Assembly: GCA_035609245.1 (NCBI GenBank)
Contig: CP141202.1
Span: forward strand, 744,001-808,000
Origin: Bacteroidales bacterium MB20-C3-3
GTDB taxonomy: Bacteria > Bacteroidota > Bacteroidia > Bacteroidales > UBA932
Length of the DNA: 64,000 bases
Direction: 5' to 3'
Shown here: positions 1 through 64,000 of the stretch, piece by piece
How the letters are laid out: every line of letters starts with the position of its first letter
Numbering within the stretch: the stretch's first letter is position 1
Notes under the pieces: model-generated
Told to the model about the DNA's origin: nothing
What the model saw: only the letters and a program-made list of their open reading frames with translations
Database searches by the model: none
Program-made: the position numbers and the translations under genes

Positions 1-1
1 A

Positions 2-1012
2 TTCCTCAGTGAGACACAAAAACTTTACAGAAGCGGAACCCTTCCAATTAATGTAGCAATGATTCAGGTATCATCACCTGACAAACACGGATTTGTATCA
101 CTTGGAACATCTGTAGACGCAACACTTGCTGCAATAGAATGTGCAGACTATGTTATTGCAGTTGTAAACAAGAATGTGCCAAGAGCCTGGGGCGATGCAA
201 TGATTCCTTTAAGCATGATCAACTTCTTTGTAGAGGATAACACTCCACTTGAGGAGGCTCACTTCTCCACACCGGATGAGATTGAGACAGCTATAGGAAA
301 GCACTGCGCAAACCTGATTGAAGACGGAGCCTGTCTGCAAATGGGTATCGGAGCAATCCCCAATGCAGTACTCGCACAACTCGGAAATCACAAAAATCTG
401 GGTATCCATACAGAGATGTTTGCAGACGGTGTCCTCCCTCTTGTAGAGAAAGGGGTAATTAATGGAGCAAACAAATCAATAGACAAAGGCAAAATGGTTG
501 CAACCTTCCTTATGGGATCACAGAAATGCTACGATTTTATTGATGATAATCCAATGGTACTTATGCAAGATGTTGCATACACAAATGACCCATTCATCAT
601 TGCCAAAAATGCAAAAGTTACAGCAATAAACTCTGCACTTCAAATTGACCTTACAGGTCAGGTTTGCGCAGACTCAATAGGAACAAAATTCTATTCAGGA
701 GTAGGTGGTCAGGTTGATTTTATTTATGGTGCCTCATTGTCACAAGGAGGAAAAGCGATGATTGCCATGCCTTCAGTTACAAACAAGGGACAAAGCAAAA
801 TCTCCCCAACTCTTACACTTGGTGGAGGCGTTGTTACTACAAGAAACCACATCCACTGGTTTGTTACGGAATATGGAGCTGTGAACCTTTATGGCAAATC
901 ACTTCAGGAGAGAGCAAGGCTGATTATATCAGTTGCCCATCCTGACCACCGCGAAGAGCTTGACAGAGCAGCATTCGAGAGATTCGGCCCTCACTTCCAC
1001 TTTATTGGATAG
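2..1012 (+). CDS. Acetyl-CoA hydrolase/CoA-transferase family protein (5' partial)
   Basis: C-terminal three quarters of a family I CoA-transferase of the acetyl-CoA hydrolase / 4-hydroxybutyrate (butyryl-CoA:acetate) CoA-transferase group, which moves CoA between acyl-CoA and acetate in cytosolic fermentation. The frame is open from base 2, before the first ATG at 59, so the gene starts outside the window. Visible motifs are HTEMFADG, whose Glu is the family's covalent catalytic residue, and GVGGQVDFIYGA, the CoA/oxyanion glycine loop; the family C-terminal region ending ERFGPHFHFIG is complete. The exact acyl substrate cannot be read from sequence. A 53-bp perfect palindrome follows and probably ends transcription. 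Confidence 0.88.
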   Translation, partial: FLSETQKLYRSGTLPINVAMIQVSSPDKHGFVSLGTSVDATLAAIECADYVIAVVNKNVPRAWGDAMIPLSMINFFVEDNTPLEEAHFSTPDEIETAIGKHCANLIEDGACLQMGIGAIPNAVLAQLGNHKNLGIHTEMFADGVLPLVEKGVINGANKSIDKGKMVATFLMGSQKCYDFIDDNPMVLMQDVAYTNDPFIIAKNAKVTAINSALQIDLTGQVCADSIGTKFYSGVGGQVDFIYGASLSQGGKAMIAMPSVTNKGQSKISPTLTLGGGVVTTRNHIHWFVTEYGAVNLYGKSLQERARLIISVAHPDHREELDRAAFERFGPHFHFIG

Positions 1013-1043
1013 TAATAACGGCTGTAACACACTGTTTATCTAC

Positions 1044-1096
1044 GCATATTAACATTTAACCCCGCGGATAATCCGCGGGGTTAAATGTTAATATGC
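1044..1096. repeat. Family C palindrome C1 (26-bp perfect arms), probable bidirectional terminator
   Basis: Arms 1044-1069 and 1071-1096 are perfect reverse complements around one base. The core CCCCGCGGAT/ATCCGCGGGG is the same as in C2-C5 near 54-58 kb; the outer part is AT-shifted (AACATTTAA instead of AACACTTAA). It lies between the convergent ends of the CoA-transferase and FKBP genes, so a terminator role is likely although there is no long T tract. Confidence 0.85.
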
Positions 1097-1114
1097 ATTA
1101 TATGGCTTTTAAGA

Positions 1115-2092
1115 TTAGTTTTTCTTCACAACATAGATCTCAAAGAAAAGCGGCTGGAATACCCCAAAATTCTTCTCCTGGGAACCATAACCATATTCAG
1201 ATGAGAAAAACGATACGGCCTTTTCACCGTACTTCATATTAAGAAATGTTTTTGCAACACCTTTAATCACAGAGTTACCACTACCATCATCAGAGGTGTT
1301 TTCCGGATCTGAAACTGTGTTATTAAGAGGAGTATATGTTTTGGAAGAGCTGTATATACCATACTTTCTTGCAGTATCCTCAATATTGGTATCAAATACA
1401 AAACCATTGAGAAGCTTACCTACATAATAATATTCAAGATTATCTCCAACCTTAACAGAATCTCCTTCAGTGGCTTTAATAATTTTAAAATAGTAATCCA
1501 ACTCTGTTGAATCAATTCCTCCGTAATATAGATTACTGAAAGATCTCAAAGAGTCACGCTGAAATTTCTCAATATTTTTAACTACCCTGAGAATTTTAAA
1601 ATCATAAATGGTTGGTGAAGTATGAGATTTATTGCTGCCGGTGTAACCATAATCAGATAACCAGGATGGAATAATCAAGCTGAAATCAGAGCCAACTCGT
1701 TTATTATCCATACCCTCCTCAACACCTCTTATAACAGTATTTGCTCCTGTCTGCATCAAATAGGGTCCGTAGTAATTTGCGGCCGAATATGAGCCGACTC
1801 TCTTTGCCACCTGTTCGTCAGTTGTTGTCAGGAAATTACCCTTAAGATCCCTTGTAGAATATGTTACATAAACATACGATGTATCCTCAATCAAAGTACC
1901 TGCCCCCTTTGCTCTTGTAATAGTGTACAATCCGGAAGCAGCTGGTTTCAAAGTATCACTGTGAACCACCTTGATATATGACTCAAGAACTCTTCTTTCA
2001 ACATCTTCTGCAGACTCCTCCTTCTCTACTGCGCAGGAAAAAGCGCCAAGGAGAAGGCTAAGCATTACTGAAATTCTAAAATATCTATTCAT
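1115..2092 (-). CDS. FKBP-type peptidyl-prolyl isomerase-like lipoprotein (two FKBP-like regions)
   Basis: 325 aa with an SPII signal: a hydrophobic stretch then LGAFSCAV, lipidated Cys near residue 20, so it should be anchored in the periplasm or outer membrane. Two FKBP-like segments are visible, about residues 80-170 (YVYVTYSTRDLKG ... GVEEGMDNKRVGSDFSLIIPS ... YDFKILRV) and about 215-322 (GDNLEYYYVGKLLNG.VFDTN ... GVAKTFLNMKYGEKAVSFFSSEYGYG). This resembles the gliding/secretion-associated GldI-type lipoproteins of Bacteroidota, but several aromatic active-site positions are not obvious, so foldase activity is inferred. It is separated from nrnA by 45 bp on the same strand. Confidence 0.75.
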   Translation of the reverse strand: MNRYFRISVMLSLLLGAFSCAVEKEESAEDVERRVLESYIKVVHSDTLKPAASGLYTITRAKGAGTLIEDTSYVYVTYSTRDLKGNFLTTTDEQVAKRVGSYSAANYYGPYLMQTGANTVIRGVEEGMDNKRVGSDFSLIIPSWLSDYGYTGSNKSHTSPTIYDFKILRVVKNIEKFQRDSLRSFSNLYYGGIDSTELDYYFKIIKATEGDSVKVGDNLEYYYVGKLLNGFVFDTNIEDTARKYGIYSSSKTYTPLNNTVSDPENTSDDGSGNSVIKGVAKTFLNMKYGEKAVSFFSSEYGYGSQEKNFGVFQPLFFEIYVVKKN

Positions 2093-2137
2093 TCTTCTAT
2101 TATGTTGTCTTTAATAAAGCCGACAAAGTTAAAAAAT

Positions 2138-3163
2138 TTAATCTGCCTCTAACTCCTTTCTTAGCGATTCTTCAAAATATTCGCCCACTTCACTGACAGG
2201 AATAAATAATCTCCCCCCGGCTGCCCTCTCGTGCCCCCCTCCGTTGAAATAATTTCTGGAGAACCGGTTCACAGAGAAATTATCTGATGACCTCAGAGAG
2301 ACCCTTATATGTTCATCTTTTTCAGTAAAGAGAGCGGAGATTGTTATACCATATATGTTTAGCGGCAAATTAACAAAACCCTCTGTATCTCCCTCTGCAA
2401 ACTGGAACTCATCTAGTTCATCCTTGGTAAGAACAATATATCCGGCACCATATTCAGGTAACAATTTCATCTTATTTAGCAGCGAATGGCCCATAAGTCT
2501 CATCCTCTCTTCAGAAAAACCGGCAAACACCTTCAGTTGCAAAGTCTCTTTATCAACTCCCCGCTGAAGCAGTTCATAAGACATCAGGAATGTTCCGGCA
2601 TCCACAGAATTAGAGAAATTGTTAGTATCAGTCATCATTCCCACATACAACGATTGTGCCGCAATCTCAGGTACTCTCTCAATGGATCCCTCCTCAATCT
2701 CTCTGATAAGCCAGAAAAGTAATTCACAAGTAGAAGATACCTCTGTGTTGGAAATTACAAAATCAAATGCCTCTTTCTCTGGAAGTGGATGATGATCCAC
2801 CAGAATCTTTTTTGCAGCAGATTCCCTTACCAGGGGCTCCAGATCATCAATTCTCTTAAGCTGATTAAAATCAAGAGCAATTATAAGATCAGCATTTATA
2901 ACGGTTCTCTCCGCAGCCTCTCTTCTCCAGGAGTGGATAATTACATCACCATCCCTATCAAGAAATTTTAGATTTTTTGGGTAGGGATTGGGAACAACTA
3001 TCCTGGAGTTGATACCCAAAGCGGCTAAATACCACTTGAGGGCAGTCACCGAGCCGAGAGCATCACCATCCGGATTTGTGTGAGTAAGTATGGCGATAGA
3101 TTTCGCATTTTTTACAGCATTATGGAAATACGCTGCAGAATTCCTTTTCAAATAGCCCTTCAT
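2138..3163 (-). CDS. nrnA: DHH-family phosphoesterase, NrnA-like oligoribonuclease/pAp phosphatase
   Basis: 341 aa, the usual NrnA length. The DHH domain shows the Mn2+-binding motifs in order: HTNPDGDALGS (about residue 30), LDFNQ, VDHHP and MTDTNNFSNS; the C-terminal DHHA1 domain carries GGGHERAAGG. NrnA enzymes degrade 2-5 nt RNAs and dephosphorylate pAp to AMP in the cytosol. A TATTTTTG -7 box reads leftward at 3181-3188, about 18 nt before the start. The divergent gene at 3271 shares this intergenic region. Confidence 0.9.
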   Translation of the reverse strand: MKGYLKRNSAAYFHNAVKNAKSIAILTHTNPDGDALGSVTALKWYLAALGINSRIVVPNPYPKNLKFLDRDGDVIIHSWRREAAERTVINADLIIALDFNQLKRIDDLEPLVRESAAKKILVDHHPLPEKEAFDFVISNTEVSSTCELLFWLIREIEEGSIERVPEIAAQSLYVGMMTDTNNFSNSVDAGTFLMSYELLQRGVDKETLQLKVFAGFSEERMRLMGHSLLNKMKLLPEYGAGYIVLTKDELDEFQFAEGDTEGFVNLPLNIYGITISALFTEKDEHIRVSLRSSDNFSVNRFSRNYFNGGGHERAAGGRLFIPVSEVGEYFEESLRKELEAD

Positions 3164-3196
3164 GGAAAAAATTGTTGGAACAAAAATAGAAAATAT

Positions 3197-3228
3197 ATTG
3201 TGGGGTCTGAATATTTATTTTAATTTTG
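3197..3228 (+). promoter_or_regulatory. Bacteroidota promoter for the 3271-5239 operon
   Basis: ATTG at 3197-3200, a 20-nt spacer, then TAATTTTG at 3221-3228 match the TTTG-N19-TANNTTTG promoter form, placing a start about 40 nt before the ATG at 3271. An opposed -7 box (CAAAAATA, 3181-3188) serves nrnA. Confidence 0.6.
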
Positions 3229-3270
3229 TGGGAACTTTGCGAGAAAATTAATACAAACAGATAACCACTA

Positions 3271-3876
3271 ATGAAAAAGGTCTTAACTATTGTTGTGCTG
3301 CCTATTATAGCTATCGTGATAGGCTATTTGATCTATACAAGCATCCAGGAGCCTGTGATTTTCGAAAAAGAGAGAAGATTCAGAGAGAAAATTGCCATTG
3401 AGAGGCTAAAAGACATTCGTACCCTCCAGGTAGCTTATAAATCAAAACATAACAAATTTACAAGCAACATTGACTCATTGATTGATTTTTACAACAATGG
3501 TCAAATTACAGTTATTAAGCAGGTAGGTTCTATGGATGACTCACTGGCAGTTGCTCAGAAGAGAGTATTCAGAGACAGTATCAGAATTGCCGTTCGTGAC
3601 ACACTACTTAAAAGAGAGGGCTTTATTGTCGACTCTATCAAGTACATTCCGTTCAGCGGCAAAAAAGAGATTGAAATGAAGGCCATTATTGGCAAAGTTT
3701 CAGGCGTAGATGTTCCTCTTTTTGAGGCAAATATTCCATTTGAAATACTTCTGAACGATCTTAACAGACAACTCCTTGTAAACCTTAAATCGGACCGCGA
3801 GCAGGTGGGGAAATATCCGGGCTTGAAGGTTGGTAGTATTGAAGCACCAAACAACAACGCAGGTAACTGGGAATAA
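3271..3876 (+). CDS. Conserved membrane-anchored protein of unknown function (next to DUF3822)
   Basis: 201 aa. One N-terminal transmembrane segment (residues about 4-23, rich in V/I/L) is followed by a charged region RRFREKIAIERLKDIRTLQVAYK that looks helical and resembles the pilin-like stretch after a membrane anchor, then a soluble domain. I do not recognise a named family. It is the first gene of a tight operon with the DUF3822 protein (2 nt gap) and rsmD, an arrangement I recall as common in Bacteroidales, so it is probably a real, conserved envelope protein. No catalytic motif is visible. Confidence 0.75.
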   Translation: MKKVLTIVVLPIIAIVIGYLIYTSIQEPVIFEKERRFREKIAIERLKDIRTLQVAYKSKHNKFTSNIDSLIDFYNNGQITVIKQVGSMDDSLAVAQKRVFRDSIRIAVRDTLLKREGFIVDSIKYIPFSGKKEIEMKAIIGKVSGVDVPLFEANIPFEILLNDLNRQLLVNLKSDREQVGKYPGLKVGSIEAPNNNAGNWE

Positions 3877-3878
3877 TA

Positions 3879-4688
3879 ATGCCTGTAATTGTCAATAAAC
3901 AGCTTGAGCTGGACAAGACAATTCAATACAGACTATCCATTCAAGCTGACTTGAATGGATTTTCTTTTTCAATTGTCAACGACGAGCATAAGAGATGTCA
4001 TTTTCTCTACCAGTCTGACTTTGCCTACATTGAGGACCCTGACACCTACAATGTGGCAATTTACAAGATGGTTAAATCTTTTCCGCTCCTCTCAAAGAAG
4101 TTTGCCTCAACAGATGTTATAATCAACACCCACAAATTCACATCAATTCCAATAAGCAATTTCAGGAATGAAGATGCCGGACTTATACTTGGACAGCTCC
4201 ATTTTCTGGAGGAGCTTGATGAGGTGGACACTATTATTGAAGAGAGTCAGGAGCTGGCCCTGCTGTTTGCTGTAAACAGCACGCTGCTCAACACAATTAA
4301 GAAAATCCAGCCGGAGTTTAAGGTTGTCCCATCTGTTTATCCTTTTATTAAAAACGCAAAATTTTTTCCTGATAATAACAAGCTGTTTGCCCAGTATCAC
4401 AAAGGTCATGTTCATATTGTAATTACAAGTGGCACTAAAATGATATTCTGTAACTCATTTCCTGCACTGCAATTCAATACTGCCCTCTATTTTATGATAC
4501 TTTCCCTTCAGCAATCAGGAATAAAGCAGGAGGAGGCATCTGTAATTTTGTCCGGAAACATAAGAGAGGAGGATGTAAACAGCCTTGTGAAATACTTCCC
4601 TAAAGTAAAATATTTCAGACATCCATCAATACTACTTGGCGGAGCCAATCTGGAGATGAAGTACGCATCAATGATGTTTCCGCTATGA
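3879..4688 (+). CDS. DUF3822 family protein
   Basis: 269 aa with features of DUF3822, a Bacteroidota family with an ASKHA (actin/sugar-kinase)-like fold: an N-terminal sheet region (YRLSIQADLNGFSFSIVND), FKVVPSVYPFIKNAKF in the middle and ILLGGANLEMKYASMMFPL at the end. Function is unknown; the constant neighbour rsmD is the main clue. It begins 2 nt after the previous gene and its stop overlaps the rsmD start by 4 nt (ATGA), so translation is probably coupled. Confidence 0.8.
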   Translation: MPVIVNKQLELDKTIQYRLSIQADLNGFSFSIVNDEHKRCHFLYQSDFAYIEDPDTYNVAIYKMVKSFPLLSKKFASTDVIINTHKFTSIPISNFRNEDAGLILGQLHFLEELDEVDTIIEESQELALLFAVNSTLLNTIKKIQPEFKVVPSVYPFIKNAKFFPDNNKLFAQYHKGHVHIVITSGTKMIFCNSFPALQFNTALYFMILSLQQSGIKQEEASVILSGNIREEDVNSLVKYFPKVKYFRHPSILLGGANLEMKYASMMFPL

Positions 4689-5239
4689 GAATAATAGCTG
4701 GAGATCTAAGGGGAACGCAGTTCATACCCCCAAAAGGATATAAGGCAAGACCCACAACAGACTTTGCAAAAGAGGGTCTTTTCAATATTCTTGTAAATCA
4801 GTATGACTTTGAAAATATCGCCGTTCTTGATCTTTTCTCCGGAACAGGCAGTATCTCATTTGAATTTTCATCAAGAGGGTGCAAAGACATTACTGCAGTA
4901 GATATGAATCCTCTCCACTACTCATTTATTAAAAATACAGCATCCAAGCTTGGATTGACAGGAATGCAGGTTCTCAGAAATAATGTTTTTGATTTCCTTA
5001 ATATCTGCAGAAAAGATTTTGATATAGTTTTTGCCGATCCCCCATATGATATATCGGGACTGGAGGGTATTCCAGATAAGATTCTCTCTTATCCTATATT
5101 TAAAGAGGGGGGAATCCTTATTTTTGAACATCCTGCCTCTTTTAACTTCAAGTCTAATGCTCGCTTTATCAAGGAGAAAAAATATGGTAATGTACACTTC
5201 TCATTTTTTTCTAATAAAATTGAGAATAAAACAGAGTAA
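4685..5239 (+). CDS. rsmD: 16S rRNA (guanine966-N2)-methyltransferase RsmD
   Basis: 184 aa, normal for the family. It opens with MRIIAGDLRGTQF and PTTDFAKEGLFNIL, the RsmD signature (RIIAG..RG, PT.D..KE.LFN.L), then SAM-binding motif I DLFSGTGSISFE and the N6/N2-adenine/guanine-type catalytic motif DPPYD. It methylates G966 of 16S rRNA in the assembled small subunit. The start overlaps the stop of the DUF3822 gene by 4 nt. tRNA-Asp follows after 57 nt with its own promoter. Confidence 0.93.
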   Translation: MRIIAGDLRGTQFIPPKGYKARPTTDFAKEGLFNILVNQYDFENIAVLDLFSGTGSISFEFSSRGCKDITAVDMNPLHYSFIKNTASKLGLTGMQVLRNNVFDFLNICRKDFDIVFADPPYDISGLEGIPDKILSYPIFKEGGILIFEHPASFNFKSNARFIKEKKYGNVHFSFFSNKIENKTE

Positions 5240-5243
5240 AAAT

Positions 5244-5274
5244 TTTGCAATTATTAAAAACATCCCTATATTTG
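5244..5274 (+). promoter_or_regulatory. Promoter of tRNA-Asp
   Basis: TTTG at 5244-5247, a 19-nt spacer, and TATATTTG at 5267-5274 are an exact match to the Bacteroidota promoter form, 22 nt upstream of the mature tRNA 5' end. Confidence 0.8.
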
Positions 5275-5296
5275 CAGTCCCAATTGAAACACAAAC

Positions 5297-5370
5297 GGTG
5301 TGGTAGTTCAGCTGGTTAGAATACCTGCCTGTCACGCAGGGGGTCGCGGGTTCGAGTCCCGTCCATACCG
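5297..5370 (+). tRNA. tRNA-Asp (GTC), integration target of the island
   Basis: 74 nt ending at discriminator G5370. Acceptor arms GGTGTGG (5297-5303) and CCATACC (5363-5369) pair with one G-T wobble; the anticodon loop CTGTCAC presents GTC; the T arm contains GGTTCGAGTCC. CCA is not encoded. The 3' end lies inside the 16-bp duplicated sequence that bounds the 10-kb island, so the tRNA is kept intact by the insertion. Confidence 0.95.
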
Positions 5371-5372
5371 CA
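5357..5372 (+). other. attL core (16 bp, overlaps tRNA-Asp 3' end)
   Basis: TCCCGTCCATACCGCA, identical to 15302-15317. It covers the 3' side of the T arm and the acceptor strand, so integration regenerates a functional tRNA. Confidence 0.88.
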
Positions 5373-5406
5373 GAGAGCCTACGACAAGAGGCGCCAAAAG
5401 AAAGAC

Positions 5407-5446
5407 AAGCCCTTCATATTCAGTGAATATGAGGGGCTTTTTTCGT
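5407..5446 (+). terminator. Island-borne terminator behind tRNA-Asp
   Basis: Arms AAGCCCTTCATATTC (5407-5421) and GAATATGAGGGGCTT (5425-5439) pair with one wobble around a 3-nt loop and are followed by a T run. It lies inside the element and replaces the tRNA's original terminator, now displaced to 15351. Confidence 0.85.
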
Positions 5447-5500
5447 TTATCATGTCTTAGTCTAAAGCCAAGAAAAAGACAAAAAACGACAAAGCATCTA

Positions 5501-5570
5501 ACCTAAACTGTACCCCCTTTCCGAAAAAACGCAAGGGGGTACAGTAATTCGAAGCGAAAGGGGTACAGTT
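5501..5570. repeat. CTGTACCCCC repeats, probable integrase arm sites (left end)
   Basis: Three copies of the CTGTACCCC(C) box occur within 70 bp: direct at 5508-5520, inverted at 5533-5544 and inverted at 5557-5570. The 18-bp form ACCTAAACTGTACCCCCT at 5501-5518 recurs exactly at 15225-15242 near the right end. Confidence 0.7.
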
Positions 5571-5668
5571 TGGTCAAAATTGGCAGGGAGTTGTCCTGAT
5601 TTGGCACAGTGCATAAAGTTCATTTTGAGATAGTTCACAGTAATTTTGTAACATTAAAAAATGAGTTT

Positions 5669-7108
5669 ATGAGAAGTACATTTCGCATTCTTTTCTATGT
5701 AAAGAAAGACAAAAAAAGAGCAGACGGCACTTATCCAATCATGTGTCGAATCACTATCGACGGAGAACCAAGTCGCTTCAACACTAAAGCAAATGTCAAT
5801 CCCGATATTTGGGATGCAAAAACCGGAATCGCTATCGGCAAATCAAACAAAGCTGTTGAAGTTAATGCCTTATTGAATACTATAAAAACAAGTATTCATA
5901 ACGTGTATCACGAATTACAGACAAAGGAAAACAACGTAAATGCCGAAAGAGTTAAGAATATCTTTTTAGGCACTGAAGTAAAACACCAAACTGTGCTCGA
6001 ACTTTTTCAACGACATAATGATGATGTAAAAAAATTAGTTGGTATAAGTAAATCTAAAGAAACATTTCAAAAGTATGAAGTTGCTCGCAAGCGTATGGCA
6101 GACTTCATTAAGGAGTATTATAATGTATCGGATATTTCTTTGAAAGAAGTAAATCACATGTTTCTCCATAACTTTGAGATTTACCTGATGACTTCCTGCA
6201 ATTGCAAGCAAAATACTACTGCTAAATTCCTACAACGTTTTCGTACAATTATTATCATGGCAAAAAATAACGGTTGGATACATATTGATCCATTTGCCAA
6301 TTTCAAGATACGATTTAAGAAAACCGATCGTGGCTATCTAACACAGCAGGAAATTGACATAATTATGCGAAAGAAATTTGCTACTGAACGTCTTGAACGA
6401 GTAAGAGATATATTTATTTTCAGTTGCTTCACCGGACTTGCTTATATTGATGTTAAGAATCTACGCCAGTCCAATATTCGCACTTCTTTTGACGACGGAT
6501 TGTGGATTATCGGCAAACGGGAAAAAACGGGAGTTAATTATAATGTTCCCTTACTTGATACTCCTAAGCAAATCATAGAAAAATATTCGGGTAAATTGCC
6601 AGATGAAAAGGTGCTTCCGGTTATGAGCAATCAAAAGATGAATGAATACTTGAAGGAAATCGGGACAGTCTGTGGAATTGATAAAAATTTAAGCTATCAT
6701 CTTGCAAGACATACATTTGCAACCCTTACGCTTACAAAAGGCGTATCTATTGAAAGTGTATCGAAGATGTTAGGGCATACGAATATTAAAACCACCCAGA
6801 TATATGCGAGAGTAACCGATGTTAAAGTTAGTACGGATATGGCTTCTTTTGCTGAAAAATTGGAAGATAAAAGAGTTAAGTCTAATTCCAAACTGGATAA
6901 ACTATTTGAGTGTCTTTCTTTAGGCGAAAAGATGGCTTTATTTAATCTGCCACAAACGTTATCGAATGATCCTGAAAGGGTGAAACGAATATCTGTAATG
7001 TGGCACAGCCTTTCAGAGGAAGAAAAATCTTCTCTTTGGTCAAATACATTTGAACAAGAAGAATCCCTTTCTTTCAAACCTATGATGAAACTAGCAGTTA
7101 ATCAATAA
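5669..7108 (+). CDS. Tyrosine recombinase/integrase of the island
   Basis: 479 aa from the ATG at 5669 (MRSTFRILFYVKKDKK, the common Bacteroidota integrase opening); an upstream in-frame ATG at 5609 would add 20 residues unlike the family. An N-terminal arm-binding region and a SAM-like core-binding domain (about 100-200) precede the catalytic domain. Catalytic residues by this start: H344-x2-R347 (HLARH), H370 (LGH) and Y379 (IYARV). The usual first arginine box reads CFTGLAYIDV, with no Arg after GL, as in the IntDOT-like Bacteroides group. It probably catalyses integration at tRNA-Asp. A 130-residue C-terminal extension follows the tyrosine. Confidence 0.92.
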   Translation: MRSTFRILFYVKKDKKRADGTYPIMCRITIDGEPSRFNTKANVNPDIWDAKTGIAIGKSNKAVEVNALLNTIKTSIHNVYHELQTKENNVNAERVKNIFLGTEVKHQTVLELFQRHNDDVKKLVGISKSKETFQKYEVARKRMADFIKEYYNVSDISLKEVNHMFLHNFEIYLMTSCNCKQNTTAKFLQRFRTIIIMAKNNGWIHIDPFANFKIRFKKTDRGYLTQQEIDIIMRKKFATERLERVRDIFIFSCFTGLAYIDVKNLRQSNIRTSFDDGLWIIGKREKTGVNYNVPLLDTPKQIIEKYSGKLPDEKVLPVMSNQKMNEYLKEIGTVCGIDKNLSYHLARHTFATLTLTKGVSIESVSKMLGHTNIKTTQIYARVTDVKVSTDMASFAEKLEDKRVKSNSKLDKLFECLSLGEKMALFNLPQTLSNDPERVKRISVMWHSLSEEEKSSLWSNTFEQEESLSFKPMMKLAVNQ

Positions 7109-7119
7109 AAGATATAATT

Positions 7120-7650
7120 ATGGAATTACAAATCATTCAAAATAAGATATACGATATCAGAGGTATGCGTGTCATGCTTGATTATGACCTTGCAAAGTTG
7201 TATGAAACCGAAACAAGGGCATTGAAACAAGCCGTTAAACGCAATATTCACAGGTTTCCGGAGCCTGACTTTATGTTTGAACTGACACGGGAAGAAAGCG
7301 ATGCAGCAATCAAATTAGGGGTGTCACAAAATGTGATACCCCCCGGATACAACGTCGGCTCTTCATTAATAATGGCGTTCCCGGAACTCGGAGTAGCCAT
7401 GCTTTCATCCGTATTGAAAAGTAAGAAAGCAATTCAAGTAAACATTTCTATAATGAGGGCTTTTGTTGCTTTACGCCAATATGCACTGGGATATGCCGAC
7501 ATAAATCGTAAATTGGAGGATTTTATGATAGAAACCAATATGCAGTTTAGCGATATTTACCAAGCGCTCACAGAACTGGCTTCCCAAAAGGAATTAGAGA
7601 ATAAACCCCGCAAACGTATAGGCTTTAATGTTAAACAAGATGAAGAATAA
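7120..7650 (+). CDS. ORF6N domain DNA-binding protein
   Basis: 176 aa. The first 90 residues match the ORF6N domain (IYDIRGMRVMLDYDLAKLYE, then TRALKQAVKRN..RFPEDFMFELT), a KilA-N-related module of phage and mobile-element proteins thought to bind DNA. The rest is helical and unassigned; near the end it reads KPRKRIGFNVKQ, like other ORF6N proteins. It starts 11 nt after the integrase and overlaps the next gene by 23 nt. Likely an accessory or regulatory gene of the island; no enzymatic motif. Confidence 0.85.
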   Translation: MELQIIQNKIYDIRGMRVMLDYDLAKLYETETRALKQAVKRNIHRFPEPDFMFELTREESDAAIKLGVSQNVIPPGYNVGSSLIMAFPELGVAMLSSVLKSKKAIQVNISIMRAFVALRQYALGYADINRKLEDFMIETNMQFSDIYQALTELASQKELENKPRKRIGFNVKQDEE

Positions 7651-8074
7651 GATTATGGAACGAGGATATATAAGAATAAAAGAAAATCGTGATAATCAGC
7701 TAACTGTTGAAGCGAAACTCGTAAATTGCACCCTTTGGATGACAAAGCATGAGATAGCTGACTTGCTAAACGTCTTTGTAAGCTCGGTCGGGAATAACCT
7801 TCAGGCTATATTCAAATCGGACATATTGCGGGAGGAAGACGTAACCCGGATACACAAATCCGAGAACAATGGTCGCCAGTGCGAAGTAACGGAATACAAT
7901 CTTGAAGCACTGATTTTTGTCAGTTATCGTATTGCGTCCTATGAAGCACGGGTTTTTCGGGAGTGGGTAATGAAAGCTCTGACCGAATATACCCGGACGA
8001 AACCCAAAAGAGAAGCAGAAGTATTGATTATATATAACTTATCATCAAAACTCCCTGCCATAATATTAAATTAA
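7628..8074 (+). CDS. RhuM-like/BRO-type N-terminal domain protein
   Basis: 148 aa. The part after residue about 28 resembles the start of virulence-protein RhuM and related phage regulators: VNCTLWMTKHEIADLLNVFVSSVGNNLQAIFKSDIL, with an HTH-like helix pair, then VTEYNLEALIFVSYRIASYEARVFREWV. Full-length RhuM proteins are about twice as long, so this is a short form or is cut at the C-terminus (the tail IIYNLSSKLPAIILN looks unrelated). Starts at 7628, 7640 and 7655 are all possible; 7640 or 7655 would reduce overlap with the ORF6N gene. Confidence 0.7.
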   Translation: MLNKMKNKIMERGYIRIKENRDNQLTVEAKLVNCTLWMTKHEIADLLNVFVSSVGNNLQAIFKSDILREEDVTRIHKSENNGRQCEVTEYNLEALIFVSYRIASYEARVFREWVMKALTEYTRTKPKREAEVLIIYNLSSKLPAIILN

Positions 8075-8099
8075 TTCAAACGTATAAATATATTCAAAG

Positions 8100-8627
8100 A
8101 TGAAAAATGTAGTTTATGTATTGGTCGCCCTGTTAATGGTTTCTTGCGGCTCAAACTCATCCGGTAAAAAGTATGGACAAACCATTACTGATTATTTGTT
8201 GAAAGGCAAATCGGCTACCGACTTCAATTTTAAGATTGAGGAACTGGCGGAACATGGAACGATAACCGTTGCCGATAGTATCGCCTATATTACCGAAGAG
8301 TACCGGAAAGACAACGACCTTTTTGTCAAGCGGCTTGAACTGGCTAAAGATATGAGCAAGGAACTGCTGTCGAAAGCAAAGAAACAAGCCGACATTGATG
8401 AATACACGGCTAATATCGCACGAATGGATACCCGTATTGATTCACTTAAAAATGCTTCTCCCGACAATCTGAATGGTTATGATAAGCGGAGTGCAAATGA
8501 CGTTCTTGCTGTACTCGTAAGATGTAAATATTCAGTAGAAGCGAAAGGACGTTCCGTCGCTGAAACATTTGATTTCTACTTATCTCCTGACGGTAGTAAA
8601 TGCTATGATAAAACAAAAGCGAAATAA
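8100..8627 (+). CDS. Small lipoprotein of the island
   Basis: 175 aa with a clear SPII signal, MKNVVYVLVALLMVSCGS, lipidated Cys at residue 16. The mature part is charged and probably helical (LAKDMSKELLSKAKKQADIDEY), with no family I recognise; such lipoproteins are common cargo in Bacteroides mobile elements. A hairpin terminator follows at 8652. Confidence 0.7.
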   Translation: MKNVVYVLVALLMVSCGSNSSGKKYGQTITDYLLKGKSATDFNFKIEELAEHGTITVADSIAYITEEYRKDNDLFVKRLELAKDMSKELLSKAKKQADIDEYTANIARMDTRIDSLKNASPDNLNGYDKRSANDVLAVLVRCKYSVEAKGRSVAETFDFYLSPDGSKCYDKTKAK

Positions 8628-8651
8628 AAAATATCTCATTAACTCAAAGCA

Positions 8652-8688
8652 AGCCTGTATCTCAAAAAAAGTGATACGGGCTTTTTTT
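8652..8688 (+). terminator. Rho-independent terminator
   Basis: Arms AGCCTGTATC (8652-8661) and GATACGGGCT (8673-8682) pair with one G-T wobble and are followed by seven T. Confidence 0.85.
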
Positions 8689-9043
8689 ATGGCTTTCCTT
8701 TCTATGGGGAAAGTCTGCGTTTTAAGCAAACGCAAAGTATATCAATCAATTTTTCTTTTTACTACACTTCTCTCCTCATAATTTCTTCCTCTATTAGCTA
8801 CTTATACTAAAGCGGCTAATTGTAATCGGTTACAGTGGCGAAAGTATTTCCGTGTTCTTCACGCCGCTTGCAAGTTCGAGCCTGTCGGTTTTGTGAAAAA
8901 TCTTCCTCTTTCCCTCATGTTTTCGGGCGAGCGTATTTATTCCCAAAAAACTTGTCTTCGGCTAAACACTACTTTCCGATAGCCCCTGAAACTCGATCAC
9001 AACTCACCGGCTCCGATACGGCAGAAAAAAAAAGTCAGAAATT
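8689..9043 (+). other. Long leader region before the accessory operon
   Basis: 355 bp without a firm gene. A 70-codon open frame (8835-9047) exists, and I recall similar text (VRACRFCEKSSSFPHVFGRAY) annotated as hypothetical in Bacteroides conjugative elements. Its Ser/Cys-rich composition and overlap with the 9044 start suggest a conserved untranslated or leader-peptide region more than a protein. The poly-A stretch just before 9044 is AT-rich like Bacteroidota ribosome-binding regions. Confidence 0.4.
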
Positions 9044-9280
9044 ATGAGAAGTATAGTAAAAAATAGGAAACAACGACCGACAATCTACCTTCCAATTAGC
9101 ATAAAATTGGTTGTAAAAATCGTTTTGGTGGTTTTGGGATTCTGCGTGTGGGGAACAGGGTTTATTTGGGCTTTAGTTGGCCTGTATTTATTCTTTCCCA
9201 TACTTCGGGCTATCCTCTCCGTGTTGGTAGGTTTTGGGGCTATAATCCTCTTTCTTTTCATTCTGCTGACCTTTTTATAA
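9044..9280 (+). CDS. Small two-helix membrane protein
   Basis: 78 aa: a basic N-terminus (KNRKQRPT) then two long hydrophobic stretches, about residues 22-45 and 50-77. No family recognised. It precedes the accessory block by 19 nt on the same strand, which supports a real gene. Confidence 0.55.
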   Translation: MRSIVKNRKQRPTIYLPISIKLVVKIVLVVLGFCVWGTGFIWALVGLYLFFPILRAILSVLVGFGAIILFLFILLTFL

Positions 9281-9299
9281 TCCCTTAAAATTTAGAGTT

Positions 9300-10292
9300 A
9301 TGAGTACAGTATTTTTATTAGGTGCAAACAAGAGCATAGACAGAAGTAAACAGGTAGTTGAAGTAAACGAAATCATCCAAATGGAGGGTTACAGTTATGA
9401 CAGATATGTAGTGTACGACATTGTTAAAAATGATTGGGGACTGCATTACAAGTTGGTTAATCTTCGCACAAAGGACTATCAGACAGCCGACATTATCAGA
9501 CCATTGAAAGAAAAATTCGGTATCGGTTACTACTACGACAGCGAAAATCCTCAATATATGGACAGCTTCGAGGTGGCAATACTTCTTCAGGAAGCACAGC
9601 AAAAGAAGAAAGCGGAGCAGGAAGAAGCCGAAAAAGAAAAAGTACGGGTAGAGGAAGTTAAGAAAATCGGACGTTTACGCATGATTGCCATTTTTCCCGA
9701 AAACGCTCAGGCGGTTATCGTGGCTCGATTGAAACAAAATGAAAGCGACAGCCAAACAGACTATTACGCAAGTAGCGTACAACGTACCGTTATTTTAGGC
9801 TTTTCAACCCACAAAAGGGACATCTTTTCCGAAATGCGTAAACACGCGCCCAACTTTGAGGAAACCGCCTATTTAGCCGAATTTAACGAGGATTACGAGC
9901 ATCGGGAAAAGTACAGCATGGGAGACGGCTACTACTTAGGCGAAAGTAAGTACAGCGGTTGGATCATCGAAAAAACGCCTATTTACAAAAGGGAAAATAC
10001 AATAGAAGAATTTGCCTATACCGCAGGGAATGAAGATAACATACATATCAGCAAACCAAATTCAACACCCCCAAGCAACCCAACAGGAGCAGGAAAAAAC
10101 GGCTGTACATTGGTGGAATATTCAACAAAAGCGGTAGCGGTATTTGGAGATACCAAGAGTATCAAAGACGAACTTCGGGCGATGGGCGGACGGTTTAACG
10201 CCCGACTGACCTTTAACGGTAAAAAACTGGCGGGTTGGATATTTTCTAAATCACAGGAACAGCAGTTAGCCTGTTATTTCGGACTGGATTAA
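9300..10292 (+). CDS. Accessory protein of Bacteroides mobile elements with C-terminal GGRFN domain
   Basis: 330 aa, unknown function. An N-terminal domain (1-95) is followed by a charged coiled coil about 98-125 (QEAQQKKKAEQEEAEKEK), a middle domain, and a C-terminal module (about 275-330) with VFGDTKSIKDELRAMGGRFNARLTFNG. That GGRFN module recurs in many Bacteroides element proteins. It heads a run of five accessory genes (9300-12180) of the kind found in conjugative transposons, outside the transfer genes proper. Codon usage and spacing are typical of coding DNA. Confidence 0.75.
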   Translation: MSTVFLLGANKSIDRSKQVVEVNEIIQMEGYSYDRYVVYDIVKNDWGLHYKLVNLRTKDYQTADIIRPLKEKFGIGYYYDSENPQYMDSFEVAILLQEAQQKKKAEQEEAEKEKVRVEEVKKIGRLRMIAIFPENAQAVIVARLKQNESDSQTDYYASSVQRTVILGFSTHKRDIFSEMRKHAPNFEETAYLAEFNEDYEHREKYSMGDGYYLGESKYSGWIIEKTPIYKRENTIEEFAYTAGNEDNIHISKPNSTPPSNPTGAGKNGCTLVEYSTKAVAVFGDTKSIKDELRAMGGRFNARLTFNGKKLAGWIFSKSQEQQLACYFGLD

Positions 10293-10335
10293 GTAGTAAC
10301 ACGGGGCAGTAACCCTGCCCCACAAAACAAAAATC

Positions 10336-10929
10336 ATGGAATACAAAGAATTATCAATATACGAAAAATTGGAACGGATACAGGAAGTAAATTACTGCCG
10401 AGCCGAACGCCATGAGGTAGCGGTTTATCTGAATGCATTAAGACGTAATTACAGAGCGGTAATTGAAGAATACGAGAGCTTTGGAGATAGCCCACGCCAG
10501 TTGATTATGAATAAGCGAGATTACGACAAGCATCTGCTTTTCGGGTTTACAAAGAAAGAATTTAACCAATATGGTTGGTTGGAATGTCCCTGTTTTTTGG
10601 AACGGGAAGAAATAAAGTTCCCCCATCGGGACGGTTGGGCGGTATCCAATTATATCACAGTGGGCAAGGGTTTAAACGGCAAATGGAGTTACGGAGTAAG
10701 TTATTCCCATAGTACGGGCGGATCGGGTTACGGTTTAGGCGTGTGGGGTAAGATATTCGACAACCGAAAAGACTGCCTGAAATCGGCATTAAACGATATG
10801 CTGACAGGGCTTGAAAAAGACAGCAGTAAGACCGACAGATACGCCCTAAACGTACTTAAACAGGCAAAAGCCCTATTTGACGAGATTACAGGACGTAAGC
10901 CTGTACAGTTAGAATTATCATTCTTTTAA
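10336..10929 (+). CDS. Hypothetical mobile-element accessory protein
   Basis: 197 aa, cytoplasmic, no family recognised. Aromatic and glycine-rich middle: GWAVSNYITVGKGLNGKWSY followed by SYSHSTGGSGYGLGVWG. It lies 43 nt after the previous gene and 20 nt before the next, in the same accessory operon. Confidence 0.7.
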   Translation: MEYKELSIYEKLERIQEVNYCRAERHEVAVYLNALRRNYRAVIEEYESFGDSPRQLIMNKRDYDKHLLFGFTKKEFNQYGWLECPCFLEREEIKFPHRDGWAVSNYITVGKGLNGKWSYGVSYSHSTGGSGYGLGVWGKIFDNRKDCLKSALNDMLTGLEKDSSKTDRYALNVLKQAKALFDEITGRKPVQLELSFF

Positions 10930-10949
10930 TAACAAGTAAATCAATAGAT

Positions 10950-11429
10950 ATGAAAACGACAGAAGTAAACGAGAGCATAATAGGAAAACGTTGTAAGTGT
11001 ATTTTTACAGGCTTAATGGTAACAGGAACGATCGAGGAAATAAAGATCGGGAAACATACCGCAGAAGTGAAAGTCCGTTACGATGAACCGCATCAATGGG
11101 GAAACTTAGAATATGAATATGGTTGGGCATTCGGAAGAGTGCATGATGAGTTCGGATCGCTCCGTCATTTGGAAATCATAGACGACCAGTATCAGGCAAT
11201 AAAAGTAACATTTTCGCAGACCATTAAGGAGATAGACCGAATGTTTACCCGTGATTATGAGAACTGGCAGACGGTCAATCTGAAAGAATGGATTGATAAT
11301 TATGAGAGTTCCCGATTTACACAGATTGACGAATATACTGCCATTATTACTTCTGAATACAACATGGATTGCGTAAAGGAATGGCTTGCGAAAAATACCC
11401 CAATGAGAATAATAGACAATTTGAACTAA
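10950..11429 (+). CDS. Hypothetical mobile-element accessory protein
   Basis: 159 aa, no signal or membrane segment. The start, IIGKRCKCIFTGLMVTGTIEEI..GKHTAEVKVRYDEP, looks like a small beta-barrel; the rest is mixed. Not a named family to my knowledge. Third gene in the accessory operon. Confidence 0.7.
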   Translation: MKTTEVNESIIGKRCKCIFTGLMVTGTIEEIKIGKHTAEVKVRYDEPHQWGNLEYEYGWAFGRVHDEFGSLRHLEIIDDQYQAIKVTFSQTIKEIDRMFTRDYENWQTVNLKEWIDNYESSRFTQIDEYTAIITSEYNMDCVKEWLAKNTPMRIIDNLN

Positions 11430-11443
11430 AACAATATACAGCA

Positions 11444-11821
11444 ATGAAAACAAATTCAATCAATAAAAACGGCTGTTCCGTCTGCGAACAGGGACAAGAG
11501 AATTACACAACATTCCGCCCTGCCTACCGTCCGAAGCAAGCATTTTACCAATATGATTATAGACATACGGACGGGGAACTATTCAGCATAGTAGCACCGA
11601 CTTTGGAGGAATGCCGTTCCCGTCGGAATGAATGGATAGCCGAGAAAAGTAAAGATAAGTATATTTTATTCTTAGGCTTTCAACGACTGGGAGAGTTCGA
11701 CACCATTAGTGAAGCTAAGAAATATGCACAGGATAGCGGATTAACAGGAGCATTTAACTTGTTAGGCGACAATTATCGGGACGCATGGTATGTATCACAA
11801 TCAAAACAAGAACAAGTATGA
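11444..11821 (+). CDS. DUF3873-like protein
   Basis: 125 aa from ATG 11444; an earlier in-frame ATG at 11369 lies inside the previous gene and is less likely. The opening NGCSVCEQGQENYTTF and the block YQYDYRHTDGELFSIVAPTLEECRSRRNEW match what I recall of DUF3873, a family found on Bacteroides conjugative elements. Two Cys (CSVC) could bind metal. Its stop overlaps the next start (ATGA). Confidence 0.7.
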   Translation: MKTNSINKNGCSVCEQGQENYTTFRPAYRPKQAFYQYDYRHTDGELFSIVAPTLEECRSRRNEWIAEKSKDKYILFLGFQRLGEFDTISEAKKYAQDSGLTGAFNLLGDNYRDAWYVSQSKQEQV

Positions 11822-12180
11822 AAATAATAAAAGACATCACAGGAAACAGCATCAAGGTAACAGACCTCGATGCTGCTATCAAGCAATGTAAAGACTGCAT
11901 AGAAAGCCCTTATAAAATGGAATCAGGGCATACTGTTGGCGAAAATTATGCGTATATGCTAATTCAACTAATAGAAATCCGACAGGAACAAAGGCGGAAC
12001 AACTGGTTGCCCGGTACTAAAATGCGTTATGAAGAAGGCAAACGTTTCACAAAATTAGATATTGCCTATGAAATCGGACGCCATGAACCATATCATCCTG
12101 CTTCCCTATATTGGGACAGCTTACACCGAAAGGAACTGGTAACTTTCTTCAATGATATGTTTGGAACTGATATAGCATGA
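11818..12180 (+). CDS. Hypothetical mobile-element accessory protein
   Basis: 120 aa from the ATG that overlaps the preceding stop by 4 nt; the ATG at 11785 is inside the upstream gene. Begins MKIIKDITGNSIKVTDLDAAIKQCKDC, a form I associate with small Bacteroides element proteins of unknown role. Last gene of the accessory operon; a hairpin terminator follows within 10 nt. Confidence 0.7.
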   Translation: MKIIKDITGNSIKVTDLDAAIKQCKDCIESPYKMESGHTVGENYAYMLIQLIEIRQEQRRNNWLPGTKMRYEEGKRFTKLDIAYEIGRHEPYHPASLYWDSLHRKELVTFFNDMFGTDIA

Positions 12181-12184
12181 ACAG

Positions 12185-12213
12185 ACGGCGGATTTTTCCG
12201 CCGTTACTTTTTC
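12185..12213 (+). terminator. Terminator of the accessory operon
   Basis: Arms ACGGCGGA (12185-12192) and TCCGCCGT (12197-12204), loop TTTT, followed by ACTTTTT. Confidence 0.8.
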
Positions 12214-12268
12214 CATGACTAACTAAACGGACAGGGAGAAAAAGTAACAAAAAGCCTATTAAATAAAC

Positions 12269-12297
12269 AATCCGAAACTTTTGGTAGGTTTCGGATT
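12269..12297. repeat. 10-bp perfect hairpin
   Basis: AATCCGAAAC (12269-12278) and GTTTCGGATT (12288-12297) pair around 9 nt. No clean T run follows on either strand, so it is either a weak terminator for the leftward gene at 12320 or a protein-binding site. Confidence 0.5.
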
Positions 12298-12319
12298 GAC
12301 AATTATGCTGTATAAAAAA

Positions 12320-12532
12320 CTATTCTGTCGTTATAGTTTCAAATAATTTAATCCACTTGTCTTTTAAGTCTGTGGGTATAGATTCCATCGTTTTTTCAAA
12401 ACGATTTTGGATTGCACGAGCAATCTCAACTTTCCAACCATCATTTAATGTTACATTATATTTTTTAGCCCAATCTTCTATTTGATTCACAATGTATGTA
12501 TCCGAGAAATTGTAATAGCTGCCACAAAACAA
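12320..12532 (-). CDS. Small hypothetical protein, possibly a fragment
   Basis: 70 aa: MFCGSYYNFSDTYIVNQIED start, then a soluble helical sequence with normal amino acid composition. No family recognised. It may be the remnant C-terminus of a larger island gene; the 80 bp upstream hold no clear promoter. Confidence 0.4.
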   Translation of the reverse strand: MFCGSYYNFSDTYIVNQIEDWAKKYNVTLNDGWKVEIARAIQNRFEKTMESIPTDLKDKWIKLFETITTE

Positions 12533-12614
12533 CTCAGCTAAATTATATTATCGATAGAAATAGTGCCTATATATTCTTTGGATATATAAGCACTGTTTTT
12601 TATTTAAAGTCCAT

Positions 12615-12974
12615 TTAGTCTTCATCTTCAGCATTAAACAACTCCTCATAGAACTTTCTATTTTCCTCGCCCCATTGGTCCAATGCGTCTAGAATAGGAA
12701 ATGCGGAACGACCTAAATCAGTCAGAAAATACTCAGTACGAGGTGGTTGTTCTGCATAAATTTTTCTATCTATAATCTTATACTCCAACAATTCTTTAAG
12801 TTGTTGATTTATTACACGTTCTGTTGCATCAGGCACCTCCTTGAATATCAGACTTGGGCGTAGTGGCTTATCTCGAAGTGCTTCTATGATGCAAATTTTC
12901 CACTTTCCGCCAAGCACCTGCATAGCAATGCTATAACCACATTCTAGATATATAGGGATTTTTCTTTCAGACAT
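12615..12974 (-). CDS. HxlR family winged-helix transcriptional regulator
   Basis: 119 aa from ATG 12974 (MSERKIPIYLECGYSIAMQVLGGKWK); the longer frame from 13001 adds 9 unlikely residues. HxlR hallmarks: a Cys near the start (C13), VLGGKWKICII, LRPSLIFKEVPDATERVINQQLKEL (recognition helix region) and EYFLTDLGRSAFPILDALDQWG. Such regulators often sense electrophiles or redox through that Cys. It lies downstream of the tet gene on the same strand, 80 nt away with its own -7 box and an adjacent palindrome, so it is probably autoregulated. A link to tetracycline is not shown. Confidence 0.85.
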   Translation of the reverse strand: MSERKIPIYLECGYSIAMQVLGGKWKICIIEALRDKPLRPSLIFKEVPDATERVINQQLKELLEYKIIDRKIYAEQPPRTEYFLTDLGRSAFPILDALDQWGEENRKFYEELFNAEDED

Positions 12975-13005
12975 AATTGTATAGTTAATTTGTAGGAACA
13001 AGATA

Positions 13006-13030
13006 CAAAAATAGTGCGAGAATGCATTCT
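13006..13030 (-). promoter_or_regulatory. Promoter and candidate operator of the HxlR gene
   Basis: On the minus strand TATTTTTG (13006-13013) fits TANNTTTG, 32 nt before the start. Immediately upstream is the 12-bp perfect palindrome AGAATGCATTCT (13019-13030), placed in the promoter spacer where a dimeric winged-helix repressor could bind. Confidence 0.5.
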
Positions 13031-13054
13031 TTGATTATTTTGCTTATCATTCTC

Positions 13055-14974
13055 TTATCCTAATTCCTTCTCAAACATATACATCAATTTATCTTTTTCA
13101 TTCAGTTCTACACTTCTGCTTACCTTTTTATTGGTGATTTGATAGCCCGAAAATCGAGTAACAAAAATGCCCAAGCCTTGAGTGTAGGAGCTGACTTCTG
13201 CTGAGTATTCTTTACTAGTATCTAAAGGAATTTCACCCAAAATAGTAGTCCAATCACCATCTGAAGTAATAGTAGATATTTCGCCTTGCATCTTGTTGAT
13301 GTCTGTAATAGCCCTAGCATTCACAGCTATTGGAATTTGCAATTTAAAATCTAAGATTGGCTCCAACAACTCAACATCAGCTTGTTGTAAAGCCAATCGA
13401 AAAACATAGGGAGCTAAACTTCTAAAGTCGGCAGGTGTGCTCACTGGACTATAATAGATTCCGTGAGAAAAAGTGACTTTAAGGTCGGTTACTTCCCAGC
13501 CATACAAACCCGATTCACAGGCTTTCTTGACTCCATCGAATACTGCATTCTGAAAAGATTGATTCAAGTAGCCCAATGAAATATCGCTCTCTATCGTAAG
13601 TCCCGCACCGATTGGCAAAGGTTCTATAATCAAGCCAATAGATGCCCAATAAGGATTAGGTGGCACTTCGATATGAATGGTGTATTCCGATTTCGTTTTC
13701 AGACGTTCCTTATAAATCGTTTTCACCTCTTCAAAGTAAGCATCTACCGAAAATCGCTCCTCCAACAAAGTCAAAATAACTTCCCGTTGAGTTGCTCCAT
13801 AAAGAGAAACTTCTAGCTCATTATTATCAGCATTGATACCAAACGTTAAAGATGGATCTTCTACCGATAATACATTCATAGCAGAAATTAATTTACTCCT
13901 ATCCTCTACTTTGGCAGGATGTATAGATGATTTGAGAGCAGGACTAGGAATATTCAATTTATCAAATAAACTTGGCATTGTTCCTAAATAATCACCTACC
14001 ATCAGACTTTCGGCATGGTCTAAAATTGCAATATCGTTTGTAGAAACTTCATCTACATCTATTTCGTTTCCAGCGTAAAAGGTCTTTAAACTTCTTATTT
14101 TCAGATTCTCATCTGAGCCATTGAGGTTGTATGATTTTCTTGTTCTAAGGCTTCCCCCTATAATCTTTAGATAGGCTCGTTTCTGTTCCTTCTTATTATG
14201 CTCAATTTTATAGACATAGGCAGATAAATCGTTCTCTTGAGGTAGAGATGTTTCAATAAAAGTAGTGATTGAGTTTAGCAAATCTTCGATACCAATGCCA
14301 TACATTGCTGAGCCATGGTAGATAGGATGTAGTTTAGCGAATTGAACAAGATGAATCATTGAACTCCAATAGTCTGAATTTGAGAGTTGCGTATCGCTTA
14401 AGTATTTTTCAAGCAAAGAATCATCTTTCTCCAAAATTGTTTCTCTGTCCTTTTCTGATATGTTGTGTATTGTACAGCTAGAAGTTAAAATCTTGCCATC
14501 AACGGATTGCATAAGAAGAATATCTTTTGAAAGGCTATTTTGTATTTCGAAATAAAGCTGATTTAGATTTACTCCCTCTCTATCTATTTTGTTGATAAAT
14601 AGAATGGCTGGAATTTCTAGTTGTTGCAAGACATTGAACAACAATCTCGTTTGAGCTTGAATACCCTCTTTAGCAGACACCACAAGAATAGCACCATCTA
14701 GCATTCTAAAAGTGCGTTCCACTTCTGCTAGAAAGTCCATGTGTCCAGGAGTGTCGATAATATTAATCTTTGTATCGTTCCATTGAATAGACGTTGTAGA
14801 AGCTCTAACGGTGATACCTCTTCGTTTTTCAATATCCATCGAATCGGTTGTGGTATTACCTTTGTCCACACTTCCACGTACCTCAGTTGCTCCACTAGCA
14901 AATAGCAAGTTCTCAGTAATGGAGGTTTTTCCTGCATCAATATGTGCAAGAATACCTATATTTATAGTTTTCAT
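13055..14974 (-). CDS. Ribosomal protection tetracycline-resistance GTPase, Tet(Q)/Tet(36) clade
   Basis: 639 aa, an EF-G-like translational GTPase that removes tetracycline from the ribosome. G motifs: AHIDAGKTS (10-18), DTPGH (74-78), NKID (128-131); switch [11 protein letters not shown]. Domain IV shows [11 protein letters not shown] and [11 protein letters not shown], diagnostic of Tet(M)/(O)/(Q)-type proteins, and the C-terminus ends [14 protein letters not shown]. Against the Tet(Q) sequence as I remember it, identity is clearly moderate, not near-identical (Tet(Q) is also about 657 aa), so I favour Tet(36), reported at about 640 aa, or a new relative. The gene is complete. Its 130-nt leader has a mini-ORF and long-range pairing, described separately. 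Confidence 0.93.
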
Positions 14975-15136
14975 TTGATTTTGTAAATAATATAGCGGAT
15001 GCTTTGTAGAAATGCATCACATAAAAAATACATCCTTGATGGTAGAATGTACCACAAGAACTTGAATTCGTATTTCTAATTATATTATTTACTGCCGCAT
15101 AGTGTGACAAAGGTAGAAAATAAATTTTAAAATCAA
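14975..15136 (-). promoter_or_regulatory. tet leader: promoter, 3-codon mini-ORF and attenuator-like pairing
   Basis: Reading leftward: -7 box TACCTTTG (15108-15115), mini-ORF ATG CGG CAG TAA (15089-15100), then about 115 nt to the tet start. The 12 bases overlapping and following the mini-ORF stop, GTAAATAATATA (minus strand, 15092-15081), are a perfect complement of TATATTATTTAC (14994-14983), just before the tet start region. Smaller hairpins lie between (GGUA/UACC near 15040-15053; GGAUG/CAUCC 14998-15034). Ribosomes slowed on the mini-ORF would open the long stem. Translational attenuation is known for tetQ of CTnDOT; its application here is inferred. The -33 region is weak. Confidence 0.7.
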
Positions 15137-15224
15137 CTATCCTAAATCGTTATCTTAGAAAATCCGTTCATACCTATTCCTGACCGCAAGAATATAGTGG
15201 CTAAAGGAAAGCAAAATCTTCTTT

Positions 15225-15242
15225 ACCTAAACTGTACCCCCT
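15225..15242. repeat. Right-end copy of the integrase arm-type repeat
   Basis: ACCTAAACTGTACCCCCT, an exact direct copy of 5501-5518, 60 bp inside attR. A related GTACAG occurs about 25 bp further right. Confidence 0.75.
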
Positions 15243-15301
15243 AAGGGAAATTAATAAAATAATCACTTAAAGTACAGCTTGTTAGGTCGTTTAGGTGGCT
15301 T

Positions 15302-15317
15302 TCCCGTCCATACCGCA
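15302..15317 (+). other. attR core (16 bp)
   Basis: TCCCGTCCATACCGCA, identical to the tRNA-Asp 3' end at 5357-5372. No tRNA precedes it here, so this is the displaced duplicate at the far end of the island. Confidence 0.88.
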
Positions 15318-15350
15318 AAACTTACTGAAATTCAGCAAGTTATAAAAAGA

Positions 15351-15397
15351 AGAGACCAAATCAGGGATTAATTTCCGGATTTGGTCTCTTTTTTTTA
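15351..15397. terminator. Original tRNA-Asp terminator, now displaced
   Basis: Arms AGAGACCAAATC (15351-15362) and GATTTGGTCTCT (15378-15389) pair perfectly, followed by eight T. It sits just beyond attR and would have followed tRNA-Asp before integration; it can also end leftward transcription from the pirin gene. Confidence 0.85.
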
Positions 15398-15406
15398 TAG
15401 CAAAAG

Positions 15407-16273
15407 TTAATGTTTAATGAAAGTACCGGAATCAAGTTCATCAAATGCATGCTGAAGTTCCTCTTTAGTATTCATAACAACCGGACCTCCCCAGGCAACA
15501 GGCTCTCCAAGAGGCTTACCGGTAAGAAGTACAATCCTGGCCCCGTCTCTGCCTGCCTTTAAAACAACCTCCTCCTTTAAACCGGAATCTGCCTCAGATG
15601 GTCTGAATAGGATTGCGCAAGCCTTGTTTTCAAACTCGGAGAGATTATTATCTGCAGCAATAGTCCCATCTAAAAGGTAAATAAAAAGCGTCCTTTCGTT
15701 TGAAGCCTCATTGTAACGCCAGATACTATCTGGTGACAGCTTAACATCAAGATAGGTAACATCCACATATTTAGAACTAAACGCCCCTTTATCCGCCCCA
15801 TAACTGCCTGCGATAATCCTAATTTCTGCCCCCTCCTCTTTAACCAGAGCTACCTGATCTTGAGTAATGTCACCATAAGAGGGATAAGTCATTTTATCCA
15901 TTGCCGGAAGATTAAGCCAAATCTGACAACCAAGCATTCTCTCAGATGCAATGGGCATCTCCTGATGGATAATACCTGAGCCGGCTGTCATCCACTGGCA
16001 CTCAAGGTCACGGATTGCCCCACTGTTACCAAGACTATCTCCGTGCTCAATTTTCCCGTTAATAAGATATGTTATTGTTTCAATGCCCCTGTGAGGATGC
16101 CACGGGAAACCCTTAATGTAATCATCAGGGTTTTGCGAATCAAAGCCGTCAAGCATTAAGAAAGGGTCAAAATCCTTTACATTTCTTAAGCCGAGAACTC
16201 TTCTCAGATGAACACCCGCACCATCAACAGCATTTTGCCCGCGTACTATTTGCGCTACCTCTCTTCTATTCAT
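15407..16273 (-). CDS. Pirin family protein (bicupin)
   Basis: 288 aa, the usual pirin size. N-terminal cupin with the iron-binding pattern HPHRGIETITYLINGKIEHGDS and the strictly conserved TAGSGIIHQEMP; the C-terminal cupin ends in AWGGPVVMNTKEELQHAFDELDSGTF, the pirin C-domain signature. Bacterial pirins of the YhhW type can oxidise quercetin; the physiological role is usually unknown. It stands alone between the island's attR and the arsenic-related operon, facing left with a 48-nt gap to the permease gene. Confidence 0.92.
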   Translation of the reverse strand: MNRREVAQIVRGQNAVDGAGVHLRRVLGLRNVKDFDPFLMLDGFDSQNPDDYIKGFPWHPHRGIETITYLINGKIEHGDSLGNSGAIRDLECQWMTAGSGIIHQEMPIASERMLGCQIWLNLPAMDKMTYPSYGDITQDQVALVKEEGAEIRIIAGSYGADKGAFSSKYVDVTYLDVKLSPDSIWRYNEASNERTLFIYLLDGTIAADNNLSEFENKACAILFRPSEADSGLKEEVVLKAGRDGARIVLLTGKPLGEPVAWGGPVVMNTKEELQHAFDELDSGTFIKH

Positions 16274-16321
16274 ATAAAGCAGGATTAAATTTCCTACAAT
16301 ATAACAAATAAATGTAAAAAA

Positions 16322-17665
16322 TTAAAAGAGCCAGCCATAGATCATACCTGAAACTGTAGCCATTGCCATAACAAGCAGAACAAAAATCACGGTCTTCTTT
16401 GTTCCCATTACCTCTCTTATAACAAGCATATTGGGAAGAGAGAGAGATGGACCGGCAAGCAACAGAGCCAGAGCGGGCCCCTTTCCCATTCCGGAAGCAA
16501 GTAAGCCCTGGATAATTGGAACCTCAGTTAATGTCGCGAAATACATAAAGGCACCAACAACACTTGCAAATAGATTTGAAAGTAAGGAATTTCCACCGAC
16601 AGCCCATTCGATCCATTCATTTGGAACAACACCTGCTATTGATGTGCTTCCGTGCGTAGAGCCCAGAAGGAAACCAGCTGTTACAACACCTATCGCAAGA
16701 AGGGGAATTATCTGTTTTGCAAAACTCCAAGCAGAGAGTGTCCACTCACGATTATCATCATCCCCTTTATCAAAGAGAGTGATAACACTAAGCGATATAA
16801 TACCCACAACCATAGGGATAAGAGGTCTGAAAACCGGGTTGCTAATTGCGGCATTTGTTGCAAAAACAGATGCTATGGTTGCAACAGCTGCCACTAAAAC
16901 CCACTGCCATTTAATTTTAAGTATTTTAATCAAAGAGTAACAGAGCATAAGGGCGAATCCCCCGGTGATATACCATTTATATGTAAATATATAGTACCAG
17001 GCACTTGATGTATCATCAGCAGCTGGTCTTCCCCAGTTAGCAAAGACAAGTATAGCAACCAGCGTGAAAAAATGGAAGGCAGTTTGGCTCATCGCTCTTT
17101 TTTCAGGGATATCGGGAAAGTTCATCTGCTCCTCTCGCTTTGCCCTCTCCTCCTTCCTGAAAATAAATGCCATCGCTAATCCAATAATAACAGAGAAACT
17201 AACAGCTCCGATTGTTCTCGCTACACCCATCTCAAAACCAAGAATTCTGGCTGTAAGTATTATCGAAAGTATGCTTATGGCCGGACCCGAATAGAGAAAA
17301 GCCACTGCAGGGCCTAAGCCTGCACCTCTTTTATATATACTTGAAAAAAGAGGCAGAATTGTACAGGAGCAGACCGCCAGAATTGCCCCGGAGACACTGG
17401 CAATTGTATAGGCCACCCATTTTTTTGCATTCGCACCAAAGTATTTTAAAACAGCCCCCTGACTTACAAAAATTGATATAACACCAGCAATAAAAAATGC
17501 AGGAAGGAGACAAAGTATTACATGCTCCTGAGCGTACCATTTTGCAAGGTCAAGAGTTGCAAGTATCGCAGTCAAAAAAGTCTCATTGCCTACAGGCATA
17601 AAGAAGATAGCTGCAAATACAACCACAATCCATAAAAGGATTTTAAACTCCTTATTTTTCTCCAT
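16322..17665 (-). CDS. Permease of the DUF318/ArsP-like family
   Basis: 447 aa from ATG 17665 (MEKNKEFKILLWIVVV); an ATG at 17680 would overlap the upstream gene. About ten hydrophobic helices. Family marks: SCTILPLFSSIYKRGAGLGPAVAFLYSGPAISILSI near residue 105 and, in the second half, EVPIIQGLLASGMGKGPALALLLAGPSLSLPN. Such two-half permeases include ArsP, which exports organoarsenicals. Cotranscribed with the CxxC mini-thioredoxin 4 nt upstream and placed behind the same operator as the arsC-acr3 operon, so an arsenic or organoarsenical export role is a reasonable inference; other substrates are possible. Confidence 0.85.
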   Translation of the reverse strand: MEKNKEFKILLWIVVVFAAIFFMPVGNETFLTAILATLDLAKWYAQEHVILCLLPAFFIAGVISIFVSQGAVLKYFGANAKKWVAYTIASVSGAILAVCSCTILPLFSSIYKRGAGLGPAVAFLYSGPAISILSIILTARILGFEMGVARTIGAVSFSVIIGLAMAFIFRKEERAKREEQMNFPDIPEKRAMSQTAFHFFTLVAILVFANWGRPAADDTSSAWYYIFTYKWYITGGFALMLCYSLIKILKIKWQWVLVAAVATIASVFATNAAISNPVFRPLIPMVVGIISLSVITLFDKGDDDNREWTLSAWSFAKQIIPLLAIGVVTAGFLLGSTHGSTSIAGVVPNEWIEWAVGGNSLLSNLFASVVGAFMYFATLTEVPIIQGLLASGMGKGPALALLLAGPSLSLPNMLVIREVMGTKKTVIFVLLVMAMATVSGMIYGWLF

Positions 17666-17669
17666 AACC

Positions 17670-17903
17670 TTATAAACCAAGAATCTGTTTAACCTCTTTC
17701 TCTGAAGGAATCCTGCCTTTAATCTTTACAATCTCATCCACCACAATCGCAGGAGTAAACATTACATTATACTTCATTATCTCCACTATATCCTCTACCT
17801 TGGTAATCGTTGCATTTAGACCACTCTCAGCAACCACCTTCTCAACTACAGCCTGAGCTGTTTTACATTTAGCACAACCTGTGCCCAGAATCTTAATTTC
17901 CAT
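17670..17903 (-). CDS. Thioredoxin-like redox-active disulfide protein (TM0996/MTH895 type)
   Basis: 77 aa from MEIKILGTGC (ATG 17903). The motif GTGCAKC gives the CxxC pair; MFTPAIVVD carries the cis-proline of the thioredoxin fold. This small family is regularly encoded next to DUF318 permeases and arsenic genes. First gene of the leftward operon, directly behind an ArsR-type palindrome and -7 box. Confidence 0.88.
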   Translation of the reverse strand: MEIKILGTGCAKCKTAQAVVEKVVAESGLNATITKVEDIVEIMKYNVMFTPAIVVDEIVKIKGRIPSEKEVKQILGL

Positions 17904-17920
17904 ATTTTTTAGCATTTATT

Positions 17921-17938
17921 GTTCGCAAATATACGAAC
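17921..17938 (-). promoter_or_regulatory. ArsR-type operator 3 overlapping the -7 box
   Basis: GTTCGCAAATATACGAAC is an imperfect palindrome whose reverse complement contains TTCGTATATTTGCGAA, nearly the same as the two sites before arsC (20108 and 20134). On the minus strand TATATTTG inside it fits the TANNTTTG -7 box, so repressor binding would block the promoter of the 17903 operon. Confidence 0.75.
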
Positions 17939-17974
17939 TAATTTAATACTCCATAATTTTTTTAAATTTGTCAA

Positions 17975-18184
17975 ATGAAAACTTTTCTATCAATATTGAC
18001 TATTTTATTTGCCGTTCCGTTAATGTCTCAAAACACATTTTCTTACAAAACGGCAAACTCACAGGAACGGAGAGATACCTTTTTACACCGGCTAAATAGA
18101 GGATTCACCGAAATATTTACCGGATTCGTCGGGAAGTTCTATTTTTTTCCTTACTATCGCTCCACTTTTGCAAAAACTTTTTAA
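17975..18184 (+). CDS. Possible small secreted protein
   Basis: 69 aa with a signal-peptide-like start (MKTFLSILTILFAVPLMSQ) and a basic, aromatic tail. Not recognised. A -7-like TAAATTTG ends only 4 nt before its ATG, so either translation is leaderless or this promoter serves the 18197 gene and the ORF is a leader or chance frame. Confidence 0.35.
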   Translation: MKTFLSILTILFAVPLMSQNTFSYKTANSQERRDTFLHRLNRGFTEIFTGFVGKFYFFPYYRSTFAKTF

Positions 18185-18196
18185 AAACAGAAAAAG

Positions 18197-18946
18197 ATGC
18201 ATGTAATAAACAACGGAGGCAGCCCCCGCAGAGATGGACACGGTGCCATAATAGCTGCAGCAGCAATTATTATTTTAGGAGTTCTCTTCTTGGGGAGAAA
18301 TCTTGGATTTATTAATCACGGAATCCTGAGAGTCGTAATCTCCTGGCAGATGTTACTTATATTCCTTGGAGCAGTAGCCCTTTCAAAAAGAAATAACACA
18401 GGAGGAGCTATACTTATAGGAGTAGGTCTGTTTTTTATTGTGCCGAGACTTACCGGAGCAGGAATGTACTGGGCAGCAACATGGTGGCCACTACTGCTTA
18501 TTGCTGTTGGAGTTATTCTGGTTATCCGTTTTCTAAGACCTGATTCTCCCCTGAGAACAGGATTCAGAGGTCACAATTTTGCGAATGATGTAACCTATAA
18601 ATCAGATAAAGGATATGTTGATTCAGAGGTATCTTTCGGATCAGTTAACCACATTGTTGTTGATCCTGTTTTTAAAGGAGCCAGAATAAGAAATAACTTT
18701 GGAGCAACAATTCTGGATTTGAGAAGAACAACCCTGGAGGAGGCAGATACATTCATTGATATAGACTGCAATTTTGGAGGAGTTGAAATTTTTGTACCTT
18801 ACGGATGGACTGTTACATCTCAGATAAAAAATTTCCTGGGTGGCACGGACGACAAACGCTTCAGAGCCTCTGAGGCTCCCGGAGACGGGAAGAGACTTAT
18901 TCTAAGAGGTAATGTATCTTTTGGAGGAGTAGAGGTTAAAGGATAG
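18197..18946 (+). CDS. LiaF-like membrane protein (DUF5668 plus LiaF C-terminal domain)
   Basis: 249 aa. Four hydrophobic segments in residues about 17-115 (IIAAAAIIILGVLFLGRNLG, then MLLIFLGAVAL, ILIGVGLFFIV, WWPLLLIAVGVILVI) are followed by a soluble beta-rich domain with repeated SFGS, NFGATILDLR, NFGGVEIFVP and SFGGVEVKG motifs, the LiaF/toastrack-like C-terminal pattern. In Firmicutes such proteins modulate envelope-stress signalling; here it is paired with a membrane LytTR regulator 12 nt downstream, suggesting a two-gene regulatory unit. Confidence 0.85.
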   Translation: MHVINNGGSPRRDGHGAIIAAAAIIILGVLFLGRNLGFINHGILRVVISWQMLLIFLGAVALSKRNNTGGAILIGVGLFFIVPRLTGAGMYWAATWWPLLLIAVGVILVIRFLRPDSPLRTGFRGHNFANDVTYKSDKGYVDSEVSFGSVNHIVVDPVFKGARIRNNFGATILDLRRTTLEEADTFIDIDCNFGGVEIFVPYGWTVTSQIKNFLGGTDDKRFRASEAPGDGKRLILRGNVSFGGVEVKG

Positions 18947-18958
18947 AGAATTATTTAT

Positions 18959-19729
18959 ATGCACCCTTTTGCCGAGACAAGAAGAGAGACTGTTAAAGGG
19001 GCTGCTTTCGCAATCACGGGAGCAGCTCTGCTCTCTGTACTCTTCATCAGATACGGAAAGCCGGAAACCACTCTTTGCGCAATACTCTCATCGGTATCAT
19101 ACACGGCAATTTTCTCCGGATCTGCATATTACTGGTGGTATGTACAACAGTATCTCAAGGCTCCGGGAGCAAAAGCAGCTGTGGCAGCTCTTGTTCAGCT
19201 GGCCTCATCCGCAGCAGGGGCGATAACAGTATCGGCATTATGCACAGAAGGAGCTCAATGGTTTTACGAGGTACTACCCATTGCTGTATCGCTCGGCATA
19301 ATTGGATGGATATCGGTAACACTCTACTACAAAACGAGAGAGTTTGAAGAGATGGGTGAAGAAGAGGGCTCCCCCCAGCAACCTCGTGAGGCAAAGAGAA
19401 ATACTCAGGAGAATATCTCAGTAAAGGAGGGTAACAGGATTCACATCATTCGGGCCGATAATATACACTATATACAGGCATATGGCGACTACGCGATGTT
19501 ATATACTGATGAGGGAAAGTTTGTAAAGGAGGAGACAATGAAAAACCTGGAGGCCACTCTTCCGGAGCACTTTGTCAGAATCCACCGCTCCTCAATTGTC
19601 AATACCAGAATTGTTGTAAAGACAGAACTATACGGAAAGGAGAGCTATACCATTCATCTAAGCAGCGGAGATACACTGAGGGCCAGTGCCCCGGGGTATA
19701 AACTTCTTAAACAGAGGCTCTCCTTGTAA
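18959..19729 (+). CDS. Membrane-bound LytTR transcriptional regulator
   Basis: 256 aa. Four predicted N-terminal helices (about 12-120) precede a linker and a LytTR DNA-binding domain (about 155-256): VKEGNRIHIIRADNIHYIQAYGDYAMLYTDEGKFV, then LEATLPEHFVRIHRSSIVNTRIV. There is no receiver domain, so input should come through the membrane part or the LiaF-like partner. The pair sits between the two arsenic operons but no ArsR-type operator precedes it. Confidence 0.88.
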   Translation: MHPFAETRRETVKGAAFAITGAALLSVLFIRYGKPETTLCAILSSVSYTAIFSGSAYYWWYVQQYLKAPGAKAAVAALVQLASSAAGAITVSALCTEGAQWFYEVLPIAVSLGIIGWISVTLYYKTREFEEMGEEEGSPQQPREAKRNTQENISVKEGNRIHIIRADNIHYIQAYGDYAMLYTDEGKFVKEETMKNLEATLPEHFVRIHRSSIVNTRIVVKTELYGKESYTIHLSSGDTLRASAPGYKLLKQRLSL

Positions 19730-19760
19730 AAAAATTGAACAATATATATATATCAGAATA

Positions 19761-20075
19761 ATGAAAGATTTCACAACTAAGCAGAAGCAGATAGCCAGAT
19801 ATGCAAAGGCACTCGCTCACCCCGTAAGGATAGCAATTTTAGAGCTCCTCTCAAGCCAGGCCTGCTGCTATCATGGTGATATGTCAGAGGTGATTCCTGT
19901 TGCAAAAAGCACTCTTTCCCAACATTTAAAGGAGTTAAAAGAGGCAGGTCTTATTCAGGGAACAATTACACCACCCACCATTAAATACTGCATAAACAGA
20001 GAAAACTGGGATGAGGCAAGAGGGATGTTTTCCCAATTTTTACATGATCTGAAAAACGACGGTTTTGTTTGTTAG
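19761..20075 (+). CDS. arsR: ArsR family metalloregulator
   Basis: 104 aa from ATG 19761; the frame from 19686 overlaps the previous gene and is unlikely. Winged-helix core: ALAHPVRIAILELL, VAKSTLSQHLKELKEAGLI. The pair Cys-Cys in SSQACCYHGDM lies on the helix where ArsR proteins bind As(III)/Sb(III), and a further Cys ends the protein. It should repress the palindromes at 20108, 20134 and 17922 until arsenite is present. It lies 92 nt before arsC. Confidence 0.9.
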   Translation: MKDFTTKQKQIARYAKALAHPVRIAILELLSSQACCYHGDMSEVIPVAKSTLSQHLKELKEAGLIQGTITPPTIKYCINRENWDEARGMFSQFLHDLKNDGFVC

Positions 20076-20107
20076 AGATAAATGTTAAGTTTTTTTTAAT
20101 ATTAATG

Positions 20108-20149
20108 TTCGTCTATTTGCGAATTACTAATATTTCGTATTTTTGCGAA
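20108..20149 (+). promoter_or_regulatory. arsC-acr3 promoter covered by two ArsR-type operators
   Basis: TTCGTCTATTTGCGAA (20108-20123) and TTCGTATTTTTGCGAA (20134-20149) are near-identical imperfect palindromes 26 bp apart. The first contains the -33 TTTG (20116-20119) and the second the -7 TATTTTTG (20138-20145), spacing 18, so both promoter elements lie inside operator half-sites. Confidence 0.8.
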
Positions 20150-20167
20150 TAACCAATCGGAATTCAT

Positions 20168-20590
20168 ATGAAAAAGATATTAATATTATGCACTGGAAAT
20201 AGTTGCCGCAGCCAGATGGCTCACGGATTTCTGCAGTCATTTGACCAAAATCTTTATGTAAAATCTGCCGGGACTCAACCGGCAAAACAAGTCAACCAGA
20301 CTGCGGCCAAAGTAATGAAGGAGCTGGGAATTGACATATACAGCCACACACCTCAGCTGGTTGACAAATATATTGGAGAGGAGTGGGATTATGTAATAAC
20401 CGTATGTGATGATGCCAATGAGACCTGTCCCGCATTTCTGGGTAAAGTAAAAAAGAGGCTCCATATCGGGTTTGAGGATCCTTCACACAAAACAGGCGCA
20501 CCTGAATATGTAATGAGCGAATACTACAGAATAAGAGATCTGATTAAAGAGCAGTTCCATAACTTTTACACAGAAAACATTGCAAAATGA
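20168..20590 (+). CDS. arsC: Arsenate reductase, low-molecular-weight phosphatase type
   Basis: 140 aa. P-loop CTGNSCRS near the start (CX5R) defines the LMW-PTP-like, thioredoxin-coupled ArsC; the later Cys pair VCDDANETC provides the resolving cysteines for the disulfide cascade, and FEDPSHKTG holds the conserved Asp-Pro. Reduces arsenate to arsenite for export by Acr3. The stop overlaps the acr3 start by 4 nt. Thioredoxin at 24372 could supply electrons. Confidence 0.93.
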   Translation: MKKILILCTGNSCRSQMAHGFLQSFDQNLYVKSAGTQPAKQVNQTAAKVMKELGIDIYSHTPQLVDKYIGEEWDYVITVCDDANETCPAFLGKVKKRLHIGFEDPSHKTGAPEYVMSEYYRIRDLIKEQFHNFYTENIAK

Positions 20591-21630
20591 ATATTAAAGA
20601 GGGAATATCATTCTTTGACAGATATTTATCTTTATGGGTTGCTCTCTGCATAATTGCAGGAATTGCTGTTGGGAAGCTGCTTCCCCAAATACCTGAATTT
20701 CTTGGCAAACTTGAGTATGCAAATGTTTCAATACCAATTGCAATCCTAATTTGGATTATGATCTTTCCAATGATGCTTAAGATTGACTTTTCAAGTGTAG
20801 TAAATGCTGTAAAAATGCCAAAAGGGCTATCAATTACACTTATAGTAAACTGGCTGATAAAGCCATTTACAATGTTTGGAATTGCATGGCTCTTTTTTCA
20901 TATTATTTTTAAACGGATCATACCATTTGACATTGCTAACGAATACCTGGCAGGGGCGGTACTATTGGGAGCCGCACCATGCACTGCAATGGTGTTTGTC
21001 TGGAGCCATCTGACTAAAGGTAATCCCGCCTATACACTTGTTCAGGTTGCAATAAATGATTTAATTATTCTTGTTGCTTTTATTCCAATTGTAACACTTC
21101 TGCTGGGGATAAGCGGTATAACTATTCCATGGAACACACTAATAATATCTGTAATTTTATTTGTTGTTATCCCTCTCTCTCTTGCTGTAATAACCAGAAG
21201 AGCTGTAACAAAGAGCAAGGGAGTAAAATATTTTGAAGAGAGATTTGTACCCAGATTCAAAAGCACAACAATCTCAGGGCTACTTCTTACTCTTATAATT
21301 ATTTTCTCTTTTCAGGGAGAGACAATACTCAGGAATCCGTTTAACATTCTGTTGATTGCCATTCCACTTATAATACAGACATTTCTAATTTTCTTCTTAG
21401 CATACAAATGGGCGGAGAAATGGCGGTTACCACACGATATTGCAGCACCAGCCTCTCTTATTGGAGCCAGCAACTTTTTTGAATTATCAGTCGCGGTTGC
21501 AATAGTTCTCTTTGGACTCAATTCAGGAGCTACACTCGCTACAGTGGTTGGTGTTCTGGTAGAGGTGCCTGTTATGCTTACCCTTGTTAAATATGCAAAC
21601 AAAACCCGAGATAAATTCAAAACAATATAA
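20587..21630 (+). CDS. acr3: ACR3 family arsenite efflux transporter
   Basis: 347 aa, about ten transmembrane helices. Characteristic segments: ISFFDRYLSLWVALCIIAGI at the start, YLAGAVLLGAAPCTAMVFVW with the essential Cys in GAAPC, and ASLIGASNFFELSVAVAI near the end. Exports arsenite at the inner membrane using the proton motive force. Translationally coupled to arsC. Confidence 0.95.
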   Translation: MNIKEGISFFDRYLSLWVALCIIAGIAVGKLLPQIPEFLGKLEYANVSIPIAILIWIMIFPMMLKIDFSSVVNAVKMPKGLSITLIVNWLIKPFTMFGIAWLFFHIIFKRIIPFDIANEYLAGAVLLGAAPCTAMVFVWSHLTKGNPAYTLVQVAINDLIILVAFIPIVTLLLGISGITIPWNTLIISVILFVVIPLSLAVITRRAVTKSKGVKYFEERFVPRFKSTTISGLLLTLIIIFSFQGETILRNPFNILLIAIPLIIQTFLIFFLAYKWAEKWRLPHDIAAPASLIGASNFFELSVAVAIVLFGLNSGATLATVVGVLVEVPVMLTLVKYANKTRDKFKTI

Positions 21631-21639
21631 TTTACAATT

Positions 21640-22068
21640 ATGAGAAAACTTCTTCTATTCGCTTTCACTCTTTTTCTTGCCCTTTCCTGCGTAAACAGAA
21701 ACTCTTCAGAAAACAATAATGGATCACAGAGCAGTCAATTTACAATTGATGCAAGTGAAAATGTAGTCAATGTTCTGTATTTTCACGGCACCCAAAGGTG
21801 CAAAACTTGTATTGCTGTTGGGAATATTGCAAAAGAGACACTTGACAGCCTATCATTAAATAATGATAGTATTGTTTTTTCAGAGATTAACACAGATGAT
21901 CCAAATTTTAGTGAAATCACCTCAAAATTCCAGATATCCTGGAGCTCTCTGATTATCTCAAAAGGAGAAAATAGAGTTGATCTGACAGATTTCGCATTTG
22001 CAAATGCCATAAAAAATCCGGAATTACTCAAAGCTGAAATAGTTAAAACAATTACTTCACTGCAATAG
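21640..22068 (+). CDS. ArsF-like thioredoxin-fold lipoprotein
   Basis: 142 aa. SPII signal ending ALSCVN, then a thioredoxin-like domain with VLYFHGTQRCKTCIAV (CKTC), a form named in databases, as I recall, the ArsF-type nitrophenyl nitroreductase subunit family. Mature protein would be periplasm-facing. It lies 9 nt after acr3 and 21 nt before the CcdA-like ArsG homologue, which could pass electrons to it. Confidence 0.75.
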   Translation: MRKLLLFAFTLFLALSCVNRNSSENNNGSQSSQFTIDASENVVNVLYFHGTQRCKTCIAVGNIAKETLDSLSLNNDSIVFSEINTDDPNFSEITSKFQISWSSLIISKGENRVDLTDFAFANAIKNPELLKAEIVKTITSLQ

Positions 22069-22089
22069 CTAATAGTTTATTCAAAAGTT

Positions 22090-22785
22090 ATGGAATTCCT
22101 GCAAAACCTTGCTGACAATTCACAAATACCTGTAATTACAGCATTTATCCTGGGATTAATTACAGCAATGAGCCCCTGCCCTCTTGCAACCAATATCACA
22201 GCAACAGCCTGGCTGAGCAGAGATATAACAAACAAAAGAGCAGTTTTACTTAACGGTGTAATGTATACACTTGGGAGGATGTTTACATATACATCTCTTG
22301 GAATGCTATTCTATTTTGGAGCAAGTAAATTTAAGATTGCACAGGCGCTTCAGAGTATTGGCGGTGTTTGGTTGGGAATAGCACTTGTCATATTTGGAAT
22401 TCTAATGATGGATATAATAAAAATCCCCGGATTTCCGGGGATTGGTAAAATACTGGAGGGCAAAAATTTAAAAAGAGGCTTTCTAAACTCCTTTCTGCTT
22501 GGAGTGCTCTTTGCTCTGGCATTTTGCCCTTACAGCGGAGTAATATATTTTGTAGTTCTTATCCCTATGACAATCGCAGCACCATCAGGGCTTCTTCTAC
22601 CTCCTGTATTTGCAATCGCAACCGGATTACCCGTTATTGCCATCTCCTGGCTTCTGGCCTACAGCGTAAACAGTGTAGGAAAGTTCTACAACGGCATCAA
22701 GAATTTTGAAAAATGGTTCAAGATGGTTGTAGCCTCTGTGTTTATTGTTACAGGATTATACTACATAATTATCAGTATAATTTAG
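22090..22785 (+). CDS. ArsG/CcdA-like membrane protein
   Basis: 231 aa, six hydrophobic helices. MSPCPLATNI and AFCPYSGVIYF carry the two Cys-Pro motifs of the DsbD/CcdA transmembrane electron-transfer fold. The neighbouring CKTC lipoprotein and acr3 match the arsF-arsG part of the arsEFG organoarsenical cluster described in Shewanella, where ArsG is proposed as an aromatic arsenical exporter. Electron transfer to the lipoprotein is the alternative role. Confidence 0.8.
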   Translation: MEFLQNLADNSQIPVITAFILGLITAMSPCPLATNITATAWLSRDITNKRAVLLNGVMYTLGRMFTYTSLGMLFYFGASKFKIAQALQSIGGVWLGIALVIFGILMMDIIKIPGFPGIGKILEGKNLKRGFLNSFLLGVLFALAFCPYSGVIYFVVLIPMTIAAPSGLLLPPVFAIATGLPVIAISWLLAYSVNSVGKFYNGIKNFEKWFKMVVASVFIVTGLYYIIISII

Positions 22786-22810
22786 AATAAATAAAAAGTC
22801 CAGATACTCT

Positions 22811-23668
22811 CTATTTTTTCTTACTCTTATCCTCACTTACATCTGAATACTCCAGACCCTCACGGTAAACGCTCATAGCTGCCAGACTCATACCCATGCT
22901 TGAGTAACCACCATCGTGGTAGAGATTCTGCATAGTCACCTTTTTGGTCAGGTCAGAGAAAAGTGTAATTACATAGTCGGCACACTCCTCAGCAGAGGCG
23001 TTTCCAAGAGGCGACATCCTCTCGGCAAAATCATAAAGTTTGTCAAAGCCCATAATACCACCACCAGCGGTAGTCATAGTTGGTGATTGAGAAACTGTGT
23101 TGATTCTTATATTCTTCTCACGACCATAAATATATCCAAAACTTCTTGCAATTGACTCCAGAAGAGCCTTTGCATCGGCCATATCATTATAACCATAAAG
23201 AGTGCGCTGCGCAGCAACATATGAGAGAGCAACAACAGATCCCCAGTCATTTATAGCGTCAACCTTTCTGCAGCTCTGAAGCACCTTGTGAAAAGATATT
23301 GCTGAGATATCGAGTGTCTGGTGGAGGTAGTGATAGTTAAGATCATCATAAGTTCTGCCCTTTCTCACATTTGGTGACATCCCAATTGAGTGAAGAACAA
23401 AATCAAATTTACCTCCAAGAAACTCCATTCCTTTAATAATCAGATTTTCCAGATCTTCAACATTTGTAGCATCTGCAGGAATAACTATAGATTCGCATTT
23501 TTCTGCCAATTGATCAATTGTACCCATCTTCATGGAAGCCGGTGTGTTTGTAAGCACAAATCTCCCCCCCTCTTCATACACTCTCTCTGCTGTCTTCCAT
23601 GCTATGGAGCTCTCATTAAGGGCACCAAATATAAGCCCTCTCTTTCCTTTCAATAAATTGTACGACAT
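22811..23668 (-). CDS. fabI: Enoyl-[acyl-carrier-protein] reductase FabI
   Basis: 285 aa SDR enzyme, cytosolic, last step of fatty-acid elongation with NAD(P)H. The FabI-type nucleotide motif is GLIFGALNESSIAW; LHSIGMSPNV follows; the catalytic pair is in YGYNDMADAK (Tyr-x6-Lys). QSPTMTTAGGGI replaces the more usual SGPI.T region, as in Bacteroidota. The charged C-terminal tail DVSEDKSKKK is unusual but short. Convergent with the arsG-like gene (25 nt). A TATATTTG -7 box lies at 23743-23750 on the minus strand. Confidence 0.95.
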   Translation of the reverse strand: MSYNLLKGKRGLIFGALNESSIAWKTAERVYEEGGRFVLTNTPASMKMGTIDQLAEKCESIVIPADATNVEDLENLIIKGMEFLGGKFDFVLHSIGMSPNVRKGRTYDDLNYHYLHQTLDISAISFHKVLQSCRKVDAINDWGSVVALSYVAAQRTLYGYNDMADAKALLESIARSFGYIYGREKNIRINTVSQSPTMTTAGGGIMGFDKLYDFAERMSPLGNASAEECADYVITLFSDLTKKVTMQNLYHDGGYSSMGMSLAAMSVYREGLEYSDVSEDKSKKK

Positions 23669-23794
23669 AATTTAATATTTACACTTACATAAAACACCAT
23701 ATAGGAATAAATGTTTATTTGCAAGTATGGTTAAACCGACGGCAAATATAGGCAATAAATTAAAAGTCCACCCCATTTTATTTTCCATTGGAAA

Positions 23795-23825
23795 ATTGTT
23801 TTATTAGAAAATATATTTAACTTTG
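23795..23825 (+). promoter_or_regulatory. Promoter of the 23859-24737 genes
   Basis: ATTG (23795-23798), 19-nt spacer and TAACTTTG (23818-23825), about 34 nt before the first ATG. Confidence 0.6.
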
Positions 23826-23858
23826 CAGCATAATTATAAGGGATAAAAAAAAGAGAAA

Positions 23859-24098
23859 ATGGACAAAGCTTTACAATATATTAAAAAGCAATGGATTATA
23901 ATAGCAGGAGCTGCACTTGGCGCCTTGGGCGGATACCTTTACTGGTACTTCATCGGCTGCAACAGCGGAACCTGTCCCATTACATCATCACCGCTAAATA
24001 GCACCCTTTACGGAATCCTTCTGGGAGGCCTTATCGGAAGTATGTTCAAAAGAGACAAAAAGAGAGATGAGAACAATAATCAGAGTAGAGAGAGCTAA
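23859..24098 (+). CDS. DUF6132-like small membrane protein
   Basis: 79 aa with two hydrophobic helices (IIIAGAALGALGGYLYWYFIG and LYGILLGGLIGSMF) and the central GCNSGTCPITSSP block typical of the family. The C-terminus is charged. Role unknown; usually near thioredoxin or rhodanese genes. Overlaps the next gene by 32 nt. Confidence 0.75.
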   Translation: MDKALQYIKKQWIIIAGAALGALGGYLYWYFIGCNSGTCPITSSPLNSTLYGILLGGLIGSMFKRDKKRDENNNQSRES

Positions 24099-24330
24099 CT
24101 GCTGCGTATTCAACAACTCAATAAACAGGGAGATTGCATCAATCAACGGAGTTTACGCAGTAAATGTAGATAACTATAAAAATGAAGTAACAATTGACCA
24201 TACTGACGAAGTCAATTTCCCTGAGCTTTTTGCAAAGCTTCGTGAAAGCGGATACAATCCACTGGAAGAGGAGAAATACCTGAAAAACAACTATAACGAG
24301 AGAGACTACGATGGATTATTTCAAGAATAA
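24067..24330 (+). CDS. HMA-like metal-binding domain protein
   Basis: 87 aa. The pattern RVERANCCVFNNSINREIASINGVYAV..D has the beta-alpha-beta shape of heavy-metal-associated domains, with the usual GMxCxxC replaced by NCC. Could bind Cu or As(III) through adjacent Cys; inference only. The 32-nt overlap with the DUF6132-like gene suggests coupled translation. Confidence 0.65.
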   Translation: MRTIIRVERANCCVFNNSINREIASINGVYAVNVDNYKNEVTIDHTDEVNFPELFAKLRESGYNPLEEEKYLKNNYNERDYDGLFQE

Positions 24331-24371
24331 AATAATTAGAAAACAAATAAAATTTATAAAAAATTAACAAT

Positions 24372-24737
24372 ATGAAAACAATACATTTAACAAAAGAGGA
24401 GTTCCTGAAAAAAGTAGCAAACTACGAAGCAAATCCAACAGAATGGAAATATCTTGGAGACAAACCTTGTATAATTGACTTCTATGCAGACTGGTGTGGT
24501 CCATGCAAAATGGTAGCCCCAATACTTGACGAACTCGCAAAAGAGTACTCAGACAAAATCTATATCTACAAAGTAGATACAGAGGCAGAGCAAGACCTTG
24601 CAGGAGCATTTGGAATCAGAAGCATCCCTACCCTTCTCTTCTGCCCAATGAATGAAGCCCCTCAAATGGCCCAGGGAGCACTGCCAAAAGCAAGCTTCAA
24701 GGATGCAATTGACAAGGTTCTTCTGGGAGGTAAGTAA
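24372..24737 (+). CDS. trxA: Thioredoxin
   Basis: 121 aa. Active site DWCGPCK, cis-proline SIPTLLF, and the buried Asp in IIDFYADWCGPC, all canonical. A short extra N-terminus (LTKEEFLKKVANYEANP) is typical of Bacteroidota thioredoxins. Cytosolic disulfide reductant; a candidate electron donor to the LMW-type ArsC upstream. Confidence 0.92.
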   Translation: MKTIHLTKEEFLKKVANYEANPTEWKYLGDKPCIIDFYADWCGPCKMVAPILDELAKEYSDKIYIYKVDTEAEQDLAGAFGIRSIPTLLFCPMNEAPQMAQGALPKASFKDAIDKVLLGGK

Positions 24738-24756
24738 GAGCTATAAACAGGTATAT

Positions 24757-25341
24757 TCAAATAAGTTTCACATGGTTGTGCTCCAGCAGATAGTGCTCGC
24801 CGCTCTCAGGGCAGCGGGCCCTGCCGGATGTATCAAACTGCAGGCGATGGCCCATTCGGCTCATCCAGCCAATCTGAATACTTGGATTTCCAACAACCAG
24901 GGCGTATGGTTTAACACTCTTTGTCACAACCGCGCCCGCACCAATGAATGCATACTCACCAATGTCATGACCACAGACAACAGTGGCATTTGCGCCAATA
25001 GTTGCTCCCCGGCCAACCCTGGTGTGTGTGTATTCATGCCTTCTGTTGACGCCACTTCTTGGATTGACAACATTAGTAAAGACACAGGAGGGGCCTAAAA
25101 AGACTTCGTCTTCGCAGATCACTCCTGTGTAAACTGATACATTATTCTGGATTTTCACTCCATTTCCCAGAATCACTCCGGGAGAGATCACCACATTTTG
25201 CCCAAGATTGCAGTTCTTACCTATCTTGCAACCCTCCATAATGTGAGAAAAGTGCCAGATCTTTGTTCCCTCACCTATCTCACAGCCTGCGTCAATAATA
25301 GCCGATTCATGCGCAAAATATTTAATCTCTGCATTTTCCAT
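24757..25341 (-). CDS. Left-handed beta-helix acyltransferase, WbpD/WlbB-like N-acetyltransferase
   Basis: 194 aa of hexapeptide repeats ([26 protein letters not shown]) with [28 protein letters not shown] and NPRS, the signature of enzymes that N-acetylate UDP-2-acetamido-3-amino-sugars for surface polysaccharide. Acetyl-CoA dependent, cytosolic. Convergent with trxA. The matching UDP-sugar dehydrogenase family is represented at 52487. Confidence 0.85.
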
Positions 25342-25370
25342 AAGGGTAATTTTTCCCCTAATTTAGACAA

Positions 25371-26426
25371 TTATTCCAAAATTGCCTCGGTTACAGGATT
25401 TATTCCCGGACCTCCCAGATAAGAGGATACAACTGTTCCCTTGACCCAAACTCTTCTACTTAAATGTTCGGGAAATGCAACAAGCGAGAACTGATCCTGA
25501 ATTTTACCGGAGGGAAGACTAACTCCAAAGCATTTAGCCCTTAGTCTCTCGCCGGGCTCCTCAGCTATAGCCATATGGCTGGCCTTAGTAAAGGGAGAAA
25601 CATATTTTACAGAATCGGCAGAGACATCCCCTCCAACAATATATCCCTTAACCCAGACCTTCATCCCCTCAAACTCACTAAGCCTGGACAATGAAATTGC
25701 TTTTGCCCTGGAGCTCCCGTCATTACCATCAATCAAAAGGGTGTCGAGCTTAAATGCGTATGTTGTGTCAATTGTAATCCCTCTGCCAAGGAAAGAGGAG
25801 TCTCCGGCAGCGAGCTTCAGGTTGATTGTGAGCATCTCCTTTGCCGATACACTCTTTGAGAATAGTGGAACTGGTGTTGCGGTGCTGAGGGAAGGCTTTA
25901 GCCGTACATAAAACTTACCCGGATTAACATAAAGAAACCGCTCCTCTCCATAGTTATAGAGCGACGCCCCCTCCGCAGTGTAAAGTTCAGGGGTATAAGC
26001 ACTATACTTTGACATAAATTCAGAAGAAAATCCCAGACTTATACCTGCATTTACCTGGCGGATTTGAAGGTTCAGAGATTTTGTAGTGCCTGAAGTAAGG
26101 GTTACCTGGCGGGCATCTGCCCAGCAAGGAGAGTCAAAGGCAGGAGCTTTGTGCTTGTGGGAAAAGACCTCAACAAAGTACTCTCCAGCCTCAAGTTTCA
26201 TCTCTTCAGGTCTGGCACCGTAGAGTCCATTATATAAGGTGTCATCGTAGGAGCTCCGGACAATAAGGCGCATCAAATTTGTGTCCGGCAAGGGTCTTAA
26301 AGACGCTTTAGTCAGCACATCCTCACTCGTGATGCGCAGGCGGAGAGTAGCCTCTCCCCCATCTGTTAATGTTAGCCCCTGACAGCCTGCTGCCAGGATA
26401 GCAACCAAAAAGATCACTCTCTTCAT
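25371..26426 (-). CDS. DUF4493/DUF6359-like lipoprotein
   Basis: 351 aa, SPII signal LAAGCQG (Cys 15). The N-terminal half resembles DUF4493, fimbrillin-related beta-sandwich proteins (LRLRITSED, LEAGEYFVEVFSHK); the C-terminal half (about 235-351) resembles the OB-like DUF6359 domain, KAISLSRLSEFEGMKVWVKGYIVGG ... WVKGTVVSSYLGGPGI. Surface or periplasmic, function unknown. Confidence 0.7.
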   Translation of the reverse strand: MKRVIFLVAILAAGCQGLTLTDGGEATLRLRITSEDVLTKASLRPLPDTNLMRLIVRSSYDDTLYNGLYGARPEEMKLEAGEYFVEVFSHKHKAPAFDSPCWADARQVTLTSGTTKSLNLQIRQVNAGISLGFSSEFMSKYSAYTPELYTAEGASLYNYGEERFLYVNPGKFYVRLKPSLSTATPVPLFSKSVSAKEMLTINLKLAAGDSSFLGRGITIDTTYAFKLDTLLIDGNDGSSRAKAISLSRLSEFEGMKVWVKGYIVGGDVSADSVKYVSPFTKASHMAIAEEPGERLRAKCFGVSLPSGKIQDQFSLVAFPEHLSRRVWVKGTVVSSYLGGPGINPVTEAILE

Positions 26427-26574
26427 ATCTCACTCTATTTTAATTGGTTTTCATCCCAAAAATATAACACTTCGCAAGCAAAAGAGTGTAAATTGATACA
26501 AACTTTAAAAAATATTCAATTTTAAAATTACGATTTAGAATTTTATTTAAATTTGAACAAATTTAAACTTAACT

Positions 26575-29500
26575 ATGTACAGAATCACCGAGCACCCTAT
26601 CCTCCCAATTCCTGCGGAAGATAGCGTAGAGTTCACCTTTGAGGGTCAGAAAATCACCGGTCAGAAGGGTTTTACCATCGCAGCAGCACTGCATCAGGCC
26701 GGAAAAGTTGTCCACAAACACAGTTTAGAGCACAGAGAGCGCACTATGGAGTGCGGTATTGGCAAATGCGGCGCCTGCGAAATGTTGGTTGACGGCAAAG
26801 TAAGGCGTATCTGCATTACAAAAGTTGACGATGTTAAAAATGTCAACCGGATTGAGGAGTCATACCTTCCTGAAGAGACTGTTCTTGTTGAAAAAGATGG
26901 AAAGGAGATTAAAATCAGAAAAACAACAGTTGTTATTATTGGTGCAGGCCCTGCAGGTCTTGCCGTAAGGGAGGAGCTTAACAAAGCAGGAATCCAGAAT
27001 CTGGTAATTGACAATAACAGTAAAATTGGTGGTCAATTCCTTATGCAGACCCACCAGTTCTTCTTCTTTGAAAAGGAGAAACGATTTGGAGGGATGAGGG
27101 GATTTGACATTGCCAACACCCTTGCAGGTGAGGACCACAGCGGCATACTCCTTGACTCTGTTGTCTGGGATATACTTGAAGGCAAGAGGCTGGTTATAAA
27201 AGATATCGCAAAACAGGAGATCAGCTATGTTGATGCCGAGCATCTTGTTATAGCTACAGGAGCTGTTCCATTTATGCCGGCATTCAAAAATGACGACCTG
27301 CCGGGGGTATACACAGCTGCTGTTGTACAGAGGATGATGAATCAGGAGCTTACTTTACTGGGGAAAAAGATTCTCACGGTAGGAGCCGGAAATATTGGAT
27401 ACCTCACATCATACCAGGCTATGCAGGCCGGTGCAGAGGTTAAAGCTATAATAGAGGCAATGCCACGCGAAGGGGGATTCCCTGTTCAGGCAAACAGAGT
27501 CAGAAGACTCGGCATTCCTGTTATGACTTCTCATATTTTGCTGGAGGCAATTCCAAACGCAGACAGAACAGGTGTAACAGGTGCTATTATCGCTCAATGT
27601 GAAAACTTCAAACCAATACCTGGAACAGAGAAGATAATTGAAGATATTGACTGTATAAATATATGCACAGGACTCATTCCTGACAATCAGTTATTCAGGA
27701 AGGGAGTTGAGATTTACGGAAGACATTGCCACGGAGTTGGCGATGCAGTAAGGATTGGAGAGGGAACATCTGCCGTATTAAGAGGTAAGCAGTGTGCTTA
27801 TGAGATACAGCAGGATCTGGGATTCAGATACAACTACAATGATTACCTGGCCGTTTCAAAAGAGTACATAGACTCTCAGCAGCACCCTGTAAAAGTAATT
27901 AATGAGCCATTCAGACCAACACCTGAAAGGATGAAAGAGAAAGGCTTTGTTCAGATTGACTGTCTCTACGGATTTGCCTGCAACCCTTGCTCTTTTGCCT
28001 GTGAATACGGAGCAATAACAAAATCATCAACCTCCACTGTTCCAAGAATTGATTTTGACAAGTGCGTTGGTTGTATGAGGTGCGTTTACCAGTGCCCGGG
28101 GCTTGCAATATTCGGCTACCAGTTCAACAAAAACTGGATCTTCCTGCCTATCGAATACAAGGCCGATGAGGGTGCCGATGTTTTCCTGGTTGACAATAAC
28201 GGAAAAAAGGTTGGCGAGGGAGTTATTGAAAAGATCCTCAAAAAGGATAATAAAACCAATGTTGCAAGAGTAAAGGCTAAAGACCTCGAAGGGGAGGCTC
28301 TTCTGGCAGTCAGAGGATTTATTATCAAAGAGAAGTATCCACAGCCTGTAAAAATAAAACAACTTGACGGAGAGCACGATGCTAAAACATACATCTGCCA
28401 CTGCGAAGATGTAACCGTTGAGAAGATGCTTGCAGCAATTGGTGACAGAAAGGTAATATCATCAGATGAGCTCAAGCACATTACGAGAATAGGTATGGGT
28501 CCTTGTCGCGGAAACAGATGCGTACCAAGAGCAAAAATGTACCTTAAACCATACGGAATAGAGGTTATTGGAGAGCCGACTCCTCGCGGGCCTATGTCAA
28601 ACCTGGTTACACTGGGAGATATGAACCCTGTGGGAAAAAGCGAAAGCATCATACTTCCTAAAGGCAGCAAATGGGTAGAAAAAGTTCCCGCAATAATTGC
28701 CGGTGGCGGTATAGCCGGCAGCTCACTCTTCAGATATATGGCCGAGGCGGGTATGAAACCATACCTTATTAACGACGGACTCGGCAGTTCGTGGAGAAAT
28801 ATAGCAGGGGGGCGCCCGGCATTCTCTCTTCCTGCACTGGCGGACATTGCAAAACACAACCTCGAGATTTTCAGGAAACTTAACGACAAACACTCCATTG
28901 ACTTCAAACTTATAAGATATGTAGGTTTTGTCCACGATCAGGCAACATACGACTCACTAGACATGTCCCGTAACTGGAGTGATGCCAGAATGGTAGAGAA
29001 AAAAGATTTCCGCAAAGAGATTTCTCCATACTTCAACCCTTCACTCGACACATACAGCCACGCTCTCATTACAAACGACTGCTGGCAGGCAAATCCGGGA
29101 CTTACCCTTGATCTTGTAAGAGAGATGGGTCGTCAGAACGGAGGAAAAATTCTTGAAAACACAAAATTAGTTGATGTACAAAGGGATGGAAAAGAGTACA
29201 GAGTAATAGTACTTACCCCGGACAAAGAGTACGCCGAATACAGGACAGAGGTGTTTATAAACGCTTTGGGTGCTGAAGCCGATAAGTTTGCAAGGAAGCT
29301 GGGTATAGAGACCGGCCTCTTCCCAGTTAAGCATCAGGCATTTATCACAAAGAGACTACCAATGCTTGGCAAAGATGGAGCAAATCTTGATATGCTTATT
29401 GACAGGCGCAAATACAAAGGCTTCTCTGCAGTGTACGGACAACAGCTTGCAGAGACAGGACAAATCATTGGATGCGCCTCCCCAGCAATTGATGCTACCG

Positions 29501-29808
29501 AGACCGATAAAAACCTTAAGATAAACAGCCGGGAATTCATTGAGATAGCAACCGAGATCTTTACAAACTGGATACCTCAGCTTAGCGGAGTTGGATTCCA
29601 GGCAGTATGGAGCGGTTACTACATTGAGCCAAGATATATTGTAGATCCGGAACTTGGACTCTTTACCGGAATGCGCGGCCACGGATTCATGCTCTCCCAG
29701 TACATCGCAAAACTATATGTAGATTACCTAATGGGACGAGAGGTTCCTGAATACTTCCACGACCTAAAACTAAGCGGCAAAGGTCTCAGCGAGCAAGCAT
29801 TTAAATAA
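26575..29808 (+). CDS. Multi-domain FAD/Fe-S oxidoreductase (HcnABC/sarcosine-oxidase-like fusion)
   Basis: 1077 aa. Order: [2Fe-2S] domain with C60, C65, C68, C80; FAD/NAD disulfide-reductase-like domain starting at IIGAGPAGLA (121-130); an [Fe-S] insert with two four-Cys sets, C463/C469/C472/C476 and C497/C500/C503/C507; a BFD-like [2Fe-2S] domain (CHCEDVTVE about 606, GPCRGNRC about 642); then a second, DAO-type FAD domain from IIAGGGIAGSS (about 708) to the end. This corresponds to the A, B and C subunits of cyanide synthase or proline/sarcosine-type dehydrogenases in one chain. It probably oxidises an amino acid or imino acid and passes electrons onward; the substrate is unknown. Monocistronic, with TAAATTTG at 26548-26555. 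Confidence 0.82.
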   Translation: MYRITEHPILPIPAEDSVEFTFEGQKITGQKGFTIAAALHQAGKVVHKHSLEHRERTMECGIGKCGACEMLVDGKVRRICITKVDDVKNVNRIEESYLPEETVLVEKDGKEIKIRKTTVVIIGAGPAGLAVREELNKAGIQNLVIDNNSKIGGQFLMQTHQFFFFEKEKRFGGMRGFDIANTLAGEDHSGILLDSVVWDILEGKRLVIKDIAKQEISYVDAEHLVIATGAVPFMPAFKNDDLPGVYTAAVVQRMMNQELTLLGKKILTVGAGNIGYLTSYQAMQAGAEVKAIIEAMPREGGFPVQANRVRRLGIPVMTSHILLEAIPNADRTGVTGAIIAQCENFKPIPGTEKIIEDIDCINICTGLIPDNQLFRKGVEIYGRHCHGVGDAVRIGEGTSAVLRGKQCAYEIQQDLGFRYNYNDYLAVSKEYIDSQQHPVKVINEPFRPTPERMKEKGFVQIDCLYGFACNPCSFACEYGAITKSSTSTVPRIDFDKCVGCMRCVYQCPGLAIFGYQFNKNWIFLPIEYKADEGADVFLVDNNGKKVGEGVIEKILKKDNKTNVARVKAKDLEGEALLAVRGFIIKEKYPQPVKIKQLDGEHDAKTYICHCEDVTVEKMLAAIGDRKVISSDELKHITRIGMGPCRGNRCVPRAKMYLKPYGIEVIGEPTPRGPMSNLVTLGDMNPVGKSESIILPKGSKWVEKVPAIIAGGGIAGSSLFRYMAEAGMKPYLINDGLGSSWRNIAGGRPAFSLPALADIAKHNLEIFRKLNDKHSIDFKLIRYVGFVHDQATYDSLDMSRNWSDARMVEKKDFRKEISPYFNPSLDTYSHALITNDCWQANPGLTLDLVREMGRQNGGKILENTKLVDVQRDGKEYRVIVLTPDKEYAEYRTEVFINALGAEADKFARKLGIETGLFPVKHQAFITKRLPMLGKDGANLDMLIDRRKYKGFSAVYGQQLAETGQIIGCASPAIDATETDKNLKINSREFIEIATEIFTNWIPQLSGVGFQAVWSGYYIEPRYIVDPELGLFTGMRGHGFMLSQYIAKLYVDYLMGREVPEYFHDLKLSGKGLSEQAFK

Positions 29809-29912
29809 CGCAGAATCATAGCGCAGAACCGCACAGCCGTAAGTCTCTGTTAGATAGCACTTAGACACTTAATCCCGCGGATTAAAAAATCATAATGACA
29901 GCTGACATGTAC

Positions 29913-29963
29913 TGCCGAATGGCTTAACCTGCGAAGCACCATATAAACTTTGCAGAAGGCGGT
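29913..29963 (-). repeat. Family D hairpin repeat D1
   Basis: TGCCGAATGGCTTAA..TGCGAAGCACCATATAAA, the short form of family D, in reverse orientation relative to D5. Confidence 0.65.
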
Positions 29964-30092
29964 GAAGTATCAGACCCGTGCGGCTGCAACTTGCTTACTG
30001 ATTGTACGTTAACACTTAATCCCGCGGATCCTGTGAGTTATAGCGGCACGGGTATATAGTTTACTTCTGGTTTTTGATGTGGGAAACTTTAG

Positions 30093-30151
30093 TTGGGTTG
30101 ACAGGGATATTCGTTTATCTAACAGATAAACGAATATCCCTGTCAACCCAA
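30093..30151. repeat. Family A palindrome A1 (ends only)
   Basis: 28-bp perfect arms 30093-30120 and 30124-30151 around AAC. Each arm contains TTGACAGGGATATTCGTTTA, the terminus of the 130-bp A elements; the central 70 bp of other copies is absent, as if deleted. Confidence 0.85.
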
Positions 30152-30182
30152 TTCTTTTGTCTCTGCTGCGGGGAGGAGGCAA

Positions 30183-30248
30183 TTATATGGTGCCGGGCGT
30201 GAGGCCTGGCGGTTACCCGCCCGCCCGGCCTGAGCTGGCCATTCGGCA
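30183..30248 (+). repeat. Family D hairpin repeat D2
   Basis: TTATATGGTGCCGGGCG ... GGCGGTTACCCGCCCGCCCGG ... TGGCCATTCGGCA: nested arms with a GGCGG/CCGCC inner stem. Confidence 0.7.
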
Positions 30249-30347
30249 GATAATTTTTGGAGACCGGTTCAGGTCCGTGTGAACCCGTACCGCCACGGGC
30301 ATACCCGTGCAACTGTAAATTATTGATTGACAGCGGAAAGACAATCC

Positions 30348-30370
30348 ACCTGACAGATCACCTGTCAGGT
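30348..30370. repeat. Family E palindrome E1
   Basis: ACCTGACAG (30348-30356) and CTGTCAGGT (30362-30370). Flanks on both sides (AATCCACC; CAATTGCTTATGTGTAGGTAATCAG) match the reverse complement of the region around E2 at 59960-60017. Confidence 0.7.
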
Positions 30371-30584
30371 CAATTGCTTATGTGTAGGTAATCAGTGTAT
30401 TGCAGCGGGGCGGGTTAAGAAGAGGAGTGAAGAAAGTGGAGAAAGTGTGAAATTTGAGATCGGAATGAGACCGGTATAAAACTTCATGAGGCCTTATCCT
30501 TATTGGGATAAAACCTCACTACTTAACCTAAACTTAAACTATGAAAAACTTCACTTATAGAATATTCAAATCTTATGCCAAAGT

Positions 30585-33020
30585 TTATTCAACTATGCGA
30601 AGTTTTGCAAATTTTAGTAAAAGTGTCTTCTGTCCGCCATCGTTAAAGGCGACTACTGCTCTCATATTGAGGACATCACCCTCTAATAAAATAATTTTTC
30701 CGTAACCAAATCGTTCATGTTCAACATTCATTCCTACCCGCAACTTTTCTACGGGGTCAGGGAAAAAGTTTTCGCGTCTAGGGGGGGGCGGGGCCGTCGC
30801 AGACGGGCCGGCGGCTGCCGGGGAGGCGGGCCTTCTGAAGGCCTCGCCGGCAGACGGCTGGGCGGAGCGTGCGGGACGCTCGCTTCGCCCGGTCGCCCCC
30901 ACTCCTCTGCCCGTACCTGACGAAAAGAGTCCTGATGAGTTTGAGCTATCGGTCCTGAAGATGGACATAACTCCATCCTCATAGGGCCAGTTGAGAAACT
31001 TGCGGTCCACCTCCTTCAAAAAACGACTTGGAGGATAGTTCACCTGTTGTCCCCAGCGAAATCTTGATTGAGCGTATGAGAGAGTAATTGCCCTCTTAGC
31101 TCTGGTAAGGGCTACATAAAAGAGGCGCCTCTCCTCCTCTATCTCCTGATCACTGCTCACACCATTAATACTTGGAAAGAGGTTATCCTCCATACCTATT
31201 ACATATACATACGGAAACTCCAAACCCTTGGCTGAGTGCACAGTCATAAGACTTACTTTATTATTCTCCTCCTTGCTGTCTGCCCCTTCATCCACAGCAC
31301 TCATAAGAGATATCTTCTCCAGAAACTCTTCAAGAAGAAGCGGTCCGGACTCCCTGTCAGGCATAAGGCCAGGATCTTCATCCGCAATCAAATCGCCATC
31401 TGAAATCTCACCGCCTGAAAGTTCTCCCTCCATCTCCTTTATTGAATTAAAGAGCTCCTCAACATTCTCCAGACGAGCCTGACCCTCGAGCGAGCTATCG
31501 GCCCTGAGATGCTCCATATAACCGGAACGCATCAGTATCTCCATTGTAATATCGTAGGCAGTAGCCGTTGAAGCCTTGCTCCCAACCTCGGCTATCAGAG
31601 CCGTAAATATTGAGAGGCGGGCGGCGGCGGCGGGCTTGATGCCAAAGGCATCAAGATCACCGGCGTGAAAGGCCTCCCACATAGAGAGGGAGGCCGCCCC
31701 CGCCGCCGCCGCCAGATAACCCATTGTCGTATCCCCGATACCCCTTGCAGGAACATTTACCACCCGTCTGAAAGCCTCATCATCCTTAGGATTAACGAGC
31801 AATCTCATATAAGCAAGCACATCCTTTACCTCCTGCCTCTCATAGAAGGAGTGGCCGCCATAAATCCTGTAAGGAACAGACCTTTTTCTCAACGCCTCCT
31901 CAACCACCCTGGACTGAGCATTAGTTCTGTAAAGAATTGCAAAATCAGAATACTCCGCTCTATCCGAGTATATTCTGTTCATAAGAGAGGAGACAACTGT
32001 AAAGGCCTCCTCCTGATCCGAATAGCCCCTTATAACCTCAATCTTCTCCCCCGCCTCAGCCTCAGAGAAGCACTCCTTGTTAAGTCTGTTGGAATTCTTT
32101 GCTATAAGAGAGTTTGCAGCATTCACAATTGTCTGCGTTGAGCGGTAATTCTGCTCAAGCTTAAACTCCTTAGCCTCCGGATAGTCCTTTCTGAAATTGA
32201 GAATATTCTCAATTCTCGCCCCCCTGAAGGCATATATACTCTGAGAATCATCCCCCACCACACACAAATTCCTGTGATTAGCAGACAACTTCTTTACAAT
32301 CAGATACTGAGAAAAGTTAGTATCCTGATACTCATCCACAAGAATAAAAGAGAACCTCTGCTGTAACTTCTCCAGCACCTGAGGAAAATCCCTTATCATT
32401 ATATTAGTATAGAGCAAAATATCATCAAAATCCATTGCACCCGCCTGCCTGCATTTCCTCTCATACAGAGCATAGATATCACCAATCTTAGGCTTCCTGG
32501 CAATTGCATCCCTCTGCATCAGCTCCCCATTTGCAAGGTATGCCTTAGCAGTTATCAAGTTGTTTTTTGCCATAGATATTCTGGAGAGTACCTCGTTTGG
32601 CTTGTACATCTTCTCATCCAGCCCCAGCTCCTTCACACAAACCCTTATTGCACTCCTGGAATCAGAGGTGTCATAAATTGTAAAACTCTTTGGGAACCCC
32701 AGAAGCTCCGCATCCTCCCTCAGGAACCTTATAAAGACCGAGTGAAAAGTCCCCATCCAGAGATATCTGGCAAGCCCCTCACCAACCATCCCTGCAATCC
32801 TCTCCTTCATCTCTTTAGATGCCTTGTTTGTGAAGGTAAGAGCAAGCACAGAGCTGGCTTTATGTCCGTGGTTTAATATATTAGCTATTCTACTGGTGAG
32901 AACCCTGGTCTTACCCGAGCCCGCTCCCGCAATGATCAACGATGGTCCTTCAAATTGCTCAACTGCCTGTTTTTGAGCACAATTCAACCCCTCAACTATA
33001 GTGGAAAAATCTCTTTTCAT
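30585..33020 (-). CDS. uvrD: UvrD/PcrA-type superfamily 1 DNA helicase
   Basis: 811 aa from ATG 33020 (MKRDFSTIVEGLNCAQKQAV); 13 extra residues from 33059 are not family-like. Motifs: Q motif LNCAQKQAV, Walker A AGAGSGKT, motif II VDEYQDTN, motif III VGDDSQSIYAFRGA, LEQNYRST, motif V TVHSAKGLEFPYVYV, motif VI YVALTRAKR. ATP-driven 3'-5' helicase for repair. The linker before the C-terminal HERFGYGKI domain, about residues 702-750, is a GC-rich Arg/Pro/Ala stretch with internal palindromes. Divergent from nqrA; a -7 box TAATTTTG lies only 7 nt upstream of the start (33027-33034), suggesting a very short leader. Confidence 0.93.
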   Translation of the reverse strand: MKRDFSTIVEGLNCAQKQAVEQFEGPSLIIAGAGSGKTRVLTSRIANILNHGHKASSVLALTFTNKASKEMKERIAGMVGEGLARYLWMGTFHSVFIRFLREDAELLGFPKSFTIYDTSDSRSAIRVCVKELGLDEKMYKPNEVLSRISMAKNNLITAKAYLANGELMQRDAIARKPKIGDIYALYERKCRQAGAMDFDDILLYTNIMIRDFPQVLEKLQQRFSFILVDEYQDTNFSQYLIVKKLSANHRNLCVVGDDSQSIYAFRGARIENILNFRKDYPEAKEFKLEQNYRSTQTIVNAANSLIAKNSNRLNKECFSEAEAGEKIEVIRGYSDQEEAFTVVSSLMNRIYSDRAEYSDFAILYRTNAQSRVVEEALRKRSVPYRIYGGHSFYERQEVKDVLAYMRLLVNPKDDEAFRRVVNVPARGIGDTTMGYLAAAAGAASLSMWEAFHAGDLDAFGIKPAAAARLSIFTALIAEVGSKASTATAYDITMEILMRSGYMEHLRADSSLEGQARLENVEELFNSIKEMEGELSGGEISDGDLIADEDPGLMPDRESGPLLLEEFLEKISLMSAVDEGADSKEENNKVSLMTVHSAKGLEFPYVYVIGMEDNLFPSINGVSSDQEIEEERRLFYVALTRAKRAITLSYAQSRFRWGQQVNYPPSRFLKEVDRKFLNWPYEDGVMSIFRTDSSNSSGLFSSGTGRGVGATGRSERPARSAQPSAGEAFRRPASPAAAGPSATAPPPPRRENFFPDPVEKLRVGMNVEHERFGYGKIILLEGDVLNMRAVVAFNDGGQKTLLLKFAKLRIVE

Positions 33021-33045
33021 TAATGGCAAAATTACAAATAATGTG

Positions 33046-33053
33046 TATCTTTG
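33046..33053 (+). promoter_or_regulatory. -7 box of the nqr operon
   Basis: TATCTTTG fits TANNTTTG, 24 nt before the nqrA ATG. No good TTTG at -33 was found. Confidence 0.5.
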
Positions 33054-33077
33054 CCGCAAATTTTTTATCCCTTTAAA

Positions 33078-34460
33078 ATGTCAAACAAAATACTTTTACG
33101 CAAAGGTTTAAACATTCCGCTAAAAGGGAGTGCAATAAACCAGATCGCAAGAAGCATCTCACCGGACATTTTGGCTGTCAAACCAACAGATTTCAAAGGA
33201 CTTAACCCAAAACTCCTTATAAAGGAGGGCGACCCTGTTAAGGCCGGAACACCAGTTATGGCAGACAAGAAAAATCCGGAGATCCTGATCTGCTCCCCCG
33301 TGAGCGGCATAGTGAAAGAGATTGTACGCGGAGAGAAACGCAAGCTTCTTCAAATCCTGATTGAATCAGACAAGAGACAGGAGTACGAACACTCAACAGC
33401 ACCCGAAATACGAAAAAACGGATCCGCTGAGCAAATAAAATCGGCACTCCTCTCATCAGGGCTGTGGCCACTCATTAAGCAGCGACCATACGGAACCATT
33501 GCAGACCCTGCAAAAGAGCCAAAGGCAATTTTTATATCAGGCTTTGACTCGGCACCGCTTGCCGCAGATTTAGACTATGCGATGAAGGGTGATTTTGAGA
33601 ACATGCAGGCCGGAATTGATGCACTTTCAAAACTTACACACGGCGGAGTACACATTGGTCTTCATGCAGACACATTTGCAGGAAGCCCCATGCACAGACT
33701 TGAGAGAGCAAAGATCCATATATTTGACGGCCCTCACCCTGCAGGAAATGTAGGAGTTCAGATCCACCATATCAGCCCCATAAACAAAGGGGAGACAGTA
33801 TGGACACTTGACCTCTACACACTTGCAGCCATAGGCAGATTACTTATTAAAGGCACATTTGACCTTCGCAGAGTAGTAGCAGTAGCCGGCCCTAAAGTAA
33901 AGAACCCGGCTTATATCGAGACACTTCCCGGAATGGCTCTGAGAAGCATTGCCGACATGGCCGACACCACCTCTGAGGTTCGTTACGGAGACCATGTTGG
34001 AGTAAGATTCATAAGCGGAAATGTACTCACAGGAGATAATGTGGGAGTAGACGGATACACAGGTATTTTTCACAATACCATCACTATAATGGCCGAGGGG
34101 AACTACAGAGAGATGTTCGGATGGATTAAACCACTAAGAGCAAAGAAATTCAGTATTTCCAGATCATACTTCTCCTGGCTGATGCCTAACAAAAAGTACA
34201 ACCTTGACACAAACCTCAACGGAGGAGAGAGAGCCTTTGTTGTTACAGGAGTATATGAAAAGGTGCTACCCATGGATATTCTCCCTATGTATCTGTTCAA
34301 GGCCATCCTCGCAGAGGACATTGACAAGATGGAACAACTGGGAATCTATGAAATTATTGAGGAGGATGTTGCATTGTGCGAATTTGTCTGCCCTTCAAAA
34401 GCAGAGATACAGGATATCGTATCAAAAGGCATCAACATAATGATTAAAGAAATGTCTTAA
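33078..34460 (+). CDS. nqrA: Na+-translocating NADH:quinone reductase subunit A
   Basis: 460 aa from ATG 33078 (MSNKILLRKGLNIPLKG); the track upstream is not family-like. Matches NqrA: KGLNIPLKGSA, GDPVKAGTPVMADKK, SPVSGIV (biotinyl/lipoyl-like fold), LTHGGVHIGLHADTF and ECVCPSK-like EFVCPSKAEIQ near the end. Peripheral cytosolic subunit that contributes to quinone reduction. First of six genes nqrA-F, all present and in standard order. Confidence 0.95.
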   Translation: MSNKILLRKGLNIPLKGSAINQIARSISPDILAVKPTDFKGLNPKLLIKEGDPVKAGTPVMADKKNPEILICSPVSGIVKEIVRGEKRKLLQILIESDKRQEYEHSTAPEIRKNGSAEQIKSALLSSGLWPLIKQRPYGTIADPAKEPKAIFISGFDSAPLAADLDYAMKGDFENMQAGIDALSKLTHGGVHIGLHADTFAGSPMHRLERAKIHIFDGPHPAGNVGVQIHHISPINKGETVWTLDLYTLAAIGRLLIKGTFDLRRVVAVAGPKVKNPAYIETLPGMALRSIADMADTTSEVRYGDHVGVRFISGNVLTGDNVGVDGYTGIFHNTITIMAEGNYREMFGWIKPLRAKKFSISRSYFSWLMPNKKYNLDTNLNGGERAFVVTGVYEKVLPMDILPMYLFKAILAEDIDKMEQLGIYEIIEEDVALCEFVCPSKAEIQDIVSKGINIMIKEMS

Positions 34461-34471
34461 CAGAACCGGCA

Positions 34472-35632
34472 ATGAAAGTATTAAAAAAATTAGTAGACAA
34501 CATAAAACCCACATTCAGCAAGGGTGGAAAGCTGGGATTCCTGCACTCCACATTCGATGCCTTCGAGACCTTCCTGTTTGTGCCGGACCATGTAACCAAG
34601 AAGGGAGTACATATAAAAGACTCCATTGACCTAAAGAGAACAATGACTATGGTCATTCTTGCCCTTATGCCTGCACTTCTCTTTGGAATGTACAACACAG
34701 GCTATCAGCATAACCTCTCAATTGGAGGCGATATGACATTCTGGGCAATGTTCTGGTTTGGATTCCTCAAAGTTCTTCCGCTTATCATAGTATCATATGT
34801 AGTGGGACTTGGAATAGAGTTCATAGCAGCACAAATAAGAGGGCACGAAGTTAACGAAGGCTACCTTGTAACAGGAATGCTTATCCCGCTTATTATGCCG
34901 GTTGATGTTCCGCTTTGGATACTCTCACTCTCCGTAATATTTGCGGTAATAGTTGGAAAAGAGGTTTTCGGAGGAACAGGAATGAACATCTGGAACCCTG
35001 CACTGCTTTCAAGAGCATTTGTATTCTTCGCATACCCTTCTCAAATATCCGGAGACAAAATCTGGATTGAGGGGCTCACAAAAGGAGAAGGTATTGTAGA
35101 CGGCTTCTCCGGTGCAACCCCGCTTGCACACGCAGCTGCCGGCGAATTTGACAAAATGCCATCATTTATGGATATGTTCATCGGCTTTATCCCCGGCTCA
35201 ATTGGAGAGACCTCCACACTGGCCATCCTCATTGGAGCAGTAATGCTACTTTGGACAGGGATAGCAAGCTGGAGGATAATGCTCTCCACATTTGCAGGAG
35301 GAATCCTGACCGGTCTGCTTCTCAATGCAGTAGGACCGGAAGGAAGCTATATGTCAATGCCGGCAATAAACCACCTGGTAATGGGAGGTTTTGCGTTTGG
35401 AGCAGTATTTATGGCAACAGACCCTGTAACCGGCTCCCAGACAGAGAGAGGCAAATGGATATACGGATTTTTGATAGGTGTTATGGCCATCCTCATTAGA
35501 GTATTTAACCCGGGCTATCCTGAGGGAATGATGCTCGCCATACTCCTTCTCAACACATTTGCACCATTCATTGACCACTTTGTGGTTCAGTCAAACATCA
35601 AACGCAGGCTCCGCAGGGCAGCCGTCAAATAA
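34472..35632 (+). CDS. nqrB: Na+-translocating NADH:quinone reductase subunit B
   Basis: 386 aa integral membrane subunit with about nine helices. The FMN attachment motif is GFSGATPL, Thr216, to which FMN is bound covalently by ApbE-type flavin transferase. GKEVFGGTGMNIWNPALL is another family block. Forms the Na+ path with D and E. 11 nt after nqrA. Confidence 0.95.
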   Translation: MKVLKKLVDNIKPTFSKGGKLGFLHSTFDAFETFLFVPDHVTKKGVHIKDSIDLKRTMTMVILALMPALLFGMYNTGYQHNLSIGGDMTFWAMFWFGFLKVLPLIIVSYVVGLGIEFIAAQIRGHEVNEGYLVTGMLIPLIMPVDVPLWILSLSVIFAVIVGKEVFGGTGMNIWNPALLSRAFVFFAYPSQISGDKIWIEGLTKGEGIVDGFSGATPLAHAAAGEFDKMPSFMDMFIGFIPGSIGETSTLAILIGAVMLLWTGIASWRIMLSTFAGGILTGLLLNAVGPEGSYMSMPAINHLVMGGFAFGAVFMATDPVTGSQTERGKWIYGFLIGVMAILIRVFNPGYPEGMMLAILLLNTFAPFIDHFVVQSNIKRRLRRAAVK

Positions 35633-35647
35633 CAGGGAGGAAAAGAG

Positions 35648-36388
35648 ATGGATACAAATAACAATACATACACAGTAATTTACGCTACCGTAATGGTAGT
35701 AATTGTGGCAGCACTCCTTGCACTCGCCTCATACCTTCTTAAGGACCGTCAGCAAAGAAATGTTGCACTGGAGACCAAACAACAGATTCTTAAATCTGTT
35801 AAACTGGGCCAGGATGCAGAGACAGCAGACGACAAAGCAACCTATATTGAGGGTCTCTATGACAAACATATTGCCGAGACCAAGGTTACATCAGGAGCAG
35901 AAGAGCTTACACTCTACATCTGCACAATGGAGAGCGGAGAGAAACTCTACATAATTCCTGTACACGGAACAGGACTATGGGGTCCGGTATGGGGATATGT
36001 TGCACTCAAAAGTGATTTCAACACAATTTACGGAGCTACATACGACCACAAAGGGGAGACACCCGGTCTGGGAGCAGAGATTGCCACACCTGAATTCACA
36101 AAACAATTTGAGGGCAAACAGATATTCACCAACGGAGAATTCAAGTCAATACTTGTAGTAAAAGGGGGAGCCGATACCGGTTCAACCAACGAGGTTGACG
36201 CCATTTCAGGTGGAACAATTACATCCAAAGCTGTAGAGGATATGCTTTTCAAGAGCATCGGACACTATCTTGAGTATTTCAAGGTTGCAGCAGCAAATGC
36301 AACACCTGCAGAGAGTATCTCAACTGCAGATTCAACTGCAAAGAGTGACTCTGCTGCTACACCTACACCTAACCCAGTAAACCAGTAA
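35648..36388 (+). CDS. nqrC: Na+-translocating NADH:quinone reductase subunit C
   Basis: 246 aa: one N-terminal helix (VIYATVMVVIVAALLALASY) and an FMN-binding domain. The covalent FMN site is AISGGTITS, Thr190 (SGGT instead of the commoner SGAT). The last 30 residues are a Thr/Ala/Ser/Pro-rich tail. Carries electrons from NqrF side toward NqrB. Confidence 0.94.
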   Translation: MDTNNNTYTVIYATVMVVIVAALLALASYLLKDRQQRNVALETKQQILKSVKLGQDAETADDKATYIEGLYDKHIAETKVTSGAEELTLYICTMESGEKLYIIPVHGTGLWGPVWGYVALKSDFNTIYGATYDHKGETPGLGAEIATPEFTKQFEGKQIFTNGEFKSILVVKGGADTGSTNEVDAISGGTITSKAVEDMLFKSIGHYLEYFKVAAANATPAESISTADSTAKSDSAATPTPNPVNQ

Positions 36389-36391
36389 GAG

Positions 36392-37012
36392 ATGGACAAA
36401 AAGATATTTATAGAACCATTGTTCAGGAACAACCCCGTAACCGTACTGGTACTGGGTATATGCTCGGCCCTGGCAGTAACTGTCAAACTGGAGCCGGCAA
36501 TTGTGATGGCCCTCTCAGTGACAATAGTAACCGGTTTTTCCGGATTTATTGTATCGCTGCTAAGAAATACCATTCCAAACAGAATCAGGATTATTGTACA
36601 ACTTGTTGTTGTAGCAATGCTTGTTATCCTTGTAGACCAGATACTTAAAGCATTTGCATACGATGTAAGCAAACAGCTGTCGGTATTTGTAGGACTGATT
36701 ATTACCAACTGTATCATTATGGGCCGTATTGAGGCATTTGCCCTTGGTAACAAACCTATTCCCTCACTGGTTGACGGACTGGCAAACGGACTCGGCTACG
36801 GTATTATCCTTATAATTATTGCTTTATTCAGAGAGTTCTTTGGATCAGGTACCATTTACGGAATACAGATAATTCCCGCCGAATGGTACATCAAAAACGG
36901 AGGCTTCTATGAAAACAACGGACTCTTTATCCTCCCTCCAATGGCACTTATCCTTGTAGGACTGGTAATCTGGGTTCAGAGAAGCATTCAAAAAGAGTTA
37001 CAGGAAAAATAA
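36392..37012 (+). CDS. nqrD: Na+-translocating NADH:quinone reductase subunit D
   Basis: 206 aa, six helices. [17 protein letters not shown] at the start contains the half-membrane Cys region shared with NqrE (Fe-S site between D and E), and [20 protein letters not shown] is a family block. 3 nt after nqrC. Confidence 0.94.
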
Positions 37013-37027
37013 TAACACATATCCATT

Positions 37028-37645
37028 ATGCAAGATTTAATCAGTTTATTCGTAAAGTCAATCTTTGTTGACAATATGGTATTTGCATATTTCCTTGGAA
37101 TGTGTTCATACCTTGCCGTATCTAAAAATGTAAAGACAGCAATAGGTCTTGGAGTAGCGGTAATATTCGTGCTCGGAGTAACCCTGCCTGTCAACTACCT
37201 TCTCAATGAATATGTACTCACCCCTGCAGCACTGGCGTGGCTGGGACCTGATTTCGCAGGCATAGATCTGAGTTTCCTTAGTTTTATCATATTCATTGCA
37301 GTAATTGCCTCAATCACTCAACTTGTTGAGATGATTGTAGAAAAATACTCACCATCGCTCTATGCATCCCTTGGAATATTCCTTCCGCTTATCGCCGTAA
37401 ACTGCGCCATTCTGGGAGGGTCACTCTTTATGCAGGAGAGAGGATACGAGACACTTGCTGAGGCAACAACCTTCGCACTGGGCTCCGGAATCGGCTGGTT
37501 CCTAGCCATTGTAGCACTGGCAGCAATCAGGGAGAAACTCGCATACTCACAAGTGCCTAAACCACTAAGAGGGCTTGGAATCACATTCATTGTTGTTGGT
37601 CTTATGGGCATCGCATTTATGAGCTTTATGGGTATTAAACTCTAA
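37028..37645 (+). CDS. nqrE: Na+-translocating NADH:quinone reductase subunit E
   Basis: 205 aa, six helices, inverted-topology partner of Nqr[21 protein letters not shown] and [15 protein letters not shown] are family signatures; the Cys of LGMC and NCAI lie at the Fe-S centre position. Confidence 0.95.
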
Positions 37646-37660
37646 GAGGAGGAGAATAAG

Positions 37661-38911
37661 ATGAATATTACACAAATTATAATTATTTCCATAGTAGCCT
37701 TTCTTGCGGTTACACTGGCACTTGTTGCCATACTGCTCTACGCAAAGGCTAAACTTATGCCTTCAGGCAAAGTGAAGGTAAATATTAATGATGGAGAGAA
37801 AGAGATAGAGGTATCACCCGGCTCTTCTCTTCTCAGCACACTGAGTAACGAAAAGATATTCCTTCCATCGGCCTGCGGTGGCGGCGGAACCTGCGGAATG
37901 TGCAAGTGCCGTGTAACCGAAGGTGGCGGAGAGATCCTCCCTACAGAGGTGGGCTTCTTCACCCGCAAACAACAGCAGACACAGTGGCGTCTGGGTTGCC
38001 AGGTAAAGGTTAAGGAGGATATGAAAATTGAGATACCGGAAGAGGTATTGGGTATAAAGAAATGGGAGTGTGAAGTTGTCAGCAACAAGAATGTGGCAAC
38101 CTTCATCAAAGAGTTTGTGGTTAAACTTCCTGAAGGGGAGCACCTCAAATTCAAATCCGGAGGATATATCCAGATTGACATCCCTCCTTGCGAAGTTGAC
38201 TTTGCAAAAGATATCGATGTTCAGCCTGAGTTCCACGAAGACTGGGACAAGATGAAAATCTGGGATCTAAAGATGAGCAACAAAGAGAACACATACCGTG
38301 CATACTCAATGGCCAACCACCCTGCCGAGGGCAATATCGTGATGCTCAACATCCGTATAGCAACCCCACCTTGGGACAGATCCAAAGGAGCATTTATGCC
38401 TGTTAACCCGGGAGTCTGCTCATCATACATATTCTCCCGTAAGCCGGGCGATAAAGTAATGGTATCTGGCCCGTACGGCGAATTCTTCATCAAACCTACA
38501 GATAACGAAATTGTATTCGTAGGTGGTGGAGCAGGTATGGCACCAATGCGCTCACACATTTTCCACCTTTTCCACACCGAGAAGACCACCCGCAAAGTAA
38601 GCTTCTGGTACGGAGCCCGCTCCCTCAGAGAGGTATTCTACGAAGAGGAGTTCCGCGCAATTGAGAAAGAGTTCCCTAACTTCAAGTTCCACATTGCACT
38701 CAGCGAAGCCAAACCTGAAGACAACTGGACAGGCCTTACAGGCTTCATCCACAAAGCACTTCTTGACAACTACCTGAGCAAGCACGACTCACCGGAAGAT
38801 ATAGAATACTACCTCTGCGGTCCACCAATGATGAACAGCGCCGTAACCAACATGCTGGACAACCTGGGCGTACCGGAAGAGAATGTCGCATTTGACGACT
38901 TTGGCGGCTAA
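37661..38911 (+). CDS. nqrF: Na+-translocating NADH:quinone reductase subunit F
   Basis: 416 aa. One N-terminal helix, a plant-type [2Fe-2S] domain (C72, C78, C81 in [11 protein letters not shown], and the distal Cys in RLGCQV), then FAD domain (RAYSMANHP, the R-x-Y-S FAD motif) and NADH domain ([21 protein letters not shown]). Entry point of NADH electrons. Last gene of the operon; terminator at 38951. Confidence 0.96.
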
Positions 38912-38950
38912 CCCGATTCAGCCGTAACCGCTCGGTGAATATTTATAAGG

Positions 38951-38982
38951 TATGGCTCCCCCACGGGAGCCATATTTTTTTA
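38951..38982 (+). terminator. Terminator of the nqr operon
   Basis: TATGGCTCCC (38951-38960) and GGGAGCCATA (38965-38974), perfect, followed by a T run. Confidence 0.9.
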
Positions 38983-38984
38983 TA

Positions 38985-39055
38985 TGCTGGCTAACCGGCC
39001 GGGAACCGGACGTATAAACTGCGAAGCACCTTTTAAACTTGGCGGGAGGCGGTGA
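38985..39055 (-). repeat. Family D hairpin repeat D3
   Basis: GGCTAACCGGCCGGGAACCGG then TATAAACTGCGAAGCACC and TTTTAAACTTGGCGG: the long form of D with an inner CCGGCCGGGAACCGG stem. Confidence 0.65.
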
Positions 39056-39088
39056 ATTGGCAGGAGGCGGTGAATTGGCAGGAGGCGG
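39045..39088 (+). repeat. 18-bp tandem repeat (2.4 copies)
   Basis: GGAGGCGGTGAATTGGCA at 39045-39062 and 39063-39080, then a partial third copy. Directly attached to D3. Confidence 0.8.
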
Positions 39089-39093
39089 GCTAG

Positions 39094-39224
39094 GGTTTGA
39101 CAGGGATATTCGTTTATTTAACAGATAGTTAGATTATTAGAAATTGGTTTTTTGAAAAGTTTTTAAAATTGCAATTTGCAACTATTTATTTTTTAAGCAT
39201 ATATACAAATATCCCTGTCAAACC
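39094..39224 (-). repeat. Family A element A2 (131 bp)
   Basis: Begins GGTTTGACAGGGATATTCG and ends ATATCCCTGTCAAACC. The interior matches A3 and A5 when reversed (AAAACTTTTCAAAAAACCAA read on the minus strand). Confidence 0.85.
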
Positions 39225-39333
39225 AATTTTGAACAGATGCGCGCTATATCCGAAAGGCTGTTACTTGCAATCAGACAGCGACAAGTTTAGAGAGTCAATT
39301 TCGAGTTTTTGACGTGGGAAACTTTAGTCAACC

Positions 39334-40728
39334 CTATTTTCGATTCAAAATCCTGAGGGAGGTTGGAAGCAGATTATTTGCACGGGTGCCGATGTTCTTG
39401 ACAAAACCGAGACCTAATCCACAGTAAGTAACTCGCAGATAACCGGCTGGAGATTCAGGAAGTGAGAGAGAATCTCGGCATAAATAACTGATAGCTTGCT
39501 CCTTAGTCAGTTCAACAGAAGGGTATGGACCAGAGTAGTTAACCGAGTAAGCATCAGCATGATCCGGAGGTGCAACCATGTGTTTGCTATTGCCCTTAGC
39601 TTTAGAGTTGCCGTAAGCATTAGGTTTGGGGGCGGAACTGCGGCTGGAGTTAGAGTTTAAGTTTGATCTGGATTCAGTCTTGAGAGATGAGTTAGAATTT
39701 GAGGAAGAGGCGTCATCGGATTTACGAAGAAGGGCGAGGAAAATACCCTCTCCTTTTACCAGTCCAGGATGAAGACGAAGAGAGCCCCCTGGTGTGAGAA
39801 TTATGCCAAGGTTGTTGTTATCAGGTGTTGCTGTGTGATGGAGGGCTGCCTGAAGGTATGGACCAAGGGGTACAATTTGAGCACCGAGTGTTTGGGAGAA
39901 CCAGCTTATGTTCTCCTCGTTTTCATGCCGGTTCATTGTGCAGGTGGAGTATGCGAGGTGACCACCTGGCTCTAGTGTTTCCCAGATATCTTTAACAATT
40001 TTACGCTGACGTACAACACACTCATTTACAGCTCGCACAGACCACTCATTGATTGACTCGGGATCCTTTCTGAACATTCCTTCACCTGAGCAGGGGGCAT
40101 CGACAAGGATGAAGTCGAAGCGGTGTCCAAGTTTTGCGAAGGCCGATGGGTCAAGCGAGGTGACGGTGATGCGGGGGTCGCCCCATTTGGTGATGTTCTC
40201 CCGAAGGGTGGCGGCGCGGGAGCGGATAATTTCGTTGGCGGTGAGGCCGCCAGCACGGGCGGCAGCCGGGCCTTCGGCCGGGCTGCCCGCCGCCCCGCCC
40301 ATCATACTCGCAAGATGAGTTGTCTTACCTCCAGGCGCAGCACACAAATCCAGCAGCCTGGCAGCGCCGGCTGCAAGCGGGCGCAGCACCTCAATAATCA
40401 TCGAACTAGGCTCCTGGACATAATAGGCACCTGCGTGAAAAGCGGGATCCATTGTGAAATTAGGGCGCTCGGCAAGATAGAGGCCGTCAGGGCACCATGG
40501 GATTTGGGCTGGCCCGCCGCTCTCTGCCGGCCACCCGCCTTCGGCGGGATGGCCGGCAGCAAGCGAGTGGCCGGCTGCGGCAAGCCGAGGCCATTTGGCC
40601 GGATTCTTGCGTATAGAAGTTACAGGCGGAGTGGTGAGAATAGCCTCAGTGATTTTACCTGCGAGGTCGTTGCCCACAGCCTCGCGCAGCATTTCAGAAA
40701 ATTCCGGAGGTAGTACCCTTTCCGCCAT
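39334..40728 (-). CDS. RsmF-type rRNA m5C methyltransferase
   Basis: 464 aa from the second Met. NOL1/NOP2/sun fold: LDLCAAPGGKTTHLAS (SAM motif I), DAPCSGEGMFRKDP (motif IV, first catalytic Cys), YSTCTMNRHENEE (motif VI, second Cys), and a C-terminal RsmF-like domain (SYLCRDSLSLPES..G.L.V.Y.GLGLGFVKNIGTRANNLLP). Modifies a cytosine in 16S rRNA. Three unusual low-complexity stretches: about residues 49-80 and 142-164, GC-rich Ala/Gly/Pro inserts with hairpins, and a Ser/Asn-rich linker about 340-380. Confidence 0.9.
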   Translation of the reverse strand: MAERVLPPEFSEMLREAVGNDLAGKITEAILTTPPVTSIRKNPAKWPRLAAAGHSLAAGHPAEGGWPAESGGPAQIPWCPDGLYLAERPNFTMDPAFHAGAYYVQEPSSMIIEVLRPLAAGAARLLDLCAAPGGKTTHLASMMGGAAGSPAEGPAAARAGGLTANEIIRSRAATLRENITKWGDPRITVTSLDPSAFAKLGHRFDFILVDAPCSGEGMFRKDPESINEWSVRAVNECVVRQRKIVKDIWETLEPGGHLAYSTCTMNRHENEENISWFSQTLGAQIVPLGPYLQAALHHTATPDNNNLGIILTPGGSLRLHPGLVKGEGIFLALLRKSDDASSSNSNSSLKTESRSNLNSNSSRSSAPKPNAYGNSKAKGNSKHMVAPPDHADAYSVNYSGPYPSVELTKEQAISYLCRDSLSLPESPAGYLRVTYCGLGLGFVKNIGTRANNLLPTSLRILNRK

Positions 40729-40743
40729 CAATTAATCTTCTAT

Positions 40744-42510
40744 TTATCTGATTCTGTTACCGGCATAATAGTTTGCACCCCAGAGGTCATACCTGGCGTA
40801 CTGCTTCTGAAGCCTCTCTACAAAATTATCGAGATTTCGCACAAAAGGCAAAGACCAGTATACCTCGGCAATTGCACTTAGTCTGGGAAAAATACCATAT
40901 TCAAGCCTCTGTCTGTGAGGAAAATACTCGGTCCACATACAACCCTGTCCACCAAGAATATTAGATGCAGTTTCAGCGCTTAGCTCCAGAGGAACAGGCT
41001 CAAAGTTATATACATCAGAAAGAGCAACCTTCCAGTCGCGATGACTCAGAGAATCCTCTTTGTCTCTCTGTTTTATATTAAAATAGCTCTGTCTCATTGG
41101 AGTAAGAATTGTTTTGTGTCCCTGTTCAGCAGCCTTATAGCCATTAGTCGCATTTCTCCAGCTCATTACAACAGAGCCCGGTACAAGACCATCGTCTATC
41201 ATCTCGTCCCATCCTACAATCACCCGGCCTCTCTCACTCATCACTGCAGACAGCTTCTCTACAAAATGTTTTTGGAGCAGATTGAAATCGGCAATTCCCC
41301 TCTCCCTCATATACTGCTTTGTACTCTCAGACTCCTCCCACCAGCGCTTGGCACACTCATCGGCACCAATATGGATAAGTTTTGACGGGAAGATATCCAT
41401 AAGCTCATTGAAGATATCCTTGAGAAAAACGAACAACTCTTCAGATGGGGCAAGCACATTATTCTGTCTGTTATAGATTCCCCAGGTTATTGCCGGTTGC
41501 TTCGGAATTTCAGGAGTTGTACTGAACTGCGGATAGCTTGAAATTATTGCCATTGAGTGGCCCGGAACATCTATCTCCGGAACCACTGTGATATACCTCT
41601 CAGAGGCATATTTAACTATATCCTTTAGCTGCTCTGCAGTATAAAAACCGCCATACCTTGTTGAATCCACACCGGTTCCAGGGAATACACCAATAATTGT
41701 CCCCGCTCTCCACGAGCCAATAGAGTTGAGTTTTGGATACTTCTTGCTCTCAATCCTGTAGGCCTGGTCATCAGTAAGGTGAATATGAAAATAGTTCATC
41801 TTATGAAGAGCCAGATAATCAATATATTGTTTAATATAATCAACAGACCATATATGCCTTACAACATCCAGGTGCATCCCCCTGTACTCAAATCTTGGAG
41901 CATCCTCAACCTCAGCAAAAGGGACCGAGAGAGATTTTATCTTGACACCTTCTGCTCTAGATGCAACTGGCACCTCTGATGCCTTTTTGCCAACAGTTAC
42001 AACACCGGTAAGCGACTCGGGAACAGGCAATAGCTGTATAAACGACTGAACAGCATAGAAAACCCCCTGTCTTCCCTCCCCCTCCAGTACAACTCCTGCG
42101 TCAGATACCTTAAGCCGATAGCCACTTTCGGCAACACTACCGGCAGGATTGCCCGGATCAAATGAGCCTTCAGCAACTCTGCCGGCTCCATCAGGAGTAA
42201 GGGCGAGCACAATTGCCGATTTTTCCTTTTTAACTCTTTTGCTTCCCTTTACAACCTCAATTTCAAGACCGTAATACCTCTTAAGGTATCCGTATAAAAA
42301 ACCGGCAGAGGGGTCAAGCGATGAATCGGTGACAACTATCTTAACCGAGCCGTCCAAATTGAAAAAGCCTCCACCCTGACTCACAATTTTTTGCGGCTGA
42401 GGGATAATTGATGTTTTTGACTGACCACTCATCTTGTTAGAAAAAAGAAAAAATGTATTTGCCGAAACCAGAATCAGAAAAGTCACGGCGTATTTTAGAA
42501 TTTTACTCAT
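40744..42510 (-). CDS. Beta-N-acetylhexosaminidase (GH20)
   Basis: 588 aa with an N-terminal hydrophobic signal (YAVTFLILVSANTFFLF). GH20b domain first (about 35-190; FYAVQSFIQLLP), then the catalytic barrel from FEYRGMHLDVVRHIWSVDYIKQYID. Catalytic Asp-Glu in HIGADECAKRWW; VGWDEMIDDG and WRNA further on complete the active site. Releases terminal GlcNAc/GalNAc from glycans in the periplasm or outside. Start overlaps the SRPBCC stop by 1 nt. Confidence 0.93.
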   Translation of the reverse strand: MSKILKYAVTFLILVSANTFFLFSNKMSGQSKTSIIPQPQKIVSQGGGFFNLDGSVKIVVTDSSLDPSAGFLYGYLKRYYGLEIEVVKGSKRVKKEKSAIVLALTPDGAGRVAEGSFDPGNPAGSVAESGYRLKVSDAGVVLEGEGRQGVFYAVQSFIQLLPVPESLTGVVTVGKKASEVPVASRAEGVKIKSLSVPFAEVEDAPRFEYRGMHLDVVRHIWSVDYIKQYIDYLALHKMNYFHIHLTDDQAYRIESKKYPKLNSIGSWRAGTIIGVFPGTGVDSTRYGGFYTAEQLKDIVKYASERYITVVPEIDVPGHSMAIISSYPQFSTTPEIPKQPAITWGIYNRQNNVLAPSEELFVFLKDIFNELMDIFPSKLIHIGADECAKRWWEESESTKQYMRERGIADFNLLQKHFVEKLSAVMSERGRVIVGWDEMIDDGLVPGSVVMSWRNATNGYKAAEQGHKTILTPMRQSYFNIKQRDKEDSLSHRDWKVALSDVYNFEPVPLELSAETASNILGGQGCMWTEYFPHRQRLEYGIFPRLSAIAEVYWSLPFVRNLDNFVERLQKQYARYDLWGANYYAGNRIR

Positions 42511-42929
42511 TATTTTAAATTTAACGCAGCCTCTAATCTGTCAGTCAGCTGATTAACAGCCTCCTGCAACTTTCCGCCCAGCATCATCTTAAACATTCCA
42601 CCAAGCTCAGCCTCCAGCTCAATATTAAAAAGACTCTGCAAAGCACCCCCATCCTCAATCCTCACAAAGATCCTGAACGGCACAGGCGACGGACCAAAAG
42701 ACTCATATTTCACAACAGAAAAAGGAATCTTCTCGGCAATCCTTATTCCCAGCTCAAAACCCTGCATCTTACCCCTTATAGACTCAGAAGAAGACACAAC
42801 ACCAGCCTTCTCAAGCTGATCCAGCGGCATACCCCTGGTAAAATTTGTAAGATCAGAGAAAATCGCAAATAACTCGCTGGCAGGACGAGAAACCCTTATC
42901 TGTCTGCCTGTTGCATTTGTAGTACCCAT
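42510..42929 (-). CDS. SRPBCC (START-like) family protein
   Basis: 139 aa. The fold pattern ASELFAIFSDLTNF at the start and a long amphipathic C-terminal helix (LQEAVNQLTDRLEAAL) with alternating strands between indicate a hydrophobic-ligand-binding SRPBCC domain. Ligand unknown. In a three-gene leftward operon with pyrE upstream and the hexosaminidase downstream. Confidence 0.8.
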   Translation of the reverse strand: MGTTNATGRQIRVSRPASELFAIFSDLTNFTRGMPLDQLEKAGVVSSSESIRGKMQGFELGIRIAEKIPFSVVKYESFGPSPVPFRIFVRIEDGGALQSLFNIELEAELGGMFKMMLGGKLQEAVNQLTDRLEAALNLK

Positions 42930-42958
42930 GATTCAAAAAATAAAAAGAGAGCTGAATG

Positions 42959-43594
42959 CTACTCCACACCCCACATATCCGGGCGGAAACGCCATTCACG
43001 CAAAGTTTCAAGCTCCTCCTGCCTGATATAGCTGCAACTTACAGCCTCCTCAATAAGAGTATCATAATTTGTAAGAGTTCTCAACTCCAGATTTCTGTAC
43101 TCAAAAGCGCGCCTGCTCTTATCAAAATTATAAGAGAAAATAGCAACCATACCAAGCACATGTCCCCCTGCCCTCTCAACAGCCTCCACTGCAGAAAGCG
43201 AGCTTTGTCCGGTTGATATCAGATCCTCCACCATCACAACATTAGCACCCTCAGGAAGATCACCCTCCACCTGAGCACCAGTACCATGATCCTTTGGTTT
43301 AGGCCTCACATAAACAAAAGGCTTACCCAGAAACTCAGCCACAAGCATTCCCCACGCAATAGCACCGGTAGCAACACCAGCAATATAATCGGCCTTAGGA
43401 TAATTCTGCTCCACTATTCTCGCAAGACTCTTATATACAATCTCCCTTGCCTTTGGATAAGACAAGATCTTTCTGTTATCACAATAGATAGGCGCCTTCC
43501 AGCCCGATGCCCACACAAAAGGTTTATCAGGACTCAGCCTCACCGCTTTAATCTCCAGCAACTGTCTGGCTATAATTTTTTCAATAGACTCCAT
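42959..43594 (-). CDS. pyrE: Orotate phosphoribosyltransferase
   Basis: 211 aa. PRPP-binding loop VVMVEDLISTGQSS; YVRPKPKDHGTG holds the catalytic flexible loop Lys; FVWASGWKAPIYCDNRKIL the orotate-binding region. Makes OMP in pyrimidine synthesis. Its -7 box is one half of a perfect palindrome shared with the divergent Nudix gene. Confidence 0.94.
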   Translation of the reverse strand: MESIEKIIARQLLEIKAVRLSPDKPFVWASGWKAPIYCDNRKILSYPKAREIVYKSLARIVEQNYPKADYIAGVATGAIAWGMLVAEFLGKPFVYVRPKPKDHGTGAQVEGDLPEGANVVMVEDLISTGQSSLSAVEAVERAGGHVLGMVAIFSYNFDKSRRAFEYRNLELRTLTNYDTLIEEAVSCSYIRQEELETLREWRFRPDMWGVE

Positions 43595-43603
43595 AAAAAA
43601 AAG

Positions 43604-43621
43604 TATCTTTGCACAAAGATA
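43604..43621. promoter_or_regulatory. Palindromic divergent promoter (pyrE / Nudix)
   Basis: TATCTTTGCACAAAGATA is a perfect palindrome containing back-to-back TATCTTTG -7 boxes, 43604-43611 rightward (32 nt before the Nudix ATG) and 43614-43621 leftward (19 nt before pyrE). The two polymerases could not occupy it together. Confidence 0.6.
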
Positions 43622-43643
43622 GTAATTTCATTCCTATTTTTTA

Positions 43644-44264
43644 ATGTACAGAATCTACTTCAACCAGCGCTGCCTGGCAGTCTGCTCTCCAAAACATGCC
43701 GCATTAAGCGAACCGGACGCAGTAATATACTCTCCGGAGATCCACCCACCCCTCGCAGAGCTCGCAAGATACTTTGACCAAACCCCCACACTTGAGAAAC
43801 TCTACATCTCAACAGAAGACAAGCCCGGTACCATAGCCCGAATCACATCTGACCTCACCCCCATCACAGCAGCCGGAGGAATAGTCACCAACAAAAAAGG
43901 CGAATACCTCATAATTTTCCACCACGGAGTATGGGACTTTCCCAAAGGCATGCAAGAGCCCGATGAAGAGATTGGCAACACAGCCATCCGCGAAGTAGAA
44001 GAGGAGTGCGGCGTTCACGACCTCAAAATACTCAACTACCTTAGCGACACATTCCACACCTACCACCGCAACGGCCTTTTCTACCTAAAGACCACCCACT
44101 GGTACCTGATGGAGTACCAAGGCAACGGCACCGAAACCCATCCCCAGCAAGAAGAGGAGATCGAACGCGCCATCTGGGTCCCCGCCCGCGAACTCCCCAC
44201 CTACCTCGACACCAGCTACCCCGCCATCCGCTACCTCTACCAAAGAGCCCTCGCCACCACCTAG
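43644..44264 (+). CDS. Nudix hydrolase
   Basis: 206 aa. Nudix box GMQEPDEEIGNTAIREVEEE followed by CG, with the G-x5-E-x7-REVxEE metal-binding pattern complete, at about residues 109-131. An N-terminal 70-residue extension is typical of a Bacteroidota group in which the first part is a separate small domain. Hydrolyses a nucleoside diphosphate derivative; substrate unknown. The stop lies in a 19-bp GC-rich direct duplication (CCTGGCGGGCACCACCTAG). Confidence 0.88.
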   Translation: MYRIYFNQRCLAVCSPKHAALSEPDAVIYSPEIHPPLAELARYFDQTPTLEKLYISTEDKPGTIARITSDLTPITAAGGIVTNKKGEYLIIFHHGVWDFPKGMQEPDEEIGNTAIREVEEECGVHDLKILNYLSDTFHTYHRNGLFYLKTTHWYLMEYQGNGTETHPQQEEEIERAIWVPARELPTYLDTSYPAIRYLYQRALATT

Positions 44265-44299
44265 CCTGGCGGGCACCACCTAGCCTGGCGGGCACCACC
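44258..44299 (+). repeat. Tandem 19-bp duplication at the Nudix gene end
   Basis: ACCACCTAGCCTGGCGGGC occurs twice in a row and a third ACCACCT follows, running into repeat B1. The first copy contains the Nudix stop codon. Confidence 0.7.
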
Positions 44300-44434
44300 T
44301 TGCCACAGTTTTTGGCAAGTTGTTGTTTTTCTTGCACTTACTAAGTGCATTTTCTTGACAAATTCAATGCTTCTAAAAAACGCATATGGTAAATATCTCT
44401 TTATAAGACACTTGCCAAAAACTGTGGCAAGGTG
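44296..44434. repeat. Family B REPIN-like element B1 (139 bp)
   Basis: 25-bp ends 44296-44320 and 44410-44434 are perfect inverted copies beginning CACCTTGCCACAGTTTTTGG. Each end folds by itself: CTTGCCA, 7-nt loop, TGGCAAG. Interior is AT-rich and related to B2. Confidence 0.9.
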
Positions 44435-44501
44435 AAGCCGTGGATTGTCTAAATATTGATAATCTGGGACTTAGAACCGTGCGGGTTTCGCAAAAATCAA
44501 C

Positions 44502-44570
44502 TGCCGAATGGCTAACATAAAGCCGGGCGGGCGGGTAACCGCCTGGCCTCCCGCCCGGCACCATATAAAT
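44502..44570 (-). repeat. Family D hairpin repeat D4
   Basis: CTGCCGAATGGCTAA, then GGGCGGGCGGGTAACCGCC and CCCGCCCGGCACCATATAAA: reverse orientation of D2/D8/D10. Confidence 0.7.
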
Positions 44571-44588
44571 GCCTCCGTTCCGCAGCAG

Positions 44589-44718
44589 GGTTGACAGGGA
44601 TATTCGTTTATGTTCTTAAAAGACAAGCAATTGAAAATCATATTTTAAAAAACTTTTCAAAAAACCAATTTTTAAGTGTCTAACTCCCTGTTAGATAAAC
44701 GAATATCCCTGTCAAACC
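44589..44718 (+). repeat. Family A element A3 (130 bp)
   Basis: Starts GGTTGACAGGGATATTCG, ends CGAATATCCCTGTCAAACC. Interior contains AAAACTTTTCAAAAAACCAA and CCTGTTAGATAAACG, shared with A5. Confidence 0.85.
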
Positions 44719-44803
44719 GCCAAGTTTATAAGGTGCTTCGCAGTTTATACGGCCGGTTCCCGGCCGGTTTAAGTGGTGCTTCGCAGGCTTAGCCGTTCGG
44801 CAG
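44719..44803 (+). repeat. Family D hairpin repeat D5, overlapping the GNAT stop
   Basis: TTTATAAGGTGCTTCGCAG, inner stem CGGCCGGTTCCCGGCCGG, a second GGTGCTTCGCAG, then TTAGCCGTTCGGCA. The final TTAGCCGTTCGGCAG, read on the minus strand, encodes Leu-Pro-Asn-Gly-stop of the GNAT gene. Confidence 0.75.
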
Positions 44804-45307
44804 TAAGATTTTCTGCATAAGAATGTCAGTCTGGAGATCCTGGCCAAGACGAAATGTGTGCTTGCCAAAGTACTGAAAGATATTTTGCTTGTAGAAATCG
44901 ATAGCATTGTAGTTGCGCTCCCAGACACCCAGCCAGAGAATTGGGGCGCGCCTGGAGAGGGCAAGCTGAATAGAAAAATCAAGAAGGTATCGGCCTATAC
45001 CTTTGCACTGAAACTTACTCAGAACATAAATTCTCTCAAGCTCCACATTAAGGAAATTAAGTTTCAGATAAGCAGCCGGTTCGAAATCAGTGGCAGACTC
45101 AGCATCAAGAAATAGAAAGTAAAACTCAGAATTCGGGTTCTCAAGTTCCCGGCTGAGAGCCTCAAGAGAGAGGCTATTCTCAAGATAATCAATAATATTC
45201 TGATGAGTATTACTCATCCAAAAGGTCTCATAAAATGTCCTGCGGCTGATTCGTTGGAGAGATTCAATCTCATCGGCCTTAACCCGCCTTACCAAAAACT
45301 TATCCAT
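44789..45307 (-). CDS. GNAT family N-acetyltransferase
   Basis: 172 aa. Acetyl-CoA-binding motif A ELERIYVLSKFQCKGIGRYLLDF has the V-x3-x-Q-G-x-G pattern; the start (VRRVKADEIESLQRISRRTFYETF) and ending (WERNYNAIDFYKQNIFQYFGKH) are typical of the spermidine/spermine and ribosomal-alanine type. Substrate unknown. The last residues LPNG and the stop come from repeat D5. Confidence 0.85.
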   Translation of the reverse strand: MDKFLVRRVKADEIESLQRISRRTFYETFWMSNTHQNIIDYLENSLSLEALSRELENPNSEFYFLFLDAESATDFEPAAYLKLNFLNVELERIYVLSKFQCKGIGRYLLDFSIQLALSRRAPILWLGVWERNYNAIDFYKQNIFQYFGKHTFRLGQDLQTDILMQKILLPNG

Positions 45308-45340
45308 AACTTAATTTTCTTAATTAAAATTAATAAAAAA

Positions 45341-46204
45341 TTAAGTTTTGCACACTTTTCTTATGTTTTCAAATGACCTGGGAACCAAATACTTAATTTG
45401 CGAGTAAGTCGCATGACAGTTAAACCTTAAAGACTTAATTATAAAAGCTACCTCTTCCCTATCTATATCCCTGATTATTCGGTTCTTAAGCAATGAATTA
45501 AAATAACTAAAAACCTTATCATCCGGTGTGCGTTTCCTTAGCGGAACCTTACCATCCTTAAAAATCGGCTTAAATTCATTTACCTCTTTGTTAAGTGTGT
45601 ATGCCGATGAGTAGTTGGATAGTGCATAGGAGGCATCAACTTCAATGTATTTATCAAGAAGGTGTCTGCCACCGGAAAAATACTGGTTCGCCGAACTCCA
45701 GAAATACTCCTCGTGCACCCGGCACATATTCGCTCGTTTGGCATTGCTAAGCAGATAGAGAAAAGTCTCCTTGATTAAACTGCTTTTATAAAGCGGCGAG
45801 CTGCCGAAAGGTGTATCAAAGACCGATTTAATTACCGGATACTGTCTTTTATACCACATTGTATATCTGAACATTATCTGCCCCATAAGCCGGGTAATGT
45901 TCTCGGTTTTACACAAAAAATGGAAATGGTTATCTAATAAAATATACCCCAGCAGACTCGACCCTGTTTCCTTAAACACCTCATTAGTAATAATAAGGAA
46001 CATAATTCTATCATCATCCTTTAGAAAAACTAACCGGCTCTGATAGCCCCTGACATAGACATGAAAAAAACCACTTAGAACTCTCTTCCTCCTCCTTGCC
46101 CTTCTTTTTCCTCCGGATCTGTTTCTATTAACCTCCTTTTGAACTTTTCTCTGCATAAGAAGACTCTCAAATTTCCTTTCTATCATCTCATTAAACTCCT
46201 CCAC
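45341..46204 (-). CDS. REP-associated (RAYT-like) Y1 transposase 1
   Basis: 287 aa. IS200-like Y1 domain: a basic N-terminus (NRNRSGGKRRARRRKR), FFHVYVRGYQSRLVF, the HUH motif as DNHFHFL, and a likely nucleophile in FLYLLSNAKRANMC. A C-terminal helix-turn-helix follows (ATYSQIKYLVPRSFENIRKVC), as in RAYTs with a DnaA-like tail. Single gene, no flanking IS ends, consistent with a domesticated RAYT acting on short palindromes. Three repeat families lie within 1.1 kb. Confidence 0.78.
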   Translation of the reverse strand: MEEFNEMIERKFESLLMQRKVQKEVNRNRSGGKRRARRRKRVLSGFFHVYVRGYQSRLVFLKDDDRIMFLIITNEVFKETGSSLLGYILLDNHFHFLCKTENITRLMGQIMFRYTMWYKRQYPVIKSVFDTPFGSSPLYKSSLIKETFLYLLSNAKRANMCRVHEEYFWSSANQYFSGGRHLLDKYIEVDASYALSNYSSAYTLNKEVNEFKPIFKDGKVPLRKRTPDDKVFSYFNSLLKNRIIRDIDREEVAFIIKSLRFNCHATYSQIKYLVPRSFENIRKVCKT

Positions 46205-46318
46205 TGAAAAAATAAGTTTGAGCTAAGTTATGGATAAGAAAACAGACAAGCCGATTTTAAGTATTTAAAATCGGCTATAAATAATTAGCTTTTCTTCTGG
46301 CAAATTTATATTATTTGA

Positions 46319-46972
46319 TCACCTTAAATCATTAATAAAATATCCGGAAGGGTATGGCTCCGCCAGGCGAAAAGAGGATGGAGCTAACGGCTGACCGGAT
46401 GAAGTGAATTTTGATATAATAATTGTATATACAGTATTATCCTTAGCAGTGTATCTGACCAGTCTCGGATTATATGAACCAGATTCAATACCCAAAGTAA
46501 TTGTTTTATATGCTGTATGTTTATTCTTTGGTTTCAACTCTATAGTATACAAGCCCTTATTATCCAGTGACGATTTTTCTGAAAAGGTATACCCTTTATC
46601 AATAGAGCCAAAAAAGCCCATAGGATTTTCAACTATATCAGTATGGCCGGGATCATGATGGAAAATTGAAATCTCTTTACCAGAATGGTTGACGATCCAT
46701 TTAGTTTCACCATCACAAAATAACTCAAGTTCATTGTTTTCCATTTTATATGCACCACCTGATGCTACCACACTACCTTTATAACTACCTGAACCAGATA
46801 TCATTTCAAACTCCATAGTTACCAAACTCTTGCTCTTGATATTGTTTGTAAAAGAGTTAAGCAGATCCTGCGTCTTTAAGGTTTTTGCTTGGGCTTGTAT
46901 TTGGGTATGAGCCGACACTTGGATCAGTAAAAAAACAAAAAAGAAAAGAAAAGTGTTGACAGGGATTTTCAT
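46319..46972 (-). CDS. LolA-like outer-membrane lipoprotein carrier
   Basis: 217 aa with a signal peptide (TFLFFFVFLLIQVSAHTQIQA). The LolA-type incomplete beta-barrel pattern is visible: LKTQDLLNSF, MEFEMISGSGSYKGSVVASGGAYKM, FCDGETKWIVNHSGKEISI, and a hydrophobic Pro-Met at NPMGFFGS. Would shuttle lipoproteins or lipids in the periplasm. The ATG and the next codons (MKIPVN) lie inside the terminus of repeat A4, so the present start was created by that repeat. Confidence 0.8.
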   Translation of the reverse strand: MKIPVNTFLFFFVFLLIQVSAHTQIQAQAKTLKTQDLLNSFTNNIKSKSLVTMEFEMISGSGSYKGSVVASGGAYKMENNELELFCDGETKWIVNHSGKEISIFHHDPGHTDIVENPMGFFGSIDKGYTFSEKSSLDNKGLYTIELKPKNKHTAYKTITLGIESGSYNPRLVRYTAKDNTVYTIIISKFTSSGQPLAPSSFRLAEPYPSGYFINDLR

Positions 46973-47083
46973 TTATATTACAGACAATCAGGTGTTTATA
47001 ATTATGTTTTTATAAAACTTTTTCAAAATCACATTGCTAACAGCCTTACAATGTGATATTTATACGAATATCCCACTCAAACC
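46955..47083 (-). repeat. Family A element A4 (129 bp, diverged)
   Basis: Ends GTTGACAGGGATTTTCAT and ACGAATATCCCACTCAAACC. The changed terminus (ATTCG to TTTCA) supplies the CAT that is the LolA start codon on the minus strand. Confidence 0.75.
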
Positions 47084-47084
47084 C

Positions 47085-47148
47085 CCGGCGGGCGGGAAGG
47101 CGAGCGGGCGGGCGGGCGGCGGGCGGGCCGCCCGCCCGCTTCGCGGGT
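47085..47148. repeat. GC-rich hairpin tract behind ftsK
   Basis: Almost pure G/C, repeats of GGCGGGCGGGC, then CCCGCTTCGCGGG, a perfect hairpin with a TTC loop, 2 nt from the ftsK stop. Likely a terminator-like structure and related to the in-gene TTC hairpins. Confidence 0.65.
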
Positions 47149-47149
47149 T

Positions 47150-49705
47150 CTAATCCAGACTCGCGAGTATGCGGTCAAGGGAGTTGAAGTCCGTGATGAG
47201 GACCTGGCGGGCCTTGCTACCTTCGCTTGGGCCGACAATGCCGGCGGCTTCAAGCTGGTCCATTATGCGGCCGGCTCGGTTGTATCCAAGGTTCATCCGT
47301 CTCTGGATGAGAGATGTAGATCCCTGCTGATACTGAACCACAAGTTTAGCCGCTTCGTCAAAGAGCTTATCTCGCTTGCCAAGGTCAACCTCGCCGGCCA
47401 TGGCCTCTCCCTCCTCTCCTGCATATTCAGGCAAATAGTGTGCCGTTGAGTAGCCCCTCTGATCGCTGATAAACTGTACAACTCGGTCAATCTCTTTGGT
47501 CTCAATAAGAGCACACTGCACACGGGTGAGTTCGGCACCGGACATAAAGAGCATATCTCCGCGACCGATAAGCTGATTGGCACCGGTAGTATCGAGTATG
47601 GTGCGGGAGTCAATGCTTGATATAACTTTGAAAGCGATTCGGGCTGGGAAGTTTGCTTTGATAAGGCCTGTAATTATATTAGTGGTTGGACGCTGGGTAG
47701 CTATTACAAGGTGAATGCCGATAGCCCGGGCCAGCTGGGCGAGCCTGGTCAGAGGCTCCTCCACCTCCCGCCCGGCGGTCATAAGCAGGTCTGCATACTC
47801 GTCAATAACCACTACAATAAATGGCATAAACCTGTGTCCCTTAAGAGGATTCAGTCTTCTTGAGAGGAATTTTTCATTGTACTCTTTAATGTTGCGTACA
47901 TGGGCAGTTTTCAGAAGATCGTAACGGGAATCCATCTCAATTGTCAGGGACTTGAGAGTATATACAACTTTCTGTGTATCAGTAATTATAGCCTCCTCTG
48001 CATCAGGAAGTTTTGCAAGGAAATGGTGTTCTATTTTAGAGTAGAGCGAGAGCTCAACCTTCTTTGGATCCACAAGCACAAATTTCATCTCAGAGGGGTG
48101 CTTTGTGTAAAGGAGGGAGGTAATAATTGCATTAAGACCTACAGATTTACCCTGACCGGTAGCACCGGCAACAAGCAGGTGAGGCATTTTGGCAAGGTCA
48201 AAAGTAAGAGGCTCGTTTGAAATGGTACGGCCGAGAACAATTGGGAGCTCGTAGCCGGAGTTTCTGAATTTATCCTCCATAAGCATAGTCTTGAGAGGTA
48301 CTACACTCGGCTTTGAATTTGCAACCTCAATACCCACACTGTTGGTTCCCGGTATTGGTGCGATTATACGCACACCCCTTGCGGCAAGAGACATTGCGAT
48401 ATCATCCTCAAGTCTTTTAATCTGAGATATCCTGACACCCGCAGACGGGGTGATTTCATACATAGTAACAGTTGGGCCTGTTCTGGCTGTAATTCTGTCA
48501 ATGCCTATTTTATAGTCGCCGAGAGTCTTAACAATTCTCCTCTTGTTCATCTCCAGCTCCTCCCTTGAGACCTCAAAGCGTTTGTCACGGTAGTCATCAA
48601 GCAGCTCTATGCCGGGTGATTTGTAACTTGAGAGGTCAAGTCTTGGGTCAAAAAGAGTATCAAGAGATCCGGGAGGTATATCCTTAAGGAAGTCCTGGGA
48701 GGAGTCATCTGTATCTTCAGTATTCTCGTCTTCCTGAATTGTCTCTTCACCTGAGATATCTTCGTTAAAAATATCGATTGGGGTCTCAAGTGGGATTTCG
48801 AGAGGAATTTCACCTGTGGCGGCTGCACCCGCAGCGCTTCCCGCTGCCGCCTCCGCCGCACCGGGACAGGCCGCCTCGCTCCGCTCGGCCGCCTCATCAC
48901 CCGCAACACCCCCATCACCATCAATTATCAACTCAAACGGATCCTCCGGATCCTCACCCGCTGCCGCAGCAACATCGGCACCCGCAACTGCATCGGCCTC
49001 AAGCGGCTTCTCCTTTGGTTTGCGGTGGAAAATGGCAGCAATACCCATATTGAACCAGCTCACAAAACGGTAACTGCACAAAAAGAGCCACAGGACAAGG
49101 ATTGTGGAGACCAGCAACCCGGCTCCGGTAGCGCCAATCATTGAGATAAGCCATTCATTCACATAGTAACCGTAAGAGCCCCCTGCGCCATTGCCAAACC
49201 AGTCCACAAAACGGGTAAAACCAAATATGTAGGAGAAAAATACTGAAATAATAATGGCGCCGAAAGCAGAGAGGAAAAAGAGTCTCAGAAGTCGCACCCT
49301 CTTAATTCTAAGAGAGAAAATAGCAACCGCACCAAAGAAAAATGGAATAACAAATGCGCCAAGTCCGAATAATTTTGAAATTAGCAAATTAGACCACAGA
49401 AAGCCCACCTTTCCACCACCATTCTCAACCGGAACAATATTATTCCAGAATTCAGGATTTGAAAGAAGCGACTGATCCTCGGCCCATGTGAAAATATATG
49501 ATATCAGAGCTATAAAAGTATAGACCGAGAGCCCTCCAAAGAAGAGCCCCGTAATAAGGCGTGCTGCCTCCATCCCTTTGGGCGGGGGTGCGTTTTCACC
49601 TGTTTTTGAGCGTGAAGTCCTAACCTTTGGTTTAGAAGCTGTACTTTTTGAGGTACTCTCTTTTGCGCCATTTTCTTTTGTGCCGTTTTCCTTGTTGCTG
49701 GCCAT
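47150..49705 (-). CDS. ftsK: DNA translocase FtsK/SpoIIIE
   Basis: 851 aa. Four N-terminal helices (about 45-220), a variable linker, then the motor: VAGATGQGKSVGLNA (Walker A), VVVIDEYADLLM (Walker B), and a C-terminal gamma winged helix (LIQRRMNLGYNRAGRIMDQL). Moves chromosome ends at division and activates XerCD. The linker about residues 235-298 contains a GC-rich Ala/Gly/Glu insert with hairpins (GCAGCG-CTTCC-CGCTGC). 40 nt from murA. Confidence 0.94.
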   Translation of the reverse strand: MASNKENGTKENGAKESTSKSTASKPKVRTSRSKTGENAPPPKGMEAARLITGLFFGGLSVYTFIALISYIFTWAEDQSLLSNPEFWNNIVPVENGGGKVGFLWSNLLISKLFGLGAFVIPFFFGAVAIFSLRIKRVRLLRLFFLSAFGAIIISVFFSYIFGFTRFVDWFGNGAGGSYGYYVNEWLISMIGATGAGLLVSTILVLWLFLCSYRFVSWFNMGIAAIFHRKPKEKPLEADAVAGADVAAAAGEDPEDPFELIIDGDGGVAGDEAAERSEAACPGAAEAAAGSAAGAAATGEIPLEIPLETPIDIFNEDISGEETIQEDENTEDTDDSSQDFLKDIPPGSLDTLFDPRLDLSSYKSPGIELLDDYRDKRFEVSREELEMNKRRIVKTLGDYKIGIDRITARTGPTVTMYEITPSAGVRISQIKRLEDDIAMSLAARGVRIIAPIPGTNSVGIEVANSKPSVVPLKTMLMEDKFRNSGYELPIVLGRTISNEPLTFDLAKMPHLLVAGATGQGKSVGLNAIITSLLYTKHPSEMKFVLVDPKKVELSLYSKIEHHFLAKLPDAEEAIITDTQKVVYTLKSLTIEMDSRYDLLKTAHVRNIKEYNEKFLSRRLNPLKGHRFMPFIVVVIDEYADLLMTAGREVEEPLTRLAQLARAIGIHLVIATQRPTTNIITGLIKANFPARIAFKVISSIDSRTILDTTGANQLIGRGDMLFMSGAELTRVQCALIETKEIDRVVQFISDQRGYSTAHYLPEYAGEEGEAMAGEVDLGKRDKLFDEAAKLVVQYQQGSTSLIQRRMNLGYNRAGRIMDQLEAAGIVGPSEGSKARQVLITDFNSLDRILASLD

Positions 49706-49745
49706 ATTCGTTTCTCTTCCTTAAAAATTTTAGAATTGACAATGA

Positions 49746-51212
49746 TTAGAGACGCTCTATTTTTGCCCCTATTGCGTTTAGTCTTCTGTCTATATCCTGA
49801 TACCCTCTGTCAATCTGCTCAATATTTTCAATTATTGAAGTCCCCTTTGCAGACATTGCCGCAATAAGCATTGCAATACCGGCCCTGATATCGGGAGAGA
49901 CCATCCTGGTACCCCTCAGGCAAAACTCCCTGTTGTGACCAATAATTGTTGCCCGGTGAGGGTCGCACAAAATAATCTGAGCACCCATATCAATAAGCTT
50001 GTCCACAAAAAAGAGCCTGCTCTCAAACATCTTCTGATGAATAAGAACACTCCCCTTCGCCTGAGTAGCAACCACAAGGAATACCGAGAGCAGGTCAGGT
50101 GTAAGACCCGGCCATGGCGCATCCGCAATAGTCATAATTGAGCCATCCATAAAACTCTCAATCTCATAATGATCGTGCTGAGGAATATAGATATCATCTC
50201 CTCTTCGCTCAACAGTAATTCCAAGGCGGCGGAACTGAGCAGGTATAATACCCAGCTCATCGTAGGCTACATTTTTGATTGTGATCTCGCTGCCGGTCAT
50301 GGCGGCGAGCCCTATAAAGCTGCCAACCTCAATCATATCAGGGAGGATGGTATGCTCTGTTCCGCCCAGCGACTCAACACCCTCAATAACGAGACGATTT
50401 GAGCTGATTCCGGAAATTTTCGCACCCATTCTCACAAGCATTTTGCAAAGTTGCTGAAGGTATGGTTCGCAAGCTGCATTATAAATAATTGTAGTCCCCT
50501 TTGCAAGAACAGCAGCCATGACAATATTTGCAGTACCGGTTACAGATGCCTCATCAAGAAGCATATAGGCACCATTAAGACCATCCTTTGCAGTGATCTC
50601 AAAATATGAAGCACCCTGCTGCCAGTTAAGTTTTGCACCAAGATTCTCAAAACCAATAAGATGAGTATCAAGCCTTCTTCTGCCAATCTTGTCACCGCCC
50701 GGTTTAGGCATATAGGCAAAGCCGAATCTTGCGAGCAGCGGACCGGTAAGCATCACAGAGCCACGAAGCGCGGAGGACTTCCTGCGGAACTCCTCGCTGC
50801 GGACAAAATCAAGATTGATGTTGCGGGCAGTGAAGGCGTATGAGCGGGAGATGAGGCGGGCGGCGCCGGCTTCGCCGGCAGGGCTGCCGTGGGCAGCCCC
50901 GGAAGCGGCTCGCGCCGCTTCCGCGCCGCCCGCTCCCCCGCCTGTCTCGCCTCCCCCGCCTGCGGCGGCAGGAGCCGGAGCTCCGGCCGCCGCTTCCGCC
51001 GCCGCCTCGCCCAGCTCCTCCACCACAACACCCAGATCCCCAAGCATCTCCACCAATTTCATCACATCCAGAATATCAGGCACATTATGCACAACCACCC
51101 TTTCCGGAGTAAGTAACACCGCCGATAATATTTGAAGCGCCTCATTCTTAGCACCCTGCGGAACCAACTCGCCCTTAAGCCGATGCCCGCCCTCAACTCT
51201 GAATACTGCCAT
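49746..51212 (-). CDS. murA: UDP-N-acetylglucosamine 1-carboxyvinyltransferase
   Basis: 488 aa, longer than the usual 420-435. Lys22 and Asn23 (GAKNEAL) are conserved; PGGDKIGRRRLDTH at about 171-184 replaces the active-site Cys (PGGC) with Asp174, the change known to make MurA insensitive to fosfomycin. SVTGTANIVMAAV and the C-terminal DRGYQDIDRRLNAIGAKI are family blocks. First step of peptidoglycan precursor synthesis. The extra length is an Ala/Gly/Glu stretch at about residues 68-122, encoded by GC-rich DNA with several palindromes, in an otherwise moderate-GC gene. Confidence 0.95.
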   Translation of the reverse strand: MAVFRVEGGHRLKGELVPQGAKNEALQILSAVLLTPERVVVHNVPDILDVMKLVEMLGDLGVVVEELGEAAAEAAAGAPAPAAAGGGGETGGGAGGAEAARAASGAAHGSPAGEAGAARLISRSYAFTARNINLDFVRSEEFRRKSSALRGSVMLTGPLLARFGFAYMPKPGGDKIGRRRLDTHLIGFENLGAKLNWQQGASYFEITAKDGLNGAYMLLDEASVTGTANIVMAAVLAKGTTIIYNAACEPYLQQLCKMLVRMGAKISGISSNRLVIEGVESLGGTEHTILPDMIEVGSFIGLAAMTGSEITIKNVAYDELGIIPAQFRRLGITVERRGDDIYIPQHDHYEIESFMDGSIMTIADAPWPGLTPDLLSVFLVVATQAKGSVLIHQKMFESRLFFVDKLIDMGAQIILCDPHRATIIGHNREFCLRGTRMVSPDIRAGIAMLIAAMSAKGTSIIENIEQIDRGYQDIDRRLNAIGAKIERL

Positions 51213-51229
51213 ATTTATATCTGATTTAT

Positions 51230-51910
51230 TTATCCAATTTTATTTCTGCCCTTATTGTTATTGCGAAACTTCAGGTTACGATTCCTGTGCTGATTATCCC
51301 TGTGCTGAGGATTGTGACCACCCTCTTTGTTGAAGCTGTGGCCCCCCTCCTTAAAGTTGTGCACACCCTCCTTATGAATCCCGATATGAATATTTGGCCC
51401 TACAACAAGTTTTCCGCCGGACAACCTCTTGATGTCCGCAAAAATTGTCTCCTCAGTTACCGAATCCTTGTTCCATATAAGATACTGCTGTCTCATATAG
51501 TTAGCCAGAACCCTCACCATATTATCCTTAACCTCGCCATCCTCCTTGGCAGCCACCATATCAATCATATTCTGGATATTTCTTCCATAGTGAGCAGCCT
51601 TTAAAGGGGTAGTCTCAAGCGGAATAGGATGAGGTTTTGTTGAAAAAGTCTCCTTGGTGGGAGTTGGATAAGGTGATTCGATATCAATATCAAAATCAGA
51701 AATTATCTGGACATGATCCCACAACTTGTGTCTGAAATCACTGATATCCCTCAGCGAAGGATTTAAAATCCCCATAACCGTAAGAACAGTCTTAATCTGC
51801 TCATTGCGCTTCTCCTTGTCCTCTATCCCCTTCACATACTCAATCATCTTCTGGACATTCCTGCCGTACTCCGGCATAATAAGCTTTTTCCTTTGTGTAT
51901 TGTAATCCAT
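51230..51910 (-). CDS. DUF4290 domain protein
   Basis: 226 aa. Starts MDYNTQRKKLIMPEYGRNVQ and shows the repeated YGR(N)..M motif (YGRNVQKMIEYV; YGRNIQNMIDMV) of DUF4290, a Bacteroidota family always beside murA. The C-terminus is a His/Asn/Arg-rich tail (EGGHSFNKEGGHNPQHRDNQ), disordered and likely RNA- or metal-binding. Function unknown. Confidence 0.88.
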   Translation of the reverse strand: MDYNTQRKKLIMPEYGRNVQKMIEYVKGIEDKEKRNEQIKTVLTVMGILNPSLRDISDFRHKLWDHVQIISDFDIDIESPYPTPTKETFSTKPHPIPLETTPLKAAHYGRNIQNMIDMVAAKEDGEVKDNMVRVLANYMRQQYLIWNKDSVTEETIFADIKRLSGGKLVVGPNIHIGIHKEGVHNFKEGGHSFNKEGGHNPQHRDNQHRNRNLKFRNNNKGRNKIG

Positions 51911-51943
51911 TTCTAGAATTGTTAATCAAATTTCTGATTCTAT

Positions 51944-52477
51944 TTATTTTTTGCGGGTACTCCCGGCAGCCGCCGGAGCACCTTCGCCAGGCTTCTCCAC
52001 CCGCCCAATATTCTCTAACTCAACACAGATCTTTGCACCAAGCTCCTCAAGATAGAGAGAGGCCACCTTACTATCGGCCCAAAGCACCCTACCCTCCCTC
52101 TTCTCAAAAGAGCCGCATAAAATCTGCACCCTGTCACCCGATGTTACAAGCTCCCTGTTTTCGGCATAAACAAGAAACTCCCTTATTGCCTCTATCTCCT
52201 CATCCCTTACCCTGGCGGGACGCCTGTCGTACCAAATAAAATTGGCAACACCGGGTATCTGCTTCAAATTATAGAGAGTATGCTCGTCGCACTTAACAAA
52301 TACATACGACCTGAATAGCGGCTCCTCTACAACCTTGATTCTGTCACTCCACTTTCTTTTAAGTCTGTGAAGCGGGAGATATACCTCAACCCCCCCCTTT
52401 TCAACACCCTCCGCCTCAATCCTGGCAGCAACTTGTTTCTCCGCCCTTGCAGCAGTGTAAAGAACATACCAGCTCAT
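51944..52477 (-). CDS. UpxY-type NusG paralogue (transcription antiterminator)
   Basis: 177 aa. NGN domain WYVLYTAARAEKQVAARIE, EVYLPLHRLKRKWSDRIKVVEEPLFRSYVFVK, and a KOW motif (GDRVQILCGSFEKREGRV). These specialised NusG proteins let RNA polymerase read through long polysaccharide operons in Bacteroides. It is directly upstream (10 nt gap, same strand) downstream of the UDP-sugar dehydrogenase gene. The C-terminal tail GEGAPAAAGSTRKK is a short Ala-rich addition. Confidence 0.88.
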   Translation of the reverse strand: MSWYVLYTAARAEKQVAARIEAEGVEKGGVEVYLPLHRLKRKWSDRIKVVEEPLFRSYVFVKCDEHTLYNLKQIPGVANFIWYDRRPARVRDEEIEAIREFLVYAENRELVTSGDRVQILCGSFEKREGRVLWADSKVASLYLEELGAKICVELENIGRVEKPGEGAPAAAGSTRKK

Positions 52478-52486
52478 AATTACCTC

Positions 52487-53875
52487 TTATAAAGACCAGT
52501 ACATAAACTTCGCCTCCATCTCCCTGAAGAGTCCTCTAACATCAACAAAGAGTCCCCCCTCAGCAAGCAAGGCCGATAGCCCTTTCACCCCCATCTCTCT
52601 GTACTCTTTATGAGCAACAGCAAGAATTACAGCATCATACATCCCCTCCGCCTTTGGCTCAAGCACAATTCCGTACTCATCCAGCACCTCGGCACCATCC
52701 GCCTTAGGATCAACAACATCCACCTGTAAATTGTACGACTGAAGCTCATTCACAATATCAGCCACCCGAGTATTTCTTATATCAGAGACATTCTCCTTGT
52801 ATGTGAAACCTAAGACCAGAACCCGCAATCCTGCCCTGCTGGCGGCGGGCGCAGCGGCCCCGGCCGCTGTGCCGCCCGGCCCGGCTCCTGACGGAGCCGC
52901 GCCCGCCGCCCCGCTCACCACTCGCGCCCCGAGCAACCGCTTCACCGTCTGCTTCGCAATATACCCACCCATCGAATCATTCACAAACCTCCCGCTCGCC
53001 ACCATCTGAGTATGATACTTAAGCGCAGCAGCCTTATGTACAAGATAGTACGGATCCACGCCGATGCAATGTCCCCCTACCAGCCCCGGTGTAAACGGAA
53101 GAAAATTCCATTTAGTCCCCGCAGCCTTAAGCACATCATAAGTATTTATCCCCATCCTGTTAAACAGAATCGAGAGCTCATTCATAAGCGCAATATTAAC
53201 ATCACGCTGAGTATTCTCAATAATTTTTGCAGCCTCAGCCACCTTCATTGCCGGAGCCCTGTGCACACCCGCCTTCACAACCAGCTCATAGACACGAGCC
53301 ACCAGATCAAGCGTCTCACCATCACACCCCGACACAATCTTCACAGTGTTCTGCAACGAATGCTCAGTATCACCCGGATTTATCCTCTCAGGCGAATACC
53401 CCACCTTAAAATCCACCCCACACTTCAACCCGCTGAGAGACTCAAGCACAGGCACACACTCCTCCTCGGTACACCCCGGATAAACCGTCGACTCATAAAC
53501 AACCACATCCCCCCTCTTCAAATATTTACCCACACTTTTAGTAGCACTCAACAACGGCGATAAATCAGGCTTGTTATGCCTGTCAACCGGAGTCGGCACA
53601 GCCACCACAATAAACCGAGCCCCCTTCAGCTCCGCCGGATTTGTCGTAAACGAAATCCTCCTCCCCGAAAACGAATCGGCACCAATCTCCCCGTTAGGAT
53701 CAACCCCCTTCCACAACTTCGCCACCAGCGCCTCATCCACATCCACCCCCACAACATCCACAAACCTCGCAAACTCCAGAGCCAGAGGCAACCCCACATA
53801 ACCCAACCCCACAACCGCCAGCTTCACCCTCCCCTCCTTAAGTTCACCATAAATCTTACTATATAAAATATCCAT
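52487..53875 (-). CDS. UDP-sugar dehydrogenase (WbpO/TviB/WecC type)
   Basis: 462 aa from the second Met. NAD-binding LAVVGLGYVGLPLA; catalytic Cys in GGHCIGVDPYYLVHKA; NTQRDVNIALMNELSILF; the third domain starts at VLVLGFTYKENVSDIRNTR. Oxidises UDP-HexNAc to the uronic acid for surface polysaccharide; UDP-GlcNAc/GalNAc/ManNAc specificity is not determined. An Ala/Gly/Pro insert, about residues 318-349, between helix and VLVLGF strand, is GC-rich with GGCTCC-TGAC-GGAGCC. Confidence 0.92.
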   Translation of the reverse strand: MDILYSKIYGELKEGRVKLAVVGLGYVGLPLALEFARFVDVVGVDVDEALVAKLWKGVDPNGEIGADSFSGRRISFTTNPAELKGARFIVVAVPTPVDRHNKPDLSPLLSATKSVGKYLKRGDVVVYESTVYPGCTEEECVPVLESLSGLKCGVDFKVGYSPERINPGDTEHSLQNTVKIVSGCDGETLDLVARVYELVVKAGVHRAPAMKVAEAAKIIENTQRDVNIALMNELSILFNRMGINTYDVLKAAGTKWNFLPFTPGLVGGHCIGVDPYYLVHKAAALKYHTQMVASGRFVNDSMGGYIAKQTVKRLLGARVVSGAAGAAPSGAGPGGTAAGAAAPAASRAGLRVLVLGFTYKENVSDIRNTRVADIVNELQSYNLQVDVVDPKADGAEVLDEYGIVLEPKAEGMYDAVILAVAHKEYREMGVKGLSALLAEGGLFVDVRGLFREMEAKFMYWSL

Positions 53876-53946
53876 CACACCATAATTTTCTCATACAAAG
53901 ATAAAAAAAGAGACCGACTAAATACCACCTTCCCCCTCTTTTCTGC

Positions 53947-54086
53947 CACCTTGCCACAGTTTTTGGCAAGTTGCTGTATTCCTGACACATAATAAGAGCA
54001 TTTTTTCGCTAAGCTCAACGCTTAGCAAAAAATCCTTATAGCAAATACCTCTATACCTGACACTTGCCAAAAACTGTGGCAAGGTG
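53947..54086. repeat. Family B REPIN-like element B2 (140 bp)
   Basis: Ends 53947-53971 and 54062-54086, identical to B1 ends. The interior (AAGAGCATTTTTTCGCTAAG) has its own GCTAAGC/GCTTAGC hairpin. Confidence 0.9.
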
Positions 54087-54116
54087 CCCCCTCCCCCCCC
54101 CAACCGCCTGTGAAGG

Positions 54117-54166
54117 ATTTATATGGTGCCGGGCATGAAGCCCGGCCTGAGTTGGCCATTCGGCAC
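54117..54166 (+). repeat. Family D hairpin repeat D6
   Basis: ATTTATATGGTGCCGGGCATGAAGCCCGGCCTGAG then TTGGCCATTCGGCA; short form with inner GCCGGGC/GCCCGGC stem. Confidence 0.7.
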
Positions 54167-54270
54167 AAAAAACCCCAACCCGCACCGCCACAACCCAACC
54201 AAACCACCCATACCCGCACCGCCGCAACCACCTCTACCCGCACCGCCGCAACCCTCTGTCGCTCTTCACC

Positions 54271-54313
54271 TTAACACTTAACCCCGCGGATCATCCGCGG
54301 GGTTAAGTGTTAA
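54271..54313. repeat. Family C palindrome C2
   Basis: 21-bp perfect arms around C54292: TTAACACTTAACCCCGCGGA-T / A-TCCGCGGGGTTAAGTGTTAA. Outer partners ACCCGCACCGCCGCAAC (54235) and TTACAGCCGCACGGGT (about 54335) also nearly pair. Confidence 0.9.
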
Positions 54314-54410
54314 GCAACTCACACCCTGCGCATTACAGCCGCACGGGTCTACCTGTCTACCTGCCTGTCTACCTGCCTCCCTGGTACAGACTACACCGCC
54401 TACCCCAAAG

Positions 54411-54488
54411 TTTAAAAGGTGCTCCGCTTCTTACACGGCCGGTTCCCGGCCGGGCTTAAAAGGTGCTTCGCAGATTTAGCCATTCGGC
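54411..54488 (+). repeat. Family D hairpin repeat D7
   Basis: TTTAAAAGGTGCTCCGC, inner CGGCCGGTTCCCGGCCGG, AAAAGGTGCTTCGCAG, TTAGCCATTCGGCA: same layout as D5. Confidence 0.75.
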
Positions 54489-54595
54489 AAAAGTTATTCT
54501 CGCAGCCCGGGTTATTCCCGCGCGCCGCAAGCCACCAAAGAGCTTGCGAAATGAGCGGGAAATAACCCGGACCCCAACTGCGGGAAATAACTTTT
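54489..54595. repeat. Hairpin F, 107-bp imperfect inverted repeat
   Basis: AAAAGTTATT (54489-54498) pairs with AATAACTTTT (54586-54595); inner CCCGGGTTATTCCCGC pairs with GCGGGAAATAACCCGG; the loop region contains GCAAGC..AGCTTGC. Only one copy seen. Confidence 0.7.
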
Positions 54596-54628
54596 CTCAT
54601 TCTGTCAATCAAATTCGCCTTCGGAGGA

Positions 54629-54692
54629 GTTTATAAGGTGCCGGGCGCTAATGGCGGTTACCCGCCCGCCCGGCCTGAGTTAGCCATCCGGC
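54629..54692 (+). repeat. Family D hairpin repeat D8
   Basis: GTTTATAAGGTGCCGGGCGC, GGCGGTTACCCGCCCGCC, TTAGCCATCCGGCA. Confidence 0.7.
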
Positions 54693-54739
54693 AAAAATAC
54701 CCCAACCCGCACCGCCGCAACCCTCTGTCACTCTTCACC

Positions 54740-54782
54740 TTAACACTTAACCCCGCGGATGATCCGCGGGGTTAAGTGTTAA
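54740..54782. repeat. Family C palindrome C3
   Basis: 21-bp arms around G54761, identical to C2 apart from the central base. Its right flank GCCGCACGGGTCTACCT runs into the IS3 element, which is inserted 41 bp beyond the palindrome. Confidence 0.9.
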
Positions 54783-54864
54783 GCAACTCAAACCCTGCGC
54801 GTTACAGCCGCACGGGTCTACCTTGTGCCGTCCTGAAATAGGTTGACTCAAAAACTCAATTTTT

Positions 54865-55302
54865 ATGAAAAAATTTACAGTCGAGGATGAGCAATCAATT
54901 TTTCAGAGAAAGCTCGAACAATTTCAACGCAGGATAGTCTCTGCAGTAGAGCACAAACGGATGACAATGCGAGATGTGATCCAGAAGTACAACATCAAAG
55001 ATGAAGAGACGATATTACAATGGATGAGAAAATATGGTATTTTTAATCCTGATTACACAATCATTCATACCATGAAAAATGCCGGTGATCCCAGTAATGT
55101 CAAGCGTTTGAAAGATCAGCTCAAGGCTAAGGAAGATGAGAACGAGCGGATGCGAAAGGAGATATTTCTTCTCAAGCAAAAGGGTATTATGTTCGACGCT
55201 ATCGTGCAGGTAGTCAAAGAAGATTACAACATTGACCTGTTAAAAAAAGTTATGCCCGGGCAGTCGACACCTACATCTCCAAAGGGGGACAAGGAGGAAT
55301 AG
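54865..55302 (+). CDS. IS3-family transposase OrfA
   Basis: 145 aa. HTH in the N-terminal half (MTMRDVIQKYNIKDEETILQWMRKYG), then a leucine-zipper-like coiled coil (VKRLKDQLKAKEDENERMRKEIFLLKQK) used for multimerisation. At 55242-55248 the run A-AAA-AAA, in the frame TTA AAA AAA, is the standard -1 slip site that fuses OrfA to OrfB. Confidence 0.9.
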   Translation: MKKFTVEDEQSIFQRKLEQFQRRIVSAVEHKRMTMRDVIQKYNIKDEETILQWMRKYGIFNPDYTIIHTMKNAGDPSNVKRLKDQLKAKEDENERMRKEIFLLKQKGIMFDAIVQVVKEDYNIDLLKKVMPGQSTPTSPKGDKEE

Positions 55303-56159
55303 TTTTTGGGTGCAGATTACTCGGGAAAACAAAACAAGCCTATTATAAACACAAGAAAAGTCTGAAGACAAAGAAGGTTCAGGCCTTCGTAGCGATATCG
55401 CTGGTTAAAAGCCAGCGGGAGTCATTACCACGAATAGGAACAAAGAAGCTACACCACATGCTTTCTCAACCATTAAAAGAAATCAAAATTGGAAGAGATA
55501 AGCTGAACGAGATTATTAAGGCCAACGGGATGTTGGTTCCTCCTCTAAGGCAATACAAAATAACAACAAACTCAAGACATCACTTTCCAAAATACAAGGA
55601 TCTTGTTACCGGAACCAGAATTTTTCAACCAGAACAGGTGTGGGTTGGAGATATAACATACATCAATGCAAAGGATAAATACTACTACCTGTCAATGATT
55701 ACTGACGCTTATTCGAAGAAGATTATGGGCTATTGCATTGATGAAAATATGAATGTAGAGTTAGTTATCAAGGCACTGGCAATGGCTTTTAATAACAGAC
55801 AATATCAGACCAAGCTCACCCATCATACAGACCGGGGGTCTCAATATTGCTGCAAAGCATACCAGGAAAAATTAAGAAGAATGAGTGTCATTACAAGTAT
55901 GACTGAAAACAGCGACCCTTATACCAATGCAATCGCAGAGAGAGTTAACGGGATAATCAAACATGAGTTCCTCATTGATGGCCAGCATCACTCTTTGCTT
56001 GAGTTAAAACTACTACTTGCTCAAGCAGTCCATTCTTATAACCACCTCAGACCTCACTTATCATGTCACATGTTAACACCAGACAACATGCACAATCAGA
56101 GACAATTAAGAAGGATAGAGTATCGAAACAAATTCCTAAACAAAAAAATCAAAGTCTGA
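55242..56159 (+). CDS. IS3-family transposase OrfB (via -1 frameshift)
   Basis: The -1 frame is open from 55236; translation would enter at the A7 slip site as ..SYARAVDTYISKGGQGG, then GCRLLGKTKQAYYKHKK, a normal IS3 OrfB opening with no ATG; the first ATG is at 55458. DDE motifs: first Asp in WVGDITYINA, second in HTDRGSQYC, Glu in TNAIAERVNGIIKHEF. All three are present, so the transposase looks functional. Confidence 0.9.
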   Translation, partial: KKSYARAVDTYISKGGQGGIVFGCRLLGKTKQAYYKHKKSLKTKKVQAFVAISLVKSQRESLPRIGTKKLHHMLSQPLKEIKIGRDKLNEIIKANGMLVPPLRQYKITTNSRHHFPKYKDLVTGTRIFQPEQVWVGDITYINAKDKYYYLSMITDAYSKKIMGYCIDENMNVELVIKALAMAFNNRQYQTKLTHHTDRGSQYCCKAYQEKLRRMSVITSMTENSDPYTNAIAERVNGIIKHEFLIDGQHHSLLELKLLLAQAVHSYNHLRPHLSCHMLTPDNMHNQRQLRRIEYRNKFLNKKIKV

Positions 56160-56428
56160 ATGAACTCGTTTACTTATATTTGTTAAAATCAGTCAACCTA
56201 TTTCAGGACGGCACACCTGCCTGCCTGTCTACCTGCCTCCCTCCACACGGTTCACCTGCCTCCCTTCACCGGAGAATCAGGTACAATCCAGAATCCAGTA
56301 CAATAAATCTAAAATCAAACAAATTTTAGTAACAATCAAACATTTAATAGTCTGAGACTTGAATCAAAATCAGCATTAGTATATATTCAACATTCAAAAC
56401 CAAAAATTCAAAACTAAAAAAATATGTT

Positions 56429-57244
56429 ATGAAATTTAAGAAAAAGAGGGCGAGAAGAGTACAGGATGGTTACATACATGTTTGCATCAGGGGTAACAGA
56501 AGACATAATGTCTTCTACGACAATTCTGACAGATATGAATTTTTGGCCAGGCTTAAGTGGGCAGCAGAGCAACACAGCACAACTGTAATGGAATTTGTTC
56601 TGATGGATAATCATGTTCACCTCCTTGTTTCAACTGATAAACTTTCAATGTTTGTAAGCAGCCTTCTGATAAGCTATGTAAAATGGTATAATTTAAAATA
56701 CTCTACCTCAGGCAATTTATTTGAGAGTCCATTTTTAAGCGCTTCCAAGAATAAAACTGAATGGGCAATCAGAACATCAATGTATATTTTACAAAATCCG
56801 GTAAAAGCCGGAATTTGTAAACATCCTGCCGATTATAACTGGAGCTCATGCAGATGCCACTTTAAACGCTTCAACTCGTTTAACAAACACATTAAACTTG
56901 ACACCTCTTTATGTGATTCAGTGTTTGAAACAGAAATCAAATTTTTAAAAGAAATAGGCGAAAAAATTATAAAAAGCAGCGAACTTACAGAAAAGGAAGA
57001 ATCCATTAAAGCCAGAATTCCAGATAGTGAAGTTATTAACCACACAAATATTTATTTAAAAAAGAACCACAATTCTAAAAAAATCACTGAACTCAACAAA
57101 TTGGAAAAGATAATATTAATCAAACATTTATCTCTTAAAACCCAGGCAACAGCCAGGCAAATTGCATCCATCACTCAAGAGAACTACAGGTGGGTGCTCA
57201 CTCTCTGTAAATCAAATCCAGACAAGCTTTCGGAAGAAGATTGA
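56429..57244 (+). CDS. REP-associated (RAYT-like) Y1 transposase 2
   Basis: 271 aa. Basic start KFKKKRARR, YIHVCIRGNRRHNVFYD, HUH motif DNHVHLLV, Tyr nucleophile in MYILQNPVKAGIC followed by WSSCRCH. A C-terminal HTH, ATARQIASITQENYRWVLTLC, parallels that of transposase 1; the two proteins share plan but differ much in sequence. Followed at once by C4, D9, D10 and C5, the densest repeat cluster after 54 kb. Confidence 0.82.
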   Translation: MKFKKKRARRVQDGYIHVCIRGNRRHNVFYDNSDRYEFLARLKWAAEQHSTTVMEFVLMDNHVHLLVSTDKLSMFVSSLLISYVKWYNLKYSTSGNLFESPFLSASKNKTEWAIRTSMYILQNPVKAGICKHPADYNWSSCRCHFKRFNSFNKHIKLDTSLCDSVFETEIKFLKEIGEKIIKSSELTEKEESIKARIPDSEVINHTNIYLKKNHNSKKITELNKLEKIILIKHLSLKTQATARQIASITQENYRWVLTLCKSNPDKLSEED

Positions 57245-57286
57245 TACCGACACCCGTACCGCCGTAACCCTCTATCGTTCTTCACC

Positions 57287-57329
57287 TTAACACTTAACCC
57301 CGCGGATGATCCGCGGGGTTAAGTGTTAA
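57287..57329. repeat. Family C palindrome C4
   Basis: Same 21-bp arms as C3, centre G57308; outer CACCCGTACCGCCGTAAC and TTACAACCGCACGGGT. Confidence 0.9.
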
Positions 57330-57372
57330 TCAACTCACAATCTGCGCGTTACAACCGCACGGGTCTGCCCGC

Positions 57373-57426
57373 AAACCGGCCTGAAACAGGCCGTGTAAAC
57401 TGCGCAGCACCATATAAACTTGGCGG
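57373..57426 (-). repeat. Family D hairpin repeat D9
   Basis: AACCGGCCTGAAACAGGCCGTGTAAACTGCGCAGCACCATATAAA, reversed relative to D10; inner GGCCTGaaaCAGGCC is perfect. Confidence 0.65.
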
Positions 57427-57500
57427 ATGATGTGACGGGATGCAGCGATTGTCCCAGGGTTTGAGCATGACACTCAAATACCCTACTTGCCTGCGGAGGA

Positions 57501-57565
57501 ATTTATAAGGTGCCGGGCGTGAACGGCGGTTTCCCGCCCGCCCGGCCTGTGTTGGCCATTCGGCA
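57501..57565 (+). repeat. Family D hairpin repeat D10
   Basis: ATTTATAAGGTGCCGGGCG, GGCGGTTTCCCGCC, TTGGCCATTCGGCA. Confidence 0.7.
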
Positions 57566-57625
57566 AGAAAATCCGAACACTTACCTCCAAACCCGTACCG
57601 CTACAACTCGCTATCGCTCTTCATG

Positions 57626-57668
57626 TTAACACTTAATCCCGCGGATGATCCGCGGGATTAAGTGTTAA
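57626..57668. repeat. Family C palindrome C5
   Basis: 21-bp arms around G57647 with AATCCCGCGG in place of AACCCCGCGG; the change is matched by GGGATT on the other arm, a compensated base pair. Confidence 0.9.
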
Positions 57669-57798
57669 GCAACTCACAACCTGCGCGTTACAGCCGCACG
57701 GGTCTGCCTCCCTCCACCTCCACCACACAGTTCACCTGCCTCCCTCCACCTCCACCTCACAGTTCACCTAACTGTTCACTCACAGTTCACTCCCCAAC

Positions 57799-57828
57799 AA
57801 AAAAAGCACCCCGCGGGGTGCTTTTTTT
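57799..57828 (-). terminator. Bidirectional terminator behind rpmA
   Basis: AAAAAAA-GCACCCCGCGGGGTGC-TTTTTTT: a perfect stem with A and T tracts, 17 nt past the rpmA stop. Confidence 0.92.
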
Positions 57829-57845
57829 CATTTGTTCAGAATCTG

Positions 57846-58121
57846 CTACGCTTCAGCTCCGGTAGAGGATACTGGAAGTACAGATACATAAGATTTGTTG
57901 TTTACTTTTTTCTTGAAAGTTACAACACCATCAATCAGTGCGAACAGGGTGTGATCCACTCCCATTCCAACATTTTCACCTGCTACATGAACAGTTCCCC
58001 TCTGGCGAACCAGAATGTTACCTGCTTTAGCATACTGACCGCCGAATAATTTTACGCCGAGTCGTTTACTGTGTGATTCACGTCCGTTCTTTGAACTACC
58101 GACGCCTTTTTTATGTGCCAT
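57846..58121 (-). CDS. rpmA: 50S ribosomal protein L27
   Basis: 91 aa. [29 protein letters not shown] is the L27 start; the N-terminal tail reaches the peptidyl transferase centre. No cleavable Firmicutes-type extension. 33 nt after rplU, one operon. Confidence 0.97.
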
Positions 58122-58154
58122 AATCTAAAATTTTTTCTGCTGATTGGTTAGTAA

Positions 58155-58463
58155 TTAAGCGATCTCCTCAATTTTGATCTGTGTCAGATACTGACGGTGA
58201 CCATTTTTCTTGATATAACCTTTACGGCGTTTTTTCTTGAAGACAATAACCTTTTTGCCTTTAAGATGCTCAAGTACCGTAGCCTTTACAACCGCACCCT
58301 CAACATAAGGAGCGCCCACTTTGATTACACCATCATTGTCAACGAGAAGAACCTTCTCAAATGAAAGAGAAGCTCCCTCGTCTGCGCTGAGACGGTGAAC
58401 AAAGATCTTACTCTCTTTTTCTACTTTAAATTGCTGTCCTGCAATATCTACAATTGCGTACAT
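58155..58463 (-). CDS. rplU: 50S ribosomal protein L21
   Basis: 102 aa. MYAIVDIAGQQFKVEKESKIFVHRL and the basic KVIVFKKKRRKGYIKKNGHRQ C-terminal signature of L21. Promoter at 58558-58589. Confidence 0.97.
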   Translation of the reverse strand: MYAIVDIAGQQFKVEKESKIFVHRLSADEGASLSFEKVLLVDNDGVIKVGAPYVEGAVVKATVLEHLKGKKVIVFKKKRRKGYIKKNGHRQYLTQIKIEEIA

Positions 58464-58557
58464 TTATAAAAATATTATAGTTAGTGACTGCAAGCGGCTT
58501 CATTAAGTAGCTCTTATTCAATAGCTTGACAATCTTATCATTTACTTTTTGGGAAGG

Positions 58558-58589
58558 CAAATATATAACAATCTTTTTTATTCTCCAAA
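58558..58589 (-). promoter_or_regulatory. Promoter of rplU-rpmA
   Basis: On the minus strand TTTG (58586-58589), 20-nt spacer, TATATTTG (58558-58565); leaves a leader of about 90 nt before rplU, long enough for autogenous control, although I see no clear structure. Confidence 0.7.
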
Positions 58590-58625
58590 CACTTCGCTAA
58601 ACACTTTAATAAATAACCAAAAACT

Positions 58626-58655
58626 TTGACAATCAAAAATAATTATTAAATTTGT
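58626..58655 (+). promoter_or_regulatory. Promoter of the 58684 ATPase gene
   Basis: TTTG (58626-58629), 18-nt spacer, TAAATTTG (58648-58655), 28 nt before the ATG. Confidence 0.65.
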
Positions 58656-58683
58656 AACACCCCTATTACTTAAACCTATTACT

Positions 58684-59730
58684 ATGGACTCACCATTCAT
58701 TTACAACACCATTGTATCCGGTACGGATTTTATTCCCCGGAATACAGAGTGCGACAAACTCTATTCGGCAATCAAAGAACACAGGTGCGCAGCAATTTAT
58801 GAACCGCCCAAAAGCGGTAAGCAATCGCTAATCAACCATACATTAGAAAAAATCAAGGTTGAAAACTGGAAGCACCGAATCTGCAAAGTGGACCTCTTCA
58901 ATGTCCGTACAGAAGAACACCTCTTCAGAAAATGCACGGAAGAGCTCGAGAAGACCCTTCCACTTCCTCCAGGCGAAAGGCAGCCCTTCAGCACACTTCC
59001 TGAATTTCTCCGCGAAGTACAGAGAAGAGCAGAATCGGCACAAACAAATCTAATCCTCATCTTTGACGAGTTTCATGAAATCCTCAGACTTGAAGATTGG
59101 GACACCCCGCTCAGGACCCTTGAGAAAGAGCTCGAGAAGCATCAGCACCCTAACACCTCCGTTGTTTTCTGCGGCTCCTTCACAAACGCAATGAGAGTGA
59201 TATTTGACGATATCAAATTTTTCTACCATGTATGCGACCGTATCCGATTCTCAAAAATTGACGAAAAGTCCTTTACCGACTTCATCATACGCTCCTTTCT
59301 CAAGGCAGGCCGAGTAGTCTCCAAAGAGCTGGCCCTGCATATATATCGGCTTACAAACGGACAACCCTGGTACACACAGCAGCTGGCCGACATCGCCTAC
59401 AGCCTTACTCGCGGATACCTTACAGAAGCCATTATTAATCAAGCGTTTGAACTCCTTATGGAGCTTCACTCATACCGATTCAAATACCTCACCGCCCGCC
59501 TGAGCAACTACCAGATCAGCTTTCTGAAAGCCATCATTGACGGGGTAGACCGATTCAGCTCGCTGGAGGCCCTCACCACATACAACCTCCAGTCATCGGC
59601 CAATGTAAACCGAATCAAAGACGCCCTCACCAAAAAGGAGATCATTGAATTCAGCACCAAGACCCACCGCATAAATCACTTCCTGGACCCACTTTACGAA
59701 ACCTGGCTCAGGACAAGATACTTCGTCTAA
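58684..59730 (+). CDS. STAND/archaeal-type AAA ATPase
   Basis: 348 aa. Opens with GTDFIPRNTECDKLYSAI, the entry strand of archaeal-type ATPases; Walker A appears as EPPKSGKQS, Walker B as LILIFDEFHEI, then VFCGSF sensor. A C-terminal winged-helix-like part ends the protein (INRIKDALTKKEIIEF-like, DPLYETWLRTRYF). Conserved in Bacteroidota; cellular role unknown. GC-rich hairpins and B3 follow its stop directly. Confidence 0.8.
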   Translation: MDSPFIYNTIVSGTDFIPRNTECDKLYSAIKEHRCAAIYEPPKSGKQSLINHTLEKIKVENWKHRICKVDLFNVRTEEHLFRKCTEELEKTLPLPPGERQPFSTLPEFLREVQRRAESAQTNLILIFDEFHEILRLEDWDTPLRTLEKELEKHQHPNTSVVFCGSFTNAMRVIFDDIKFFYHVCDRIRFSKIDEKSFTDFIIRSFLKAGRVVSKELALHIYRLTNGQPWYTQQLADIAYSLTRGYLTEAIINQAFELLMELHSYRFKYLTARLSNYQISFLKAIIDGVDRFSSLEALTTYNLQSSANVNRIKDALTKKEIIEFSTKTHRINHFLDPLYETWLRTRYFV

Positions 59731-59739
59731 ACCCGTGGC

Positions 59740-59830
59740 CGGCGGGCAAGAGCCTGGAGGCCGGGCTTCGCCCCGCCTCCGGCCCGCAGACAGCGGCCGG
59801 CTTTCGCCCGCCGCTGTCTGCCGCGCCAGG
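59740..59830. repeat. GC-rich hairpin tract with TTC loops
   Basis: Two hairpins: GGAGGCCGGGC-TTC-GCCCCGCCTCC (about 59757-59781) with one mismatch, and CAGACAGCGGC ... GCCGCTGTCTG (11-bp perfect arms, about 59788-59821). Same structure type as inserts inside murA and the rRNA methyltransferase gene, but here intergenic. Confidence 0.75.
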
Positions 59831-59831
59831 A

Positions 59832-59936
59832 CACCTTGCCACAGTTTTTGGCAAGTAATTGCTAATCTGAGATTTAGAATAAGCATTTTTATAAGCACCT
59901 CTTTGAGATCAACTTGCCAAAAACTGTGGCAAGGTG
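59832..59936. repeat. Family B REPIN-like element B3 (105 bp)
   Basis: Ends 59832-59856 and 59912-59936, identical to B1 ends. The interior equals the reverse complement of B4 with about 34 bp missing from the middle. Confidence 0.9.
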
Positions 59937-59982
59937 ACCCTCTACCCGCACCGCTGTAACACGCTGATTACCTAAACATAAG

Positions 59983-60017
59983 CAATCCACCTGTCAGGTG
60001 ACCTGACAGGTGGATTG
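59983..60017. repeat. Family E palindrome E2
   Basis: 17-bp perfect arms CAATCCACCTGTCAGGT / ACCTGACAGGTGGATTG around G60000. It sits in the same outer frame (CCCGCACCGCTGTAACA ... AGCCGCACGGG) as the family C palindromes. Confidence 0.88.
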
Positions 60018-60064
60018 TCTACACATTGATAATCTGAGACTTAGAGCCGCACGGGTTTCCCAAT

Positions 60065-60124
60065 CTATACGGCCGGTTCCCGGCCGGTTTAAGTGGTGCT
60101 CCGCCTTGTTAAGCCGTCCGGCAC
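60065..60124 (+). repeat. Family D hairpin repeat D11
   Basis: TATACGGCCGGTTCCCGGCCGGTTTAAGTGGTGCTCCGCCTTGTTAAGCCGTCCGGCA; closest to D5. Ends 9 nt before the SecB-like stop. Confidence 0.7.
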
Positions 60125-60132
60125 AAAGTAGT

Positions 60133-60546
60133 TTATTTAATATCAATTAATGGTAGAATCGCGTTGTGCAAAAATGTTCCTTTGAATTGAGAGAACATAA
60201 TCCCCCTTGTAGTGGATATAGAGACAGAGTTGATTTGGGCAATAACATTACCAGGGAGTTTAATAGTTTTACCCTCTTTAAACTTATGTATCCCTTTTAC
60301 TTCAAACACACACGACGATGTGATTTTTCCATAAACAATATTCTCCACAGAATGCCCTATCTCAATTTTACATATTACGTTAAGTTGATCTTTTTCAACA
60401 CTTACAAGATGTTCAACCGAAATTTTAAAATTGAATATAGTTGAGGGTTGAATCTCTTTTCCCTCTGGAAATATTGATGATTCAATCAGGTTGAGAGTAA
60501 CTAGTTTTATGGTCGTTTCGCCCGAATTACTATCAGTTTTAGTCAT
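60133..60546 (-). CDS. SecB-like chaperone of a toxin-antitoxin system
   Basis: 137 aa. The central and C-terminal part, CVFEVKGIHKFKEGKTIKLP, NVIAQINSVSISTTRGIMFSQF, GTFLHNAILPLIDIK, resembles SecB-fold chaperones (two strands, then a helix with S.STxRG). It is the third gene behind a RelE/HigB-like toxin and an XRE antitoxin, the order expected for toxin-antitoxin-chaperone systems such as HigB1-HigA1-Rv1957, where SecB-like chaperones stabilise the antitoxin. 6 nt after the antitoxin gene. Confidence 0.7.
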   Translation of the reverse strand: MTKTDSNSGETTIKLVTLNLIESSIFPEGKEIQPSTIFNFKISVEHLVSVEKDQLNVICKIEIGHSVENIVYGKITSSCVFEVKGIHKFKEGKTIKLPGNVIAQINSVSISTTRGIMFSQFKGTFLHNAILPLIDIK

Positions 60547-60552
60547 TATTTG

Positions 60553-60963
60553 CTATGATTTTACAATTTGATTTGATCTAAAATTTATCATTTGGAAAGC
60601 AGAATTTTGTTCCAGATAGCTTTTTGGGACATCCGCTTTAATATTGACTACCAAATTATATGTTGCTACTTTAACCACTTCGTTTGATGACAGCGTATTA
60701 ACCAACGAGATATCAAGAGCATGTTCAAGCTCAACTAAAGTATCTATTGTAAAGTTATGTGTGCCCGAAAGCCAACTAGTTATTATTGATGGACTATTTT
60801 TACCAACGGCATTCATTAAGTCACCTTTACTCCAACCCCTTCTGATCATTTCATCTTCAATTCTTGCTGCAATCTCCATTTTAGTCTCAATCTTAGCGAG
60901 CTCTAAAGACGATAACCTTTCCAATACTATATCCAAAGTAGCGTTTTTCCTATTTTTTTTCAT
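60553..60963 (-). CDS. XRE/HigA-type antitoxin with C-terminal extension
   Basis: 136 aa. HTH_3 core about residues 25-90: AARIEDEMIRRGWSKGDLMNAVGKNSPSIITSWLSGTHNFTIDTLVELEHALDI. The last 40 residues (VKVATYNLVVNIKADVP..YLEQNSAFQMINFRSNQIV) go beyond a HigA core and could be the chaperone-addiction tail. Overlaps the toxin gene by 14 nt. Confidence 0.82.
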   Translation of the reverse strand: MKKNRKNATLDIVLERLSSLELAKIETKMEIAARIEDEMIRRGWSKGDLMNAVGKNSPSIITSWLSGTHNFTIDTLVELEHALDISLVNTLSSNEVVKVATYNLVVNIKADVPKSYLEQNSAFQMINFRSNQIVKS

Positions 60964-61456
60964 AACAATCTATTTCAAAATCCAATTCACCCTTAAAATC
61001 ATATGAATTATTACAAAACTTTATCTCATTCAGTAACATTTTATCTTTGATAGCTTTTGACACCCTCCTAAGCAAGTAATTTGCCTCTTTTAAACGCTCG
61101 TCTTCCTGTAAAGCTCTAATCCCCTTAGGTTTCACAGCTCCATCTCCTGCAATAATTAAAGTAGAACCATACCTTATACAGTAAAGTCTCAATTTACTAC
61201 GCGGAATATCATACAATGCACAAACACCATCACCAATGCCCCCCTCAAACAATTTAAAAAAGCCCTCTCTTGCGCCACTTCTTTTACCGATTGTGTATAG
61301 CCTTCCAACAATATCATCAACCTCTTTTTTATGTATAACTTCGTTCTCCTCTATAAATTTATCCAATAAATTTAAACTTCCATTATCAATAATAATTGAG
61401 TACACCGATGCTTTACAACCACTTAATTGTTCAATTTTCACAACTCTGCACCTCAT
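60950..61456 (-). CDS. RelE/HigB-like toxin
   Basis: 168 aa, larger than a minimal RelE because of an N-terminal 70 residues. The core GAREGFFKLFEGGIGDGVCALYD then KLRLYCIRYGSTLIIAGDGAVK matches the HigB/phage Gp49-like fold (KLF..G..... LRLY), and KEANYLLRRVSKAIKDK the closing helix. Predicted ribosome-dependent mRNA endonuclease. First gene of the operon, toxin before antitoxin as in higBA. Confidence 0.78.
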   Translation of the reverse strand: MRCRVVKIEQLSGCKASVYSIIIDNGSLNLLDKFIEENEVIHKKEVDDIVGRLYTIGKRSGAREGFFKLFEGGIGDGVCALYDIPRSKLRLYCIRYGSTLIIAGDGAVKPKGIRALQEDERLKEANYLLRRVSKAIKDKMLLNEIKFCNNSYDFKGELDFEIDCYEKK

Positions 61457-61470
61457 CAGTAATTAGTTTA

Positions 61471-61500
61471 CAAAGATAAATAATTTTAGCTATAACTAAA
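61471..61500 (-). promoter_or_regulatory. Promoter and candidate operator of the toxin operon
   Basis: Minus-strand -7 box TATCTTTG (61471-61478), 14 nt before the toxin ATG, with the inverted repeat TTTAGCTATAACTAAA (61485-61500) directly upstream. Related TTTAGTTAAA and TTTTAACTAAA text follows to 61600, suggesting several antitoxin sites. Confidence 0.6.
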
Positions 61501-61627
61501 CTTCAAACCGTTTAATATTTTAACTAAATCAAATATAATTAAGCTGTGTAGGACTAGAAATACTAAGTAAAACTATTTTCTTTTTTTAGTTAAATAGTTT
61601 ACAATTCTAAAAAAATCAGGCAAAAAT

Positions 61628-61758
61628 GGTTTGACAGGGATATTCGCATATGTGCTTATAAATCTAGCAATTGCAAATTGCTTTTTGAAAAACTCTTTAA
61701 AAAACCAATTTCTAAACACCTAACTACCTGTTAGATAAACGAATATCCCTGTCAAACC
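61628..61758 (+). repeat. Family A element A5 (131 bp)
   Basis: GGTTTGACAGGGATATTCG to CGAATATCCCTGTCAAACC; interior shares AAAAAACCAATTT and CCTGTTAGATAAACG with A3. Only 9 bp separate it from B4. Confidence 0.88.
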
Positions 61759-61767
61759 CGGCCGGTT

Positions 61768-61906
61768 CACCTTGCCACAGTTTTTGGCAAGTTGCTTTCA
61801 AAGAGGTGCTTACAAAAAGGTTTTTTTGATAATTGTGGGAATGCCTAAAAAATGCTTATCCTAATTCTCAGATTAGCAATTACTTGCCAAAAACTGTGGC
61901 AAGGTG
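61768..61906. repeat. Family B REPIN-like element B4 (139 bp), overlapping the ubiX stop
   Basis: Ends 61768-61792 and 61882-61906, identical to B1. The right end, on the minus strand, encodes the last eight residues of UbiX (HLATVFGK); the stop TAA uses its last base. Confidence 0.9.
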
Positions 61907-62542
61907 CATCCACCGCTGCTCTTCCGGCAGGGGATAGATCCGGGCGATTGAGAGGATGCGATATACAAATTGAGTAATAACTTGATTAATATCACTTTGC
62001 CCAACAGCATAAAATGCGGGGGAGGCGGGGGCAATTATGGCGCCGGCTTCGGTGAGGGTGGTCATGTTGCGGAGGTGGATGAGGGAGTAGGGTGTCTCGC
62101 GGGGGACGATAATCAGAGGGCGGCGCTCCTTCAGCTGGACATCGGCAACGCGACAAATGAGGTCATCAGAGGTGCCCGCGGCAATCCTGGCCAGAGTACC
62201 CATTGTGCATGGTATGATTATGAAGGCGTCAGGGGCGTTGGAGCCCGAGGCGTTTCTGTTGTAGTAGGTGTCGTTTGGGGTTAGGCCGAGAGGGAGGGGC
62301 AGTCCGGTTTCGTGGGGGTAGACCTGGCGGGCGGTGTCGGTGAAGATGAGGTCAAGGTCGATGCGGGGTGCGGAGGCGGGAGCCCCCGGGGCACCCGCCT
62401 CTGCACTAGCGGCGGTTTGCAGGTGGCGGACGACCTCAATTATGCGGGCGGCGTAGATCTGGCCGGAGGCACCGGTGACGCCAATCACCAGGCGGCGTGC
62501 CGCAGGCGCTGCGCCCGCGGCCGCAAGGGTGTTGCTTTCCAT
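61880..62542 (-). CDS. ubiX: UbiX-family flavin prenyltransferase
   Basis: 220 aa. VIGVTGASGQIYAARIIEV is the FMN-binding start, FIIIPCTMGTLARIAAGTSDDLICRVADVQLKERRPLIIVPRETPYSLIHLRNM the conserved centre, and RIYPLPEEQRW the usual end. Makes prenylated FMN for UbiD decarboxylases. Two Ala/Gly/Pro stretches (residues about 2-16 and 44-62) are unusual additions in GC-rich DNA. After EEQRW, MHLATVFGK and the stop come from repeat B4. Confidence 0.92.
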   Translation of the reverse strand: MESNTLAAAGAAPAARRLVIGVTGASGQIYAARIIEVVRHLQTAASAEAGAPGAPASAPRIDLDLIFTDTARQVYPHETGLPLPLGLTPNDTYYNRNASGSNAPDAFIIIPCTMGTLARIAAGTSDDLICRVADVQLKERRPLIIVPRETPYSLIHLRNMTTLTEAGAIIAPASPAFYAVGQSDINQVITQFVYRILSIARIYPLPEEQRWMHLATVFGK

Positions 62543-62546
62543 GGCG

Positions 62547-64000
62547 TTATTTTTTAGGCTGGATCTCGAGAAGGGCGACGCGGCCGTCCATTGAGCTTAC
62601 AAGGAGGCGGCCGGCGCCTACGGGCTGCACAAGGTTGATGAGTGCACCGGAGAAAGGAATCACACCCGCAAGAGAGCCATCGGCCTCATTAAGAATAAAG
62701 ATATTCCCCTTGTCGGTAGGTATGAAGATGTAGCCATAGGCGGCTGTGATGGGCGAAGGGGCAATCTCGTAACCGTAACCGGTGTGGGTGGACCAGAGAC
62801 GAACCGATTTGTCTGCATTCGGAACCGGTCCATTAAATTCAGCATCGGTACGGTACGCGAAAACTGTGTCCTGCATGGTTTTGATGTAGAGGGTATTGCC
62901 ATCCGGCGAGAGGCCGACAGATTCGCGTCCGCCTTTTGCACGCCAGAGCTCTTTACCGGTGGCAGCATCAATTGCGTGGGTCATACGCTCGGGAGTTGCA
63001 ATAAATACCTTACCATTGGCTACAAGTGGCCATACAGCTGCAGGAGATAAACCCCTACCCTTGTTGTTTGTCCAGCTCCAGAGCAGTGAGCCCGATTTTG
63101 GATCCAGTTTGTAGAGGGTAGAGCCCCAGCTTCCAAAATAGACACCATCGTTATCAACAAAGGCCTTTGACTCCACAAAACTCTTAACATCGTTAAACTC
63201 CCATACAGGTTTGCCGGTATTTATGTCAAGAGCACGGAAGATGTTGTCAGAGGCACCTATGTATACAATATTGTTGTGAATAGTGGGCGAACCGAGAACA
63301 GACTTATTTGCTTTGGTTTTCCAGATAAGCTTTCCATTGTCTTTATCCAGACAATATATATAGGTATCGGTGGCACCGAAAATTATCTTGTTGTCGTGTA
63401 TCGCAGGGGTGGAGAAGACCTTGGAGCCGGTGACAAAGCTCCAGCGGGGCTTCGCAGCTGCGGTAGCTGCAGGTGCTGCGGCCGGCGCCGCGCTTCGCGC
63501 GCCTTTGCTACCGGCTTTGCCGGTCGCGCCGGCCGCCGCATCAAACGCCTTCACCTCACCATTGGCATTCACCCAGTAAATTCTACCCTTAGCTGCACCT
63601 GAGGTAGCAGGATCCATAACAGCAGCAGAACCAATATCGGAGTTATCCTGGTAATTGAAAAGTACTTTGTGGGCAAATTTCGGGAGCGGAGTATTCATCT
63701 TAAGAGTGTGCCAGGGCTTTTTCTCTACACCGCCTGCCCTCTCGACAAATGATATATTACCGGAGCTCTTGTCAAAAGTTATGATGTTGTAGCCATGGGC
63801 CCCTTTCCCTGCACGCAGGTTCGAGCGGCCCATCACCCCGCGGATGTTTGTCAGCGGGAGATATTGCGCCCGGGAAATTTCTGCACGAAGATTTAAACCT
63901 GCAGGTGAGGCGGCCGGCTCTCCCGCCGCCTCCACCTTGTAATTATATGCCCTGTTATTGTGCCCGTGTCCGCACAAAGCAACCTCAACATTCAATCTTG
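62547..64000 (-). CDS. Metallophosphoesterase / PQQ-like beta-propeller protein (5' partial)
   Basis: The frame is open to the window edge. The first visible residues LCGHGHNNRAYN are the C-terminal GHxH metal motif of calcineurin-like phosphoesterases; the rest (about 480 aa) is a PQQ-type eight-blade propeller with repeats such as DKDNGKLIWKTKANKSVLGSPTIHNN and DINTGKPVWEF. Fusions of these two domains occur in Bacteroidota periplasmic proteins; signal peptide is outside the window. An Ala/Gly-rich insert between blades (nt 63450-63545) carries CCGGC-TTT-GCCGG. Confidence 0.85.
   Translation of the reverse strand, partial: RLNVEVALCGHGHNNRAYNYKVEAAGEPAASPAGLNLRAEISRAQYLPLTNIRGVMGRSNLRAGKGAHGYNIITFDKSSGNISFVERAGGVEKKPWHTLKMNTPLPKFAHKVLFNYQDNSDIGSAAVMDPATSGAAKGRIYWVNANGEVKAFDAAAGATGKAGSKGARSAAPAAAPAATAAAKPRWSFVTGSKVFSTPAIHDNKIIFGATDTYIYCLDKDNGKLIWKTKANKSVLGSPTIHNNIVYIGASDNIFRALDINTGKPVWEFNDVKSFVESKAFVDNDGVYFGSWGSTLYKLDPKSGSLLWSWTNNKGRGLSPAAVWPLVANGKVFIATPERMTHAIDAATGKELWRAKGGRESVGLSPDGNTLYIKTMQDTVFAYRTDAEFNGPVPNADKSVRLWSTHTGYGYEIAPSPITAAYGYIFIPTDKGNIFILNEADGSLAGVIPFSGALINLVQPVGAGRLLVSSMDGRVALLEIQPKK

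Follow-up and report, generated by a model that had tools for sequence, protein, structure and literature searches.

GC-rich, hairpin-bearing inserts lie in frame in housekeeping genes of Bacteroidales bacterium MB20-C3-3 and are concentrated in one chromosomal zone

Mitochondrial double hairpin elements are GC-rich, hairpin-forming sequences inside genes; they are organellar and thought to be mobile. In bacteria, in-frame palindromic DNA of tens of codons in housekeeping genes is reported for Rickettsia palindromic elements (RPEs) and intragenic GTAG/CGTC REPs, and UvrD/Rep-type helicase genes are among those hit (PMC3733652). Hairpins are reported to arise and to be perfected through template switching (PMC8794818), which is also reported to alter coding DNA (PMC8604942). 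Among the titles and abstract openings consulted (on palindromes in frame, on quasi-palindromes, on low-complexity inserts in Bacteroidetes housekeeping genes and on regional rates of insertion), none described inserts of the kind presented here.

The window was a stretch of 64,000 nucleotides of the MB20-C3-3 genome (contig CP141202.1, positions 744,001 to 808,000). Eight stretches of 74-86% GC were located in frame within seven housekeeping genes (Table 1), at the places where a sequence-only reading had put them, and the reading frame was intact across 8/8. Orthologues were shorter at the insert sites, and the proposal of that reading that the inserts fall at loops and keep the frame was upheld. 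Hairpins with a stem of at least 6, at least 80% GC and a loop of 3-6 numbered 22 in the window (a single palindrome at 47.1 kb accounted for 4 of these, in overlapping registers), and the named coding stretches held 10 of the 22. Three dinucleotide shuffles, performed in 300-base blocks by which local GC was preserved, gave a mean of 1.3, so hairpins were denser in the window than in shuffled sequence of equal local GC. Twenty other 20-kb stretches contained 14 such hairpins, 5 of them at 840-860 kb.

DNA folding energy was expressed as a z score for each stretch vs. 200 dinucleotide shuffles. Seven of the eight coding stretches folded better than their shuffles and had z scores of -2.0 to -3.6 in a codon permutation control; the exception was ftsK (77/200 shuffles equally good, codon permutation z -1.1). 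The intergenic hairpin at 47080-47150 was within chance (19/200 equally good). The earlier observation of hairpin-rich stretches was confirmed, with folding beyond that of shuffles for these seven and for the intergenic pair near 59757, but not for ftsK or for the intergenic example near 47130. A TTC or TTT loop, said to be shared by many hairpins, was found in a minority (5/28 with a stem of at least 5, ten stretches). The stretches varied in hairpin number and in the presence of an outer stem, which in the predicted folds surrounded two or three hairpins in 5/8 coding stretches (uvrD, rlmMT a, murA, ugd and pqq). This outer-stem architecture and the regional confinement described below are features beyond those of the earlier reading. 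A known structured RNA was rejected; the sole match above an Rfam cut-off was a tRNA at window position 5297.

Table 1. Features located in the window. Positions are those of the window; z, DNA folding energy relative to dinucleotide shuffles.
Feature	Position	Strand	Evidence
UvrD/PcrA helicase gene (30585-33059), linker: GC-rich multi-hairpin stretch	30775-30915	-	z -4.8
RsmF-like rRNA methyltransferase (39334-40731; rlmMT), GC-rich hairpin stretch a	40215-40310	-	z -2.8
RsmF-like rRNA methyltransferase, GC-rich hairpin stretch b	40495-40600	-	z -3.4
FtsK linker, GC-rich stretch	48810-48905	-	z -0.3, folding no better than shuffles
MurA insert: outer stem around three hairpins, plus one further hairpin	50846-51015	-	z -3.4
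UDP-sugar dehydrogenase (ugd) insert: 12-bp outer stem and inner hairpins	52835-52925	-	z -3.7
UbiX insert: single long hairpin	62357-62415	-	z -4.6
PQQ/BamB-like protein (pqq) insert: outer stem and two inner hairpins	63440-63545	-	z -2.6; codon permutation z -3.6
Intergenic pair, long GC hairpins	59730-59840		z -4.1
Intergenic GC hairpin	47080-47150		z -1.4, not beyond shuffles
RAYT1, REP-associated tyrosine transposase-like gene	56429-57244	+	Pfam Y1_Tnp 36.8 bits, above cut-off; NF047646 47.7 bits, below curated cut-off of 80
RAYT2, second diverged Y1-transposase-like gene	45341-46204	-	weak: Pfam 21.3 and NCBIfam 20 bits, both below cut-off
Palindrome family D, perfect 22-bp arms around one base, near RAYT1	54270-54314		sequence
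Further family D palindromes (arms 21-22)	54739-54783, 57287-57329, 57626-57668		sequence
Family A element, 22-base inverted ends	44299-44431		sequence
Further family A elements	53950-54083, 59835-59933, 61771-61903		sequence
Family B element, perfect 28-bp palindrome	30093-30151		sequence
Longer spaced family B copies	~39097, 44591, 61631		sequence

The MurA loop comprised 65 residues in MB20-C3-3 and 18-66 residues within the genus (19/19 loci read); it was exactly 12 residues in 41/41 loci read outside the genus (21 from other genera of the family and 20 further Bacteroidota). Confinement of the insert to the genus was thereby shown, a demonstration that covers the MurA loop only. In a structure model, a check called for by the earlier reading, the MurA insert was predicted to be disordered (block-mean pLDDT 27-39, residues 71-120). 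FtsK and UvrD linkers are variable in many bacteria, and the stretches might accordingly be ordinary low-complexity linkers, or else an assembly artefact. This is disfavoured and carries very little probability: the MurA loop length was fixed in all outside-genus loci, the uvrD hairpin was present with one base changed in a separate same-species assembly (G016), and the sister species (G004) shared the murA and, in part, the ugd structures.

Relatives had different inserts, frequently made of tandem repeats, in the matching loops of these genes, within the syntenic region around the polysaccharide locus; insert sites and region are thus conserved, and the hairpin is one insert form. Among the closest relatives, as ranked by MurA identity (G004, G011, G010 and, weakly, G017), the uvrD linker of G004 had a structure with three arms whose sequence was largely different, its methyltransferase loop b had PVAEKP-type tandem repeats, and the FtsK linker of G011 and G010 had a long palindrome. 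G001 and G009 had no stem-8 GC hairpins in their zones. An intergenic palindrome at the left end of the zone was perfect in G016 and had two neighbouring bases mismatched in MB20-C3-3 itself (G000). The fetched stretches of G016 contained little of the zone, and murA had no match there. One G016 stretch well inside the zone had, over 4.7 kb of alignment, four gaps of 72-276 bases; the stretch at the uvrD end had a single 28-base gap, and a further six had none (one of these, 881,969-885,896, extends into the right zone edge), a contrast that is biased because stretches were cut at BLAST breaks.

Base-pair changes on both sides of a stem were found for one pair each in murA and ugd (MB20-C3-3/G004) and in the ftsK palindrome (G011/G010). 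Joint arm change gave p = 0.007 to 0.06 in 5/6 reference choices, with one both-sided pair per case; with MB20-C3-3 as the reference for ugd, there was no both-sided pair, and five pairs were broken. Arm covariation is thin, and joint change of both arms is suggestive. Selection on structure would leave an identical mark, and the frame preserved in all eight stretches would also suit inserts that are selected, either for a hairpin that acts in mRNA or DNA or for a functional Ala/Gly/Pro peptide. Such selection is very unlikely, given that length, sequence and structure vary between species at the same loops and that the MurA insert is predicted to be disordered.

The zone spans ~110 kb, from 774 to 884 kb in the genome; it starts near 30 kb in the window and runs past the window's end. 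It extends to either side of a surface-polysaccharide gene cluster. GC-rich 60-mers lay within 120 kb in 1,216 of 1,283 cases (816 kb sampled, 34% of the genome), and the whole genome had 24-base pure G/C runs at two places only, 791.1 and 863.9 kb. In the zone, tandem repeats averaged 160 bases per 10 kb (9 bins) vs. 29.7 (63 bins, p = 1.5e-6), and 324 (12 bins) vs. 31.8 (50 bins, p = 4.4e-6) for the syntenic zone of G001, a single-contig genome; G017 had little such enrichment (125, 0, 114 and 28 bases in four 20-kb zone stretches, 162 in one outside stretch). In a three-genome alignment, a length difference of at least 8 aa was found for 10/20 genes in 774-809 kb, the left part of the zone, vs. 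6/53 in the left flank (p = 0.0009), with 85.3 vs. 14.9 indel residues per 1000 core residues. The test took in only two genes to the right of the polysaccharide cluster, one of which showed such a difference. The contrast was 4/9 vs. 3/31 for proteins at least 65% identical and 1/5 vs. 1/18 for those at least 75% identical, so gene-intrinsic tolerance accounts for part of the zone excess. All six insert-bearing genes of the left flank grouped at 708-725 kb, close to dnaA, so such inserts are found outside the zone as well. A replication origin or terminus was rejected: GC skew flips in the zone in G000 and G001, yet rRNA direction and the wider skew across the stretches sampled appear to place the zone away from both.

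Polysaccharide loci are known recombination sites in other bacteria. GC-biased gene conversion in a recombination-hot region, pushing neutral loops to extreme GC with hairpins as a by-product, would fit the position beside the polysaccharide locus and a GC3 hump over the left part of the zone (0.46-0.52 at 770-820 kb vs. 0.36-0.42 in most bins leftward; whole ORFs, inserts included). However, the GC3 rise was mild right of the cluster (0.42-0.45), the inserts in the G001 zone were without a clear GC rise, and hairpins exceeded local-GC shuffles, so high GC alone does not produce them. Gene conversion is considered an unlikely explanation.

No copies of the GC stretches were detected at E 1e-3 in the sampled 34% of the genome (816 kb), RAYT-linked families included. 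Matches between stretches (12 listed, 12-58 bases, E 4e-5 to 0.01) were read as shared composition, and a GTAG/CGTC tag lay within 8 bases of 1/28 hairpins. These results, and the tandem repeats at the same sites in relatives, weigh against mobile palindromic elements (REP/RPE or mitochondrial GC-cluster type, perhaps moved by local RAYT genes) that inserted in frame and later diverged, a history that we regard as improbable. The weak matches themselves could be counted in its favour, as could the in-frame REPs reported from other bacteria (PMC3733652) and the five Y1-transposase-like genes of the genome, of which three lie inside the zone (the Pfam cut-off was reached by 3/5, including 1/3 of those in the zone, and the NCBIfam curated cut-off by 0/3 scanned). 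Short palindromic families flank these genes, and family A is nearly zone-confined (24/27 genome end copies at 788-868 kb). Of the 20 other genus genomes in which murA was matched, 11 had a Y1-type gene no more than ~11 kb from it. Outside the zone, 10-kb stretches centred on a RAYT gene were somewhat richer in tandem repeats (mean 89, n = 12, vs. 31, n = 149; p = 0.015); 5/12 fell short of the control mean, and one stretch in the set of 12, G017:C6:220192, sits at the zone edge. The link of RAYT to the zone is weakly positive, and RAYT proximity as sole cause was set aside, the comparison of RAYT-centred stretches supporting it weakly.

A local hot zone of mutation that has persisted for long fits the evidence better than a palindrome family that hops. 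Chronic slippage and template-switch mutagenesis in the ~110-kb zone of this genus is our tentative explanation, to which somewhat less than an even chance is given. The zone would have a raised rate of small insertions, genus-wide, through replication slippage and template switching; those in frame and in exposed loops or linkers would be tolerated by essential genes, and loops would lengthen. In several relatives, tandem repeats are the product. In MB20-C3-3 and its closest relatives the inserted DNA is GC-rich, and fold-back template switching, the putative builder, would convert it to perfect hairpins and hairpins within hairpins, often multi-armed. The candidate cause of the zone is recombination around the polysaccharide locus, possibly with the RAYT single-strand nuclease. 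It is distinctly doubtful that the syntenic zone acts as a machine for local insertion mutagenesis, powered by a resident single-strand nuclease of RAYT type or by recombination programmed at the polysaccharide locus, with loops that lengthen constantly and multi-arm hairpins that perfect themselves in one group. The hairpin nuclease SbcD was below cut-off in many relatives, in 3/3 other genera of the family and in 10/18 other-family genomes tested; its wide absence does not single out this genus, and SbcD loss was rejected as the specific cause. Lack of detectable SbcD would be at most permissive for hairpins. Loss of mismatch repair was also rejected, as MutS1 was present in the MB20-C3-3 genome.

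A conserved zone that adds in-frame loops to murA, ftsK, uvrD and other genes would serve as a natural experiment for studying how insertion rates differ by region in a bacterial chromosome, and would inform the tolerance of essential proteins to inserts. It would also bear on how perfect hairpins can originate unselected, which has been asked of RNA stems (PMC8794818).

Compared with RPEs and intragenic REPs (PMC3733652), the GC stretches are likewise in frame in protein genes and, ftsK excepted, self-complementary beyond composition (7/8). The resemblance to Rickettsia elements noted in the sequence-only reading therefore held for hairpin inserts at tolerated loops, missing or different in orthologues, but not for a copied, dispersed family: RPEs and REPs are repeated families with shared sequence, whereas the GC stretches were without copies in the sampled genome and nearly confined to one zone. 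A RAYT gene is present, as in REP/REPIN systems, but GTAG/CGTC tags next to the palindromes were nearly absent, and membership of RPE or REP families was rejected on this scarcity of tags and on the lack of copies in the sampled 34% of the genome. The zone resembles RAYT/REPIN systems in its Y1-transposase-like genes flanked by palindromic families, but the GC stretches are distinct from families A-D. With mitochondrial double hairpin elements, which are organellar and thought mobile, the GC-rich hairpin-forming inserts inside genes are shared, and evidence of copying is not. Quasi-palindrome or template-switch mutagenesis yields reverse-complement arms in one event, keeps arms matched and is reported in coding DNA (PMC8794818, PMC8604942); here, it would differ in being focused on one zone over the lifetime of a genus and in building multi-arm structures.

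On reading the sequence, GC-rich stretches were present and in frame at the housekeeping genes claimed by the sequence-only reading. Hairpin density was above that of shuffled sequence, with 22 GC-rich hairpins in the window (including four registers of one palindrome; 10 of the 22 fall within the named coding stretches) vs. a mean of 1.3 over three local shuffles, and twenty other 20-kb stretches of the same genome held 14 altogether. Folding beat dinucleotide shuffles in 7 of the 8 coding stretches (at most 2 of 200 shuffles as good); the ftsK stretch folded no better than its shuffles. The predicted folds of UvrD, methyltransferase a, MurA, UDP-sugar dehydrogenase and the PQQ protein have two or three hairpins enclosed by an outer stem. 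The TTC or TTT loop, which many hairpins were said to share, was found in 5 of 28 and was absent from the rest. The initial finding thus holds and extends further than was first described.

The genome is a single contig of 2.38 Mb, of which 816 kb were sampled, window included. The window covers bases 744,001–808,000, and adding 744,000 converts its coordinates to those of the genome. Within this sample, 1,216 of the 1,283 60-base positions with at least 72% GC lay at 760–880 kb, and 9 stem-8 GC hairpins (three being registers of one) fell in a 110 kb zone vs. 6 in 706 kb elsewhere. Across the whole genome, 24-base runs of G/C only occurred at 791.1 and 863.9 kb and nowhere else. The zone spans roughly 774–884 kb, and few genes were comparable on its right side. 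At about 774,370 (window about 30,370), an intergenic palindrome is perfect in a same-species assembly and mismatched at two neighboring bases here. A polysaccharide cluster lies mid-zone, from 808.8 kb (Polysacc_synt_2, Poly_export, Wzz, Epimerase_2, Polysacc_synt, Bac_transf); its genes are nearly constant in length (1 of 5 variable), as would be expected if they were often replaced, and metH, beyond the cluster, also carries inserts. Whole-ORF GC3, inserts included, was 0.46–0.52 at 770–820 kb, 0.36–0.42 left of the zone (plus one single-gene bin at 0.31), 0.34–0.42 in the 820–850 kb bins and 0.42–0.45 at 860–890 kb. Recombination around the polysaccharide locus, with GC bias, is one candidate for what makes the zone hot.

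Relatives were compared in a genus set of 25 genomes, own included. Several carry tandem repeats in the same loops (see table). Tandem-repeat bases per 10 kb averaged 160 in the own zone (9 bins) vs. 29.7 in 63 control bins, which excluded those near genes for REP-associated tyrosine transposases (RAYT, Y1-type) and the CRISPR bin. A probable CRISPR array was seen at 2,193,318 to about 2,198,100 (L144; repeat core x74, spacing about 64–67 bp). For relative G001 (single contig), repeats were concentrated at 1,686–1,800 kb, where murA, ftsK and uvrD reside, with a zone mean of 324 (12 bins) vs. 31.8 (50 control bins). Per 20 kb of G009, the polysaccharide cluster flanks held 304, 381, 495, 1,027 and 207 bases, the cluster middle 72 and 45, and control stretches 0–193 (n = 5). 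G017 was the exception (zone stretches 125, 0, 114 and 28 vs. 0–162 outside); its proteins nonetheless carry inserts.

Coordinates and character of loop repeats and of the inverted-end element
Feature	Window position	Repeats or ends	Relation to own insert
Methyltransferase loop		G004: PVAEKP-type repeats; G001: SSDHSSAN-type repeats	same loop
UDP-sugar dehydrogenase loop		G008: AGIQAGNQ-type repeats	same loop
UbiX loop		G009: DAYTERLQA-type repeats	same loop
Family A element	44299, 53950, 59835, 61771 and beyond the window	22-base inverted ends

When own, G017 and G001 proteins were aligned, length differences of at least 8 aa were found in 10 of 20 residents at 774–809 kb vs. 6 of 53 left-flank genes (p = 0.0009), in 1 of 2 right of the polysaccharide cluster and in 0 of 1 beyond 884 kb. 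The zone-vs-flank contrast weakened in better-conserved proteins (4/9 vs. 3/31 at 65% identity; 1/5 vs. 1/18 at 75%). All six length-variable left-flank genes lay at 708–725 kb near dnaA, a second, smaller cluster.

The MurA loop was 18–66 residues long in 19/19 genus loci (65 in own), a count that excludes one truncated locus and the five genomes of the genus that yielded none. The loop had 12 residues in 21/21 other-genus family loci, the best-scoring ones among the 71 genomes of other genera that matched, and in 20/20 further loci (L025–L044, out of 80), some possibly from the same family. Judged from these sequences, restriction to the genus is shown for the MurA loop only. Residues 70–119 have pLDDT below 50 in the AlphaFold model, flanked by two predicted strands. 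The murA product was 80% identical to that of MAG HGW-Bacteroidetes-8 and 65–69% to those of MAGs named Alistipes, which would place the organism in the Bacteroidales.

Stem-8 GC hairpins were found in zone stretches of own, G004 (3 in 98 kb), G011 (3 in 54), G010 (1 in 10) and G017 (2 in 80); none occurred in the stretches covered for G001 (130 kb) and G009 (140 kb), nor in those for G007, G006, G012, G003, G008 and G023 (8–40 kb each; little power). Nearest to own by MurA identity, in the alignment made, were G004, G010 and G017. A ftsK palindrome over 20 bp is perfect in G011 and mismatched in G010. The murA structure is common to own and G004, with one both-sided base-pair change; ugd gave one such change when G004 served as reference, and no such change and five broken pairs when own did. 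The uvrD linkers of own and G004 both have multi-arm structures, of mostly different sequence.

A likeness to the in-frame palindromic elements of Rickettsia had been proposed. That reading found no sequence support: BLAST (E 1e-3) against 816 kb returned no copies of the ten stretches (eight coding, two intergenic) besides themselves, and a GTAG/CGTC tag lay within 8 bases, on either strand, at 1 of 28 hairpins. Against one another (E 0.01) the stretches gave 12 matches (12–58 bases, 72–100% identity), the best being murA to methyltransferase a (58 bases, 74%, E 4e-5), and were read as sharing composition.

RAYT genes are the second candidate for the heat of the zone. Five Y1-type genes were found, three inside the zone (789.8, 800.5 and 843.2 kb) and two outside it. 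Of the 20 other genus genomes in which murA was matched, 11 have a Y1-type gene no more than about 11 kb from it. Outside the zone, RAYT neighborhoods held only modestly more tandem repeats than controls (mean 88.8, n = 12, vs. 31.4, n = 149; p = 0.015); 5 of the 12 fell short of the control mean, and the top values were in G009 and own. Family A ends, mostly about 110 bp apart, lay at 788–868 kb in 24 of 27 cases (whole genome, up to 2 mismatches), and two copies flank the 843 kb gene. One element (window 61771–61903) spans the end of ubiX; its terminal inverted repeat supplies the codons for the seven C-terminal residues, LATVFGK, and the first part of the stop codon. An integrase-core (rve) transposase ORF (window 55458–56159) adjoins RAYT1 in the zone. 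The gene at 1,285,280 is flanked by a different inverted-end family (GCCTCAGAGGAAAAGTGTCAAAC; 1,284,650–1,285,700), which suggests one cognate palindrome family per Y1-type gene.

Replication slippage accounts for the tandem repeats, and fold-back template switching would account for perfect short-loop arms and nested hairpins without repeat copies. Published work reports that such switching is able to generate stems and make them perfect (PMC8794818), and that coding DNA can be altered by it (PMC8604942). We infer template switching as the hairpin builder, with thin arm covariation as direct support from sequence. SbcD, a hairpin nuclease, had no match in the own genome, and exceeded the cut-off in 3/24 genus genomes, 0/3 other family genera and 8/18 other-family genomes. 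SbcCD acts against palindromes; since SbcD is also widely under cut-off outside the genus, its lack can at most permit them. The phenomenon is classed with known mutational processes, here with unusual regional and lineage confinement.
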